A stretch of DNA of 64,000 bases, taken from the NCBI GenBank assembly GCA_020283715.1, contig JAIQCW010000088.1:1-64000 (forward strand), given 5' to 3'. The notes below the pieces were generated by a model. The model worked only from the letters and a program-made list of their open reading frames with translations, was not told the origin of the DNA and made no database searches. Positions within the stretch are counted from its first letter, which is position 1. Every line of letters begins with the position of its first letter. The position numbers were made by a program, and so were the translations under genes. This document shows positions 1-64,000 of the stretch, piece after piece. Source of the DNA: Cytauxzoon felis. Its lineage: Eukaryota > Apicomplexa > Aconoidasida > Piroplasmida > Theileriidae.

Positions 1-240
1 TAGATTTTTTCTGTTCTTCCGGGTAGACATTTTTTTCGTTCTTCCGGGTGTTACACTTGAGGTCGTCCTGCCGTCAGCTCTTTTATTTACCTCACCCTCC
101 GCTTCCCATAGATCAGCAACGGGTAGTCCACTTGAGGTCACATCATTACCTTCGCCACGATCTCTGGGAGTGGCATTACTCTTTAGAGATAGGTAATTGG
201 AAGAAGGCTCCACGCCGAGTGGAACACTGGTTGTAACCTC
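1..240 (-). repeat. Mosaic hairpin repeat block R1 (exonic)
   Basis: GC-rich block inside the Nse1-like exon. Reading on the minus strand it holds CCACCTGAGGT, the unit encoding [17 protein letters not shown], the inverted unit encoding [12 protein letters not shown], a CTG-CCGT-CAG hairpin (68-77) and two CCGGAAGAAC-type short units at the window edge. It is open in the host frame throughout. Confidence 0.9.
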
Positions 241-644
241 AGGTGGAGGAGAGTATGAATGTATATCATTTGATAATTTTCTGGTTGGTGTTTTGATATC
301 ATAATTATTTGAGTTATCGGTATTTAAATCTCTTAATGAATAAAATTTTTTACCAGCGACGATGGTTCTCTATATTTTTTTTACATTAAAGTATAATAAT
401 TTTTCTACATACTACCAACATGAAGCCTACATTGACTAACATATTATTTACATGTTCAATAAATTCTGATTTTCCTTTGAAATTAACACCTGTACCTCTA
501 ATTATACCTTGTACAAGATTATCTACCATTATATCATCCATATACTATAGTATATAAATTTTATAGACATGATATAATTACACATTATACCTTCTCACAC
601 AGCATACGCTGTAAAAATAATTCAACTGCTACATCTGTTGACAT
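1..644 (-). CDS. NSE1: Nse1-like SMC5/6 complex subunit, 3' end outside window
   Basis: The gene reads leftward from an ATG at 644 and runs off the window. Exons join cleanly across introns 545-590 and 370-415. The N-terminus (about 80 residues) starts MSTDVAVELFLQRMLCEKYM and continues with a segment ending EFIEHVNNMLVNVGFMLRTI then VAGKKFYSLRDLNTDN. This matches the winged-helix start of Nse1 (lead 'FLQ.M' helix, 'FI..IN..L' and a 'YY.LVN'-like strand). In the SMC5/6 DNA-repair complex Nse1 pairs with Nse3 and normally ends in a RING; that part is not visible. From about residue 90 the reading frame enters a mosaic repeat (block at 1-240) that stays open and is translated as [17 protein letters not shown] and so on. 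The family call rests on a short weak match. It could be another winged-helix protein. Confidence 0.45.
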
Positions 645-690
645 TATATATATATATTAAAAATTTTTATAATACATTATTATAATAGTT

Positions 691-3200
691 ATTGTTGTAT
701 TAATTTCTGTGATATAAATTCTAAATGTCCAAGTGATGACTCAGCTTTTAATTTCTATAGGGATGAATGAATTAAAATATTTTAACTGTAAATAATATCA
801 TACCTGTAATAATGATCTTGAAGCTTCTAATATATCCCATACTGAATTCTTCTTCATTAATTCAAATATATCAACATACCATATCCTGATGTAAATTTAT
901 TTAATTCTTGATTAGCCCAATATATAGCAGCTGTCTATATATAATTAAATTCATTTAATATTAAATCATACCTGAATAATCTGTAAATCATATAAATCAT
1001 CCAAAACACCCTCACATATCTCCATCCAATATGCCGTTATTAAATAAATTACACCCTCTACATCCAAACGTACATTATCATCCGTCTTCCATATATGACA
1101 TGTTGGTATTTTACACTTCTTCAACCAATCCGATCCAAATTTCTTCGTCATCCTCGAATTTATAAATGGCTGAAATCCATCACATAATGAATTAAATATC
1201 AATAATACATATTCTAATAACTCCGATTGCTTCAAATTCCTCAAAAATGGTGATGGCTTCAACCTCATACCAGAATTTAATTTCATATCAACTCCACCTG
1301 AGGTCCTATCCTTGTCTTGCAGACAGCTTCCTTTATTTAGTTGTCCCTCAAACTCCCGTAGATCGTTTTCGGGTAGTCCACTTCCACTTGAGGTTACATA
1401 CTTATCTTCATCACGTATAACATGTATTTCATGGGGCTTATTATCATTATGAGGTTTTTTATCCCTATATTGCCCCATTCCACCCGAGGTTACATCCAAT
1501 ACATCCTTAGCACCATCTTCCATCATTCCCATGATGGATGATCCATCACTACCTTCTCCACGATCTCTGGGAGTGGCTATACTCTTTAGAGATAGGTAAT
1601 TGGAAGAGGCTCCACGCCTAGTGGAAGACAAGGTTGTAACCTCAGGTCGGGAGCTGTCTGCAGGACGACCTTCGGTAGAGGTAACCTCGTGTGGAGTTGT
1701 ATTATATTTATATATTTCGTATCGATTAAAGTTGAATTTGAGTAGGTGTGAGTTCAAGATGATGGATTTATTGACACCGCCACCAACAAGTGTATTTTTG
1801 AGGTGTATTTTTTCATTTGGTTGGAAGATATGATAGAATTTTTCATTACCGATGGACCATTCTAATAGTAATAGATTATAATTATTGGGTATAGAATGAT
1901 TGTCTTGTATAAAATTAAGGAAATTTTTAATAGATTTAATAAAAAATTCTCCATTATTATCATCATCATGTAATGAATTATAATAATAATCTAATAGAAT
2001 ATTTGTAATAATAATATAATTTGAATTAAAATTTTTTCTTGTATCAAATGGGGTTTTATATTTATCATTAAATTCAAATAATAAATCACCAATTTCATTT
2101 TTTATTAAATTTTTAATATTAAATTCTTTATTTAATAATTTAGCTGACCATATATTTAAAGGTGGTAATGTATTATCCATAATATGAAATATAGCTGTAG
2201 CTTCATTAATAGATTCAATATGTTTAATAATAGAATATTCATTTAATGTATGTATACCAATAATATTTAATGAACCTATTGATGGTTGATCCCATGAAAA
2301 TATTAAATTACCAATTTCTCCCATAATTTTATATATACATTTACCACATGTACCACCAAAAAATCCTATACTTTTACAACCAAATTCTGTACCATGTAAG
2401 CTTAAAATTTCTTCATTTGGGTATTCTACCCAAATACCTTCATCTAATATATAACCATTTCCATCTTCTAATGATAATTTCATATCTTTACTTGTTAAAT
2501 TTATTATTTTAATTAATATAGATCGTTGTGATTTCCTTAAATTAGATAACCAATCATTTGTATTATATACCCATGCAAAATCTAATGGATAATCTATATA
2601 CATTTTTTTTATTAATAATCCTGTCAAATATTTAGGATTTAATTTATTGATAGAAGATGATTTATCTTTTCCATCACCTTCCCCTCCTCTTCCACCTCCT
2701 CCCTCTTCTCCTCCATATAGTTTTTTAATGAGGAATTCTCTAGCTTTTTCAATGAGTAAGCTACCATCATTTGTTTCTTGTATTCTAATTATATATTCTT
2801 CATGTCCATTGAAATCAAATTTATTAGTTTCTTGATAAATTCTACATAAATTCAAGACACTATTTACAGGTGATGATTGTCTAGATCGTCTATTAGTTGA
2901 ATTATCATCAGTTAAATGATCCAATAATGCAAATTGACAAGTTAATTCATTACCTAATGATTTACCTAAATTTATTTGAAGTATATATTTTGAATTTGAT
3001 ATAATTACACCATATTGTAATAAAAGATTACATAAATGACTAGAACGATTAATAATAAATGATATTTTTATACTTGTACCTGGTAATATCCTTTCAGGTA
3101 ACCATGTATTCCATGATCCATGACGTATATAATGAATATGACGATGTAATGTAAATGTAGTTTCATTAAAGATTATAATATCACAAGTACGATTATACAT
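691..3200 (-). CDS. Conserved-looking hypothetical protein with in-frame repeat insert
   Basis: Four exons: 3200-972, 934-880, 841-804 and 754-691, with introns of 37, 38 and 49 bp that restore frame, giving about 795 residues. I do not recognise the N-terminal 540 residues; they lack clear membrane segments and contain a Gly/Glu-rich low-complexity loop (about residues 167-181). After the repeat insert (residues about 555-660) the C-terminus contains FQPFINSRMTKKFGSDWLKK and a later helix pair. It vaguely recalls HEPN/Swt1-type helical domains, which is only a suggestion. The insert is the same peptide module found in neighbouring genes (SSNYLSLKSIATPRDRGEG). The start is the first ATG after AT-rich upstream DNA. 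The coding call is confident because of the long ORF and consistent splicing; the function is unknown. Confidence 0.7.
1298..1700 (-). repeat. Mosaic hairpin repeat block R2 (exonic)
   Basis: Lies inside the unknown gene and is open in its frame. It contains a CTCT-TT-AGAG hairpin (1582-1591), a stem variant AAC-(11 nt)-GTT at 1351-1367 and an extra submodule encoding DKKPHNDNKPH that recurs in R4. Another submodule, encoding GSSIMGMMEDGAKDV, recurs in R18. Confidence 0.9.
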
Positions 3201-3423
3201 TATTTATTAATATTATTTACATGTTTATAGAGCTAAAGTGATGTAATATGTACTCAATGTGTAAATGTACATGTTATAAGCTCAATATTATTTATATATT
3301 ATAATAAAATACAAATATATATGCGATTTTTATAAAATATTATACATTTATAAATTTAATTAATTAATCTAATAATTTATTATAGAGGGTATAATACACA
3401 AAGATATCAACCACCCATCTTGA

Positions 3424-3845
3424 AGATGATAGATCTTCTACTCGCCGTTCCACCTGAGGTTACAACCTTGTCTTCCACTCGCCGTTCCACCTGAGGTCGT
3501 CTTGCAGACAGCTCTTCTATTTACTTTCCCCTTCGCTTCCCTGAGATCAGCTACGGGTTCTCCACTTGAGGTTACATCCATACCTTCTCGTTCTTCCGGG
3601 TTTACAATCTCTGTTCCTCCGGGTAGAATTCCTGTTCTTATGGGTAGACACTCTTCGTTCCTCCGGGTTGATATTTACATTCTTCCAATTACTAACTTCG
3701 GCCACGATCTCTGGGAGTGGCTTTACTCTTTAGAGATAGATAATTGGAAGAGGCCTCCACGGCGAGTGGGATCATAGGTGGAGAGCTGTCTGCAAGAGAG
3801 GAAAGACCTCAGGTGGAGAAGTTGACGGCAGTATGACCTCACAAC
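3424..3845 (-). repeat. Mosaic hairpin repeat block R3 (between genes)
   Basis: Fills most of the 3201-3865 gap just beyond the PheRS beta stop codon, so it is probably 3' UTR or spacer. It has the same sense as both flanking minus-strand genes. It carries a GTCT-TGC-AGAC hairpin (3499-3509), both orientations of the main unit and a run of about 21-nt CCGGAAGAAC-like units (3590-3670). It has stops in the sense frame and no gene function is evident. Confidence 0.88.
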
Positions 3846-3865
3846 TTCTGTTAAAGTTTCATCTT

Positions 3866-6579
3866 TCAATGTGTATAAATTAACTTCTTGATGAGTGTTA
3901 AATCTAATTCGAATACAGATACTAGTGTTGATATTAATAATAAATATAATAAAATATACCTGGCATTGTGATATGAAAGTTATGTAAAACGGTAGGATGT
4001 ATAATACCCATTTTACCAATAGTTAAATGAGGTTCAGATGTCATAATAAATGATACATGTCTTCCAGGTAGAAATGCAGGATCTAATTGATATGATAATA
4101 AATAAATAAATATTAATATACCATCATTCTCTTTTAATTCATATCTATATTTATATATCTCTGGTATATTAGAATTCATTTGATTCAATTCCCATATCTG
4201 ATATTCACTTATAAAACCTAATGAATTAAGTAAAAATTCTGATACACCTTGTATATCCTAAATTATTATCAATTATAATTATATACAATATTTTATTTAT
4301 ACCTCTAATCCAGCTGTTGATATATTCGAATAAGCTACAGTACACATTGTATTATTAATAGCACCCAATTCAGAATTTCTATACCTCCATACAACATCAC
4401 CAATCTAATATATCATTAAATAATAAATGATAATCTATTAATTATTACCTCATATAAACGAATAGGTAATATCGATGCCTTTCTATTAAATATCGTCCTA
4501 AGAATACCAGGTATCAATGATGTCCTCAATAATTCCTGATCAACAACCTGAGAATTCTTTATTGTCACCGGTAAATGATAACCATTAATAATTACACTCG
4601 ATGTCCTGTACTCATCAACATCTCTTCCCACTGCCGTGGTGGCTTCCTTATTTACTTCCCCTTCCAGCTCCCGTGGATCGCTTCCAGGTTCCACCTGAGG
4701 TCCAGTACTAACTTCACCTTGTAATACATGTGAATCATGGGGTTTATTATCATTATGAGGTTTTTTATCCCCATAACCTACTTTTACCCCATTTTCTCCA
4801 CTTGAGGTCGTTTTTTCACACTCGCCGTGGCGGCCTCCTCTATTTACCTCCCCCTCCGCTTCCCTGAGATCAGCTACGGGTTTATCGCCACGATCTCCGG
4901 GAGTGGCTCCACCCTTTAGGGATAGGTAATTGGAAGTGCTGACGGCAGGAGAACGCGAGGCTGTAACCTCAGGTGGAGAGCTGTCTGCAACATCATCTGG
5001 ATGTGTATATAAATTCCAGTTCATATTATGGTAGGCTGATTTGAATGAGTCGAGTATTGGCATGAGTGTTTCTTTATATCCGGCTGAGATGAGTAATGAT
5101 CGTATTCGATTGGACAAGAGTGTTTTTTCTTGTAGTTTACCCATTGAAAAGTATTTTTTCTTGATATTATTATATCCATAGGCGATAGCTACATCTTCGG
5201 CTAGATCACATTGATGTTGTATATCTATATATGAATGATTTATAATTTATATATTTATAATACCAGATCTTGTGATTGGTATAATAGCTTCGATTGTATT
5301 ATCATTTAATATATTTGATGGTATCATCATTTTATTTAATAATTTAGTGATGTCTTTAGCTGTTAGATTTTCAACACCAATACGTGATGAAATATAATCA
5401 ACAGATGCATTAACAATTCTCCTATAGAAATTTCAGGTATAAAATTTATTCAATACAAACGTAGATAAATCAGGTGTAATATAAGTCGTATCATTTTGAT
5501 ATTCAACAAGTACTGGTTCAATACTGATAGATGTTAATAAATAATTATTATAGAAATATACTTAAATGGTTGTTGACAATATTTAGAAAAACATGCGATA
5601 ATTTGATTTAATACAATAGAACCTTTAATTTTATCCGTCTAATAATAAATAAAATTAATAAAAATTTTAAAACATACAGCTGTAACTTCTATAAATATAT
5701 TATTTGTATTTAATGTTAATCTAGTCTTATATGAATTTATTATAGGTGGAAATGAGCAGACCATTCCAGTAGAATCTCTTAGTACAGGATATAATGATGA
5801 CCCATGAAGTATTTTTGTATATGCCTAAATTTATTTAGTTAAATTATTAAAAGTATATATATTATAAAATAACCTTTAATTTCGGATGTGATTCATATAT
5901 ATTCATCAATTCAATACAATTATATACCCTAGTACCATCAGTTAATGGAGAAAATATTATACATTCAGGTGGTTCAAATCCATATGTAAATGGTGGTGTT
6001 GTATAATCTAAATCATGTACACCAACAGCAGCTAAAACTCTATTTCTACATATATTCTGATGTAATTTCTCTTGTAAATCAATTAAACTCTTATAATTTT
6101 CATCTGTTACTTTAACATTTCTTAATATCGCCGAAAATATATATGGACGTATAGAAGAAGACTTTTAAAAAAAATTTATAAATCTCTATACATTAACAAA
6201 CCTCATTAGATACAACAATCTTACAATTTGGATTAGGTTTCGATGGTGAAAGTATAAAATTTGGCGGCTTAACATCCCATCTATATGATAACAGTGCAGT
6301 TACTAATCCTTCTACACATAAAAGATCATATCTAAATGTAATTTTATAAGTTATATAAAAAATATTTAATACCTATTAGCAGGTATTTCTATTTTTAAAA
6401 CCTCTTGACCACAATCATTAACCTCAGTACCGTCATATTCTATACCGAAATCAAAACATAGATTGTCCAACTCCTCCAAGTCTATAAAATTAATATCCAA
6501 TCATTAATCATTATATCATACCTAAAGTCGTATTAAGCTGCTTATAAAATTCACTCCTCAATACCGATATCGTAGGCAT
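3866..6579 (-). CDS. FARSB: Phenylalanyl-tRNA synthetase beta subunit (cytosolic)
   Basis: The gene starts MPTISVLRSEFYKQLNTTL (ATG at 6579) and is split into many small exons by 35-60-bp introns. Recognisable blocks are the N-terminal domain, VLAAVGVHDLDYTTPPFTYG (B3/4 region), a B5-like section with VNHQF-type context, the core AGYKETL...LLRTSLIPGILRTIFN, and the C-terminal GRHVSFIMTSE...GKMGIIHPTVLHNFHITMP. The last exon ends KLIYTH. With the alpha subunit it charges tRNA-Phe. The oddity is a roughly 130-residue repeat-derived insert (DNA 4608-4990) between the AGYKETL motif and the LLRTSLIPG motif, inside the structural core of the catalytic-like domain. The insert is in frame with no stops. 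Family identity is confident; some exon borders are approximate. Confidence 0.9.
4608..4990 (-). repeat. Mosaic hairpin repeat block R4 (exonic, in PheRS beta)
   Basis: Encodes SSPPEVTASRSPAVSTSNYL, then LSLKGGATPGDRGDKPVADL and two versions of the inverted unit (LREAEGEVN and PRELEGEVN), all in the host frame. The hairpin at the second version has an AGC-(11 nt)-GCT stem instead of GCT...AGC. It shares the DKKPHNDNKPH submodule with R2. Confidence 0.92.
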
Positions 6580-6717
6580 TTTTATAAACTGATGATTAAC
6601 TTCTACAACAATGGGGAAATGAAACTATCAATAACATATATATCAATTATAAAAATATTAAATCTATCTTAATACATAATCAATCATCTAAATTCATCAC
6701 ATTTACCATTCCTACAC

Positions 6718-7010
6718 CGATGTCTCCACCCGCGGTCCAATCACTACCTTCACCTGAAGTTACAACCTTGTCTTCGTCTTGCAGACAGCTCTTCTATTTA
6801 CTTCCCCCTCCGCTTCCCTGAGATCAGCTACGGGTTCCACTTGAGGTTACATCCTCAACTATACTTTCATCACTACACTTCAGCCACGATCTCCGGGAGT
6901 GGTTATACTCTTTAGAGATAGGTAATTGGAAGAGCTCTCTGCAAGAGAATGCGACGTGGATTTGACCTCAGGTGGAGAGTTGTCTTCAAGTTCCCGTAGA
7001 TCACTTTCGG
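6718..7010 (-). repeat. Mosaic hairpin repeat block R5 (between genes)
   Basis: Lies in the 6580-7424 gap between PheRS beta and the ApiAP2 gene, in the same sense as both. It contains a variant hairpin CTCT-GCA-AGAG (6937-6947) and, at its edge, an AGT-(11 nt)-ACT version of the GATC-loop hairpin (6989-7005). The rest of the gap is AT-rich with no gene seen. Confidence 0.88.
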
Positions 7011-7129
7011 GTTATGAACTTCTATTCAATTGGACAATGTTTGTATGAGATATCGTCGCCTTAAGATTCACAAGTCCTCAAATGGATAATTGTAACCAAG
7101 GGGACCGAAGAAGATTATTCAATATAATT

Positions 7130-7360
7130 GTCTACCCGGAAGAACGAAGATCCACCTGAGGTTCAATACTACACTCCTTTCCACTCGCCGTGGAGGCCTC
7201 TCTATTTACTTCCCCCTTCGCTTCCCTGAGATCAGCTACGGGTCCACTTGAGGTCCAATCACTATACTTCAGCCACGATCTCTGGGAGTGGCTATACTCT
7301 TTAGAGATAGGTAATTGAAAGAGCTGTCTGCAAGACCAACGGTGGAGATGAGTGGACGAC
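7130..7360 (-). repeat. Mosaic hairpin repeat block R6 (3' of ApiAP2 gene)
   Basis: Begins about 65 bp beyond the ApiAP2 stop and has the same sense. An open frame of about 100 codons crosses it only because the module is open; it lacks an ATG of its own and is not called as a gene. The short link to the AP2 stop (about 7390-7425) contains a CTTCGCTCACTTCGTTCG string found elsewhere in the window. Confidence 0.88.
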
Positions 7361-7424
7361 ACGTCGTGTAGACAACGCCTCAGTCGTTTTACTCCTTCGG
7401 CTTCGCTCACTTCGTTCGCGTGGA

Positions 7425-9035
7425 TCAACTTTTATCATTATGTCTCATAGCGACCATTTCATGTCTCATTTGGATAGCTTTCCTTCTGGCTTCTTCGTAT
7501 CCGAGTTTGAGTGAGCTGAAACCTTGTGTTTTTCTTTTATTACCTTTCATATAAACTACTCTCCAGAGGTGTCGATTGGTATCATACCATACACCGCTAA
7601 CTTTTTCGGTATGATTATGATGTATGGGTGTATGTTTATCATTTTTATTATTATTGGTATTCGGATCATGTAAATGTAATTTACCATTAGAATCATTGAC
7701 ATTTTTATGTTCGAATTTATAATCTGATTGATTAAAATTTCGTCTACCGACTTTACGTTTTTTATTATTATTAATATCATCTTGAAATAATAATGTATCA
7801 TTTTTTTTATTAAATGTGGTGCAATCATCATTATTATCAATTTTAATACCAGTAATTTCAGATATTAAAGTATTATTACTTTTAAATATATTATCTTTAT
7901 GTAATAAATGTAAATTTGATAATTGTGTATTATCATTTATATTGCATTGATTAAAATTAAATGTATTTTTATTATTAGATTGTAATTTTAATGTATAGAA
8001 ATTATTATTTTTATCATCTAATGTAAAACGTGTTCTTTTTGTTAATGTATAATTATTATTATATTTATCCCAATGTTTAATTAATGAATATAAATTTGAT
8101 GATTTAGATATTGGCCATGATTCAGTTGATAATTCTATACCACCAACTATAATATTACAATTTATACTATGTGAATTAGAACCATTTGGATGTATCATAT
8201 TACATGTACATACTAATTTATTATAATCTGCACCTATATATACACAATAATTATTTGTTATATTATAATTATATACTAAATTACTACAATTATTTAATAA
8301 TGTTGGTATAAAATAAAAATCTAATGTATCTATTTTTTTTAATTCTTTGGATATTATTCTTTTATCATCCATTTTATTATGCCATATATTATTATTATCT
8401 GAATTATTATTAACATCTGATATATTTGTTGTTGATTCATTTATTATCTGCGTTGAATTTTTTAATAACGATGATACAAAACGAAAATCATCCTCAAAAA
8501 ATGGTATCGTAAACTCTATTGATGGAGGTGGTTGAGGTGTGGTAGGTGGAGGTGTTTTAGTGGAGTCAGATTGAGGTTGAGGTATGGAAGATGGTGGTAC
8601 CTTGATGTAGTCAGATGATGATGGAAGATGAGAATCTCTCGATAATGAAGAACCTCTAATATATTCTATAGTGGGTAATCTATCAATTGTTCTAGAATTA
8701 AATAAATTACTAGATATAATCTTTGATTTAATATTATCCCATTTTAATAAATCTGTAGTACTTGTACATATTTTATTTAATGTATCATTTGAATTATATA
8801 TATCAAAATATTCTGATACAAATTCTGATTCTGGTATAGATGTAGTATCAACATTTGTATCTAAATCTTCTAATAAACGTATATTATTATCCTTTAATTC
8901 ACATGATTTTATGGGATATATATCATTATTGATATCCACCAATGATATATCTTTATTCATATCTGTAGATACATCATTCACTAAATCTGTAACTTGTGAA
9001 TCATTACTAATAGATTCATCTATATACTCCATCAT
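7425..9035 (-). CDS. ApiAP2 DNA-binding protein
   Basis: Single-exon gene of 536 residues from ATG ATG at 9035. The only recognisable domain is at the extreme C-terminus (about residues 479-530): SGVWYDTNRHLWRVVYMKG then KRKTQGFSSLKLGYEEARRKAI. This has the AP2 hallmarks GVWYD...W.V.Y, a three-strand sheet and an E-A-R-x-x-A-I amphipathic helix. The rest is Asn/Asp/Ser-rich and largely disordered, with a proline-rich stretch (about residues 155-175), typical of apicomplexan AP2 regulators. It probably acts in the nucleus as a sequence-specific transcription factor; the target motif cannot be read from sequence. It is followed 3' by repeat block R6 and preceded by a long gene-poor upstream region. 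Confidence 0.9.
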   Translation of the reverse strand: MMEYIDESISNDSQVTDLVNDVSTDMNKDISLVDINNDIYPIKSCELKDNNIRLLEDLDTNVDTTSIPESEFVSEYFDIYNSNDTLNKICTSTTDLLKWDNIKSKIISSNLFNSRTIDRLPTIEYIRGSSLSRDSHLPSSSDYIKVPPSSIPQPQSDSTKTPPPTTPQPPPSIEFTIPFFEDDFRFVSSLLKNSTQIINESTTNISDVNNNSDNNNIWHNKMDDKRIISKELKKIDTLDFYFIPTLLNNCSNLVYNYNITNNYCVYIGADYNKLVCTCNMIHPNGSNSHSINCNIIVGGIELSTESWPISKSSNLYSLIKHWDKYNNNYTLTKRTRFTLDDKNNNFYTLKLQSNNKNTFNFNQCNINDNTQLSNLHLLHKDNIFKSNNTLISEITGIKIDNNDDCTTFNKKNDTLLFQDDINNNKKRKVGRRNFNQSDYKFEHKNVNDSNGKLHLHDPNTNNNKNDKHTPIHHNHTEKVSGVWYDTNRHLWRVVYMKGNKRKTQGFSSLKLGYEEARRKAIQMRHEMVAMRHNDKS

Positions 9036-10369
9036 GTATAAATCTATACTGATGTTTTATATTAAATATAATCAATTGAATAATCACTCTACAACTTTAT
9101 ATATTCAATAATTACTATACAATAGACATACTTTTCTATCCAAATCCTTATTTTATACCATGTATAATAATACAACTCAATCTTACATCAATACATTACC
9201 TCAGATATACACATATGAGTCAACATGATAAAAATAGCATTAAAATTTATAAAATATAATTATGTAATCATCAAAAATTTATTATAAACATATTTGAATG
9301 AATGTGTAATATCCAAATATGCTTTTTAATTATCCAAATATTATCAACGATATAATATACAGTTATACTTTTTATAACAAAATAATACCTTGTAATATTC
9401 ATTCAATCATTCTATTCCAAAATGTGCATATGGAATATGGATCTAATATAGATATATATATATCCCTACAATATAAAGGAGATTAATCACAACAATTATA
9501 AACTAATTATTACAAACAATATCAATGATAACACTCACATCTGTTAACATTGATTCAATATATACTATAATATCATTCATTATCATCGCGGACATGTTAA
9601 TCTGCCTTACACCCCAAACCAATTTTCTTGGTCTACCCAATAATCATACACAGTGTCAGAATTTACCATCATCTTTCGGTTGGGGCATTGATTTCTAATC
9701 CCATCCATTCTACACCTTCATGTCATTATTATTTAAACGTTCATTGTCTTTATCATTTTACTGCTAAATGACCTCTCCATCGCCAAAAATCGCCGTCTAG
9801 TATCCGTCATCTACATCTATGTACCCACAATCCAATGTTTAATATCTACATCAATATCCATATAAATCATTCCAAATCAACCATTATAGATATTATTATA
9901 TAATTATAAATCCATTACACCCGAAATTTATAAAATGTGTACACAGGAATCTGTCGGAATCGATCATTCATTATCAAACACATTGCCCTCTAACATTTAC
10001 ACCTGCTAATGAGGAGCACTAATCATATTTCACTATTTAAATAATCCTTAAATATTCTCTAATATTTAACTGCACCTGAAAGATGAGTAATGTTCCTAGA
10101 AGGCTAAGATTATGCTGAAGTAGCATTCCTTCTTCACTGACCCTATGTCTACAACCATGAAGACACCTATTTTACCATCTAGAATTATCCCAAAATATTG
10201 AATGGTAAATGATTTACAAGTCTCCATGCTCTCTACCCTCCGGAATAATTCTATAGACTTTATAACATCATATATTGTTACACTCTGATTAAATCTTCAA
10301 TATACATCCTCTCCACTATATAAAGGAATTCTACAGACTCTTTAAACATCATTTATAATTAAATTAAAA
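9036..10369. other. Long spacer upstream of ApiAP2 gene, no confident gene
   Basis: About 1.3 kb between the ApiAP2 start and the RabGGTase alpha stop, unusually long for this compact window. It has no mosaic repeat and no convincing spliced gene. It is less AT-rich around 9590-9860 and 10080-10220 than typical spacers here. It may hold the ApiAP2 promoter/5' UTR or an unrecognised non-coding RNA. Besides the small ORF listed separately I see no feature I can name. Confidence 0.5.
9525..9698 (+). CDS. Possible 57-residue small ORF
   Basis: An ATG-started ORF inside the long spacer reads MITLTSVNIDSIYTIISFII and continues through a hydrophobic stretch (about residues 10-30) to a polar tail ending FGWGIDF. 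It could be a small membrane or secreted protein. ORFs of this length are frequent by chance in such DNA, and no homologue or splice context supports it. Confidence 0.15.
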   Translation: MITLTSVNIDSIYTIISFIIIADMLICLTPQTNFLGLPNNHTQCQNLPSSFGWGIDF

Positions 10370-12999
10370 TTAAATCTTTAGTAAAACTGTATAATGTGAG
10401 AGCTGATCGCTAGTATATGATTGTAGATCTTGTGTGAGTGTATCTAATCCATTGCTTAGCTCAACGTATACTTTATGTCTACCAGCTTGTAAAGTATTCC
10501 CAGATTTAATTTCATGTAAGATTCCATCAGCTAATGGTGTTTGGGTAATGTCAATTTCACTGCGAATAAATGTATCCAAGATAAATCGACAAACCTTATA
10601 TGAGATGAAATAATACTGAGATCTTCAAAGTACCCTAAGGGGTTTCTTGAAAGGTTCAATCTATTATAATATAATAACAATACCAACGACAAACCTTTCA
10701 AGTGTAAAAGTATTATCAAAATATTTTAATATCTTCTCTAGAGATTTAAACTTATTGGAGGATAAATTAACATGTTCAATGAATGGTAAATATATAATGC
10801 CCAAATCAATCAATGAACTGATGAAGTTGAAGGGTTAAAATTTTTTGAAAAATACCTATCAGAAATATAATTATGCGATAGATTTAATGTTTTTATATTG
10901 AAGTAAGGTGTTAAAGTCGCATAATTTAATGTGGAAACCTCTAGGTTACTCAGGTCTACATCACTCTTGGATTATTATAATATAAGCCTACCACAATGAG
11001 TATATTCATGATGAAGTATGTCTCTGTAGGTAATTTATATATAAATATTATATATACTAACCTAATTTTATATTTTATATACATGTCATGATAATATTTA
11101 CAACGGAACTCATCTAGGGATGATAATCTATCATATACAGCTTTATAATCTACATCATGCCCCAGATACTGCATTATTTTCATCCTATAATCATCTAGTC
11201 GATCCAAAATCGAATGTAAATATACCTTGAAATTAGTGCATATTTCGACTCTGAATCTATAGAAATTAATTCATTTATCATTTCCAATTGTTCTTTTAAT
11301 ATATTTTCATCAATCATCCGCCCTATGGAGGTTATACCTATACCCTTTACATATATCGGCTTTTGAAATGAATATGGAGGGTGGAGATTGCCTTGCATCC
11401 GTTCATTACCCAGTTTTAATCCATCATCATCCCTCCATTTTGCATCCTCCACTTCGTTCACTTCTTTCAACTTCGTTCCACTGCGTTGAATTCCTTCTGT
11501 TGCCTTCACTTCGAGTGTATTGAGGTCTATATGGAGGTATCCATCATTTAGGCTGTTGAAATGGTAAATGAGTTTGAGTGATACTCTATCATTTCCATCC
11601 TCATTGATATCCTTGGAGTATATGTTAAAGTTTGAATTGTATTGTAATCTAGAATAAAATGAATTTGAAATATCATCAAATGAATCGAATACAATTTCCA
11701 TCTTGATTGGTGGCCTAATGAAACAATATACAACCAATTGTAATTTAAACGTACATGATAAATGATGTACAGTTAAATATCCAGACATAAGATGGTAGAT
11801 TTAAATTATGTAACCTAATTATATACATCAGGTGATTAATTCAATTTACCCATCATTTATTGATGTCCATGAACCAATCAACTCTATAAATTCACCATCC
11901 CTACATTTATATAATTTTGTATGCTTTGATAATTTAATGCGATTATTGAAGAATAATACAAAGGATAATTTCTCTTTATTAAATAAAACTGATACAAGAC
12001 TAATGTATAATAAATTATTACTTTAAATTAACTCACTAATTTTTCAATGAATCACGCTCAAATAGAAACCAATTATAATACATCCATATGCATTGATCCT
12101 GTGGATCTGTATAGATCGCCTGCTTTAATAATTCTAAATCACCAGATGGAGAGTCCAATAAATGCGATAAATTCGATCGCTGATACCAAGCAGAATAATT
12201 TGATATATTCACATTAATCAATCTATCAAATTCCACCATTGACAAGTTATCAATGTCGAAATTATCGATGCCCTTTGTTGACGAATTGAAATTGTCAACC
12301 TCTTTCAAGGAGGAAGAGTTGAATAAATGAACGTCCTTTGTTGACGAGTCATCGATATTGGGATTGTCATCTATGAAATGAGTAATTAATAATAAAGAGT
12401 CAATACCTGATGAAATACTCTTCGATAATAGGCGAAAGTAGTGTATAATATAATTCAAATGAGACCAGCAATGGAAATTACGACCGTCATATTTAAAAAA
12501 TTTAAAACACAAGTTAAATTCATTAAACAATACCGTCTTCAGTTCTTTACATCTGAATTATAATGATGTCAATCATTAAGTATACAAACTTGGCGATAAA
12601 TAGTAATGTAATTATCCATAATCTATGATGCCAAACCTCGTAAGATTTAGGTGTCAATTTCAAAATTGACGCCGTATTTTCCAATTCATTAAATAATAAT
12701 GATAGTATAACTTCTATATCTGATCCAATAGATTTTTTTATTATATACCTCTTACGATAATTCCATGATGCTACAAATTCTGGCATAAACTCTATTATAG
12801 CCCATGATAATTCGAACATACGATCGTCTTGTTCATTAATAACAGTTGAATTACCTTCTTCACAAGTACTTAAAAGTTCCGCATTAGACAAGTATTCAAC
12901 AAAGGAATCCAAAAGATTGTATCCCTTCACCAATCGTAACTTGAACTTTTGCTCCTCCTCAGGAGTCTTGTAAAAATGCTCCTTCTTAATGCCATGCAT
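10370..12999 (-). CDS. RABGGTA: Rab geranylgeranyltransferase alpha subunit with LRR tail
   Basis: The catalytic partner chain that, with the beta subunit and REP, adds geranylgeranyl groups to Rab GTPases. I start at the ATG at 12999 (MHGIKKEHF), matching the family's MHGR start, rather than nine codons upstream. PPTA-type helical repeats follow: FVASWNYRKRYII, TPKSYEVWHHRLWII, DGRNFHCWSHLNYIIHYF, ISNYSAWYQRSNLSHLL and DQCIWMYYNWFLFERD. Then comes a middle insert domain (about 12020-11250) and C-terminal leucine-rich repeats (NIKTLNLSHNYIS...FIEHVNLSSNKFKSLEKI) ending TVLLKI. Splicing through eight or so short introns keeps frame; the donor at AA|GTTTGT joins the W-H-H-R and C-K-E-L-K parts. 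The middle exons are the least certain. Confidence 0.85.
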
Positions 13000-13506
13000 A
13001 TCAAATATCCAACTATAAAACTTCAATATTCAACTATAGACATGATATTAAATATCCAAGTGAAATAAGATTCAGAAAATGGTTAATCAGATGAAGTCTA
13101 AATTATTCAAGGCATAGCGTATGTGTAATATTTAAGATTAATAGAGAGTTTCAATTATGAAATTTAATACAGGAAAACACTAAACAAGAAAGGAGTATAG
13201 GCTATCATTGGAGAAGTATGGATATAACAATGTTAGGGACTCCCTATGAGAGCAGTGGTAAAATTTTACCTGTGGTGTATGTTATTGTATTGGAAGACAT
13301 GTGAATTAATTGATGAATTTAGATTATTTTATCCTATAATTTTCCTGTTTTATTAATACTTTAATTGATATTTATAAATTATAATTATTAGATTGGTATA
13401 TGTTTTGTTACAGATGAATCCTGTGGCAATTAGATATTCACATACTGTATTATGCAGTATTATATGAACGATATAATATTAGCTTAATATACGGTTATAA
13501 TTCACA
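13000..13506. other. Shared upstream region of two divergent genes
   Basis: About 500 bp between the divergent starts of RabGGTase alpha (-) and the ARF-GEF (+). AT-rich, no ORF of note and no mosaic repeat. The segment 13190-13290 is less AT-rich than its surroundings but I recognise no RNA there. Confidence 0.5.
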
Positions 13507-16500
13507 ATGAATGAAGAAAATGTTGCCTGTGTAGATGATTTTGTAGGTTCACATGAATACCAGAAGAAGACATCATGTTTGGAGATTATTAAATGGGAAT
13601 CTTATAATGTGCTTACAGCTCTTAGGGCTCATTTTAATAGTACATATAGTTATTCTTCGACGAGTAACTTTGTTCCTATGTTAGGTGTTGATTTATCATC
13701 GAATAGAAATAGTGAGATTAATTTGATTAAGAGATTTAAGAGTTTATCTAATATAAAGGCGGTAGAAAATGGTGATGTTTTAACGGCAAATCATATAAGG
13801 CCATTTTTGGATTCATTGAAAGTACTCGAGGCTAAGCATAATGTAGTAATAATATGTATTGAAGGTTAGTATATAATTTATAATTATAATAATATTGATA
13901 TAGCTTTAACAAAGTTGGCTAAATATGATTTTTTACGTTTTAATAAAGATGAGGGAGAATCTGATGTTATGATAAATAAGATTTTTGAATCTGTATTATC
14001 ATTATTGCCTACTGCTATAGAACTTAAGGAAGATGTTAGTTTTTATATTTATGATAATGAAATAAGATATTATAGTTGTTGATTACTAAAATTATGACAT
14101 GTTTGAAGGTTTTATTGAATGGTAGAGATGGGAATTTAATAAAGAATGAAAATATTTGTGAATTACTTAAAGCTTTCATTACATTAGTGTAAGTGAAGTC
14201 ATTTCATTGTTATAACATCATAGAACAATGTATATTCGTAATTCAACTGTAAAAAAGCTTATACAAGATGAGATGGTAAATTTATTATTGTCTTGTTTAG
14301 GTGGTAATACAGATGTACTTCCGGATGAATTTAATCATCATGTAAGTAATATATATAAAAAAAATTTCTTCATATATAAATAGATTTTATATAAGAGAAG
14401 GAAAAGTGTATTTCTATTTATAGCATTACTTACAATTCAATCTGTTGGTACTAGTAAATTGGATTATTATATTGAAGATTCATATTTATCTTATGAAGAT
14501 AGGAAATTATTATCTTCATTTCGTTCAAAAATGGAACCAATTACACAGAATATGTCATCATTTCCAAATAGTTTTAATGATTTTATTGATGATTGTAATA
14601 AGATTGGATTAAATGCATTTAATTGTGCTATAGAACTTGTATTATTAGATTATAATAATTCATCTAGTATAATAGCGATGTATCAGACACATTTTTTTCA
14701 TTCTATATATAGATTATGTTTTAAAGAATCAATAGAATTATATTCTATTGTATTTAGGGCATTTTGGAATTTATATTCATCTACTAGGATATATTTGAAA
14801 TCTCATATTGAGGTGTTTCTTAAGCATATTATAGGTAATATTACAGATTTTTTCTCATCTAAATGTATTATTAAGCCTGAAATTATTGAGATGAATATGG
14901 AATTTATAACTAGTATATGTAATAATTATCAATTTCTATTGGAGATTTATATAAATTATGATTGTGATTATAGATGTAATAATATATTTGAGATGTTAAT
15001 AAAGGCTTTATTAAGTTGTATTACTGTTGTTAATGATATGGATATTAATAATACAGCTATTAATAATTCAAAGATTAAGAAACCTCTTAACAAGACAATG
15101 ACAAGGAAGAAGATTGGTACATCATCACAATATAAAACTAATACATCAACACTTGATGGTAATATCACATTAACATTTGAACCTATAGCTTTAAATTGTT
15201 TAGAGAATATATTAAGATTTCTAATAGATGATTTAAATTATCAATTTAAGAATGATGAAGATGAAGTTTTAGATATTATATCAAGGAAACAATTGAAGGA
15301 TAAATTAATTGAAGCAGCTAAAATTTTTAATAATTCAAATATAAATAATGATTGGATAAGTTTATTAAACCCTTTAAAATTATTACCTGAAAATTATACT
15401 GCATATGATGTATCAAAATTTTTGAAATATGTACCCAATTTAGATTTAAAATTAGTTGGAGAGTATCTGGGCACACATAAAAATCCTGAATTTATGAATG
15501 AAATACGTACAAATTTCGTCAAATTACATAATTTTTCCGGATTACCAATCGTTATTGCTATACGTACCTTTTTATCATCCTTTAGATTACCCGGTGAATC
15601 ACAACAAATTGAAAGAATCATTGAAACGTTCGCCAAAATCTACTTTCAATCACAACCACTCTTTGATGGTGGAAGGGGGGAGGTGGGGGGAGGTGATGGA
15701 TGTGAGGGGGAGGTGAAGGATGAGGATGATACATTTAAGAGGCCAAGATGGGTGATTACGGAGGATAAATATTGGAGTTTAGATTTTGAGATGCATGAAA
15801 TAATATTTTCATCAATAAAAAATAAAGTTGATGATGATGTTGTTTTAGGAGATGATTATGGATTTAATAATGAATCTCGTACAATTCGACGTATAATTGA
15901 TGAGAATTTCAATAGTATATGTAAAATTTTGAAGGAAGATGGAGGTGTGAAGGATGGAGATAAAGCGGATAGCGGTAGATCTAATTTAGATGCTCAGAAG
16001 ATGGAAGTGGTACAGTCTTTACCTCAGTTATCATCATCAACATCATCTTCCTCACGACAAAATCCAGAATCATCTTCCTCCTCTTCACATCCACCACCTC
16101 CATCCTCTTCACTTCGCTCAGAGAATCCCTCTTCACTACGTTCGGAACATCCTCCCTCCTCACTTCGTTCATCGGCAACACATCCTCCTTCGTCGGATAT
16201 TCCTCCTCCGTCGTCACCAAAAAAATCGGGTTTCGCGTACATTTCAAGTGCGGATGTGATATTCGTATTATCCTATTCGATTATAATGTTAAATACGGAT
16301 TTGCATAATAATCAGATAAAAAACAAAATGAAATTGGAGGATTTCATACGTAATAACAAGGGTATAAATGATGGTGATAATTTACCGGATGAATTTTTAG
16401 AGGATATATATAAATCAATAAAGCATCATGAGATAAAATTACACAAGAGTAATGAGATAATAGAGAGTAATAGATATGAGGAATATTTTTGGTTAGATCA

Positions 16501-19500
16501 TGTATTAGAGCGTCAAAAATATATTGGTAGATATAATATTAATATAAATGATGAATTATTAATAATAAAGATGAATATATTTAATATATTAATTGGATTA
16601 GATTTAATAAAATGTATAAATGATTCATTTATAAATTCAAAAACTATAGATGAAATGAAATATTATATAAGAATATTTTGGTTATTAATAAGAATATGTT
16701 TGAAATTAGAAGATTATAAATTAATAAATATAATATATCAATTAGATAGTATAGATGTTACATATACATTAAGTTATAGATGTCAATTATCAATACCATT
16801 TATATTAAATGTTATTGCTACTACTTCAAATTATTTTGATTATAATTCATGGATGAAATCTATTGATATTATATTAAGATTATATTGTTTAAATTTATTA
16901 CCATTATCATTTGCTTCATTTGATCTTGATCCTAGAATATATAATGGTAGTTGTAGAGATTTAATTGATAATATTATTGCACCTAGTATTAGATTTAAAA
17001 GGAATACAGATTTAAAAAAAAATTCTGGTTGGTTAATTGGTTTAGGTAATTTAATACCATTTAATCGTATTACTATGATGTCTATGACGACGTCGGCGTC
17101 GGCGACGACGACGATGAATACTACTACTTCTTTCAATACTTCCACAACCTCCACTTCTTCTTCTTCTTCTTCTTCTTCATATAATGATAATGAAGATAAT
17201 GGTGATGATAATAAAGAAGCATTTTTATTTCTCTTCAATATACAATCAGGTTCAGATTTAATATTAGAAAATAATTATTTCGATGCATCATTATTAAAAA
17301 ATAAATTTAGTCCTATATGTACAAATGAAGATGAAGAAGCTATAAATGAAGTAACAAAAGCATTATGTAATGAAATAGATCGTGAAGAATTATTACCACA
17401 AGTATTATCATATATGAATTTACGTTTAGCATTTTTAAATGTATATAAACTTGATTTATTATTTATTGGTTCTATATCTAGTTCATATAAAGATAGTTTT
17501 TTATATTTTATTAAAGTTATAATAAATAGAATAATGAATCCATATAATGTTGATGATAGTAAATTAAAAACATCAATACAAGATGATAATTTAAATAATC
17601 AATCATATTTAAAATCTAAAGATTATTTTAATACTAATTTTGGATCATTATTAGATCCATATATTAATGGACTTGATCTATTTAAAAATAAAATCAATTC
17701 TATATTCAATCTTGGTATCTTTATTAAATTATCTATGAATATATTAAAAGATACTAAAAAATTTTTATATATTGATAATAGTAATAATTTATATATGATT
17801 AAACGTAGAATTATACTTATCTATCTTATTAAATGCTTACATATAATCTCTAATGTCTTTATTATTAATGAAGCAAAAAATTATTTACCAACATTATATA
17901 ATATACTTAATACATTTGGTTTATTAATATATGATAATGAATTCAATTTTATCGAAAATAATAATAAATATGGAACTTCACTCAATCTTCATGAAGCAGC
18001 ACTTAAATTCAATAAAAATAATAATACCGTCGCATCACATATATCCATCACACTACTCAAATTAATACTATGGATAGCTGAAAACTCAGAAATCGATCTC
18101 AACTCTACCAAAAATGAATCATATACAAATATCAATCATATACACACTCCACCTGAGGTTACCTCCACCGAAGGTTATACAACCTCTCTTGGTCCTGCAG
18201 ACAGCTCTCCACTCGAGGTCCAAACCAGTGTTCCACTCGCCGTGGAGGCTTCTTCCAATTACCTATCCCTAAAGGGTGATACCACTCCCGGAGATCGTGG
18301 CGAAATATCCGAGATGATCTATGGGAGTCGAGGTGAGGTAAATAGAGAGGCCACCACGGCGAGTGGAATGAAGAGTGGTACTGGACCTCAAGTGGAACCC
18401 GTAGCTGATCTCAGGGAAGCGGAGGGGGAAGTAAATAAGAAAGCCACCACGGCAGTGGGAAGACATGATGGAGTGAATAATAGTACTGGACCTCAAGTGG
18501 AACCCGCAGCTGTTCTCAGGGAAGCGGAGGGGGAAGTAAATAAGAAAGCCACCACGGCTAGTGGAAATGATGGACATCGGGTGGATGCTGTCTGCAAGAT
18601 GACATCAGGTGGAAGAGATGATATAATGGATTGGAATGAATTATCATTGAATTTTAGTGCTTGGTTATTGCATTTGTTGATAAATTTTGAGATGGATATA
18701 ATATTGATGCATTTGGATCCAATATCGAAGTGTTTATATAATTTGGCTAGTTTACAATGTATTAATCGTAGTACTTATATGGTTAGTGTGATATTATGTG
18801 GTTTACAACGTATATTAAATCCAAATATACCACGTGATGTAATAATAACATCATCATTATCATCAAATTGTTCATATGGATCAATTATAACATTATTAAT
18901 AAGAAGAAGTCAATGTTTAGATGCTAAAAATTCTAATATTGCTAGATTAGCATCACAAGTCTTATTATCAATTACATTATTCTCTAAACCAAGTAATATA
19001 AATAGTGATTCTAAAAAAGATTGGAATGAAAATAGAATGGCATTACAATTATTAATTGAATTTAAAACATTTTCTTCTGATAATGATGAATATCTATGGT
19101 TATTATCATTACATTGTCTATCCATTATATTTTCTACCGGACCTAAATGCCTATCTAATGAAGCTATGAAAGGTATGTATAGATTATTATTACAAGATAC
19201 ATACCCCGTCAATAAATTCTCAAAAATTATACAAATCGTACGATTATTCGATTATATCCTAGCTCCCATGCTCACATTCAACTTTCATTACCCACTCTCC
19301 AAAGAAAAATTAACCACACCATTAACACATCTCAAATACAACAAAAATGAATCATATACAAATATCAATCATATACACACTCCACCTGAGGTTACCTCCA
19401 CCGAAGGTTATACAACCTCTCTTGGTCCTGCAGACAGCTCTCCACTCGAGGTCCAAACCAGTGTTCCACTCGCCGTGGAGGCTTCTTCCAATTACCTATC

Positions 19501-20545
19501 CCTAAAGGGTGATACCACTCCCGGAGATCGTGGCGAAATATCCGAGATGATCTATGGGAGTCGAGGTGAGGTAAATAGAGAGGCCACCACGGCGAGTGGA
19601 ATGAAGAGTGGTACTGGACCTCAAGTGGAACCCGTAGCTGATCTCAGGGAAGCGGAGGGGGAACTAAATAGAGAAGCTGTCTGCAAGACGACCTCAAGTG
19701 GAGAAGCTGACGGCAGGACTTCAACCTCAGATGGAGATGTTATTATGAATGGAAAGAGTTTGGAAATGGGTTCTAAGTATGAGAATGATTGGTTTATTCA
19801 GAATCCTTTTATACCAATGGATAAGGATGGTTGTTTAAATCCTCCTGAGATTACATGGATGAGTAGTGTAATTGTAAATTATTTATCGAGTTATAATAAC
19901 ATAGATCCTGATGATATAGCTAGTAGGAAAGCTTCTGCAACAAATTTAATTTGTCAGACTATACTATCCAAGTTAAATATATTAATATCTGAAGAATTGG
20001 ATATAATTCCACAAAATGTTGTTAGACTTGGTGGAACTAATCTCGAATGTATCTTATAGTATGTTGAAGATTATTATTTTAATCTTTAATTTTTAGTCTA
20101 TCTGAAGAAGAAAAATGTTCTAAAAGTTGTATCAAGAGATTCCTTACAATTATACAATACATTTTAAATGTTATTATCCCTAGTGATGGTGAGGTTAGTC
20201 GATTGATATTTTCTCCATCTTTAATAATTATTTCAGATTTATGTCGAGTTGAGTAGAGATACATATTTGGAATCATTAAGAAACTTCATTTTAGTATTAA
20301 TGACAACACCAGAGCTTAAAACTGCACCAGATACATGTACAAATCACTTTTCTAATGATGTTGAACTTAAAGATTGCTTAGAATTAGTAAAGGAATCTGT
20401 AGATTTAAGTAATGCATCTCCAGGTGAATATGCTCTATCATCACTACTAGCTCACACATTTTCGATATCTGATTCACTTAAAGATCTGTTTTTGGATACC
20501 CTCAAGGTCGTATTCCCCAATACAAATGATACACTACAGCAATGA
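13507..20545 (+). CDS. Sec7-domain ARF guanine nucleotide exchange factor, GBF1/GEA type
   Basis: Activates ARF GTPases for Golgi/ER vesicle formation. The first exon is 13507-13866 (MNEENVACVDDFVGSHEYQ). Small exons follow, including LLITKIMTCLKVLLNGRDGN, which resembles the GBF1 DCB domain, then a giant exon to about 20056 and two more to 20545. The Sec7 domain begins around 15390 (YDVSKFLKYVPNLDLKLVGE). It carries the glutamic-finger motif FRLPGESQQIERIIE (about 15580-15625) and SYSIIMLNTDLHNN (about 16270-16312). Between these lies a long acidic, serine-rich insert (about 15660-16230); an insert in the Sec7 domain is also remembered from Plasmodium ARF-GEF. Two repeat blocks (R7, R8) are translated in-frame in the HDS region. 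At roughly 2,200 residues it is long for the family. Confidence 0.92.
18109..18612 (+). repeat. Mosaic repeat block R7 with upstream half of a 322-bp perfect duplication
   Basis: In-frame in the ARF-GEF. 18109-18430 is, as far as I can read, identical to 19342-19663. The copy includes about 40 bp of non-module sequence on its left (encoding KNESYTNINHIHT) followed by CCACCTGAGGT. It encodes PPEVTSTEGYTTSLGPADSS, the NYLSLKGDTTPGDRG unit and several [15 protein letters not shown] units. Hairpins are CCCT-AA-AGGG (18267-18276) and GCT-(11 nt)-AGC (18404-18420). After 18430 two further tandem copies of the inverted unit follow. Confidence 0.93.
19342..19735 (+). repeat. Mosaic repeat block R8 with downstream half of the 322-bp duplication
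   Basis: Second copy in the same exon, about 1.23 kb downstream of R7, same orientation and same frame. Identity with R7 covers 19342-19663; beyond that it continues with a different module series (REAVCKTTSSGEADGRTS). The lack of differences points to recent duplication or gene conversion. Confidence 0.93.
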
Positions 20546-20751
20546 CTAAACATGACTAGTCAACAACAGACACGATGATAATTTTATAAACACTAGATTA
20601 ACATTGTACCAATAATAATTTTATAAAAACTAGAAAATCAACGTATATAACATAATTTTATAAACATTAGAATAATAATTCATTGACGCCGTTTATATCT
20701 CTTGTCTACACTCTATGATCATAAAACATTTTTAATATGAAATCATGAGTA

Positions 20752-21902
20752 ATGTTGATAAGTAGATTACTCACTAGAGATTTATACAAGAAAAATGTAT
20801 TTGTTACTTCTAAAATTAACACAGCTTTTATTTATAAGCAATGGATACCTCTGTCTACTAAATCCATTACTGATCGACTAGATTTAGTCAAACAATTGAG
20901 AACCATTACCAAAGAAGGAGTTAAATACTGCAAAGAGGCACTTGAACAATCCAATTGGGTATTATAATGTATGAATTTATCCCTTTCATACAACTTTAGG
21001 ATCTGAATACTGCATTGACACTTATACGTGGTAGACAAATTAACAACGAATTTGCTTTTGATAAAGCTAATTTAAAATTTGGTATGTTTTAGTTAAAGAT
21101 TTACAAATTTAAATGTAAATAGGTAGAATTGTTGCCTGGGAAGGTTATAATAGTGTAGCCTTTGCAGAGTTGAAATGTAACTGTGATTTCGTTGCATCCA
21201 GTTCGAGATTTTCAGACTTGTGTCAGACAGTATGTAAGTCTATTGTAAATGTGTTTAAATCAGAGGAATATAAAGAGGATACCACTAATTCTATTACAAT
21301 TAATTCATTAGACCTCAATGAGGTTTGTCAATTTCCAGTTTATAATTCAACTGTATGTCTTTATTAATCCCAATCATTTCACTTTTCTTTTAATATAGGA
21401 TAAATTAAACGTTGGAGATTTAATAAAACAGGTTTCTAGTGGATTTAAAGTACCGATAGCACTAGACAATGTTTATACATGTCAAGGTACTGATAAAAGT
21501 ATATTAGGATTATACGTGCATCAATCTGTTGTTGTTGATGATTTATTAATTGGTAATCGCCTGGGTTCTATTCATTTAAAGTGTAATTTTAGGGAAGATC
21601 ATTTTGAAACTCTCCGTAAAATCGCAAACACACTTTCATTACAACTTGTAGCTAATCCTTTAATATCGAATATTGATGATTCAAATTTGATGGAGGAATT
21701 TTTATTGCAACCTGTATTGATGTTTGATGATTTTAATAAATATTTGCTACATCTTTGTAACTCTAGAAACATAACGACATCAATATCACATACTACAACT
21801 GTATTAGAGGCGTTGAATTATATTAACGACGTTATATCTGCTGAAATATCTGTGAATGGTTTGATTCATATCCATTGTGGTAAGTATAAAACCATTATAT
21901 AA
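20752..21902 (+). CDS. TSFM: Translation elongation factor Ts, organellar
   Basis: Guanine-nucleotide exchange factor for EF-Tu in an organelle. The N-terminus MLISRLLTRDLYKKNVFVTS looks like a mitochondrial presequence. The core is the EF-Ts UBA-like motif LVKQLRTITKEGVKYCKEAL, followed by RGRQINNEFAFDKANLKFGR, then AFAELKCNCDFVASSSRFSD, which is the EF-Ts signature (E...C.TDFVA). The dimerisation core (VGDLIKQVSSGF...SVVVDDLLIGNRLGSIHLKC) follows. Introns of about 41-46 bp follow residue W70, the KFG of LNLKFG and the SVYNST segment. An earlier ATG (20745) is out of frame. The final HIHCGKYKTII lies 3 bp before the next gene's ATG at 21906. Confidence 0.85.
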
Positions 21903-21905
21903 AAG

Positions 21906-23836
21906 ATGAAAGACGTTTCTGACCGTAATATAGTGCAAGATGGCTACACCACAGCTGATTCTGTACCAACTATTAACATTGAACATATGATGCGTACTAG
22001 ATCAAAAGCACATGTAGAACATTCGATTTCTTCTTATAGGGATGATTTTATATTTGAAAAACCCAAAGACACTCTAGTTGAATTTTTAGTACATGGTTAC
22101 AGCCTTTTCAATTTGTCTGAAAAAACGTGTAATTTAGAGTGTAATAATTACAATCTAATGATTATAAAAAATGATTGTAAAGGAATGTTATTTTATGAGC
22201 TTTATGATTCATTTAATGTTGAGAGATTTGAGGATACATTAAATGTTAGAATGTATATAAAGTGTTTTGATTTGAATATAGAAAGTGATATAATTAGGGT
22301 TAACCATACACTTGAATTATTAAAAACAGATGTTAATCTTATTATTGAAGTACCTGTTTCTGTTATGAATGGTATTTTACATTTCTGTTTATGTTCAAAG
22401 GAGGATAATGAGATTATAATATGGGTTTATGATCCACATGCCAAGACTGAATTTAAAAATGAAGCATCGCAAAATCCACCAAAGTATATAAGAGTATGTT
22501 CTATTATTAAATTAACTTTGATTTAATAGGATTATTTAACTAGTTGGAGGAAAACAAAATTTGTATCATCTCGTGAGACTATGGATTTAATTGGATTGAT
22601 TCATTATATAATTAATGAATTGAAACTTGACAATGACAAGTCTGAGGATCTAAAATGTAGAATAAAGTCATTATATGATGTTATTAAACTTAATTATATG
22701 AAAATTATTGATCGTTCCAACGAATCACCAAAGACTATTATGGATATAAATGTATGTTGAAATATAATTTCATTATAATTCCCTTTAGACTAACAATGAT
22801 AATTTCGATGGATGGCGTATTGATCGTTGTTATTTGGATATTAATAGTGCAAATAGTCTTTCTTTATATTCTTATCTTGATGATTCTACAATTAATTTCT
22901 TTAATGAATTTATACGTAAATATGTAAGTTGTCATTAAAATTTTCGCCAAATTAAATTGTTTTATAACAACAATCCTTTATTCTTATAGATTATGGATGC
23001 TGAACAGAAACAGCGTTGGTGTATATTGAATACATTTTTCTTGAGGAAAATTTCACAATATAATAATCCAAGAGAAGCATATGATAATACTTGGAGATGG
23101 ACAAGGAAGATAAAGAGACCATTATCATTACATGATATTATATTTATACCTATTAATATACATGGTATACATTGGTCACTTGTTATTATCGCATATCCTA
23201 AATTTGCTATTCGATACAATGATGACAAGATTTCGAGTTTTAGAAGTAGCAAGAAAAATAGTAGGAAAGCTACTATAATTTATCTTGATTCATTGGGTCA
23301 ATATGATTTAGAGGATAAAATATGTAATTTATTGAAAAATTATTTATCATGTGTAAGTTTTTAATGAAAATATTTTATAAAATTATAGGAATATGAAAAT
23401 AAATGTAAGAAATGGCATGATAAGGGATTTAAATTTATGAATAATTCAAGTTCATGGGATTATGTTGGTGGTTTAGATGAATTACCATTACAAGAAAATG
23501 GTCACGATTGTGGTGTATATATACTTGAATATATTAAACATTTAATTAAGAATACATTTTTATTCAAGAAATTATTATCACAAGTAATTGAAGATGATTT
23601 AGAGTATGTAGATTTAAATTTATAAATTTAAATAAATTAGATTAAAGAAGAGTAGAAAGATATGGTTTACTCAAAAACAAGTTCATCAAAGGTAATTATA
23701 TATTCATACCTTTTATAAATTTTATAGGAGAATAAATATGATGGAGATGTTATTTTATATGAAAGATAATCCTAATTGGGAGAATGATAACAATTGTATA
23801 GAATATCTTTTAGATAAAATGATGAAGGAATATTAA
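21906..23836 (+). CDS. ULP1: Ulp1-family SUMO-specific cysteine protease
   Basis: C48 peptidase that processes SUMO precursors and removes SUMO from targets. The catalytic domain is in the 3' exons: FMDAEQKQRWCILNTFF, then IFIPINIHGIHWSLVII (catalytic His), TIIYLDSLGQYD (Asp), LPLQENGHDCGVYILEYIKH (oxyanion Gln and nucleophile Cys). The tail RKIWFTQKQVHQRRINMMEM is the usual Ulp1 end. The 3' end needs two introns: one opening at GA|GTATGTAG near 23598 and one at 23677-23726. An unspliced reading would stop early at 23625. The N-terminal 250 residues are unassigned. The ATG at 21906 follows the EF-Ts stop by only 3 bp, so a 5' UTR would overlap that gene; the true start could be the internal Met at MMRTRSKAHV. 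Confidence 0.88.
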
Positions 23837-23846
23837 AATTTATTAT

Positions 23847-25205
23847 CTATATTAATTCTTGAGCAATGTACATTATAAAATTATTATTATCATCATTAGA
23901 ATTTTGTATATAAATTGATGTATTTGGTAGAAATAAATAACAATCACCATTTTTTGATTCATTTATATTAACTTGTAAATCATTTGATTTAATATTTAAT
24001 ACTACATTTTCATTTGTATTTATAATTATAGCTAATGATAATATATCTAATATAATATTATCCTATATTTATATTATAATATTATTATTCTATAAACATA
24101 CTGATTCATTTGATGGTATTATAATAGAATAAATTAGAAAATTACAAGATGAATGTATAGGATGATATTTGAATATAAATTTTGATATATTAATAGGTTT
24201 AATAATATTTATAGTACAACATGATTGTAAATCTTTAGTTAATTGATATTCTAATAACATTAAACATGCATTTATATCTTTTACTTTATTAGTTAATCCA
24301 CATCTAACTACATTATCTGATGTTTTCATTATCTCAATACAATCACCTATTAAATAATTATTATAATTTATCAGATATAACATACCACTTATATATGAAT
24401 GTAAAGTATTTGGTGGAATAAATAATGCATCACCAGAATTCATTTGAATACAACCCATTATTAATGGAAATAATATACATTTATCTAAACCATAATTCTT
24501 ATACATAACTAATACATAATCTTCTGATATATCTCTATACTTTGAATTTTGTAATAATTTTATAAAATTCAATAACATTTCTGTACAATCATATGATTCT
24601 AACAATAATCTCTTTATAATTTTAATATAAATCTCCCCTTTATTTCCATTCATTTTGATATCATTTATAATTTCATCTCCAATAATAATAGAAAATTCAT
24701 TATATTTATCAAGATAACCTTTTATTTCATCCAAAGACTTCAAACCTGATATCGCCTTAAATTCTGTTAATGCTATACACATCTCAGGCTTAGAAGATCT
24801 ATCCACTATACTCTTACATCTACACTCTAACAATGCATCAATGTTGTCTTCATCAGGATGGAGCTGTAAACTCAATGGTTTATCAATTGATAACACCTTA
24901 ACTAAAATGTTCAATGAATCAGTAGATTTATTAACAGTTGACAATGATTTTAACAAATTTTGAAGATAAATTACATTTCTATCAGGGATTTTATCTAAAT
25001 ATTTGGATGGAATTACAACACTGTGTCCAGATGGATGTGTTCCTATCCACAGTTCAGAATAACGTTTGTTAACACCAACATTAGGATTATCATTCAGTTC
25101 ATCCGGTAAATGCTGTTTATATAGCCTATAGACAAGAGAAGAACTCATTTCACGACCCCAATCATAGTGATTAGCAGTTGGTCTCAGTTTATAAAAAGTT
25201 TCCAT
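23847..25205 (-). CDS. MPI: Mannose-6-phosphate isomerase (type I)
   Basis: Interconverts fructose-6-phosphate and mannose-6-phosphate, feeding GDP-mannose for GPI anchors. It starts METFYKLRPTANHYDWGRE (ATG 25205). Zinc-site motifs typical of type I PMI are visible: NILVKVLSIDKPLSLQLHPD (Gln/His), KPEMCIALTEFKAISGLK (Glu) and GDALFIPPNTLHSYISG (His). One 37-bp intron (about 24063-24101) leads to a last exon ending NNNFIMYIAQELI. At about 440 residues it is near normal length. It is divergent from the DYRK kinase with a 246-bp shared upstream region. The PIG-Q gene for GPI synthesis lies 2.3 kb away, functionally related but probably by chance. Confidence 0.9.
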
Positions 25206-25451
25206 AATATGACGCTACACCTATAGATTCGTATATCTTATGGTATTAATTATAAAATGCGATAAAAATTTCGTAATTTTAAACTGATTATGACCATATA
25301 TGTTAGCGTTTATAGGTTTTACTGATTTACAGGGTTATTATGGGATGATTATCCGTGCCGCATATATTAAAATTTTTATGCAACTAAATTATTTAACATA
25401 ATCGTATTTTGTATATCGCAAGTATCTAAGATATTAGATTTTAATTCCACA

Positions 25452-27503
25452 ATGGCGAGGAATGGTGAAAACGATGTACAAGATGTTAACGAAATGTTAA
25501 TATGCGCTAAGAGGGCTCAAATGCCAAAGTATACTTATTATTTGTCCAGCTGTTATAATATGATGCCCCCGATAAAATGTACTCTTTCCGTTGATGAAAA
25601 TAGAAGCCGTAACATGTCACCGAATTTCGGGTTTTCTAGAACTGGTGTTAATGACGACACTCAACGTAAAGATGATGTAAACACATTAAACTCTCCCTCG
25701 TGTAGGTTATCCGTTCCTGAATCAAATAATAAGGTTGTAACATCTTGTGAAAAGGATAATACTGTACCAAATGTGTTTGATCAAGATGATGAATTAGCGT
25801 GTGCATCTGTAACTGAGGTAAATTCAACATACGAAAACAAAAGTGAAGATAATGTCGATTTACTTGGTTATGATAACAATTTAAGGATGCATGGTGATTA
25901 TCTTAATACTACAAAAATGAATTTATGGTGTCAAAGATATGCAAATGGCAACATGGAAGCGTTTAGGAATAAGCAGCGTGAACTAATGAAGGATATAATA
26001 AAAAGGACAAACATCAATAATGGGTCATTAGATATGAATCTTGGTGAGTTTCCCATGAGGTGTATATACAATAGAGGAAAAACCGTGACTGATGATAAAT
26101 TGGATCCAACAACATTAACAATAGGTGACGAGCTGACTAATAGATATGTAATTGAAGGTATTATTGGTATTACTACATTTTCTACTGTAGTTAAGGCTAG
26201 GGATAAAGATAATGGTCAATCTGTATGTGTAAAGATAAGTATGCCTGAATATGTTAATCAGGCAATTGATGAAATCATTTTATTAAAACAGTTAAATTCT
26301 AAAGATTTGGAAGGTACTAGTAATATAGTTAAATTATTGGATTGTTATTTTTATAACGGCTGTGTATTTTCAGTGATGGAATTGATGGGTGATAATCTTT
26401 ATGAGGCTAGCAAAGATTTTTATATTAAGTCTGGTGATCGTGAATTGAACTATAAAAAAGGTTGGGAATTAGATGATTTAAGACGTATAGCTTATGATAT
26501 TTTAAAAGCTCTAGATTTCATTCATAGTTTTGGTATTATAAATTGTGATTTAAAGCCTGAAAATATTGTGTTGAGGCTAGATGGTAGTGATCCTTCACAG
26601 AAATCTACATCAATGATTAAATTAATAGATTTTGGATCAAGTTGTTTTATACAGGATAAATTAAATACATATGTACAGAGTAGATCATATAGAGCACCTG
26701 AAGTTGTGCTAGGTTTACCATATGATACACAAATTGATTTATGGAGCTTAGGTTGTGTATTATGTGAACTATTTATGGGTAGAATATTATTTCCTAGTGA
26801 TAATAATGCTAGTTTAATGGCATCTATGATTAGTTTATTAGGTGTTCCTCCTATATATATGTTACAACACAAGATGAATAGCATGTTTATTATATTACCT
26901 AATGGTAAATTGGCAGATTTGAATGTTCCGAATCGTATATTGAAGGCTAATCAATGCTTATTGAAACCTGATCATCCACTTTCTGTATGTTGTAATGTAA
27001 GTGATTCTTCAAAGTGTTCACATTTTACACATAATGTACCAGTATTGAACGTTGACCAAGTTAATGCTGATGTTCCATTAGATGAAACCTTAGAATTTAA
27101 TGTATATATGAGTAATGATGATAGTGGCGATTTAAGAAATGTGGTAGCAACATTGGATGAACCATTTAATACTCGTAATGGTGTATATGTTAGAACGTTA
27201 AAGCAGTGCAATTCAGATAGTAATGGAAGTTATATGAATGATAATTATAATAGATATGGAAGATATGACGATAATAATTTAAAGTTAGATATAAGGAATA
27301 ATCATGACAACCTCACCAAGTTCATGCGTATAATTCAACCATCGATATGTTCTATAGATGCAATGTTAGAATCTGGCAAATCAAAAGAATTGACATTATT
27401 TGCTGATTTCATTAAGGGGTTGTTGCAATATGACCCAATAGATAGGTTAACAACAGCTGCCGCTCTTGCACATCCATTTATAGCATCAGTCCATACGCTA
27501 TAA
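25452..27503 (+). CDS. DYRK-family protein kinase, plant/alveolate-like subtype
   Basis: Single exon, 683 residues. The N-terminal 215 residues are low-complexity. Kinase domain from YVIEGIIGITTFSTVVKARD: the glycine loop keeps one Gly and has F-S in place of F-G. VK lysine is in VCVKISMPE. The catalytic loop is FGIINCDLKPENIVLR; the HxD histidine is Asn while the Asp, Lys and Asn are kept. DFG is in LIDFGSSC, the activation loop is TYVQSRSYRAPEVVLGLPYD with the DYRK Y-x-Q-S-R signature, followed by IDLWSLGCVLCELFMG. The AxFSxVV/VCxKI/YVQSRSYRAPE pattern is closest to what I remember of plant-type DYRKs. A disordered insert (about residues 515-620) splits the C-lobe. Likely an active Ser/Thr kinase; substrate unknown. 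Confidence 0.88.
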   Translation: MARNGENDVQDVNEMLICAKRAQMPKYTYYLSSCYNMMPPIKCTLSVDENRSRNMSPNFGFSRTGVNDDTQRKDDVNTLNSPSCRLSVPESNNKVVTSCEKDNTVPNVFDQDDELACASVTEVNSTYENKSEDNVDLLGYDNNLRMHGDYLNTTKMNLWCQRYANGNMEAFRNKQRELMKDIIKRTNINNGSLDMNLGEFPMRCIYNRGKTVTDDKLDPTTLTIGDELTNRYVIEGIIGITTFSTVVKARDKDNGQSVCVKISMPEYVNQAIDEIILLKQLNSKDLEGTSNIVKLLDCYFYNGCVFSVMELMGDNLYEASKDFYIKSGDRELNYKKGWELDDLRRIAYDILKALDFIHSFGIINCDLKPENIVLRLDGSDPSQKSTSMIKLIDFGSSCFIQDKLNTYVQSRSYRAPEVVLGLPYDTQIDLWSLGCVLCELFMGRILFPSDNNASLMASMISLLGVPPIYMLQHKMNSMFIILPNGKLADLNVPNRILKANQCLLKPDHPLSVCCNVSDSSKCSHFTHNVPVLNVDQVNADVPLDETLEFNVYMSNDDSGDLRNVVATLDEPFNTRNGVYVRTLKQCNSDSNGSYMNDNYNRYGRYDDNNLKLDIRNNHDNLTKFMRIIQPSICSIDAMLESGKSKELTLFADFIKGLLQYDPIDRLTTAAALAHPFIASVHTL

Positions 27504-27569
27504 TTATTTTCATAATGATTTTATACTAAATAATATTGATTTAAAAATATATATACTAGTTTATTTTAT

Positions 27570-29656
27570 ATGTCTAGTATGAGTAATAGTGTAGTTGTCT
27601 ACTTTCCTAGTTATGCCTATTATAAATATGATTTATCGCAATGTCTACATGTAGGATGGAATAATAATAATGAAATCTTCATCGTTTCAAGTTTTAAAAT
27701 AAAAAATGTATGAATAATCATCTAATTCATAATAATTTTAGGATAATTCTATGATATCTTTGTTAGAAGATGGTATAAAACAGTTGAATGGAATTAAAAA
27801 GGGCATAAGAATCATAAAAGAACTCTCATTCGATGTTAATAAAAGAATAGTGTATGTATAATTTCATTATTTACGACAAATTTGCGTCAAAATATCTATA
27901 GGTGTTATAACAACAACTCTATAATCGCTTATGTATCTTTAATTTTATACAAGCATTCCACGTTTAATATAAACACATGCTATTTTGGTGATAAACTCTG
28001 TGATTGTAAGTTGAATTTAATGTGTGTGATTACATTCTAGATAATGATGATTATTCTGATATTAATATAAATTGTATAACTTCTGCAATCATTAATGATT
28101 ATCTCGGTAAATTATTGAAGTGTGAGGTTAAAATTGAGGGGAAAGAGCTCGAATTGGTGGATATTATTTCAATAAATAGAAGGAATGATAAGATTTCATT
28201 ACTGTTTTATTATTTCAATTACGTATTTAATCTATTCACCTTGAATCTGTCACTATTGGTAAATTCATTTAATATGATTAATAACCCGAAGATATTTATA
28301 AAATTTTCAAGACTATTTTCTATAATCAATAGGCGCTTATCTATCATATCTAATTGGTCTAATGATTACAACAATTTAAAGGTTGAAAGAGGTATATCTA
28401 TTATCGTTTATGCCTAAAAAATTTTCAGACTTGTATAAATATTTACATTTGGAGAATAAGATTTATAGTGAAGCTACATTTATATATTGTGATGTTATAC
28501 TTGGAATATTAATATTTAATTATTTTAAAGATGATTTAATTGAAATTATATTCAAATTATGTTTTATATTAAAGAGTCTATATGTTAAAAATTTAAAGTA
28601 CGTTTAATTGAATGTAATATTATCTTTCAGATATATATTCTATTACTTGGCGAAAAAGATAGGTGTATATTGTAAGATAAATAATGAGGTTGCAATCGCA
28701 TTATCTAAATTTATATTAAATATGATTACATTATGGGATTATATTACACCGAATTTTATAATTTTAATTGATTATTTATCAACCTTGTCACAATATTTAT
28801 CACCCTTTGGGTTATCATTACAAATGTCTTTATTATTGGATATCTTTACATTAGAAACGTTGCATTTGATGTGTTTATATCACACAATTTCATCAATAAT
28901 GAGATATACACAGAATTATCTTTATTCATTGATACTGTTGTTCAAGTATTTTCTCATACATTTCATATATAATTATAATAGAGGGAAGAAGTGGAATATA
29001 TTAAAAGATACAACTGATTCAGCTGAATTTACTAAAGAACAGTTATTAATTGGTATAATTATCTTTATTGCATTCTTGTTAAATTATCCTACAATATGGT
29101 TATTTTACATTTCGTCCATCGTTATAATCATACCAATATTATGTATTTTTTCCACACTCAACTAATATTTAATTTGTAGTTGCTAAAGTAGTTGTCGATT
29201 TTATGATCGAAGTTTATATTAATCTACCAATTTATACATTTATTTACAACACTCTTGGATTTAAATTTAAAGAATCCATTTATTTCGAGGGTAAGTTGAA
29301 TGATTTAATAAAATTTTTATGAATTATTAACTGTGTTTAAAAATGCCTTTATAATTTCGAACATCATCATCTATTCTTTAGTTGAAGATACAGTTAGACA
29401 TAAGGAATCATCGAATGATATGGAGGTGAAATATTTAATCTTTTGCGCTTATTCATTCATTCTGTAGTTTGTAAAGATGGAAATATGTCCAACAAAGATG
29501 CAATTGACGAGATATTGTAATGTAAATTTGTCAGAGTGTAAATGTGTATACCCCTTAACGCTGATAAAGTGAGTGGAGGATTTGATTAATTGACAAAATA
29601 ATTTTAGAAATATCGCATCGTGCAAGAATATAGTTTTCTATAATTATTCAACTTAA
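27570..29656 (+). CDS. PIGQ: PIG-Q/GPI1, GPI-GlcNAc transferase subunit
   Basis: A membrane subunit of the enzyme that starts GPI-anchor synthesis at the ER (GlcNAc to phosphatidylinositol). The gene is cut into about ten exons by introns of roughly 34-93 bp, starting MSSMSNSVVVYFPSYAYYKY. Several hydrophobic segments are seen. The diagnostic part is the family's 'LFRGKKWN.LR.R.DS...QLL.GT..F....FL.PT' motif, here YNRGKKWNILKDTTDSAEF followed by TKEQLLIGIIIFIAFLLNYP. Downstream small exons give VVVDFMIEVYINLPIYTFIY and end NIVFYNYST. The region 28383-28620 is read in a frame that needs a splice; borders there are uncertain. Moderate-high confidence from the one strong motif plus topology. Confidence 0.75.
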
Positions 29657-29708
29657 TTTCGTATAATTTAATGCATTTATACGTTTAAAATATGAGATTC
29701 TATAATAA

Positions 29709-31093
29709 ATGAGGGTTCAGTATATAGATGATCTTCATTGTCATCTTAGACAAGGTGATTTGATGAAAAAGGTTGTAAAATATATAAGAAAAGGTGGATG
29801 GTTGGTTGAATAATGTATAATTGTAACTCATTTTCTAGTAATAGAGTATTGGTAATGCCAAATACAATACCAGAGATTACATCATGTAAACAAGCCCTGG
29901 AATATAGGAATCAATTGATTGAAATTGAACCAAGAGTCGATTATTTAATGACATTATATTTATCTGATAAGATATCTATTAAAGATTTACAAGAGAATTA
30001 TAAATCATGTCATATACAAGGGGTATGTTATAGGAATTGATAATGTAATTATTCTAGGTTAAATGTTATCCAGCGAATGTTACAACCAATTCTTCAAGTG
30101 GCTTCAAGGTATATATTTGGAGAGGTGTAATAATATATGAACATATATAGAGTTTAGAAGATTATTATGAATTGTTTTCAGCAATGGAGAAGTTACAACT
30201 ATCGTTACACATTCATGGAGAGGATCCAAATTCTAACCCATTGAAGGCTGAAGAGAACTTTCTGATAAATATAGAGAATGTATATTAATTATTATATGTA
30301 GATTTTTAATTTAATTCTATAGGTTTGTAGAAGATTTCCTGATTTAAAAGTTGTAGCTGAACATATAACAACAAGGGCTGCATTGGATTTAGTCTATCGT
30401 ATACATAATTTAGGTGCTACAATAACACCGCATCATATGTTGATTACAGTTAATGATGTACTCTCGGATACTTATGATGTAAAGGATAATATACTAAATC
30501 ATATTAAAAATCCATTCAACTATTGTAAACCATTGGCGAAGACTAATGATGATCTCTTAAGCATTAAAGAGGTATTTATATGCGATTTTACCACCTTCAT
30601 TTACAGGCTATAAAAAATTTACACCCAAGATTATTTCTAGGTTCAGATTCTGCTCCACATTACATGTATGTACATTCATATATATTGACAATAATCTAGC
30701 GTTGATAAAGAATCAAAGAAACCACCTGCAGGAATATTTACACAACCATATTTATTCAATGTATGCTTGACATATATTATATAGAGACAATATATTATTT
30801 AAACTATAGTACTTGGTGACAATTTTTACAGACTACAACTGCATGGATAAACTTGAACAATTTACAACGATAAATGGTACTGCATTTCTCCAACTTGAAA
30901 AAAAAGGTGAAAAAAATAGAATTAAACCCATTTAAAATGTAGATGAAGAATATTTTAATTTAAAACAACACGCCTTTAATGTATGGTTTTGCAGACTTTG
31001 ATATTGATTATACAGATTCCACTTGAATTAGATGGAATTAAACCCTTTATGGCCGGAAGTGAACTCAAATACATTATTGACAGAGGTGATTGA
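29709..31093 (+). CDS. URA4: Dihydroorotase (pyrimidine synthesis)
   Basis: Third step of de novo UMP synthesis: closes carbamoyl-aspartate to dihydroorotate. It starts MRVQYIDDLHCHLRQGDLMK. All metal/catalytic positions are present: HxH (DLHCHLR), the lysine to be carboxylated (QGVKCYPANVTTNS, formed by splicing), LHIHGEDP, VVAEHITTRAAL and FLGSDSAPH (catalytic Asp). Other family blocks are VLVMPNTIPEI and ATITPHHMLIT. It has about nine short introns (34-55 bp). It is a type II monofunctional enzyme of normal length. It ends 25 bp from the convergent glutamate dehydrogenase stop, so the 3' UTRs must overlap. The last two exons (LELDGIKPFMAGSELKYI) are less certain. Confidence 0.92.
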
Positions 31094-31118
31094 TCTTCCA
31101 AAATATGGACGCAGTTCT

Positions 31119-34100
31119 TCACTCGGCATCTTCCATCAATTTGAGATAATTAATGTAATCGTGGAAAGCAAAAACGGAGGTGTCGTCGGTAAATGGTTGC
31201 ATATAATAAAAGGTAGATGAGATATACGAGGCGAATAATGCTCTAAGATATTGTTCAGGTAGTCTTTTACGTATTTCCTGTGCAGGTACTAATTTTAATA
31301 GAGATTTGGGTATGGCTAATTTCAAAATGGTTTCAACAAGTTTAAGATCATTACATAATGTGTCAGATGATGTAATATCATTTTTCAATGTAATAATTTT
31401 ACTTGATAAAATATCAGTTAAATCACAGCGTGGTATATTAGTCCTAACACCTTCATTCCATAATGCATTGAATTCATTTTTCGCATTTATGCGTATCTTT
31501 TCTAAAATCTCATTAACATAGTCCCTTCTAAATTCAGTTACAACACCGTTCTTGACGACAGCTAACTCTTCAAATGCATCATTATCCAGTACAAGTGATA
31601 AAAGTACCTCAAAGCTACTACTAGTCACACCACCTTTATTAGTAGAGGCATCTTTAAATAATACAACACCCCTACTTTCCAAAAACCTTCTAGCGTTCTG
31701 TGTAATAAATACATTAGAACCTTCAATTATATATTTATATATACATTTTCCATTCTCATTGAATAAACGATCAACATTAAATGGTGTTATTGAAGATGGT
31801 CTACCACCACATGGATTAAACAAATCAGCTTTAGCATACGGTGTTAAATGGAATTCATCCCTAAATGTAACACCACGTTTAACTATATAACCATCGGGTA
31901 ATTTGACATTTGTGGCATCTTCTGGTACCATAAAACCACGCGATGATAATAATTCAGGATTATAATCCATTGATGATGTAGGTTTCTTTTCACCTCTTTT
32001 CAAAGCAAGTTTCTTAAGTTCTGCTAAATCTAAACCTTCTGGATCATGTAATACACCACTCTTGTCTAATACAGTTAAAACTTTTGTATTACAAGATAAT
32101 ATGGCATTGCTACCCAAATCACCATCAGGACCACCGATTAAAAACCTTGTTACATCATATTCATTCAAACTATACTTGTTAAATAATTCATGTATATATG
32201 CCTCAATACCTGCCGTGGTCATACCATACACATCATGAGGTATACCACCCATATCTTCACCTTTACCAGTAGTAAACGATCTCCAATATGGATATCCACG
32301 AAATTTGGCACGTAGAGATGCCCAATCCATCAAACCACCTGTACCTGTATGTTCATCTGGACCAATAAAATACATCTCAGATATATTTAAATGATCCACC
32401 ATATATTGATTAGGCATCATCAAATCCAACATCGCATCAATATAACACATAAAACAAAAACGTGTATATCGTTCTGCAATCTCATTATTAGATGTAATAT
32501 CCAGTAATATAACACCCTTAGCACCACCGTCGGGTATATCCTTATTCTTCAAATTCTGTGTTAACGATAAATTGTACGCCTCATCAAATATCTGCAATTT
32601 ATTACGTGTATAAGCTTCTTGGGAAAATGATTGTACAACGCGAATACCACCACGAGATATCTCTGTAAATCTAATATGGAAACCCATAAAATGTGGTCCA
32701 ATAATCAATACCACTGAATGTGGAATCTTTGGATAATCAGGTTCTAATAAAAATGTAGAGTCAAATCTAAATGCCAAAGATAATTTAGTGGGTGAAAAGA
32801 AATTCGTAATAAATGTATGCTTATTAAATTTTCTAAAATACAGCAATATATCTACATGTTCCAAATCATCCAATTGCTTAATTTGAGCCCTCAATGATGT
32901 ATGTTCTACCCACGTTCTACTTTTATCAGAATTTAATTCGGGATCGTGTAACTCCCTAAATTCCTTATACAATTCTTTAACTATATCAGCATGCTCATTA
33001 ACTGTTGATTGTATTTTATGTGGCGTATATGGTTGTACCTTTAACTTAGACTTAATTTCATGCAACTCTGATTGAGTAACTTGCTGATTTTTAGCTAAGT
33101 TATCAATAGTTGCAACATATGGTCCAACGCCACCACTAAAATGTTGGATAAATATGGATACACAATTAGTATAAACAAGCTCTTTAATAGATAATTTACG
33201 ATCTACTGCCATTTGTGGATTGGCAATCATATTAGATATTTTAATATCATCAACTAATGAATTTATACGTGTGTCTATATTGTCATCAGACTCAACCAAG
33301 TTTTCTGGAAGAGATTCTAAAAATGAAGTTATTATACAACAATTATTTGACAATGGATCTACATATTTAGATTTAGAATACAAATCGTGCAATGTAATGA
33401 TATCACTCATCTTTGAATAAAAATCACCATAAACATTACCCCTTTTAAAGGCTATATCCAATCTATAGACATTATTTGAACGTGGTTCTACGCTAATTAC
33501 TAAACCTAAAAAGTCAGATTCTACTAACCTTTTATTCAAATTATAAAAAATTTGTTCTGTTACAGTATTCTTTTTATTCAAATATAGAGATGTATCTAAC
33601 AAGATACTTAAATCTAATTCGCCTGGCTTTGGATTATCACAACTAAAAACAGGTTTCTGAATAAAATATGTTTTTAATCTATCAAATACATTTTCAGATG
33701 CACCAAAAATAGATGTTGTTGACCTAAACACCTGCATCCTCCATGATGGTTTCGATAAATCATCCAAATTAAAATATCGACTCTCCAAACTACGTTCCAT
33801 TCTATAATTATCAGACGATCTTCTATCAAATACGGATGTACGTGCAATTATAAAGCCGGAGGAATCATTCATCTGCTCTATCACTGGGAAATAATATGAA
33901 CCAGAATTTTCATGTAGAATCTTTGCAGCCATTACAGAAACCATGTTATGGGCAATTAACTTTGGCGTTGATGTTTGAAAATAGTATTCATTTAAACCTA
34001 ATGTATTGTAATAGTGATACATAATTTCGTCAACCTTATCCTCACTAAAGGTTCCTAGATCTTGTACGATACCACGAACTATTGCAAATTGTTCGGAGTA

Positions 34101-34208
34101 TCGATCACTTAACAACGTCTGACTTGCTGTATCGTAAATGTTTGACATTCCATCATTTATTGTGTAACCACTGGAAGAAGATGCTGAGGATGTTGAATAC
34201 ACCGACAT
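31119..34208 (-). CDS. NAD-dependent glutamate dehydrogenase, large type
   Basis: Single exon, 1029 residues, MSVYSTSSASSSSGYTINDG. This belongs to the large (about 115 kDa) glutamate dehydrogenase class seen in fungi and apicomplexans, oxidising glutamate to 2-oxoglutarate. The catalytic half starts near residue 500: FHIRFTEISRGGIRVVQSFS, then NKDIPDGGAKGVILLD (catalytic lysine region), PDEHTGTGGLMDWASLRAK and GKGEDMGGIPHDVYGMTTAG. The nucleotide-binding loop is RFLIGGPDGDLGSNAILSCN. The N-terminal half is regulatory and less conserved. There is no obvious presequence, so location is unclear. It is divergent from TRAPPC11 with 1.0 kb between. The Lys and Gly-rich loops look intact, so activity is expected. 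Confidence 0.93.
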   Translation of the reverse strand: MSVYSTSSASSSSGYTINDGMSNIYDTASQTLLSDRYSEQFAIVRGIVQDLGTFSEDKVDEIMYHYYNTLGLNEYYFQTSTPKLIAHNMVSVMAAKILHENSGSYYFPVIEQMNDSSGFIIARTSVFDRRSSDNYRMERSLESRYFNLDDLSKPSWRMQVFRSTTSIFGASENVFDRLKTYFIQKPVFSCDNPKPGELDLSILLDTSLYLNKKNTVTEQIFYNLNKRLVESDFLGLVISVEPRSNNVYRLDIAFKRGNVYGDFYSKMSDIITLHDLYSKSKYVDPLSNNCCIITSFLESLPENLVESDDNIDTRINSLVDDIKISNMIANPQMAVDRKLSIKELVYTNCVSIFIQHFSGGVGPYVATIDNLAKNQQVTQSELHEIKSKLKVQPYTPHKIQSTVNEHADIVKELYKEFRELHDPELNSDKSRTWVEHTSLRAQIKQLDDLEHVDILLYFRKFNKHTFITNFFSPTKLSLAFRFDSTFLLEPDYPKIPHSVVLIIGPHFMGFHIRFTEISRGGIRVVQSFSQEAYTRNKLQIFDEAYNLSLTQNLKNKDIPDGGAKGVILLDITSNNEIAERYTRFCFMCYIDAMLDLMMPNQYMVDHLNISEMYFIGPDEHTGTGGLMDWASLRAKFRGYPYWRSFTTGKGEDMGGIPHDVYGMTTAGIEAYIHELFNKYSLNEYDVTRFLIGGPDGDLGSNAILSCNTKVLTVLDKSGVLHDPEGLDLAELKKLALKRGEKKPTSSMDYNPELLSSRGFMVPEDATNVKLPDGYIVKRGVTFRDEFHLTPYAKADLFNPCGGRPSSITPFNVDRLFNENGKCIYKYIIEGSNVFITQNARRFLESRGVVLFKDASTNKGGVTSSSFEVLLSLVLDNDAFEELAVVKNGVVTEFRRDYVNEILEKIRINAKNEFNALWNEGVRTNIPRCDLTDILSSKIITLKNDITSSDTLCNDLKLVETILKLAIPKSLLKLVPAQEIRKRLPEQYLRALFASYISSTFYYMQPFTDDTSVFAFHDYINYLKLMEDAE

Positions 34209-35234
34209 CTTGAATTAATACAAATATATCCTATTCGAAAGTGACTTATTTTAAAGATATAGGATTAACTACATAAGCGATATTATTAATATAATCTACA
34301 AAACTCATGCATATATTTACATTTGTTATTTATAAACATATTGCCAACAACCTTATTTAAATTTATAGGAGAATGACGTGACAACGATTAAATAAGAATT
34401 AGTACAAAAATATCATTAATATACAACAAGAAATGAATATGTAAAAAACTGCTAAATTTGACTTCGTTTAAATGTAAATAATAAATTAACACTATGAAAT
34501 TTTATAATGGTACAAATAAATTCTTTATTTATTATTGAGTGTGTACTGGAAGGCACGTGGCAAAACTTCTACGTACATACACCCCAGCTAGATACGATCA
34601 CAATATTATTTTATATAAAAAATATATAATCCAATAATTTTTTGACTGTATTTACTATTTTGCTAATAGCTGGCGTATATTATGTGTATAAGCCATGAAT
34701 CAAAAAAACCCATCATATATCTCATAGCATATGCACTGCTGCACTTCGCTTTTACAGATTTAATCTGATCATTCTGTTATATTTAAGCTCTAGCCTTTTG
34801 TTTTCTATTAGGTTATTTATATATAAGATAGAATATTTAATCATTCACCTCAATTCATTATTATTTTCATACAAACAATTAATTCCTTGTGATCTTTGCA
34901 TATTTTTACCTATTAATTGGATTTTCATTTTAACTTCTATAAATAATCCTAATGTGTATGATGGTTCATTTCCTTTCTGCCATATTTCTGATTCGACCTT
35001 ATCAATTATAAGATGCTATATTTTGTGTTCTTGTTATAACATATACTTTGCATATTATAAATATTTTGTTCCTTTATAATGATGTGTAATAATGAATTAT
35101 TATATAAGTGTTGGTAGGGGTAATATTGATGTACCATAAATCAATAACGTTTCAAATATTACTTTAAATAAAACCATGATCCTTCCATAGAATGTACTTA
35201 ACTTAATGTAAGTATGTGTCATTGAATATTAATA
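34209..35234. other. Spacer between divergent GDH and TRAPPC11 genes
   Basis: About 1.0 kb of AT-rich DNA with no mosaic repeat. A 93-codon ORF (34798-35079) lacks a supporting start and homology and is not called. A GC-richer stretch at 34540-34600 has partly self-complementary ACGT...ACGT arms but no recognisable RNA. Probably both promoters lie here. Confidence 0.5.
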
Positions 35235-38200
35235 ATGGATGTCTTGGAAGATCACATGGTAACATCTCCGTTGCCATGTGTATATTTGGTAACAACATCT
35301 GAATCGCAGGCTGAATTTAGTAAGATAATAACAGATTCTGGTAAAGCACGTACAATAAATGGTAGTGAAAGAATACATATTAAAGTAATACACTATGACG
35401 ATTTAAAGGTTGCCAAAGACATTCATAAAGATTGGTTATACCTGGAACGTTATGAACCAACATGTATAATGTTTTGTAGAGATTGGAATAATTATGAGAT
35501 AGATAACAATTTGAATAGTAATGTTAATCCAGTTCTTGATTCATCTGTAGTAAACGTTTTACCATCGAGAGATTTGGAACAAGATGAAGAGAAAGAAAGC
35601 AAGACTATAAAGGGTACATTAAAGCAATTAGAGACATTAGTAAGGGAGGATGTGGAAAACTGTATATCCAAGTATAGAGATTTTATGGTAAATACGACTA
35701 ATAAATGTAAAATTTTGTTTTTGATATTGTTAGACGAAAACGTTAAGGATCCTAACAAAGTCGTATCTGGTTTGAAGACTTTGAACCCTAATGAAGTTGC
35801 AGCAGTATGTGTTACTTGTGGATTCAATGATATTTCAACGAAATTAGCAAAGGTAGAGCAGATTATGTATGAAATTAGTTTATCGTATTATGAAAAGAAG
35901 ATAAAAAGGATATCTAAAGCTACAAGTAGTTTGAAATATCATGTTCAAAGTAAAAATGATCATTTCGATGTTTTGAAGTTAGCTGCATTATATTTTAAAC
36001 TGGGTTATTTTTCCGAATTTTTGTCTAACACTAAGGATTCTGCTAATAAATATAATCACGCTTGGAACTTGATCAAACAGATGAAATTTGACACATATAC
36101 TGCTGATAAAATCGCATTAGCTTTATTTACTTCACTGAGGATTATAAATGGATATTTTTCATCCAATAATATAATGAACGCTCTTACCTTTTCATTGGAG
36201 GTAATAAACTTTATTGATATAATCTACAATACACATATAGATTTGTATTATAAATTTGCTTATAATATTTGTTTTAATGTAGCGGATAAACTTGAATATC
36301 TCGGCAAAAATGATTCTAAGAATCAAATAACATTGATACAACAGGCATCTCATTATTTTAAATGGGCTATTAAGTTTATAATTTATTATAGGGAATTGTA
36401 TAAGTATACTAATGTTAAGAATTTCGGTAATATATTATTTTATGAGGATGAAGATTTTAAACGATATTATGTAGGTTATGTTAAACGTGTCGAGGATGAG
36501 GTATTAATTGGGAATAAGGATGCTACAGAACCTTTAATTAAAGTTACAACTGAGTCAAGCTGTAATGAAGAGGGTAATACTACTTCTGAAATTGCAAATA
36601 TAGAGGAATCACCAATCATTGATTCAACACAGTCACCATTATCTAACGAAAGCAATGATGATTGCTTTGAAGAAGCTTCTGAATCATCGATAAAGATTAC
36701 AGAATTGAAAATGATGGATATTACACATTCTATGATTAAACGCTTATTGAATTGTTTGAGCCGTTATAGTTGGAATAATAGTATGGTTGAATGTTATGTA
36801 CTACTTGGTGATTCATATTATATATCTAGGGATTATAAACATGCGTTACATATATATATTGCCATTTGTAATAGTATAGTATATTCAGTACAATTGGAAA
36901 TTGTTGATGAGGATGTAGAGATTGATCAATTGAGGTTTATTAATATATGTCTATTTGGCGAGATGAAGAATAATAAGAATTGGTTGTATATATTTCGTAG
37001 ATTATTATCAAGGATTATAATATTATTATGTAATATAATGAATAATTTGCCTAAGCCACCAAAGATTATTTATGATTGTGCGGATTTAACATTTGAATTA
37101 AAAAATGATGTAGATGAATCTGACTCTTTATTTCCATCGAGTTATAAAATGATATTAATAAAGGGTTTATTGACTTTGATATCGTTATTATCATATGAAG
37201 AGTTGTTTTATGAATATATTTTGTCATTAAGTCTGTTGCCATGTATGTCTAATTTAAAGAGCTTTATAATATTGAATAAAAATCATACGAGTCAATATAT
37301 AACATCCTGTTATAATAAAAAAGATGATGAATTGAATATGTATGTTGATATTTTATTGAATTTTAATTTGGATTTACCATTTGATATTGAAGTATGTGAA
37401 GGGTTTATTAATACTTCCATTGGTATTTCATCATTTTACACAAGAAACTGTACCTACGATGACAAGAATTATGTAATGTATACAACGAATGAGGAGGCTT
37501 TAGCTAAGACTGTGAAGATACCAAAGGATGTGAATATTTTATTGCTGTTAACCTTAACATCAAATTTTAAGTTTACAAGTAAACATTTTAGAGTAATAAG
37601 TGTATGTTTGAAATGGCAATTGAATAATATTACTGTATATTGTATATTACCATCATTAATGCTTTATCATTATGAGAGCAAATACAGTATTGAAGGTAAG
37701 ATTGTTTTAACTGAAAATGTATTATCGTTGGGTTTTATTAGTAGCTCTACTATAGAGGATGATATGATGTACAACTATGATAAGAGATTGGAATTTGATG
37801 ATCGTATAATGTTGTTAATGTATAAGGCACTGGAGATGACATTAGATGAATATAATCTGACAAATGACAATATAAAGTTGTTTAAGATTATTAATAACCT
37901 AAATGTTAAAGTATATACAGATGATATAATCTGTAATGTATTGACACCAATTATATTTGTCATAACTTGTAATGATGAGCTGTTGGCACAATTTTACTCT
38001 GATTTTGATGTCATTATAGATGTGATTAATAGCAATAATGACTTGTATATACTGTCATATGAAAAGCAATTAATCAATTGTAATAAAATTATCTTCAACT
38101 TTGAAGAATCCATTCTATATAACGACAATATAAAACTAGATATTAAGTTAAGCACTGATGATACTAATACTACAACACCACTGCTATATAAATTCGATGA

Positions 38201-39619
38201 GATACCTTCGTGGTACAATGAATTACTCAGGGATGTATCCGAAGATTATAACTCGGTCTACCTCATTTTTGGACTACTCAAGGTCTACAAACCCGGAATC
38301 AACGACGATAAATTCAATATTTACTGCAAATTGAAAGAAAATACGAGGAATATGATACATAATGTTGAAGACGTTCGTCCTTCATCTTTTGAAATAACAC
38401 CCTCATCATCTGACTACCATCATACACACTCTTTGGATGGAATTCGTCCTTCATCATATTCTGTGGATAAAATGTTGGTATCTACAAAGTTTATAGAATC
38501 CTACGCACATGAACAAATGAGTGTCTACCTGAGGTTTGTTGGAAATTTTCAAGCTTTATCTTATCCTTTAGCATCGAAGATGTCTATAACAATACAATCG
38601 GTAACAAATTTCAATTCCTCTCCATAAAGTGCTACAATAATACACCAATAAAGTATAAAATAACAGAAGCCAATATATTTAACGACAATAATGTCATCGC
38701 AGGTTTGTTGAAGTGACGCTCATATGCTCACCATTATATCACATCTTCACCATCATCATTTATCCGCAGATGAAAAGTCGTTATTGGGGTTTGTAACCAG
38801 CATGGGTGGATATGAGCATGTAAATTTCATGTATAAGCTACAACCCAATACCAAAAAGGTATTTTGCTAGATGACGCTCTACCTGAAGTCCAATTCTATC
38901 TTCTATACTTCCTATCTCCCATTGCATGGACCTCTATTTGAAGAGATCTATTCAATGGGATAGAAGGATGTAGACATATCTGTGAAAACATTTCAGACTC
39001 ATATATTTTCTTACTCTTATTTATCTTTAGATTATTGGAATGTGTAGTGTAAAATTTGTACAATCGATTGATAAAGCATTTACTTATCCATTTAATTACA
39101 TGACTGATTTCATTAAATCGATTGTTAATGTTAGTTTTCATAATATTTACCCTCAATTTCCTCTAGGGTTACATAGATGTCGTGGATGAGTCTGGTGATA
39201 TATATATTGACATCAAGCATGATAGTATAGTAAAATTGAATGAGGAATTTGAATTTAATGTAACTTTATACAATAATACTGAACATAAACAGGTTGGTTG
39301 AAGTTGAAAACATGGCATTTTACACATGAACTCCCTCCCTCAGGAATGTAATGTTTGTCTGGACAAAGTGGATGGACTAGTGTTGTCTGAGCCGAACTCA
39401 TTGGATGTATTAATGATGCCAAAGTCGTCAGACATGTTGCGATGGACTATAAAGTCTGAGAGGTAAATAATGTATTAGATAACAAAAATGGCAGTAATCT
39501 CATATAGGTGTGGATATTGTGATATACCGAGGGTGAATGTCGCTAAAAAAAACAACTTGCATCCTAGCGATGCCATAATTAGATCGCATCCCACTCGTGT
39601 ATGCGTTACAGATCGCTAG
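35235..39619 (+). CDS. TRAPPC11: TRAPPC11 (foie gras-type) trafficking protein
   Basis: Component of the TRAPP tethering complex acting in ER-Golgi traffic. The long first exon (to about 38595) starts MDVLEDHMVTSPLPCVYLVT. The family core is at about residues 190-290: VAAVCVTCGFNDISTKLAKV, then MYEISLSYYEKKIKRISKAT and DVLKLAALYFKLGYFSEFLS, matching the foie gras domain order. Apparent stop codons after 38627 are bypassed if a 31-bp intron is removed. Further exons read CYNNTPIKYKITEANIFNDN, GYIDVVDESGDIYIDIKHDS, ECNVCLDKVDGLVLSEPNSL and RWTIKSERCGYCDIPRVNVA, a gryzun-like end stopping at 39619. The intron at 38865-39165 (about 300 bp) is long and has a repeat-like scar near 38880. An annotation that stops at 38627 would miss the C-terminal domain. 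Confidence 0.65.
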
Positions 39620-39797
39620 TAATACTAATATAATTATAAATTTAACTAATCTTGTATGATATATATAGCACTTATTGATGAAAACATCGTGCACAGAGTG
39701 CAAACAGCGGTATGTGCAATATGATTGTGTAGTTATTAAATATTATAGGTTGATTTGTAAATAACAATAGGGATTTAATAGGAAATTAACATTTAAG

Positions 39798-40940
39798 ATG
39801 GTATTTTTTTCGAAAAAGAATGGAATATATAGTTCCAAATTGGCGTTACATTGTTATGGTGTGGCCTTACAAGCTATGATAGGTATGAAGATGATATTAT
39901 GCTCCCCAAATTCAACTGATTTCTCTTTATTGTTTAATGTGCGTTCATTAGATGGATTATCTAAATTAGGTTTCGATTTATTACAATATGGTGGCGTAAT
40001 ACATTTGTTGTTATCAGTGGTCACATTTGCCGGTGTATTATTTACACATTTTGTTGCTAGTGTATTCAAATGGCCTATGATAATAATAACTATGGTCCAG
40101 GGTTCGTATTGCAGTAGTACGGCAATGGCATGTGCATATTTCTTGCAACGTGGTTATACGAATGTAAACTCGATGGTCAGTTATTTGAGTACCAGTATAT
40201 CAGTCCTAGGTTTCGACTTTGCAAATGAGAGTATATTAGTAGATAACAGAGAGGATGTATTTGTACTTGGTTTAATGGCTATAATGGCGTCATCATTATA
40301 CAGCAGAGCTGGTGTAATTAAGGGTGACGAATCAGCACCAGAGGCAATGGTTGTAGCACCAAGTTTAACTCTAGGTTTAGCCATTTCATTCTGTCTTTGG
40401 GGACCATGCAGAGATTATAGGATATTGGTCTTGGGTATATTTTGGTTTTTAATATGTCTAGCTGGTGAGGTTATATCAAGCGTATCAAGTTTTAGTTGTT
40501 TTAGATTTGTAAATGTAGCAATGGTCTTGGTTTATTTGCTTATGGTACTATTTTCTGTCATTACAATAGTACATTGTAGTAGTATTTATACTAATGGTAG
40601 ACTAGATCATTCATCATATGTAGCCATAGTCAGAGGACAAGTTGGCGAATTCATTGCCAGAAATGGAGTTGATGATTATTTGAATAGATATGTCGATACA
40701 GATTCTGTTATGAGTTATATAAAAACATTATCAACAGAACACACTGACGAACAAATCAATTTCTTCATGGGCAATGGTGATTTCTTAGTCGTTGTTATAT
40801 TATTGTCCACTTTCAACCTGTACTTTAGCATCACAGCAACTTTATTCACATTATTCCACTTTTTAGCCAAAGCTGCGGATAGTACACCATCTACCAATGA
40901 AGAATCTAAAGGTGTATGCATTGTGGTCGACCGTAAGTGA
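39798..40940 (+). CDS. Polytopic membrane protein of unknown function
   Basis: Single exon, 380 residues, MVFFSKKNGIYSSKLALHCY. I count about seven or eight hydrophobic segments: residues ~17-35, 63-85, 92-112, 130-145, 155-170, 190-215, 215-245, 335-360. There is a large hydrophilic loop (about 255-325) and a short polar tail. No transporter signature is recognisable. It has fewer Asn runs and more balanced codon use than neighbours. It may be a lineage-specific surface or organelle membrane protein. Function not known. Confidence 0.75.
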   Translation: MVFFSKKNGIYSSKLALHCYGVALQAMIGMKMILCSPNSTDFSLLFNVRSLDGLSKLGFDLLQYGGVIHLLLSVVTFAGVLFTHFVASVFKWPMIIITMVQGSYCSSTAMACAYFLQRGYTNVNSMVSYLSTSISVLGFDFANESILVDNREDVFVLGLMAIMASSLYSRAGVIKGDESAPEAMVVAPSLTLGLAISFCLWGPCRDYRILVLGIFWFLICLAGEVISSVSSFSCFRFVNVAMVLVYLLMVLFSVITIVHCSSIYTNGRLDHSSYVAIVRGQVGEFIARNGVDDYLNRYVDTDSVMSYIKTLSTEHTDEQINFFMGNGDFLVVVILLSTFNLYFSITATLFTLFHFLAKAADSTPSTNEESKGVCIVVDRK

Positions 40941-41166
40941 GGCGACGGCAATAGAACACTTGATTCCTAGGGTATAACATCTACATCCCATACTTTTCGC
41001 TTTATTCTACTCCATTCCTTTATCTCTATCTTAAATAATCATCTTCATGGTGAGGAATCCTCATTTCATTCCGCGATTTAAAACCCAATTTTTTCATCAC
41101 GATAAAAATGTAGCTTGAATTATTTACTTTTTTATATACATTTTTATATATATACTTTAATTTATA

Positions 41167-43740
41167 ATGTCGACCGATGGTGATTCATCCGATTGTATAT
41201 TTACATTTGGTAAACACAAGGGTCGTACATTTATAGATGTGTACAATAACGATTTGAATTACGTCAATTGGATTAAATCATTGGAAGAACCAACCGGAAA
41301 ATTATTAGAATTTTGTAATTTTATTAAAAATCATGAAATGTGTAGGAAGGCTACCGATTTACATCCGCAAGGAAGGCCATTGGGTAAAGATGACCAATAT
41401 ATTCAACAACCGCCGGAAAAACGACAACATACACTACCATACAGCAAAGTCACTTCTATTCACACAAACAAGGTACCTCTAGTAACCTCGCACGATCCAA
41501 TATACAATGGATCGATCAATGGCGCGACACATTTGTCAGAAGTTCACGATGGAACTTCTGTTAATGGATTTATGAAAGATGGAGATAAACAACTTCGTAT
41601 TGAGGTGAAGAATGGTCTAATGACAATAAGGAATAATAATGATGTCCTTCCACCTTCTAGTGATTTTCCACCTCCAATGGAATATGATTTGGAGGACTTG
41701 AAGCGGATAGAAATGCATACGCCAGTGCGTACAAGGATAACAGGTTACGATAGTAATGTATCTAGTAGAAAATCGAATGATATAATGGATGTGAATAATA
41801 AGCGTCCTAATTTATTGATAAATATACCATCGAATGATGGTAATGTAATAAATTCACGTAAGAGTGAATTGGAATCACCATGTATGATAGTAAATAAGGA
41901 GGAGGAGGAAAATAAGAGGATAGAATTGGATGGTATATTAGCATTGGTAATATATTCTGAGAATGAATTTTATTTAGAATATTGTAAGACGGTGAAGAAT
42001 ACTTTTAGTAGATGGACATGTTATATACCTTTGCAGGTATATGAATATTTAAATGGGTTAGGATTTGAGTCGAATAGTAGATTATTAGGTAGAGAACGTT
42101 GTATAACATATAAATCGGATGATTATAAGCTGATATTAAAGAATTTATATAAATTTGTACAAGATAGACATATGTTAGAGCCGATACCGAATTTTATATT
42201 ACGTACATTTCCAGAATTTAATAAATTTTCTAAAGAATATGAAATGCCATCAAGGACTGCACAATCAATTTATGGTTTACAGACACCATTTGGTAAAAGT
42301 AATGTTAAAGATTTTAGTAATTATATTGGTGAAGAATTATATAGAGAATTGAAACCATTTCAATACGAGGGTATACAATTTGGTATTATGAAGAATGGAC
42401 GTGTATTAATTGGTGATGAAATGGGTTTAGGTAAAACATTACAAGCATTAGGTATATCAGCATTTTATTCAATAGATTGGCCATTATTAATAGTATGTCC
42501 ATCATCATTAAGATTTCAATGGCGTGATCAATGTAAAAGATGGTTACCACATTTAATTATACATGATGATGATATATGTGTTATTAAGACTGGTAAACAT
42601 AAAATACAAGATAATGTTAAAATTGTTATAATATCTTATGATTTACTATCAAAAAATGAACATTTCCAAGATGATTATAAAATTATTATATGTGATGAAT
42701 CACATTATCTAAAGAATAGAACTGCTAAAAGGACTAAAACTATTGTACCATTATTAAAGAATGCTAAGAGAGTAATTCTACTTTCTGGTACACCAGCATT
42801 GAATATACCATCAGAATTATATGAACAATTATCATGTTTAATGCCATGTTTCTCATCTAATGCTGTTTTTGTTGAACGTTATTGTGAAAAAAGAATGAAT
42901 TGGTATACAAAAAAAATGGAATATGTTGGATCAAAACACACACATGAATTACATTTATTCCTTGTACGTACTGTTATGATTAGAAGGCTAAAGGATAATG
43001 TATTGCATGAATTACCACCAAAAATACGAACAAAAATACCTATTGAATTACCACCTGCATTCATTAAATCATATAAAAATTCAATTGAATTGAGGGAAAA
43101 AATTACAAATTCTAAAGATTTCGAAGAAGATTTCAAAAGCTTCCAAGAAATCTTCAAGTTGACTGGTGAAGCCAAATGTAAAGGAATCTGCGATTATATC
43201 CTCTATCTATTAGGAAATAATATTAAATTCCTAGTATTCGCACATCATCGATTTGTTATGGATGCTATTGAAGTTATTTTAAAAGATAAAAAAGTAAATT
43301 ATATTAGAATCGATGGATCAACACCACAAGATAAACGAGAAAAATTCGTCAAGAGATTTCAAGAAAAAGAAGAATGTACCGTTGCTATACTCTCACTCAC
43401 TGCATGTGGCACCGGACTTAATCTAACAGCATCTTCAACCGTAGTATTCGCCGAATTATTCTGGGTACCAGGACAAATGATACAAGCCGAAGATCGAGCA
43501 CATCGTCTAGGCACTAAACACACCGTCATCAATATTCACTACCTTATAGCAGAAAATTCTGTAGAAGAAACTGTATGGAAAGTAATCAATCGGAAATGGG
43601 AAACCATCACTTCCACACTCAATGGAGAAACCTCCAATCTCGCACTCAAGGAAAAAATCAATAAAAACCAAAATGTCACCAAAATATTCCTCAATAAAGA
43701 TACACACGATAATAGCAATATTGCAACACAAGTACATTGA
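41167..43740 (+). CDS. SMARCAL1: SMARCAL1/ZRANB3-like annealing helicase
   Basis: A SNF2-family DNA translocase expected to reanneal RPA-coated DNA at stalled forks. 857 residues, single exon. N-terminus CIFTFGKHKGRTFIDVYNND...YVNWIKS is the small exodeoxyribonuclease X-like C-terminal module ('F.FGKHKGK...YV.WI'). A HARP-like region lies at about residues 260-350. The ATPase starts LKPFQYEGIQFGIMKNGRVL, with Walker A DEMGLGKT, motif CPSSLRFQWRDQCKRW, DEAH-box variant ICDESHYLKN, motif III LLSGTPALN, and C-terminal LACGTGLNL-type motif (LTACGTGLNLTASSTVVFAE) and QAEDRAHRLG (motif VI). All motifs look intact. It is followed by repeat block R9. Confidence 0.88.
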   Translation: MSTDGDSSDCIFTFGKHKGRTFIDVYNNDLNYVNWIKSLEEPTGKLLEFCNFIKNHEMCRKATDLHPQGRPLGKDDQYIQQPPEKRQHTLPYSKVTSIHTNKVPLVTSHDPIYNGSINGATHLSEVHDGTSVNGFMKDGDKQLRIEVKNGLMTIRNNNDVLPPSSDFPPPMEYDLEDLKRIEMHTPVRTRITGYDSNVSSRKSNDIMDVNNKRPNLLINIPSNDGNVINSRKSELESPCMIVNKEEEENKRIELDGILALVIYSENEFYLEYCKTVKNTFSRWTCYIPLQVYEYLNGLGFESNSRLLGRERCITYKSDDYKLILKNLYKFVQDRHMLEPIPNFILRTFPEFNKFSKEYEMPSRTAQSIYGLQTPFGKSNVKDFSNYIGEELYRELKPFQYEGIQFGIMKNGRVLIGDEMGLGKTLQALGISAFYSIDWPLLIVCPSSLRFQWRDQCKRWLPHLIIHDDDICVIKTGKHKIQDNVKIVIISYDLLSKNEHFQDDYKIIICDESHYLKNRTAKRTKTIVPLLKNAKRVILLSGTPALNIPSELYEQLSCLMPCFSSNAVFVERYCEKRMNWYTKKMEYVGSKHTHELHLFLVRTVMIRRLKDNVLHELPPKIRTKIPIELPPAFIKSYKNSIELREKITNSKDFEEDFKSFQEIFKLTGEAKCKGICDYILYLLGNNIKFLVFAHHRFVMDAIEVILKDKKVNYIRIDGSTPQDKREKFVKRFQEKEECTVAILSLTACGTGLNLTASSTVVFAELFWVPGQMIQAEDRAHRLGTKHTVINIHYLIAENSVEETVWKVINRKWETITSTLNGETSNLALKEKINKNQNVTKIFLNKDTHDNSNIATQVH

Positions 43741-43837
43741 TCAAATAAAGTACTATATCAAGCTTTTGTTCATCCAAGATACTTCTATCCTTCCAACAAA
43801 TGTGGAATCATACAACTCTCCACTTTAGATCCATCCT

Positions 43838-43965
43838 TCTTCCACCTGAGGTCTAATCCAACTCTTCTCCACTCGCCGTGGTGGCTTCCTCTATTTATCT
43901 ATCTCTAAAGAGTAGAGCCACTCCCGGAGATCGTGGTAAGGGAAGATATGATTGGATATAGGGTT
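43838..43965 (+). repeat. Mosaic hairpin repeat block R9 (3' of SMARCAL1-like gene)
   Basis: Short copy (about 130 bp) between the helicase stop and the S1 gene stop (convergent genes). It has only one orientation of the main unit, read in the sense of the helicase: CCACCTGAGGT, CCACTCGCCGTGG hairpin, CTCT-AA-AGAG and GCCAC-(11 nt)-GTGG(T). Probably in the helicase 3' UTR. The rest of the 43741-44071 gap is AT-rich. Confidence 0.88.
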
Positions 43966-44071
43966 GAATGAGCAATGATTGTTAGATTGTTCACTTAGAG
44001 GTGGATGGGTATATTATGGCAATGTATAATATTTTAATTTAAGTAAAATTAAATTTACATGGTATTAATTT

Positions 44072-47000
44072 TTAATTCTCGGATTGTTTCCCGAAGTCGG
44101 GATAATGCTCGTCATCGACTATAGGCCCATCAGTGTTTTCGATGATCTTCTTATAGGTTGGTATGCGTTCGTAGATGAATTTGGGTGGTAGTATGTCGAG
44201 TACATTATCGATATTAACATCATCAATATTAATATTTAAACGTTTAAGCATCATTTGAAATCTACGATTACCTTTCAATAATCTCAATTTGATATTTAAA
44301 TCCTTCAATTTATCATCTTGTGTCATTTCAACAACATTCGGTACATGTTTATCAATGCCCTCGGGATAATATGTATACTTTTTATTATTTAGAACCTTTG
44401 GTTTCGGTCTCAATAAATTTACATACCTCTCCATATTAGGATCATCACGTCCAACAATCCTACATAAATTTATATAATTCACACGTGAAATTACCTATCA
44501 ATCTCCTCAAGCTCCTTCGCGGTCAAACATTTCTTTGCCATTCTAACCAACTTCTTATAACCCCTATCCTTATGTCTAAAGAACTTCCTCAAATCATATC
44601 CAGATGAATCTTCCATCAAAAATTCTTCATCAAAGGAAGTATTATAATTGAGTTGTCCATCGTTATGTGCATCTCCTTTACCATTAAATTGATCTTCTCT
44701 ACTCGAGGTCATCCACTCGCCGTGGTGGCTTCCCTTAATTATCTCCCCCTCCGCTTCCCCGAGATCAGCTGCGGGTACCACTTGAGGTCCAATCACTAGA
44801 CTTCTGCCACGATCTCTGGGAGTGGCTTTACTCTTTAGAGATAGGTAATTGGAAGAGCTCTCTGCAAGAGAATGCGAGGTGGATTGGACATCAAGTGGAG
44901 AGCTCTCTGCAAGAGGATGCGAGGTTGTAATCTTCGAGGTATCTTTTTTATTATTGGCTTCGATTAAATTCTTGTATTCATTTGGTTCGAATTTAGTGTA
45001 TAGGTATGAGCCAGTGACATTATCAACGTATTTTTTTATCCTGTTATAATTTGGTAAATATTGCCTGCGTATATTTTTAATTTTATCATTTTCATCGATA
45101 TTTTCATTATTTTCCCCATTTTCATCGATGTCCCCACATGATGTCATTGACTTTACTTCATTTAATATTTCTGACATGTTTATTATATCAACAGATGAGT
45201 TTCCAACTTCATCATCAACACTGATATTTTCCCCTTTTAAGTTGAAATTCAATAAATCGTCTTTTATACCCTCAACATCTCTACAAAATTTCTTGCAAAT
45301 TTTATACATCTTCTCCTTATCAATCGGTTTCCCTACAGCACCATTAATTGAAGGATTTTTACCCGACATTGAATGCCCAACATTAGACGTTTGTTGTTCA
45401 TTGCCCGGTCGTCGTCTCCCGTCACCAATAATTGTTGGTGATGTGAACCCATTGTCATTGAATTCCATAGCCTTTAATACATGTAGTGGTATTGTACTGT
45501 AATTATAATAATAAAATTGAAAGATAAACATACGGTATCTCCTCATCTACTTGACTAGACTTCTTGTGCTGCAGAAGGTTCTCACCCGAGGTATTTCCAC
45601 CGGGTGTTCCACCTGAGGTTGTCCTGCCGTCAGCTTTTTTATTTACTTCTCCCTCCGCTTCCCTGAGATCAGCTGCGGGTTCCACTCGAGGTCCAATCAC
45701 TATACTTCCACCACGATCTCTGGGAGTGGCATTACTCTTTAGAGATAGGTAATTGGAAGAGGCCTCCACGGCGAGTGGAACAGTGGTTGTAACCTCAGGT
45801 GGAGAGCTTAGGGCAGGATTGACATCTAGTGAAGAGACCCTAAGTTCAGTGGAAAGTCCTTTAATATTCGACGACTCACTCACAATATTCTCTGAGTTAG
45901 ATAATGAATTGATCGGTTTATTGACTGGATCATCTTCGTCTAAACCTGCTACCATTTTCTTGTGGTGATATATAGATCTTGGTCCGAATGTGCTAACATC
46001 CTCACCAAATAATGCAGAAGCACCTTTAGCATCATCTTCATCTGTTCCGATGATTTTGTTGGAGTATTCAAATGGGTTAAAATGACGTGTTTCCCTAATC
46101 ATATGAGCCAACTCTACAACTTCAGGGTCTTTATCCTCTTCAAATCTTTTAATCATTGAATCAACATATTCAGAATGTTCTTTGGATGTTGTGTCAATTT
46201 CTGGTGTAGAATACAAATCTGTTACATTTTTTATAGCTGACGTAGTATATTTTTTCTTATTCTCAGATAAGTTACTAGGAGGTGGATTGAATGCCTCCCA
46301 TAATGCATTGACAAGATTATGACGATTGTCTATAGTATTCTCTCTTGTATCCTCAGATAATGATTTATAATTTACAGTTTCACCTTGAATATCCCTTAAT
46401 GCTGATGTCATTTCATCTGTCACAATGTTGAAATATTCATTCGTTTTATTCTCATTGAAAGGTGTATATATGTTATCATCCCATACACCACTAACGCCAT
46501 ATTTATATATCGACCTCTCATTCGGTTTAGGTTCTATGGCTGTATCAGCCAAATCACCAATCTCAAATGCCAACCTATATTAATGAAATGGTATATTAAA
46601 GATAAAAACATACTTATTGAACTTATGTTTCTCCCTATTCAATTCTTGTTTAGTCATTTTGTCAGGATTCTTAAATAAACTTGCTTGCTGTTCTTTCAAC
46701 TCCTTCTGACGCTGAAGATTCTCCAAATATAATAAATGCTCAACCGTTGAATTACGAAAACCACCAACCTCCTTTAAATACTCATCATAACCACCCAATA
46801 ATTTCATTTGCTCAATCTCACGAACACGAAGTTCTTTCATCATATCACGCTTATAATCTCCCAAATATGCGGCTTGTTTTTCCAATGTCTCCTCACCTGT
46901 CATTACACGATTGTCTAAATCCTCACTCAATGAATTTTCAGATAATCGAATCCTATATTATAATTATGTACCCAGTGAATGAAATAGCAAATCGTCATAA

Positions 47001-48285
47001 AGTAAACTTCCTTCCAGTAGATGTGGAGCCTATCTGCAAGACAAAGGAAGTATCGAGGGAACGTCAATGGATGACGACTGCTCAAAGCTAGTTTATGGTA
47101 TATATTGGATATTTACCTATTTCGGATTAGATCAATGGATTTAATATATAATCTGGGTATAGTCGCACCCACATAAATCGGTTGTCTTTTGATTCCAGTG
47201 ATGTGTTTGGGTAGTTTGCGATCGCGTACGTGTAAAAATGCATCGACACTGGCACCTATGTCTATATAAAAACCTAATGGGCATGCACGTTTGACCTTCC
47301 CAGAGACACATTCTTCAACCTATAGTGTATTGACAAAAATATAAAATTCTAGGTGATACCTTATACGAGTGTATTGGTCGGCGTAATCTCTCTTCATGAT
47401 AATCAACTTCAAGTAATGACAACCTTAAACTTCTACCACGTGGTTCAATGTGTTTTACATAAACAGCTATATCTTCACCAGATTTTAAACTTAAATCTAC
47501 ACGATCTATCCAACCTTCACTCATATCACGCGCGTGTAATATACCATAACAAGTAGATCCAACGTCGATCAACGCATATGTAGGATATGCCACTGCAACT
47601 CTACCCACTATCTTCTCACCAATACTATAAAACTGAGGACTCAAACGCTTAGGATTCTTCGTTATACGCCACCTCTATATATATCAATGTAATTAAAGAA
47701 TACAATGAAGGTTGTTGTACGGGTAGAGTCATCCAATTATATCCAATCCTCATTATCGCCACGATCTCTGGGAGTGGCTATACCGTTTACGGGGAGATAA
47801 TCAGAAGAGCTGACGGCAGGAAAGACCTCAAGTGGAGAAGCCTCCACGGCGAGTGTAAAAGAAGATTGACTAAGTATACAACACTTAAATTACATGATAT
47901 TTCCGTGATATACCTGTGTAAGATGAGCTGGTTTTCCATCTGGGAATAGTGGTTTTCTTAATAGTAAATCCATATCATGTTCTAGGATGGCTTTAACTAG
48001 CCTTTTACTTATGTATCTGTAAGGTTGATGTAGATATAAAAAGTAAACAAACTGAAGCTTTATATTACATTTGGGAGTGCTTTTGGTGGCCTCAAAACCT
48101 TTGACATCATTTTCCGGTTGTAAGAGATTGAACTTAATTTTTTTGAAAGTAGCTGTTTCTTTGACTGGTAAAGTGTTTAATTTATACTTGAATGATGATA
48201 AATGTGTATTGTTGTTTATGTAGAATGGTATTACAAATGTCATTAAATGGCAGAATATAATAGGAATTGATGTGTAAAGCAGCAT
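44072..48285 (-). CDS. S1-domain RNA-binding protein, signal-peptide bearing, two repeat inserts
   Basis: The ATG at 48285 gives MLLYTSIPIIFCHLMTFVIP, a likely signal peptide for the apicoplast route. Exon 2 (after a 240-bp intron holding repeat R12) has an S1 fold: YSIGEKIVGRVAVAYPTYAL then GILHARDMSEGWIDRVD and SLRLSL. A second S1-like region reads VEECVSGKVKRACPLGFYID. Then come a charged coiled segment (TGEETLEKQAAYLGDYKRDM), a region with PFEYSNKIIGTDEDD, and two exonic repeats (R11, R10). The end is IVGRDDPNMERYVNLLRPKP...FGKQSEN. It may bind apicoplast ribosomes or RNA, by analogy with plastid S1 proteins; no better assignment is possible. Introns lie near 46955-47117, 46576-46614, 45494-45533 and 44463-44497. 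Its start overlaps the upstream FAS1 stop. Confidence 0.7.
44698..44935 (-). repeat. Mosaic hairpin repeat block R10 (exonic, S1 gene)
   Basis: In-frame in the S1 gene. Encodes SHPLAESSPLDVQSTSHSL, the unit SSNYLSLKSKATPRDRG and the inverted unit AADLGEAEGE. It holds the CTCT-TGC-AGAG hairpin variant twice. Confidence 0.92.
45586..45808 (-). repeat. Mosaic hairpin repeat block R11 (exonic, S1 gene)
   Basis: In-frame. Encodes [50 protein letters not shown] and ADGRTTSGG. A compact copy with one unit in each orientation around a CCACTCGAGGTCC spacer, the cleanest example of the inverted-repeat layout. Confidence 0.93.
47756..47852 (-). repeat. Mosaic hairpin repeat block R12 (intronic, S1 gene)
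   Basis: About 100-bp copy inside the 240-bp first intron of the S1 gene, in host sense. It has the variant stem ACGG/CCGT (CCGTTTACGG on the plus strand at about 47786-47795) instead of CTCT/AGAG. A weaker scar (GTCTTGCAGATAG) lies in the next intron near 47030. Confidence 0.85.
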
Positions 48286-48949
48286 TAAATCAAAGGTCGT
48301 TCAATTAAATGTATGACACCATTATGACATTTAAGATTCCATCGTAATACCTTGACGTTGTTGATTTCTATTGAATTGTTATTTATACTAATGAGTAATT
48401 TCTTATTATTTAAACTTGATAGATATTCTGGCGACTTTCTACTGGTGTTGTACAAGAGCCATGGCTGGGTATCCGATCCTATAATATCACGATATAGCCA
48501 TTTATCCATTGTAAAATGTGTCTTTATAAAGTCAATGACGTCTATACCATTCGCATCATATGACTTCATACCATCATCGACCGGTATAAAACCCGTATAT
48601 GGACCAGCAGTTGATAACTCATGCGATAAACCGTAACCTGAACGACATATTTAATGCGGATATAAGATTTTTTCAAAAATGAGGATTATATGCGTAAAAA
48701 CGCCAAATTTCCACAGACATTAAATATATCACTTCACATACCTTTAACGGTCGTAGGATCCAAGAGCTTGGAGAATATTTTAGTGAATTTGTTATTATTA
48801 CATAGCGATAATATAGTCCTTCTAGTATACCTATGCTCTGAAGACCAGTATACCTTGTGGTTAATCACTTCTGGATCCCTCGTCGGTCTCCCAATCTTCT
48901 TCAATCCACCAAATGAAGGTCGAAATAATCTGATTGAAGAAATGTTCAT
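48285..48949 (-). CDS. FAS1 (fasciclin) domain protein
   Basis: Two exons joined across an intron at about 48634-48741. I start at the ATG at 48949 (MNISSIRLFRPSFGGLKKIG), which looks like a mitochondrial-type presequence; an upstream continuation is open but has no good ATG. The FAS1 fold follows: LSLCNNNKFTKIFSKLLDPT, then GLSHELSTAGPYTGFIPVDD (the 'GP.T.F.P.D' H1 motif) and CHNGVIHLIERPLI (the 'NGVIH.ID..L' H2 motif) at the very end. One FAS1 domain, about 190 residues. Role unknown in apicomplexans; fasciclin domains elsewhere mediate adhesion or protein binding. Its stop (TAA 48287-48285) overlaps the ATG of the next gene by one base. Confidence 0.75.
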
Positions 48950-49105
48950 GCCATGAAGAACTATCTGCACATAATTAAAGTAGTATATTTAGTCTGTCTA
49001 CCCATGGGGAGTGGAAGTACTAAAGCGTCGGATGTGTAGGTATAATTAGGGATGTAAGTGTAGAAAATTATTGAAATTTAGGTTTTTTAGAGAGAAAACA
49101 AAGTT

Positions 49106-49763
49106 TTAAATCAGTAAGCGCTCGATGTGATCCTTGGCTTCGACGATTTGTTGATTGAGTGGTGAGCCTTCTCTTGTGGTAATTGCACATGATATGACCG
49201 GCCTAGACACACCACATGCTCTCCCCAAAGCTATTTTGCTGCGTATGAATATATATGGAACATTCTGAATGTTTAAGATGAAAGGCAATGAAAATTTATA
49301 ACGTACCTTATCCTCACATACAAGCGGCAGGTGTAGTATAATCTCCAACGGCTCAGCGTCAGCAGCCAATACCACTATCTCAGCCAAACCCCGATTCAAT
49401 GCCTTTGTAGCTGTATGATGAATTGAATAATATAGAGAAAATTGAAGAGAATGGACGTCGTGAATGAGTAAAAGAAGTTCATGCTCTAGGCATAGAGAAG
49501 GTTCAGTATCTACTTGTGATAGATTCCTAAGGATACATCATTATCGTGTTTTATCATAGCACGTTTAGGAATCCAAAATTATCAACTCATATACGACATA
49601 GTAAAAGTCATTAATCATGACGTGGCTTCTACATACCTTCATTGGCACCTTTCTTGAGTTGCTTGTAGTTGCTGGCTTGCTGAATGAGGTCTAGAAGTAT
49701 ACCGTTCATCTCATCAGTAGCTAGAGGAAAAGCTTTGGAGAGATTATCATCATTGTTGGACAT
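49106..49763 (-). CDS. SNU13: SNU13/15.5K, U4 snRNP and box C/D snoRNP protein
   Basis: L7Ae-family protein that binds kink-turns in U4 snRNA and box C/D snoRNAs. Three exons: 49763-49637 ([20 protein letters not shown]...[11 protein letters not shown]), 49410-49307 ([20 protein letters not shown]...LVCEDK) and 49264-49106 ([20 protein letters not shown]...IERLLI). The signature [24 protein letters not shown] block is nearly invariant. The second intron (42 bp) is a multiple of three with no stop, so an unspliced reading exists but would insert 14 residues in the conserved core. The first intron (226 bp) is large, has no mosaic repeat and holds a strong hairpin (separate entry). Confidence 0.95.
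49522..49573 (-). ncRNA. Possible intron-encoded structured RNA in SNU13 intron 1
   Basis: Within the 226-bp first intron of SNU13 there is a 9-bp perfect inverted repeat (GATTCCTAA ... TTAGGAATC) enclosing a second CGTG...CACG stem. On the intron's sense strand, TGATGT and ACTGA, loosely like box C and box D, lie nearby but not in the classic terminal-stem layout. Introns here are normally 35-55 bp, so extra content is expected. It may be a snoRNA or a splicing-regulatory hairpin; neither is demonstrated. Confidence 0.3.
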
Positions 49764-50120
49764 TTTTATACTGGGATATATACTCTATACGATATTATGA
49801 TTGGTGGTAGAAGGACTGAAGCTTAATATCAGCATTCGACCCCCTCAATAGATCAGCCTTTAGCTGCCTCTAAATATAAGTTATATATATAATAAAAAGA
49901 TTTATAATTAATATGTTAAATATGTTCTCCAATTGTCATCAATTCTCTATGATCTTTAGACTCTGGGGCCATACGTCACATCACGTCACGCAATGTTATC
50001 AATTATAGACATTGATGTCATTTTAAACTATATGTATCCATTAGATATAAAGGAATATTGTTATTAATTATAAATTCATTATATACACTATATAAGTTAT
50101 AAATTTAAATTTATAATCAA
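49764..50120. promoter_or_regulatory. Divergent upstream region of SNU13 and SAM synthetase
   Basis: 357 bp between the two divergent ATGs. No ORF and no mosaic repeat. Segment 49950-50010 is less AT-rich and contains CATCACGTCACG. Promoter role is inferred from position only. Confidence 0.4.
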
Positions 50121-51859
50121 ATGCAGTTACCCAAATACATCGAACAGAATCCTAATCGCTTCCTGTTCACCTCTGAATCTGTCAATGAAGGTCATCCAGA
50201 TAAAATCTGTGATCAAATTTCAGATGGTATTCTTGATGCATGTCTATTAAAGGTATTTTTCAATAATTTTAATTTTTCTATACATTTCATCTTCATTACT
50301 ACAGGATCCAGAAAGTAAAGTCGCATGTGAAGCCTGTGCTACGAAAGATTTTATACTCATTTTTGGTGAAATTTCTACACTCGCCAATATTAATTATGAA
50401 CAAGTCGCCAGAGATGTCATTAGGAATATTGGATACACATCCGATAAATATGGACTGGACGCGGATACCGTCGAAATCGCCATCAAAATTAACCAACAAG
50501 CACCAGAAATCGCTAACGCTGTACATATTGGTAAAAATGTCGACGAAATTGGAGCCGGTATGTTAATATCCAAACATAAAGGAATAACACAATCGAGCTA
50601 TCATGCACCTTATCATTCTCTTGTGGAGGACCCTTCACCTGAGGTTACAACCTTATATTCCACTAGGCATAGTAACTCATCAATTGAGGTCAATCATGCC
50701 GTCAGCTCCTTCATTTACTTCCCCGTAAACGGTAATGCCACTCCCAGAGATCGTGGCGGTTAGAAGGTATGGATTGGACCTCAAGTGGAACCCGCAGCTG
50801 ATCTCTGGGAAGCGGAGGGAGAAGTAAATAAAAGAGGCGCCACGCCCAGTGGAAAGAAACTACATCAGGTTGTGTCGAGTGAAAATAAATGGCTCTGAGT
50901 GTAAGATTTGCTGATAGATTATGATTTATTCATTGTTTTTTCTTGATTGTATATGTATTCTTATAGGTGATCAGGGTATAATGTTTGGTTATGCTACTAA
51001 TGAGACACCGGAATTTATGCCATTATCGCATATATTGGCTACAAAATTGGGTGAGCGTTTAGCTAAAGTTCGGAAATCTAATATAATTCCTTATTTATGT
51101 CCGGATGGTAAGACTCAGATAACTGTGGAATATTCTAGGACACCGGATGGTAATTTAGAGCCTAAAAGAGTTCATACTATAGTTATATCTACACAACATG
51201 AAGAAAATGTGAGTATTAATTAATAATATATCCCTCATTTTTATATATTTTAGATTAATATTGATCAATTAAAATCGGATTTGATGGAACATGTTATTAA
51301 AAAGGTTATACCACATGATTTTTTAGATGATAATACAGATTATTTATTAAATCCATCAGGTTCATTTGTTAATGGTGGACCAGGTTCAGATGCTGGTTTA
51401 ACTGGACGTAAAATTGTAGTTGATACATATGGTGGTTGGGGTGCTCATGGTGGTGGATCGTTTTCTGGTAAAGATTGTACAAAAGTTGATAGATCTGGTG
51501 CATATTATGCAAGATGGGTAGCAAAATCATTAGTATATAATGGTTTTTGTAAAAGAGTATTAGTACAAATATCATATTCTATTGGTATTGTAGAACCATT
51601 ATCATTACATATAAATTGTTATGGTACATGTGCTAATGGTTATACAGAAAAAGATCTTGAACGTATTGTTGTCAGAAATTTTGATTTTAGAGTAGGTTAT
51701 ATTATCGAACAATTACAACTTAAAAGACCAATCTTTAAAAAAACCTCAGTATATGGACACTTTGGTAAAAATGATCCCGACTTTTTATGGGAAATTCCTA
51801 AAGATCTTTCTCATGAAAAAAATAATCATATCCAACTATGTAATCATGTCAAACATTAA
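50121..51859 (+). CDS. MAT: S-adenosylmethionine synthetase
   Basis: Makes SAM from methionine and ATP. Four exons: 50121-50252, 50305-50557, 50967-51209 and 51255-51859. Conserved motifs: [102 protein letters not shown] and [14 protein letters not shown]. The active-site His, Asp and Lys of these motifs are all present. Intron 2 (50558-50966, 409 bp) is about ten times the usual length because it contains repeat block R13; it sits just before the GDQG motif. Total about 410 residues, normal length. Repeat R14 follows the stop directly. Confidence 0.96.
50625..50875 (+). repeat. Mosaic hairpin repeat block R13 (intronic, SAM synthetase)
   Basis: Inside the 409-bp intron 2, in host sense. It uses the CCGT-AA-ACGG hairpin variant and the intermediate spelling TTTACTTCCCCGTAAACGG that links the two unit types. 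Its frame is interrupted (RDRGG then stop), as expected for intronic sequence without coding constraint. Confidence 0.9.
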
Positions 51860-51875
51860 TTATTAAAACTCTTCT

Positions 51876-52345
51876 TCCACTCGAAGTTACCTCTACCAAC
51901 GGTCTAACATCTATTCGTCCTGCAGACAGCTCTTCCAATTACCTATCTCTAAAGAGTAATGCCACTCCCGGAGATCGTGGCAATGATGGAGGTGATGAGG
52001 AAAAACAGCAAATATCAACCCGGAAGAACGTAGATGTTCAACCCGTAAGAACAGGAAATCTACCCGGAGGAACAAAAGATGTCAACCCGGAAGAACAGAC
52101 ATTGAACGTAGTTAATGGACCTCAAGTAGATGTGGAGAACCCGGAGCTGATCTCAGGGAAGCGAAGGGGGAAGTAAATTGAGAAGGCCTCCACGGCGAGT
52201 GGAACGACCTCATGTGGAACCCGTAGCTGATCTCAGGGAAGCGGAGGGGGATGTAAATAGAAAAGCTGTCTGCAAGACGACCTTGAGTGGTACGGCGAGT
52301 GGAAAGTACAGTAGGATTGTAACCTCAGGCGGAGAAGCTGGCGGC
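51876..52345 (+). repeat. Mosaic hairpin repeat block R14 (3' of SAM synthetase)
   Basis: Large copy (about 470 bp) starting just after the stop codon, in host sense. It includes a run of four or five 21-24-nt units based on CCCGGARGAAC (about 52015-52100) and two copies of the inverted unit. Not called as a gene: no ATG-led frame spans it. The remaining 52346-52672 is AT-rich spacer. Confidence 0.9.
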
Positions 52346-52672
52346 CTGAATATAATTTTAGATGTAGATATCAGGGCAATGTGAAAGAGAGTATGATTGA
52401 GTTCTGTTTAGTGGAAGACTGGATGTGATGCTTTATAATTTTATTGGAACTGAAAACAAGATTTAATGTTTGATACATGTTATAGATGTTGGATATATTT
52501 ATTATATTTATTAATTGATTGTTAAAAAGATTGTTGTTCTGGTTTATATTTTTTAATTGTTTGATCATTGTATTGTTGTTATGGGTATAACTCTCGTTAT
52601 ATACCTCATTACAATTTTATATTTTAAAATAATTATAACTAGTAAATTAATCTTTAATAATTTAATTTATAA

Positions 52673-55169
52673 ATGTATATTATAATAATTTTATATTTGT
52701 TATTTATTGATGTTATTAGTTTCAAGTGTTTATGCACTGATGTATCCTATTTGAAATCAAATTTTTATATAGGAAGAAATAAATATTATAATGATCCATT
52801 AGGTTTTATAAAATCTGATTATTATAGATTTAATAATAAAAATAAAGTTTATGATAATATAAATTATTTTTTTAATAAATTTGATGAATTAAATGATGAT
52901 GTTATAAAAAATGAAGTTTATAATACTATTGGATGGGAATATATTAAGAAGTCTTTAAATTCATTAATAAATAATGATGATAATGAAGATACTTGTGACA
53001 TTAATAAATATTTTAGTTTTAAAACTATACTTAATAAATATGAAATTTATAATCAAGTATTAAATATAGTTAATTATAGTAAAAATGGTAATGATGATAA
53101 ATTGAAATTATTTGGTATACCAATTGCTATAAAAGATAATATGGCATTAAAAGGTATTAAATTTACTGATGGTATGTTAATTATATTTATACATCAAGCA
53201 TCTTACTTCTAGGTAATGATTTTATTAATGATTTTAAATCAACTTATACATGTACGGCTGTTGATATTCTAATAAAATCCGGTGCTATTATCATTGGTAA
53301 AACTAATTTAGATGAATTTGGTGTAGGTGCTGAAACTTTACATACTATAAATCCAAATTGTATCGGAAAAGCAACTGGTGGTTCATCCGGTGGATCAGCA
53401 AATGCTGTAGCCGGTAATATTGTTATTGCAGCACTAGCCACTGATACAGGTGGATCAGGAAGATTACCAACAGCCTATTGTGGATGCGTAGGTTATAGAC
53501 CATCCTATGGACTCGTTAGTAGATATGGAATGAGCGAATTGTCAGCTAATTTCGATTGTATCAGTATTGCCGCATCAAATATAAACAATGCAAAACTCAT
53601 ACTCAAACAAGTCGCACAATTCGATCCCAAAGATATGTACAGTATCAAATCTACACATGTCATACAAGAACTCAATAATAACTGTAAGTCAATAACAAAC
53701 ATAATAACATGATGGTTGTCTACCTGAAGTCCAATCCTACCATCCATTCCACTCGCCGTTCCATCTGAGGTTACATCCACCTTCCTTCGTCTTGCAGACA
53801 GCTTTCTCTATTTACTTCCCCCTCCGCTTCCCGGAGATCAGCTACGGGTTCTCCACCTGAGGTCCAGTAGTACTCTTCATTCCACTCGCCGTGGTGGCCT
53901 CTCTATTTACCTCACCTCGACTCCCATGGATCGTCTCGGATTCTTCGCCACGATCTCCGGGAGTGGCTTTACTCTTTAGAGATAGGTAATTGGAAGAGAC
54001 CTCCACGGCGAGTGGAAGACAAGGTTGTAACTTCAGGTGGAGTTGGATGGAAGAGAGGTTGGACTTATTGTAGGTGTAACTTCAAGAGAAGAGAGTATGA
54101 TTTATTTATTCTTTACTTTCATTACTTTAGTTGTGCCATCTATTGAGAATATTAGGGTTGGTATTTTTGATAAGGATAAGTTACTTGAATCACGTCTCAT
54201 TGACGAATACATTTATAACGAGTTGAATTATGTCGAGGAGTTATTAAAGAGATTGGGCATTGAAACACATATAGTTGAATATATCAACCTCGATGATGAC
54301 GCTAAAGTATACCATACATTTGTAGCTACACAAATCGTCTCGAATATACAACGATTTAAAAATAAAATTTACACCAATAGCAATGCTCAACTCGAAGATA
54401 TCATCAAACCCAAAACATTACACAGATACAAAATGGGTACGTTTATACAATAATACATCTATATCCAACCATCTCTACCAAATACCAATCCACCTCCCTA
54501 GTCCTGCAGACAGCTCTTCTCCACATGAGGTCCATCCTGCCGTCAGCTCTTCTAATTACCTATCTCTAAAGAGTATAGCCACTCCCAGAGATCGTGGCAA
54601 TGAAGAAGGTAGTGATGTAACCTCAAGTAGAAAATCCGTAGCTGATCTCAGGGAAGCGGAGGGGAAGTAAATAGAGAAGCTCCATGCAATGGAAAAGATG
54701 AACCTCAGGTGGAGGAGCTGTCTGCAAGACGAAGAGAGTTGGATTGGACCTAGGTGTAAGATCTGCTAGTAGACTATGATTCATAATATTATCATAGGTA
54801 TGGATGCGATACGTGAAATTGATTATGAAAAGTTGTTATCTGATGAGCTCGTTCTATTGAAGAATTGGATAGAACGAAATGGTATATTTACGCGCTTGGA
54901 TTATGTGATCATGCCAGTATCGGCTATAGAGACTCCACCAAAAAGTTACAAGAGCAGTACATTATCAGAGGTAATGTGATTTATAGTCTATATGATACAT
55001 GAATATACAGGGTGAACGTTTTACTACTGTATCAGCTATGTTAGGCTTGTGTTCGATATCTATACCATTAAAGAATAAGAATAAGACTTCAGCTATACAA
55101 ATTATGGGTGCATATATGCAAGATTCGAAATTATTAGAATTTTCTTCAATATTGGAGAAGGTATTATAA
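52673..55169 (+). CDS. gatA: Glutamyl-tRNA(Gln) amidotransferase subunit A, apicoplast-type
   Basis: Converts Glu-tRNA(Gln) to Gln-tRNA(Gln) with GatB. The N-terminus MYIIIILYLLFIDVISFKCL is a signal peptide followed by a basic, Asn-rich transit-like stretch. Amidase signature: LFGIPIAIKDNMALKG (catalytic Lys), ATGGSSGGSANAVAGN (cis-Ser) and ALATDTGGSGRLPTAYCG (Ser nucleophile; G-S-G instead of the common G-S-I). Then GYRPSYGLVSRYGMSELSAN. Introns: about 53175-53211, 53684-54130 (447 bp, repeat R15, antisense), 54437-54797 (361 bp, R16) and about 54974-55012. The C-terminus (MDAIREIDYEKLLSDELVLL...AYMQDSKLLEFSSILEKVL) fits. An ORF caller that ignores these introns would break it into fragments. 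Confidence 0.9.
53724..54040 (-). repeat. Mosaic hairpin repeat block R15 (intronic, antisense in gatA)
   Basis: Lies in the 447-bp third... gatA intron at 53684-54130 but in reverse orientation relative to the host gene; the sense peptides would be read on the minus strand. One hairpin has the stem GAC-(11 nt)-GTC (loop TCCCATGGATC), a further compensatory variant. Confidence 0.9.
54498..54760 (+). repeat. Mosaic hairpin repeat block R16 (intronic, gatA)
   Basis: In the 54437-54797 gatA intron, in host sense: SSNYLSLKSIATPRDRG spelling, then the inverted unit VADLREAEG with a frame break. So two neighbouring introns of one gene carry copies in opposite orientations. Confidence 0.9.
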
Positions 55170-55395
55170 ATTGGTGTCGATTTATGTGGTAGTGCCATGA
55201 TGACCGCAAAATTTTTAAAAATTCCATAGAAAATAATAAAGAAGACAATGTTATAAATTTAAAATTATAATTTTTTCCAATAAAAATTTATATTTAATTT
55301 AATTTTATTCCCAAATAGATTAAGAGATGTTCAGTCATGTTTTACCTCTGTAACCCTCATGCGGTTAATTTAAATTATTAATTTATGGTTATAGA

Positions 55396-56371
55396 ATGAT
55401 GAATAATGATAAATTCGAATGTAATATCTGTTTTGATGATGTTAAAGAGCCCGTTGTTACTGTATGCGGTCATTTGTTCTGTTGGAATTGTATACTCACA
55501 TGGATGAATCGCGATAATTACCAATGCCCAGTTTGTCAAGCTGCAATTACTAGAGATAACGTCATACCATTATATGGTCACGGACGAGAAAATACAGATC
55601 CAAGGTAAGGTGATCTCATCTACTAATTCATCTCCCGCATTAGGAATAAACCCACTGAACCTAGACCCAAGCCTAAAAGGCCAACAACCTCTACACCATT
55701 TAGTCGTCAATCCAATGTAAGTTGAAGTGTCAACCTACTTTTATCCATTGGCTATGATATGCCCACCAAATCATCTTCAATGGATGATTGTATGATATTT
55801 ATATTAAATATTCAGCTTTTTGGTGGTTATAGTAATAGAATATCAATATCGATCGGAACATTCCCATTCTCACTAATGCTACCCATGGGATTCAATGCCG
55901 GATCAATCGGACTACTCAACATGTTCACCAGCCAAGCCGATACATCTCAAATGACAGATGGTACGTTTACTAACATTTCTACTCTAACAGTTGTCTTCCG
56001 CCTGAGGTCAGTCCTGCCGTCAGCTCTTCTATTTACCTCCCCCTCCGCTTCCCTGAGATCAGCTACGGGTTCTCCACCTGAGGTCCAGTAACTATTTTCA
56101 TTGCCGCCACGATCTCCGGGAGTGGCTCTATTCTTTAGAGATAGGTAAATAGAAGAGCTGTCTGCAAGACGAAGACAAGGTTGTAACCTCGAGTGGAACG
56201 GCGAGTGATAGGACACCTAAGTGGAATTGGATAGGAAAGGGTGTATTATATGGATCTCATTAGATAAAATTTCATGATACATTTATAGAGCAGAGAAGGC
56301 TTCATACTAATTCGATGTTTTTGATGTTTACGGGGATATTGATAATAACGTATATATTGTTTTGTATGTAA
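55396..56371 (+). CDS. RNF5: RNF5/RNF185-like membrane RING E3 ligase
   Basis: ER-anchored ubiquitin ligase, likely in ER protein quality control. N-terminal C3HC4 [45 protein letters not shown]. Then a short linker ([16 protein letters not shown]) as in RNF5. A middle exon gives [20 protein letters not shown]. After intron 55961-56288 (328 bp, repeat R17) the last exon supplies a C-terminal hydrophobic anchor: [19 protein letters not shown], stop. The total is about 190-200 residues, the family size. Without the last exon the protein would lack its anchor. Confidence 0.88.
55985..56225 (-). repeat. Mosaic hairpin repeat block R17 (intronic, antisense in RNF5-like gene)
   Basis: Lies in the last intron of the RING gene in reverse orientation to the host. 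It carries a hybrid unit: the [17 protein letters not shown] type but with GTAAATAGAAGAG at its end, as in the other unit type, which supports common origin of the two. Confidence 0.9.
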
Positions 56372-56454
56372 ATTAGGGCATAAATCAACTCACATAAATC
56401 GGTACACTATAATTTAATAACTTGTCAGTGTGTATGCGTTAATATAAATTTAAA

Positions 56455-57096
56455 ATGGCTAATGATATTGCAAGTTTAGAAAAATTATTTCCATCATATT
56501 CTGTATGTTATTTCTAATTTATTAATAAATTTTCCAGGGTGGTAAGGAATATGTCCAGACAAGTATAATCAATGAACTTGTTAGAGAATTGGTATAATCA
56601 TTAGACAAACTATAAATTTCATAGTCTTTTTAGGGTTATGCTCCATCAATTAAAGAATTGAATGAGTTTAAAAAGAAATTGAATGGTCAATGTGACTTGC
56701 AAACACTAAAAGAATTCCTATCGACGATACAACATCCTGAAGATACACATCATAATTTATTAGAGTTGTTTAAATTCTATGATCAAAATGTATATTTTTA
56801 CACTACCATATATGAAATATTTAATTACTTTCATAGAATACTGGTAAAATCAATAAAAAATTACTAGAAAGATTACTAACAAATGTTGGTGAAGTCTTAA
56901 ATGAAGATGAACTCAAAAAATTCTTCGAGTAAATTTACATTTTTAATTCAAAAAAAACAATTTTATAAATTATTTTCAGAACTCTCTGTAATGATGCTGA
57001 CGGTAACGATGAGATACCATATGAACCACTTGTTGATAAGTATGTCTTACACATTTTACACATTATTTATTTTTATATAGGCTACTACTAAAATGA
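56455..57096 (+). CDS. EF-hand protein, calmodulin/myosin-light-chain-like
   Basis: Five small exons joined by 35-43-bp introns give about 140 residues: MANDIASLEKLFPSYSGGKE, LVRELGYAPSIKELNEFKKK, LKEFLSTIQHPEDTHHNLLE, LFKFYDQNNTGKINKKLLER and LLTNVGEVLNEDELKKFFET. The heptad-like helices and the 'FKFYDQNNTGKI...L...L..VGE.L...E' block are typical of essential light chains or divergent calmodulin. The single loop DQNNTGKINKKL keeps a partial calcium-site pattern; others are degenerate. It may serve the glideosome or another myosin; that is an inference. It ends 3 bp from the convergent coiled-coil gene. Confidence 0.75.
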
Positions 57097-57099
57097 GTC

Positions 57100-58569
57100 T
57101 TAATTCAATAATCTTTCAATATTCTTTTGTCTTTTTGGTAGTTTTCTACGTTTACTTCCAGGTATAGGTTCATCTTCATCGTCATCATCGTCGTCATCTT
57201 CATCCTCTTCTTTTTTGGTAGCAGGGGGATCTTCTACCTTCACACCTTTCCCTTTAGCCAGTTTATCTTCCTCTGGTACGAGGTTCTTCAGTCTCTCTGC
57301 TTCCTTCTCATCCTCTTGCTGTTTCAACTTTCTTAGTCTTTCAGCTTCTTGTTCTTTTTCTTGTTGCTTTTTAATTTGACTCTGTCTTTCAACCTCAGCA
57401 TCTTCTTGTTGTTTTTGAAGTAGCCTCTGCCTTTCAGCCTCAGCATCTTCTTGTTGTTTTTGAAGTAGCCTCTGCCTTTCAGCCTCAGCATCTTCTTGTT
57501 GTTTTTGAAGTAGCCTCTGTTTTTCAGCTTCCTGTTCTTCCTGTAGTTTCTTGGCTGCTTTATCTCTCTCCAGTTGCTGCTGAGTTTCCTCCAATTTCTT
57601 ATCTTTTTCAGCTTGTGCAGCTTGTGCTTGTTTATTACGTAATTCTTCAGCTGCTTTATCTTTGTCTATCTGATCTTGAGCTTCCTTTAATTTTTGAGCT
57701 TGTTTAGCCTCTTCGTCTTCCTGTAATTTCTTGGCCTTTCTGGCATCTTCATCCCTTTGTAGTTGTGCTGCTTGTTCATCTATTTTAGCTTGAGCTTTAA
57801 TTGCAAGTTTTTTAAGGCCTTGAGCTCTTCTTTCAGCATCTTTTACTGCTTGATCTTCATCCTCTTTTTTATCTTTAGGAATTTTTTGATCTGGTACAGC
57901 CTTAACAATAGGGTCACCCTTGATTACGGCCTTTGCATTTACCCTTTGTTGAGGTATTTGATGCTCCTTCACACCATGTTTTATTTCAACTTTGGGTGGA
58001 GTAGCTACAGGTTCCCTTGCTGGTGTAATTACATTAATCCTCGCTACGGTTGGTTTTTGTAAAACCTCTTTAGGCTCTTTATCCTTTAAATTTTGTACTT
58101 GCACTATAGTTCTTTTAACTCCACCTATATGATATTGATGTTAATATAAATAAGCGGTGTAATGAAAGTTATAATATCCTCATTCATGCACTCTACTTTT
58201 TTTCATATAAAAATAAAATGATATTTCCATTATATTAATAAATGATTCAAATTATCATTTAATAATAAAATGGCTATAATAGGTATAAATTTTATGAAAT
58301 ATACCTTAGATAGCCTTTTCAGTTGTTTCAACTGGTTTACTCTCCTCCACCACTTTTTTGGATTTACCCTTACGTAGTGGTTTATATATAAGGGACTTAT
58401 CAGCAGGCAACAAATACCCACCTGGATATACTCTTTCAGATTGAACAGATGAACCATCATGTGCTTTAACAATATTCGATGTCTCGTATATACACCATAA
58501 TAACATTGCTATTAATAGTAAGCATTGAATATATACGATACGACCGGGCTTATCTATCCTAAGCTTCAT
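57100..58569 (-). CDS. Membrane-anchored coiled-coil protein with 15-residue tandem repeats
   Basis: Exon 1 (58569-58374) starts MKLRIDKPGRIVYIQCLLLI with a single hydrophobic span (about residues 11-30), a signal anchor. Joining CTAC|GTAAGG (58373) to the acceptor at 58125 gives frame and reads KPLRGVKRTIVQVQNLKDKE. Without splicing exon 1 would stop at 87 codons, and exon 2 has no ATG of its own. The rest is a long Glu/Lys/Gln-rich coiled coil (about residues 130-380), including near-perfect repeats of AEAERQRLLQKQQED (DNA about 57385-57530), then an acidic run and a basic, NLS-like end (SKRRKLPKRQKNIERLLN). Function unknown; the basic tail and anchor suggest a nuclear-envelope or ER scaffold, or a secreted charged protein. 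Confidence 0.65.
57385..57530 (-). repeat. 45-bp tandem repeat in coiled-coil gene
   Basis: Two exact 45-bp copies (about 57421-57465 and 57466-57510) with diverged copies on either side encode 15-residue coiled-coil units (AEAERQRLLQKQQED). The DNA-level identity indicates recent tandem duplication. Confidence 0.85.
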
Positions 58570-59085
58570 ATTTATATCATTTACAATTGTAATTTATCAA
58601 TAAAATAATTACTTTACATTTATAAACATAGAAATTTTAATTTATACAACATCAATACAGTACAATGGTATCGATACTAATGTCATGTATCTATACATAA
58701 AGGACTATAAAAATACAGTTTATATATTAAAATAACAAATATTTATCAAATACCACCTGGTATTTATAATTTTATATCTATTAAATTGTATATTAGATTC
58801 TGATGGCATTTTACATTTCCTGTACACCAACCACAAAATTGCGGGGATTCAAGATACAAGTTACTAAAGTATCAATGAGAATAATACGAATGAAACTGTA
58901 ATAAAATACAAACAAGGTGAAATAATGACAACTGTATAGATCATCTGACAAAGTGAGTGAATAAAAGATGGAAATGAGAATAACATATACATGTAAATAT
59001 AAAGGTAATGTAAATTATAGTATAAAGTAAACTTTGTCTTATCACAACTCTCATTCACTTTTATTATACCCTCATAGATGTCTAC
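58570..59085. other. AT-rich spacer
   Basis: About 515 bp upstream of the coiled-coil gene and up to repeat R18. No ORF with homology and no RNA gene recognised. Confidence 0.5.
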
Positions 59086-59365
59086 TTGAGGTCCAATCCA
59101 CCTGAGGTTACAACCTTATGTTCCACTCGCCGTGGTGGCCTTCTCTATTTAGTTGTCCCTTCGCTTCCCTGAGATCAGCTTCGGGTTCTCCACTTGAGGT
59201 CCAATACAACACATCCTTAGCACCATCTTCCATCATTCCCATGATGGATGATCCATCACTACCTTCGCCACGATCTCTGGGAGTGGCTATACTCTTTAGA
59301 GATAGGTAATTGGAAGAGGCCACCACGCCTAGTGGAACAGTGGTTGTAACCTCAAGTGGAGTCAA
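59086..59365 (-). repeat. Mosaic hairpin repeat block R18 (3' of phospholipase gene)
   Basis: Lies about 75-350 bp beyond the phospholipase stop, in its sense. It shares the GSSIMGMMEDGAKDV submodule with R2 almost base for base over about 110 bp (59209-59320 against 1500-1610), showing that composite copies spread as a whole. Confidence 0.9.
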
Positions 59366-59437
59366 CATCGTGTAAAATTCATTCATCTTTTTCTTCAGTT
59401 GATGTTCTTCTTTAGTTTCATGTAATATTTAAATTTA

Positions 59438-62155
59438 CTAGTAATCTTTTTTCCAAAAGTGTGAGTGTGTGAGTATGTGTGAAAAGTAAGGGTGTATGCA
59501 GTTGCAGACGATGGCTCTTTTGATGGCATAGTGTTGAACATGGAAGAATGATTTTGGTTGTAGATTATCATTTGATGGTATGGAATGGAATGATGTATTT
59601 GAGTTTACATTTCTATCGATGTGTACATCATGGAATCCGATATGATTATTGACTTTATCGATATCGAGTGTATTTATTACATCATTTAGATAATTAGTTT
59701 GTAGTTTATGTGGTTGTATATTTCCGTCATTATTGCTTGTATCTTTTTTGATTCCTTTAGCTTTGATTAATTTGGATTGTAGAAAGATCCAATTTTCGAA
59801 TGAGATATATTCTTGTAGTATCCATCTGTATGCATCGCATTTTCCCCAGTCATGTATGAATTTAATATTATCATTTGTGGTAGAATGTAGTGAGATATTG
59901 AAGAGTTGTTTAAGTGTAATATTACTTTTAAGTAGTTTATCTGTATTAACATATCTTAATATTAATTTCATAGGTGGTGTAATACAATGTAATAATTCAT
60001 CTAATGCTCTTACTTTATTCATTAACATTACATCAGTAACTTGATAATGTAATGAGATTTCATTATGTAACCAATCTAATAATGTTATTGGTGATGCTAA
60101 GAATCCACCTCTAAATTTAAATCTACTATTACCTAATTTATTTATTATATCATAATTATATAAATTAGTTTTTATACCCCTTGATGATATATTTAATATA
60201 TTTATATTAGATTCAAAATCTATTGCTAATTTAAATAATTTGAGTATCCTACTGTTAGCACCCCATATTATATTTATTTTATTATCGGATGTATTTTTAT
60301 TTTTTTTATATTCATTATAGAAATTGATATAATCTTTAATTTCATTAATCCAAGAATCATAAGTAGTATTTAATTTTTTATCCCATAATATAGAAATAAT
60401 ACCTTTTAATCTAATATAATGTATAAAATAATTATCTTTAAAATGTAATTTAGGTAATATATAATCATTATATAATAATTGTTTAGATACATGTGATATA
60501 GCTAATGGATAAGGAGCGATTTTAATAGTACGTATAGAATTAGTAATAAGATCTTTAAATGGATAAATCATAGATAAAAATCCATCATATACTTTACTAC
60601 CTTTATATATAATAGATTTTTTAGTAGATATAAATGGTACATTACAACTAGCTCTAATACATGTTTTTAAATCATTATTATTATCAAATTTTGTTTGTGA
60701 TATACCTTTAAAATATAAATAATTAAATTTAGAATATGATATTTTTAATTCACCAATACGTTTATTAATAAGTTTATATGTATTATTAGTAAATGTTTCA
60801 TCACATATATTAGAAACTATATCATCTAATCTATTTTTAGATCCATATACAAATACATTTAATGATATACGTTCAATTATATTCATAATATTAGAAAAAC
60901 CATTCATAATAATAGATGATACTATAGTTAATGAACCAGATGATGAACCAGATAATGGTGTTGTTATATTAATTATATTTAATTCTGTTAATAATTCTAT
61001 AATACCAATATAATATGATATCATAAAACCAGATGGAAAAAATGAAAATCCTATATTATTATAATTTATATTTGTATTTGTTAATCTAGTACAATCTAAT
61101 ATAATAGAATCTTTCATTTTACGTTCTATATCATATCTATGATTTAATTTAGATATTGCACCAATCTCTTCATAATATTCTAATAATTCACTTACAAGTA
61201 ATTTACTATAACCAATCTCTTTAAATATTATATCAATATTCAAACAACATTTATTATAATTAATTAAATTATTATCATCACCAAGTAATATTCTATTAAC
61301 AGAATCTATTAATGATAAATATAAATTATAATAACCAGGAAGATTAACATGATTATAATTATCATTATCATTATGTACTCTATATATCAATTTAAAACCA
61401 GATGAATATAAATCATATACAACATCATCATTAATTAAACCAGGCTTCATCAAATACATCAATAATTGAATACCATTCTCCATCTCTAATGATAAATCAA
61501 ATTCAGAAGATACCTTATCAATTACATGATCTTCAACTATTCCACTGACACTGACTTCGTCTTGAAGTACATCTTTTCCATTGCATGGAGCTTCTACACT
61601 TGAGGTCGTCCTGCCGTCAGCTTCCTTATTTACTTCCCCCTCCAGCTCCCGTAGATCGCTTCCAGGTTTTCCACTTGAGGTCTCTACCTGAGGTCTAATC
61701 ACTACATTCGAGGTCTGTTCTTCCGGGTTGACATCTTTTGTTCCTCCGGGTAGAATTCCTGCTCTTACGGGTTGATTATATACGTTCTTCCGGGTTGTCA
61801 TCTTTTGTTCTTCCTCATTACCTTCGCCACGATCTCCGGGAGTGGCATCACCCTTTAGGGATAGGTAAATAGAAGAGCTGTCTGCAAGACCAACGGTGGA
61901 GGTGGATTGGACCTCAAGTGGAGAGCTCTCTGCAAGAGTTACATTGGAGTGGGTAGTAGAGGGTAATGTTGTAACCTCGAGTGGAGTAGATGTATCGGAC
62001 TTGTGGGTAGAAGCTGATTCATTTGCATTGTTTGTTCGAGTAGAAATATTTTTTCGGAAGAAATGATGTAAATTTGAAGGGATTTTTTTGAAAATGGTAT
62101 CATTCTGATAAATGTTGATATCTTTGAGATAGACTGGTAGTTTATGATTAGCCAT
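59438..62155 (-). CDS. Patatin-like phospholipase
   Basis: Single exon, 905 residues, MANHKLPVYLKDINIYQNDT. Patatin-like acyl hydrolase of the PNPLA/ATGL/SDP1 type. Motifs: FSFFPSGFMISYYIGIIELL (oxyanion region), TPLSGSSSGSLTIVSSIIMN (G-x-S-x-G, nucleophile Ser), then VPFISTKKSIIYKGSKVYDG (D-G catalytic Asp). Likely cleaves acyl esters of phospholipid or triacylglycerol. The N-terminal 200 residues are mostly repeat block R19, in frame. The C-terminal part (about 740-905) is unassigned. No signal peptide seen. Confidence 0.82.
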   Translation of the reverse strand: MANHKLPVYLKDINIYQNDTIFKKIPSNLHHFFRKNISTRTNNANESASTHKSDTSTPLEVTTLPSTTHSNVTLAESSPLEVQSTSTVGLADSSSIYLSLKGDATPGDRGEGNEEEQKMTTRKNVYNQPVRAGILPGGTKDVNPEEQTSNVVIRPQVETSSGKPGSDLRELEGEVNKEADGRTTSSVEAPCNGKDVLQDEVSVSGIVEDHVIDKVSSEFDLSLEMENGIQLLMYLMKPGLINDDVVYDLYSSGFKLIYRVHNDNDNYNHVNLPGYYNLYLSLIDSVNRILLGDDNNLINYNKCCLNIDIIFKEIGYSKLLVSELLEYYEEIGAISKLNHRYDIERKMKDSIILDCTRLTNTNINYNNIGFSFFPSGFMISYYIGIIELLTELNIINITTPLSGSSSGSLTIVSSIIMNGFSNIMNIIERISLNVFVYGSKNRLDDIVSNICDETFTNNTYKLINKRIGELKISYSKFNYLYFKGISQTKFDNNNDLKTCIRASCNVPFISTKKSIIYKGSKVYDGFLSMIYPFKDLITNSIRTIKIAPYPLAISHVSKQLLYNDYILPKLHFKDNYFIHYIRLKGIISILWDKKLNTTYDSWINEIKDYINFYNEYKKNKNTSDNKINIIWGANSRILKLFKLAIDFESNINILNISSRGIKTNLYNYDIINKLGNSRFKFRGGFLASPITLLDWLHNEISLHYQVTDVMLMNKVRALDELLHCITPPMKLILRYVNTDKLLKSNITLKQLFNISLHSTTNDNIKFIHDWGKCDAYRWILQEYISFENWIFLQSKLIKAKGIKKDTSNNDGNIQPHKLQTNYLNDVINTLDIDKVNNHIGFHDVHIDRNVNSNTSFHSIPSNDNLQPKSFFHVQHYAIKRAIVCNCIHPYFSHILTHSHFWKKDY
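61558..61990 (-). repeat. Mosaic hairpin repeat block R19 (exonic, phospholipase)
   Basis: In-frame, about 430 bp, near the N-terminus. It contains a run of CCCGGAAGAAC-type units (about 61705-61800; peptide RAGILPGGTKDVNPEEQT) and the hairpin AGC-(11 nt)-GCT at 61644-61660. It also has the CCCT-TT-AGGG stem variant. Confidence 0.93.
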
Positions 62156-62247
62156 TATTATTTAAACTTCCATTGATTAGGATAATATATAGATTTAATA
62201 TACATATTTAATCAACTAAATTTTCTATTATACATTTGAAATTAATA

Positions 62248-64000
62248 TTATTTTTTATAAAAGTATTTTATGAATTGTTTAATATGGGATGATGTGACCT
62301 GTAGTGATTTGAAATTATGTATGGTGTAAATTAATAATTCTTTACAAAATAAAGCAATCTTTGAACATTTTTTAATGTCTAATGTTATTAATTCATCTAC
62401 AATATCATCCAATGATGATAAATTATCACATCGACCCTTCAAGTACAATTGGAGACATTCTGATACTTCATTGCGATGTTCTAATCCATTAGGCATTGTA
62501 ATTACTTCAGTAAATATAGTCTTCTATATTGATTTTAATATATAGAATTCAATTTACCTTAAGATTCTTGGGTAATTTAGATACATCTTCTATTGTCGTC
62601 ACAAATAGTACAGAATTATCAGATAACCATATAGATCTATCCATAAAAGATTCCAATTCAATACATATTGAATGAAGCATCCTCCTTATATAGTATTCAT
62701 CTCCATTCAATACATGCAAATCGTCCAAGACAACAATACATTTCACGCTCTCACGTCTCGTCTCTATAGTAATGATGTCATTCTAACAACCACCTTAAAA
62801 GACTGGTATCTACAATACCTTTATTTCAACCAGCTTCTCCACCTAAGGTCGTATCCACCATGTCTTGCACTTCACCCGAGGTCTTTCCACTCGCCGTGGA
62901 GGCTCTTCTATTTACTTCCCCTTCCAGCTCCCGTAGATCGCTTCCAGGTATTCCACTTGAGGTCTCCACTTGAGGTCCAATCACTAACCTCAACACTGCC
63001 ACGATCTCTGGGAGTGGCTATACTCTATAGAGATGAATAAATAGAGAAGGCTCCACGCCTAGTGGAATGACCTCGAGTGGAGAGCTGACGGCAGGACAAC
63101 CTCAAGTGGAGCTGAGTGGAAATTTGTGTATAATTAATTTATAGTATGTATATAGAATTAACTTACTATTGATCATTATTTGATTGAATTGGTGTTTGAT
63201 GGTGTTGAAAAATGTATGTATGATCTTTTCGGACAGGCCGACTTGCGGTTTAATAAATGATGTGATTGTAGCATTAATGAGGATACAATCGAGTTCATGT
63301 GCGATATTTGTAGCGAGTAATGATTTACCAGAGCCAGGTGTACCTTCAATAATTAGACCAATCGATTTATCATTAGTATTGGAATCGAAGTATTTATTCA
63401 ATTTATTAATGATATCATCAGCCAAAATCATTGATTTATACCCAAATAATCTGAAATATTCACCATTCTTAATTTCCAATGGTACTATATCCATATTTCT
63501 ACAATACTTTAATGATGTATGAATTATACAATTCGTAGGCATATTATACAAAAAATTCAATGGTCTGATCAATTCTATAGACCTCTCATAACAAGAAACC
63601 AATAAATCATACGATACATTTTCCAAACAGCATAAATTATTTTCATCCCTCAAGGAAACACTCTGATCAAACATTTGTCTACCTTCAGATCTTCCATTCA
63701 CCCCTCCTTCGTCCTGCAGACAGCTCTCCACCTGAGGTCCAGTCCTGCCGTCAGCTCCTTTATTTACTTCCCCCTTCGCTTCCCTGAGATCAGCTGCGGG
63801 TATTCCACTTGAGGTTACATCCTCACTTCCGCCACGATCTCCGGGAGTGGCATTACCGTTTACGGGGAGGTAATTAGGAGAGCTGTCTGCAAGACCAACA
63901 GTGGAGGCGAGTGGAACAGAGTTGGATTGGACATCAAGTGGGGAAGAGTTATTTTTTTGTTTGGTCTTTTTGATGATATCGCATTTGGTATACTGTATTA
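62248..64000 (-). CDS. AAA-family ATPase, N-terminal part outside window
   Basis: Coding continues beyond the right edge. From 64000 the frame reads YTKCDIIKKTKQKNNSSPLD, then repeat R21 in frame, then CLENVSYDLLVSCYERSIEL and LIIEGTPGSGKSLLATNIAH (Walker A). Intron 62764-63166 (403 bp, repeat R20) precedes KCIVVLDDLHVLNGDEYYIR (Walker B with D-D rather than D-E). Then SVLFVTTIEDVSKLPKNLK, a 34-bp intron, and a C-terminal helical lid ending KQFIKYFYKK. The single visible AAA module is most like PEX1, AFG2 or NSF-type modules, but I cannot choose. The missing Glu in Walker B may mean low ATPase activity in this module. Confidence 0.65.
62838..63115 (-). repeat. Mosaic hairpin repeat block R20 (intronic, AAA gene)
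   Basis: Inside intron 62764-63166 of the AAA gene, host sense. Another hybrid unit: CTCTATAGAG palindrome with AATAAATAGAGAAGG at its end. Confidence 0.9.
63712..63945 (-). repeat. Mosaic hairpin repeat block R21 (exonic, AAA gene)
   Basis: In-frame in the AAA gene; encodes [34 protein letters not shown], and AADLREAKGEVN. It has the CCGT-TT-ACGG hairpin (63856-63865), the same stem variant as R12 and R13. Confidence 0.93.

Follow-up and report, generated by a model that had tools for sequence, protein, structure and literature searches.

Foldback elements and MITEs combine inverted repeats with high copy number and carry no mobility gene, and the GC clusters of yeast mitochondria are GC-rich mobile hairpins set in AT-rich DNA. 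The Rickettsia palindromic elements are, in the portions of the source available to us, short bacterial palindromic repeats of ~150 bp that lie in frame in unrelated genes and encode a recurrent peptide, with 44 insertions counted in R. conorii in the first report (PMC10969869). PARCELs, palindromic coding repeats of bacteria and eukaryotic microbes, are described in the accessible part of their report as tandem 25-residue amphipathic repeats in open reading frames without assigned function (PMC2996958), and the introner elements of Amoebophrya, per the excerpts available, are invasive hairpin repeats in genes that are themselves introns (PMC7789003). A survey of 64 apicomplexan genomes reports LINE-like elements from some Babesia and from T. 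equi, no transposable element of any kind from C. felis, T. parva, T. annulata, or T. orientalis, and, across the phylum as a whole, an absence of DNA transposons; MITE candidates were removed as likely false positives and models unassociated with transposable elements were discarded, so a family of the kind described here could have been dropped (PMC9141347). By the account of a 2008 study, Theileria had until then yielded no transposable elements (PMC2612703). For C. felis, the genome paper of 2013 gives 9.1 Mb and a GC content of 31.8%, and in the portion accessible the word "insertion" is absent while "repeat" occurs once, for a tandem repeat in cf76 (PMC3748084). No description of the hairpin family was found in the open-licence literature searched, to the extent that its texts were accessible.

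We analyzed a window of 64,000 bases (C53:1-64000) of the Cytauxzoon felis genome assembly, which comprises 8,623,106 bases in 181 contigs. The window has a GC content of 31% and is punctuated by short blocks of ~50% GC and higher; the original prediction had counted about 21 of these, and that count holds. The D core GCCACTCCCRGAGATCGTGGC, at up to three mismatches, has 21 matches in the window, where 100 shuffles gave a mean of 0.00, and CCACYTGAGGT, at up to one mismatch, has 67 against 0.59 expected. Clusters were called by masking enriched 10-mers, with a minimum of 40 masked bases; this gave 24 clusters in the window, from which 57155-57243 (low-complexity coding sequence) was dropped, and the remaining 23 (Table 1) correspond to ~21 blocks after merging of the split pairs 1291/1478 and 4623/4794. 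Units resembling CCCGGAAGAAC recur at ~22-bp spacing within some copies (3588-3668, 52014-52099, and 61716-61814). At 57338-57549, an ORF rich in glutamine and glutamate contains 45-bp units in tandem, which do not belong to the hairpin family.

Table 1. Repeat clusters of the window, with strand, type, and genic context (U, CCCGGAAGAAC units)
Position	Strand	Type	Context
13..249	-	D-type	Non-exonic by open-frame test
1291..1399	-	Arm part of exonic insertion	ORF 969-3203 (-), protein without Pfam match
1478..1687	-	D-type, exonic	ORF 969-3203 (-)
3440..3821	-	D-type with U units	Non-exonic
4623..4710	-	Arm part of insertion	PheRS-beta ORF 4419-5246 (-)
4794..4990	-	D-type, exonic	PheRS-beta ORF 4419-5246 (-); site empty in solved homologues
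6734..7003	-	D-type	Non-exonic
7131..7345	-	D-type	Downstream of AP2-domain ORF 7428-9056 (-)
18146..18618	+	D-type, exonic	Sec7-domain ORF 14384-20056 (+), element 1
19379..19720	+	D-type, exonic	Sec7-domain ORF 14384-20056 (+), element 2
43816..44006	+	D-type	Directly after SNF2-helicase ORF 41161-43737 (+)
44701..44917	-	D-type, exonic	ORF 44494-45546 (-)
45583..45808	-	D-type, exonic	ORF 45506-46579 (-), which stops 26 residues past the element
47755..47855	-	Short D-type	Sole open frame antisense, 98 aa, judged chance; removed from exonic count
50635..50857	+	D-type	Between S-adenosylmethionine synthetase exons; read as intronic
51868..52329	+	D-type with U units	Beyond C-terminal ORF of S-adenosylmethionine synthetase gene
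53722..54060	-	D-type, antisense	Between exons of amidase-family gene; read as intronic
54485..54751	+	D-type	Non-exonic; downstream in amidase-gene region
56001..56207	-	D-type	Non-exonic
59084..59361	-	D-type	Downstream of patatin-like ORF
61555..61986	-	D-type with U units, exonic	Near N-terminus of patatin-like ORF 59441-62161 (-)
62832..63111	-	D-type	Non-exonic
63707..63932	-	D-type, exonic	AAA-ATPase ORF 63105-64106 (-), which extends past the window end

The family extends over the whole genome. The exact 18-base D core pattern occurs in 1235 + 1295 = 2,530 copies (reversed-pattern control, 0/0) and CCACCTGAGGT in 1755 + 1753 = 3,508 (control, 0/1). The original prediction of a mosaic hairpin family that lies in frame in unrelated genes in the manner of the Rickettsia elements is supported, and on a genome-wide scale. 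A sample of 261,239 bases (the whole of contig C53, C4:1-120000, and C8:1-40000) contains 136 repeat clusters with a median length of 226 bp, covering 30,648 bp or 11.7%. The D core is present in 98 clusters, an AT-rich core in 14, and neither in 24; judged by position, many of these 24 are second halves of AT-core copies, 6 are parts of exonic insertions, and 1 is low-complexity sequence. Since AT-core copies split into two half-clusters, we estimate that the 136 clusters represent ~122 elements, and extrapolation from 98 in 261 kb gives ~3,200 D-type copies genome-wide. Rfam returned no match for the window at gathering scores, nor for six loci at E <= 1. Copies are absent from ~24 kb of the window (19721-43815); placing copies at random on C53 2000 times never produced so large a gap, whereas the longest copy-free runs of C4 and C8 are unremarkable. 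On C53, 30 of 40 neighboring pairs are co-oriented (21.5 on average in shuffles, with 2 of 2000 as high), and the corresponding counts on C4 and C8, 22/46 and 13/22, lack this bias. A conserved small-subunit rRNA motif has one match in the genome, C181:15589-15607, perhaps of plastid origin, and the nuclear 18S gene may be missing from the assembly. A Cytauxzoon felis 18S primer, at up to two mismatches, has no match, a result that carries no information if the gene is missing, and COX1 was likewise not found.

Modules had been predicted to combine in differing orders and numbers; they are real and their combinations do vary, but the mosaic is not free, because the slot order is fixed. D-type copies follow the order E-[Q or R]-X-N-D-spacer-E'-(L' or M')-Y'-E'. 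Among 97 copies scored, with modules matched at up to 2-9 mismatches, X stands before N/D in 96, N before D in 79, and E before X in 78; L' or M' follows D in 85 and Y' follows L' or M' in 80, and L or M occupies the wrong arm or orientation in 0/97. Shuffling the clusters leaves at most 1 match in 97 for the cassettes, L, and M, and 18 for the short E module, which is matched in 95 of the 97 real copies. X and Y are each drawn from five cassettes (P, T, S, s, and B, X never being B), of which P/T and S/s are alike enough that fuzzy matching may confuse them. A pairing of the cassettes of the two arms was considered and rejected: X and Y are the same in 17 of 82 copies versus 19.5 expected under independence, indicating that each is chosen independently. 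In the second type the core is rich in AT and mostly self-complementary, and L/M arms flank it on both sides. When the profile of core plus arms is set against its own reverse strand, the match covers nearly everything in 7 of the 14 copies and the greater part in 2 more; DNA folding of one copy gave z = -8.13, and a 17-mer from the core, at up to one mismatch, occurs 236 times genome-wide (control, 0). RNAalifold reported almost no conserved structure for the AT core, but the alignment was a poor basis for the prediction, since single copies were represented by both of their strands among its 23 rows.

We interpret the family, with a probability of about 0.7, as a lineage-specific, non-autonomous foldback repeat of a piroplasm nuclear genome; it would spread as DNA and persist in exons only where it encodes a polar peptide in frame. 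The main competitor of this reading, which we consider unlikely, is a classical non-autonomous DNA transposon of the MITE or foldback kind, mobilized by a transposase supplied in trans. Inverted repeats, high copy number, and copies in which no mobility protein is seen are what such a transposon would present; the insertion sites and ends fit it less well. Shared flanking words of at least 6 bp occur in 2 of 72 copies versus 1.33 expected, so target duplications of that length are not in excess, and the outermost module varies, being E on the left in 67 of 97 copies and E' on the right in 62. Nor did the genome yield a DDE_3 transposase match, in a search whose control was detected in 3/14 genomes; a DDE_1 search was likewise negative, but its control was silent too, and a transposase may have gone unnoticed. 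The sole reverse-transcriptase-domain match (C56:73693-74436, two stretches in one 1010-aa frame) is perhaps telomerase.

Under the preferred foldback-repeat interpretation, copies probably spread as DNA, as judged from the copies resident in one genome. The likeliest route would be template switching during repair or replication, together with gene conversion, seeded by the hairpin-forming modules; the same processes would also shuffle the cassettes. We favor template switching because the ends vary, duplications of at least 6 bp are lacking, and one near-identical tract includes flanking host DNA. This tract, 329 bp long and 99.7% identical between the two Sec7 copies, runs from a point 36 bp outside the cluster into its interior; among the 45 longest of 3,793 matches, the others that join different copies are ~84-93% identical. 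This one case has the form expected of a template switch or gene conversion, and not of precise transposition. More tentatively, and at somewhat less than even odds, we propose a new class of nuclear mobile DNA that has neither transposase nor fixed ends, exchanges its cassettes independently through hairpin-seeded template switching, and has entered many genes as translated peptides. If that proposal is correct, a proteome would have undergone insertional mutagenesis naturally and on a large scale.

To identify exonic copies, we required that a cluster be open in one frame including 75 bp on each side. By this test 34 of 136 clusters, about a quarter, are exonic, and they include 27 D-type copies, all but one of which (26) run in sense. 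Two were dropped as chance, the antisense-open copy at 47755-47855 and a 54-bp cluster on C4 (ORF of 94 aa), leaving 32 in-frame clusters within genes of unrelated function, 26 of them D-type and all of these sense. Because ~54% of unmasked windows (1,976/3,673) score as coding, an exonic share of 32/136 is low. The claim that the blocks interrupt genes is thus upheld for part of them: 10 of the 23 clusters in the 64-kb window lie in open frames, and the others do not, with 2 read as intronic and 11 as intronic, untranslated, or intergenic.

Hosts recognized by Pfam include a Sec7-domain protein (two inserts), PheRS-beta, an AAA ATPase, and CRAL-TRIO, HAT-repeat, RRM, LCCL, G-patch, and glutamate-cysteine ligase proteins; the patatin-like ORF scores 20.9 bits against the Pfam patatin model, under its cut-off, and other hosts have no Pfam match. 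In the three genes compared (Sec7, glutamate-cysteine ligase, and PheRS-beta), element sequence is absent at the site in the relatives; the outcome named as refuting the original prediction, orthologues all sharing the insert at one place, is thus not observed. The Sec7 alignment comprised 12 of 13 close piroplasm matches, and all 12 lack element sequence: element 2 spans 119 aa, where 10 of the 12 relatives have 0 residues and two have 7 and 9, and element 1 spans 160 residues versus 14-65 in relatives. The best Sec7 relative is Theileria equi (52% identity), and an unrooted tree containing no Cytauxzoon sequence places the window protein beside it with a split support of 74%. In PheRS-beta, the two matched stretches are separated by 138 residues versus 13 in the solved structure 7dpi_B and by 147 versus 19 in 7by6_B; the second stretch is weak alone (i-Evalue 0.017 and 0.17) but in line, and for the other two of the four structure matches one stretch is listed. 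The glutamate-cysteine ligase insert measures 94 residues against 8 in T. equi and 3 in a whale; Babesia and one further relative have 40-61 residues there, and T. orientalis has 115 and 130. This site is a variable loop, in which most piroplasm relatives carry at least 40 unrelated residues, and the case is weaker for it. A similar peptide, DKKPHNDNKPH, occurs as an extra module in the exonic insertions of both ORF 969-3203 (-) and the PheRS-beta ORF. The peptide region 515-665 of ORF 969-3203 gave no match at E <= 1 among 398 word-sharing candidates of similar length.

Exonic copies differ from the others in register and in codon pattern; in these counts, and in the cassette-pairing count, the antisense-open copy was grouped with the non-exonic ones. 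The D-to-L register is in one phase in 21/21 exonic pairs versus a 19/20/13 distribution among 52 others, so outside exons the D and L modules disregard the reading frame. N-to-D is fixed everywhere (17/17 exonic and 59/59 other copies), and the S-to-D pair is unlocked, with 8 and 2 copies in two phases in exons and 14/8/1 elsewhere. Within the 54-base N-D segment, after exclusion of 3/97 copies with at least 14 mismatches, the mismatch rates at the first, second, and third codon positions are.147,.060, and.151 for the 25 exonic copies, as against.101,.093, and.095 for the 69 non-exonic ones. The second position accounts for 27/161 exonic mismatches versus 116/359 of the others (Fisher 2e-4; 0/5000 label permutations as low). 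Two linked columns of an exonic subfamily supply part of this contrast, which without them gives Fisher p = 0.007, with 3/5000 permutations as low. Stops in the segment number 0/25 in exonic and 4/69 in other copies. The element peptides of 23 host ORFs contain 76% disorder-promoting residues versus 50% in the remainder, and 19% hydrophobic residues versus 37% in the host ORFs. From these sequence features, the exonic copies look translated. The synonymous share of single-change codons is the same in the two groups (29/95 exonic versus 60/223 others, p = 0.59), and constraint on the peptide is therefore weak. We suggest that insertions into exons are filtered by reading frame, and that those found there may have been tolerated as polar and probably disordered peptides placed in variable loops.

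The equal synonymous share also bears on whether the elements serve the host, as RNA hairpins or translated linkers kept for regulation or protein diversification, a possibility that we regard as improbable. The strict slot order and the conserved N and D modules might be taken as marks of such a function; yet outside exons the copies point either way and keep no common register, the Pfam-recognized hosts are unrelated in function, and the exonic copies fold less well. One Sec7 copy forms a single long RNA hairpin (z = -9.07), and another copy is weaker (z = -3.13). For D-type copies 150 bp or longer, each compared with 25 shuffles, z falls below -2 in 51 of 60 non-exonic but 14 of 25 exonic copies, with medians of -4.14 and -2.07, respectively. 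The middle pair of the N-module stem is T-A in 51/51 non-exonic rows fitting the pattern; in exonic rows it is T-A in 9/14 and C-G in 5/14, both sides having changed. Under the foldback-repeat interpretation, the hairpin would decay in exons while the frame is retained.

A bias of orientation outside exons was considered and rejected: relative to the nearest coding signal, the counts are 25 sense and 16 antisense for D-type copies (41 of 70 called) and 5 and 1 for AT-core copies, leaving 29 D-type and 8 AT-core copies without a call. Seven non-open copies, at least two of them antisense, are flanked by same-strand coding signal and hence lie between exons, in gaps that, read by eye, are introns longer than the copy. 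Such copies raise the idea that the family consists of introner-like elements, that is, multiplying introns removed from the mRNA through AG/GT ends or hairpin-guided splicing. Many copies do have AG/GT in both inverted ends (CCACCTGAG/GT...CCTCAG/GTGG), and hairpin introners are documented in the alveolate parasite Amoebophrya (PMC7789003). However, the open frame, the single D-to-L register in 21/21 pairs, and the codon-position pattern of exonic copies would be needless for spliced DNA. By eye, the AG/GT ends of Sec7 element 1 fall in different codon phases, such that splicing would shift the frame, and the gaps around the seven between-exon copies, assessed by eye, are longer non-coding stretches than the elements themselves. 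We therefore regard introners as improbable. GC-rich blocks within AT-rich DNA could also suggest assembly, vector, or foreign contamination, but this is almost certainly wrong, given that copies sit in frame inside intact piroplasm genes and the exact core patterns have no match in prokaryote and viral collections.

Among known systems, the nearest to the family is that of the Rickettsia palindromic elements. Like these, it is a short palindromic repeat found in frame in unrelated genes; unlike them it resides in a nuclear genome, is built around either of two cores with cassettes that can be exchanged, and runs to thousands of copies, and its exact N-D pattern occurs in 0 stretches of the prokaryote genome collection, a search of sequence identity and not of distant homology. 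It shares with foldback elements and MITEs the inverted repeats, the high copy number, and the lack of a visible mobility gene, but differs in its variable ends and in the absence of DDE_3 and of target duplications of at least 6 bp. Whereas Amoebophrya introners are introns, exonic copies here look translated and between-exon copies occupy longer gaps. In contrast to PARCELs, the inserts are polar and non-tandem, single or few in any one protein, and their hosts are diverse, several of them being conserved. Yeast mitochondrial GC clusters, likewise GC-rich hairpins in AT-rich DNA, are organellar, while the present copies lie in nuclear genes. A repeat coverage of 11.7% in 261 kb contrasts with the description of piroplasm genomes as nearly free of mobile DNA, and it makes testable both the tolerance of proteins for large insertions and the spread of hairpin DNA with no evident enzyme. 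To our knowledge, this family would be the first eukaryotic nuclear counterpart of the Rickettsia palindromic elements.
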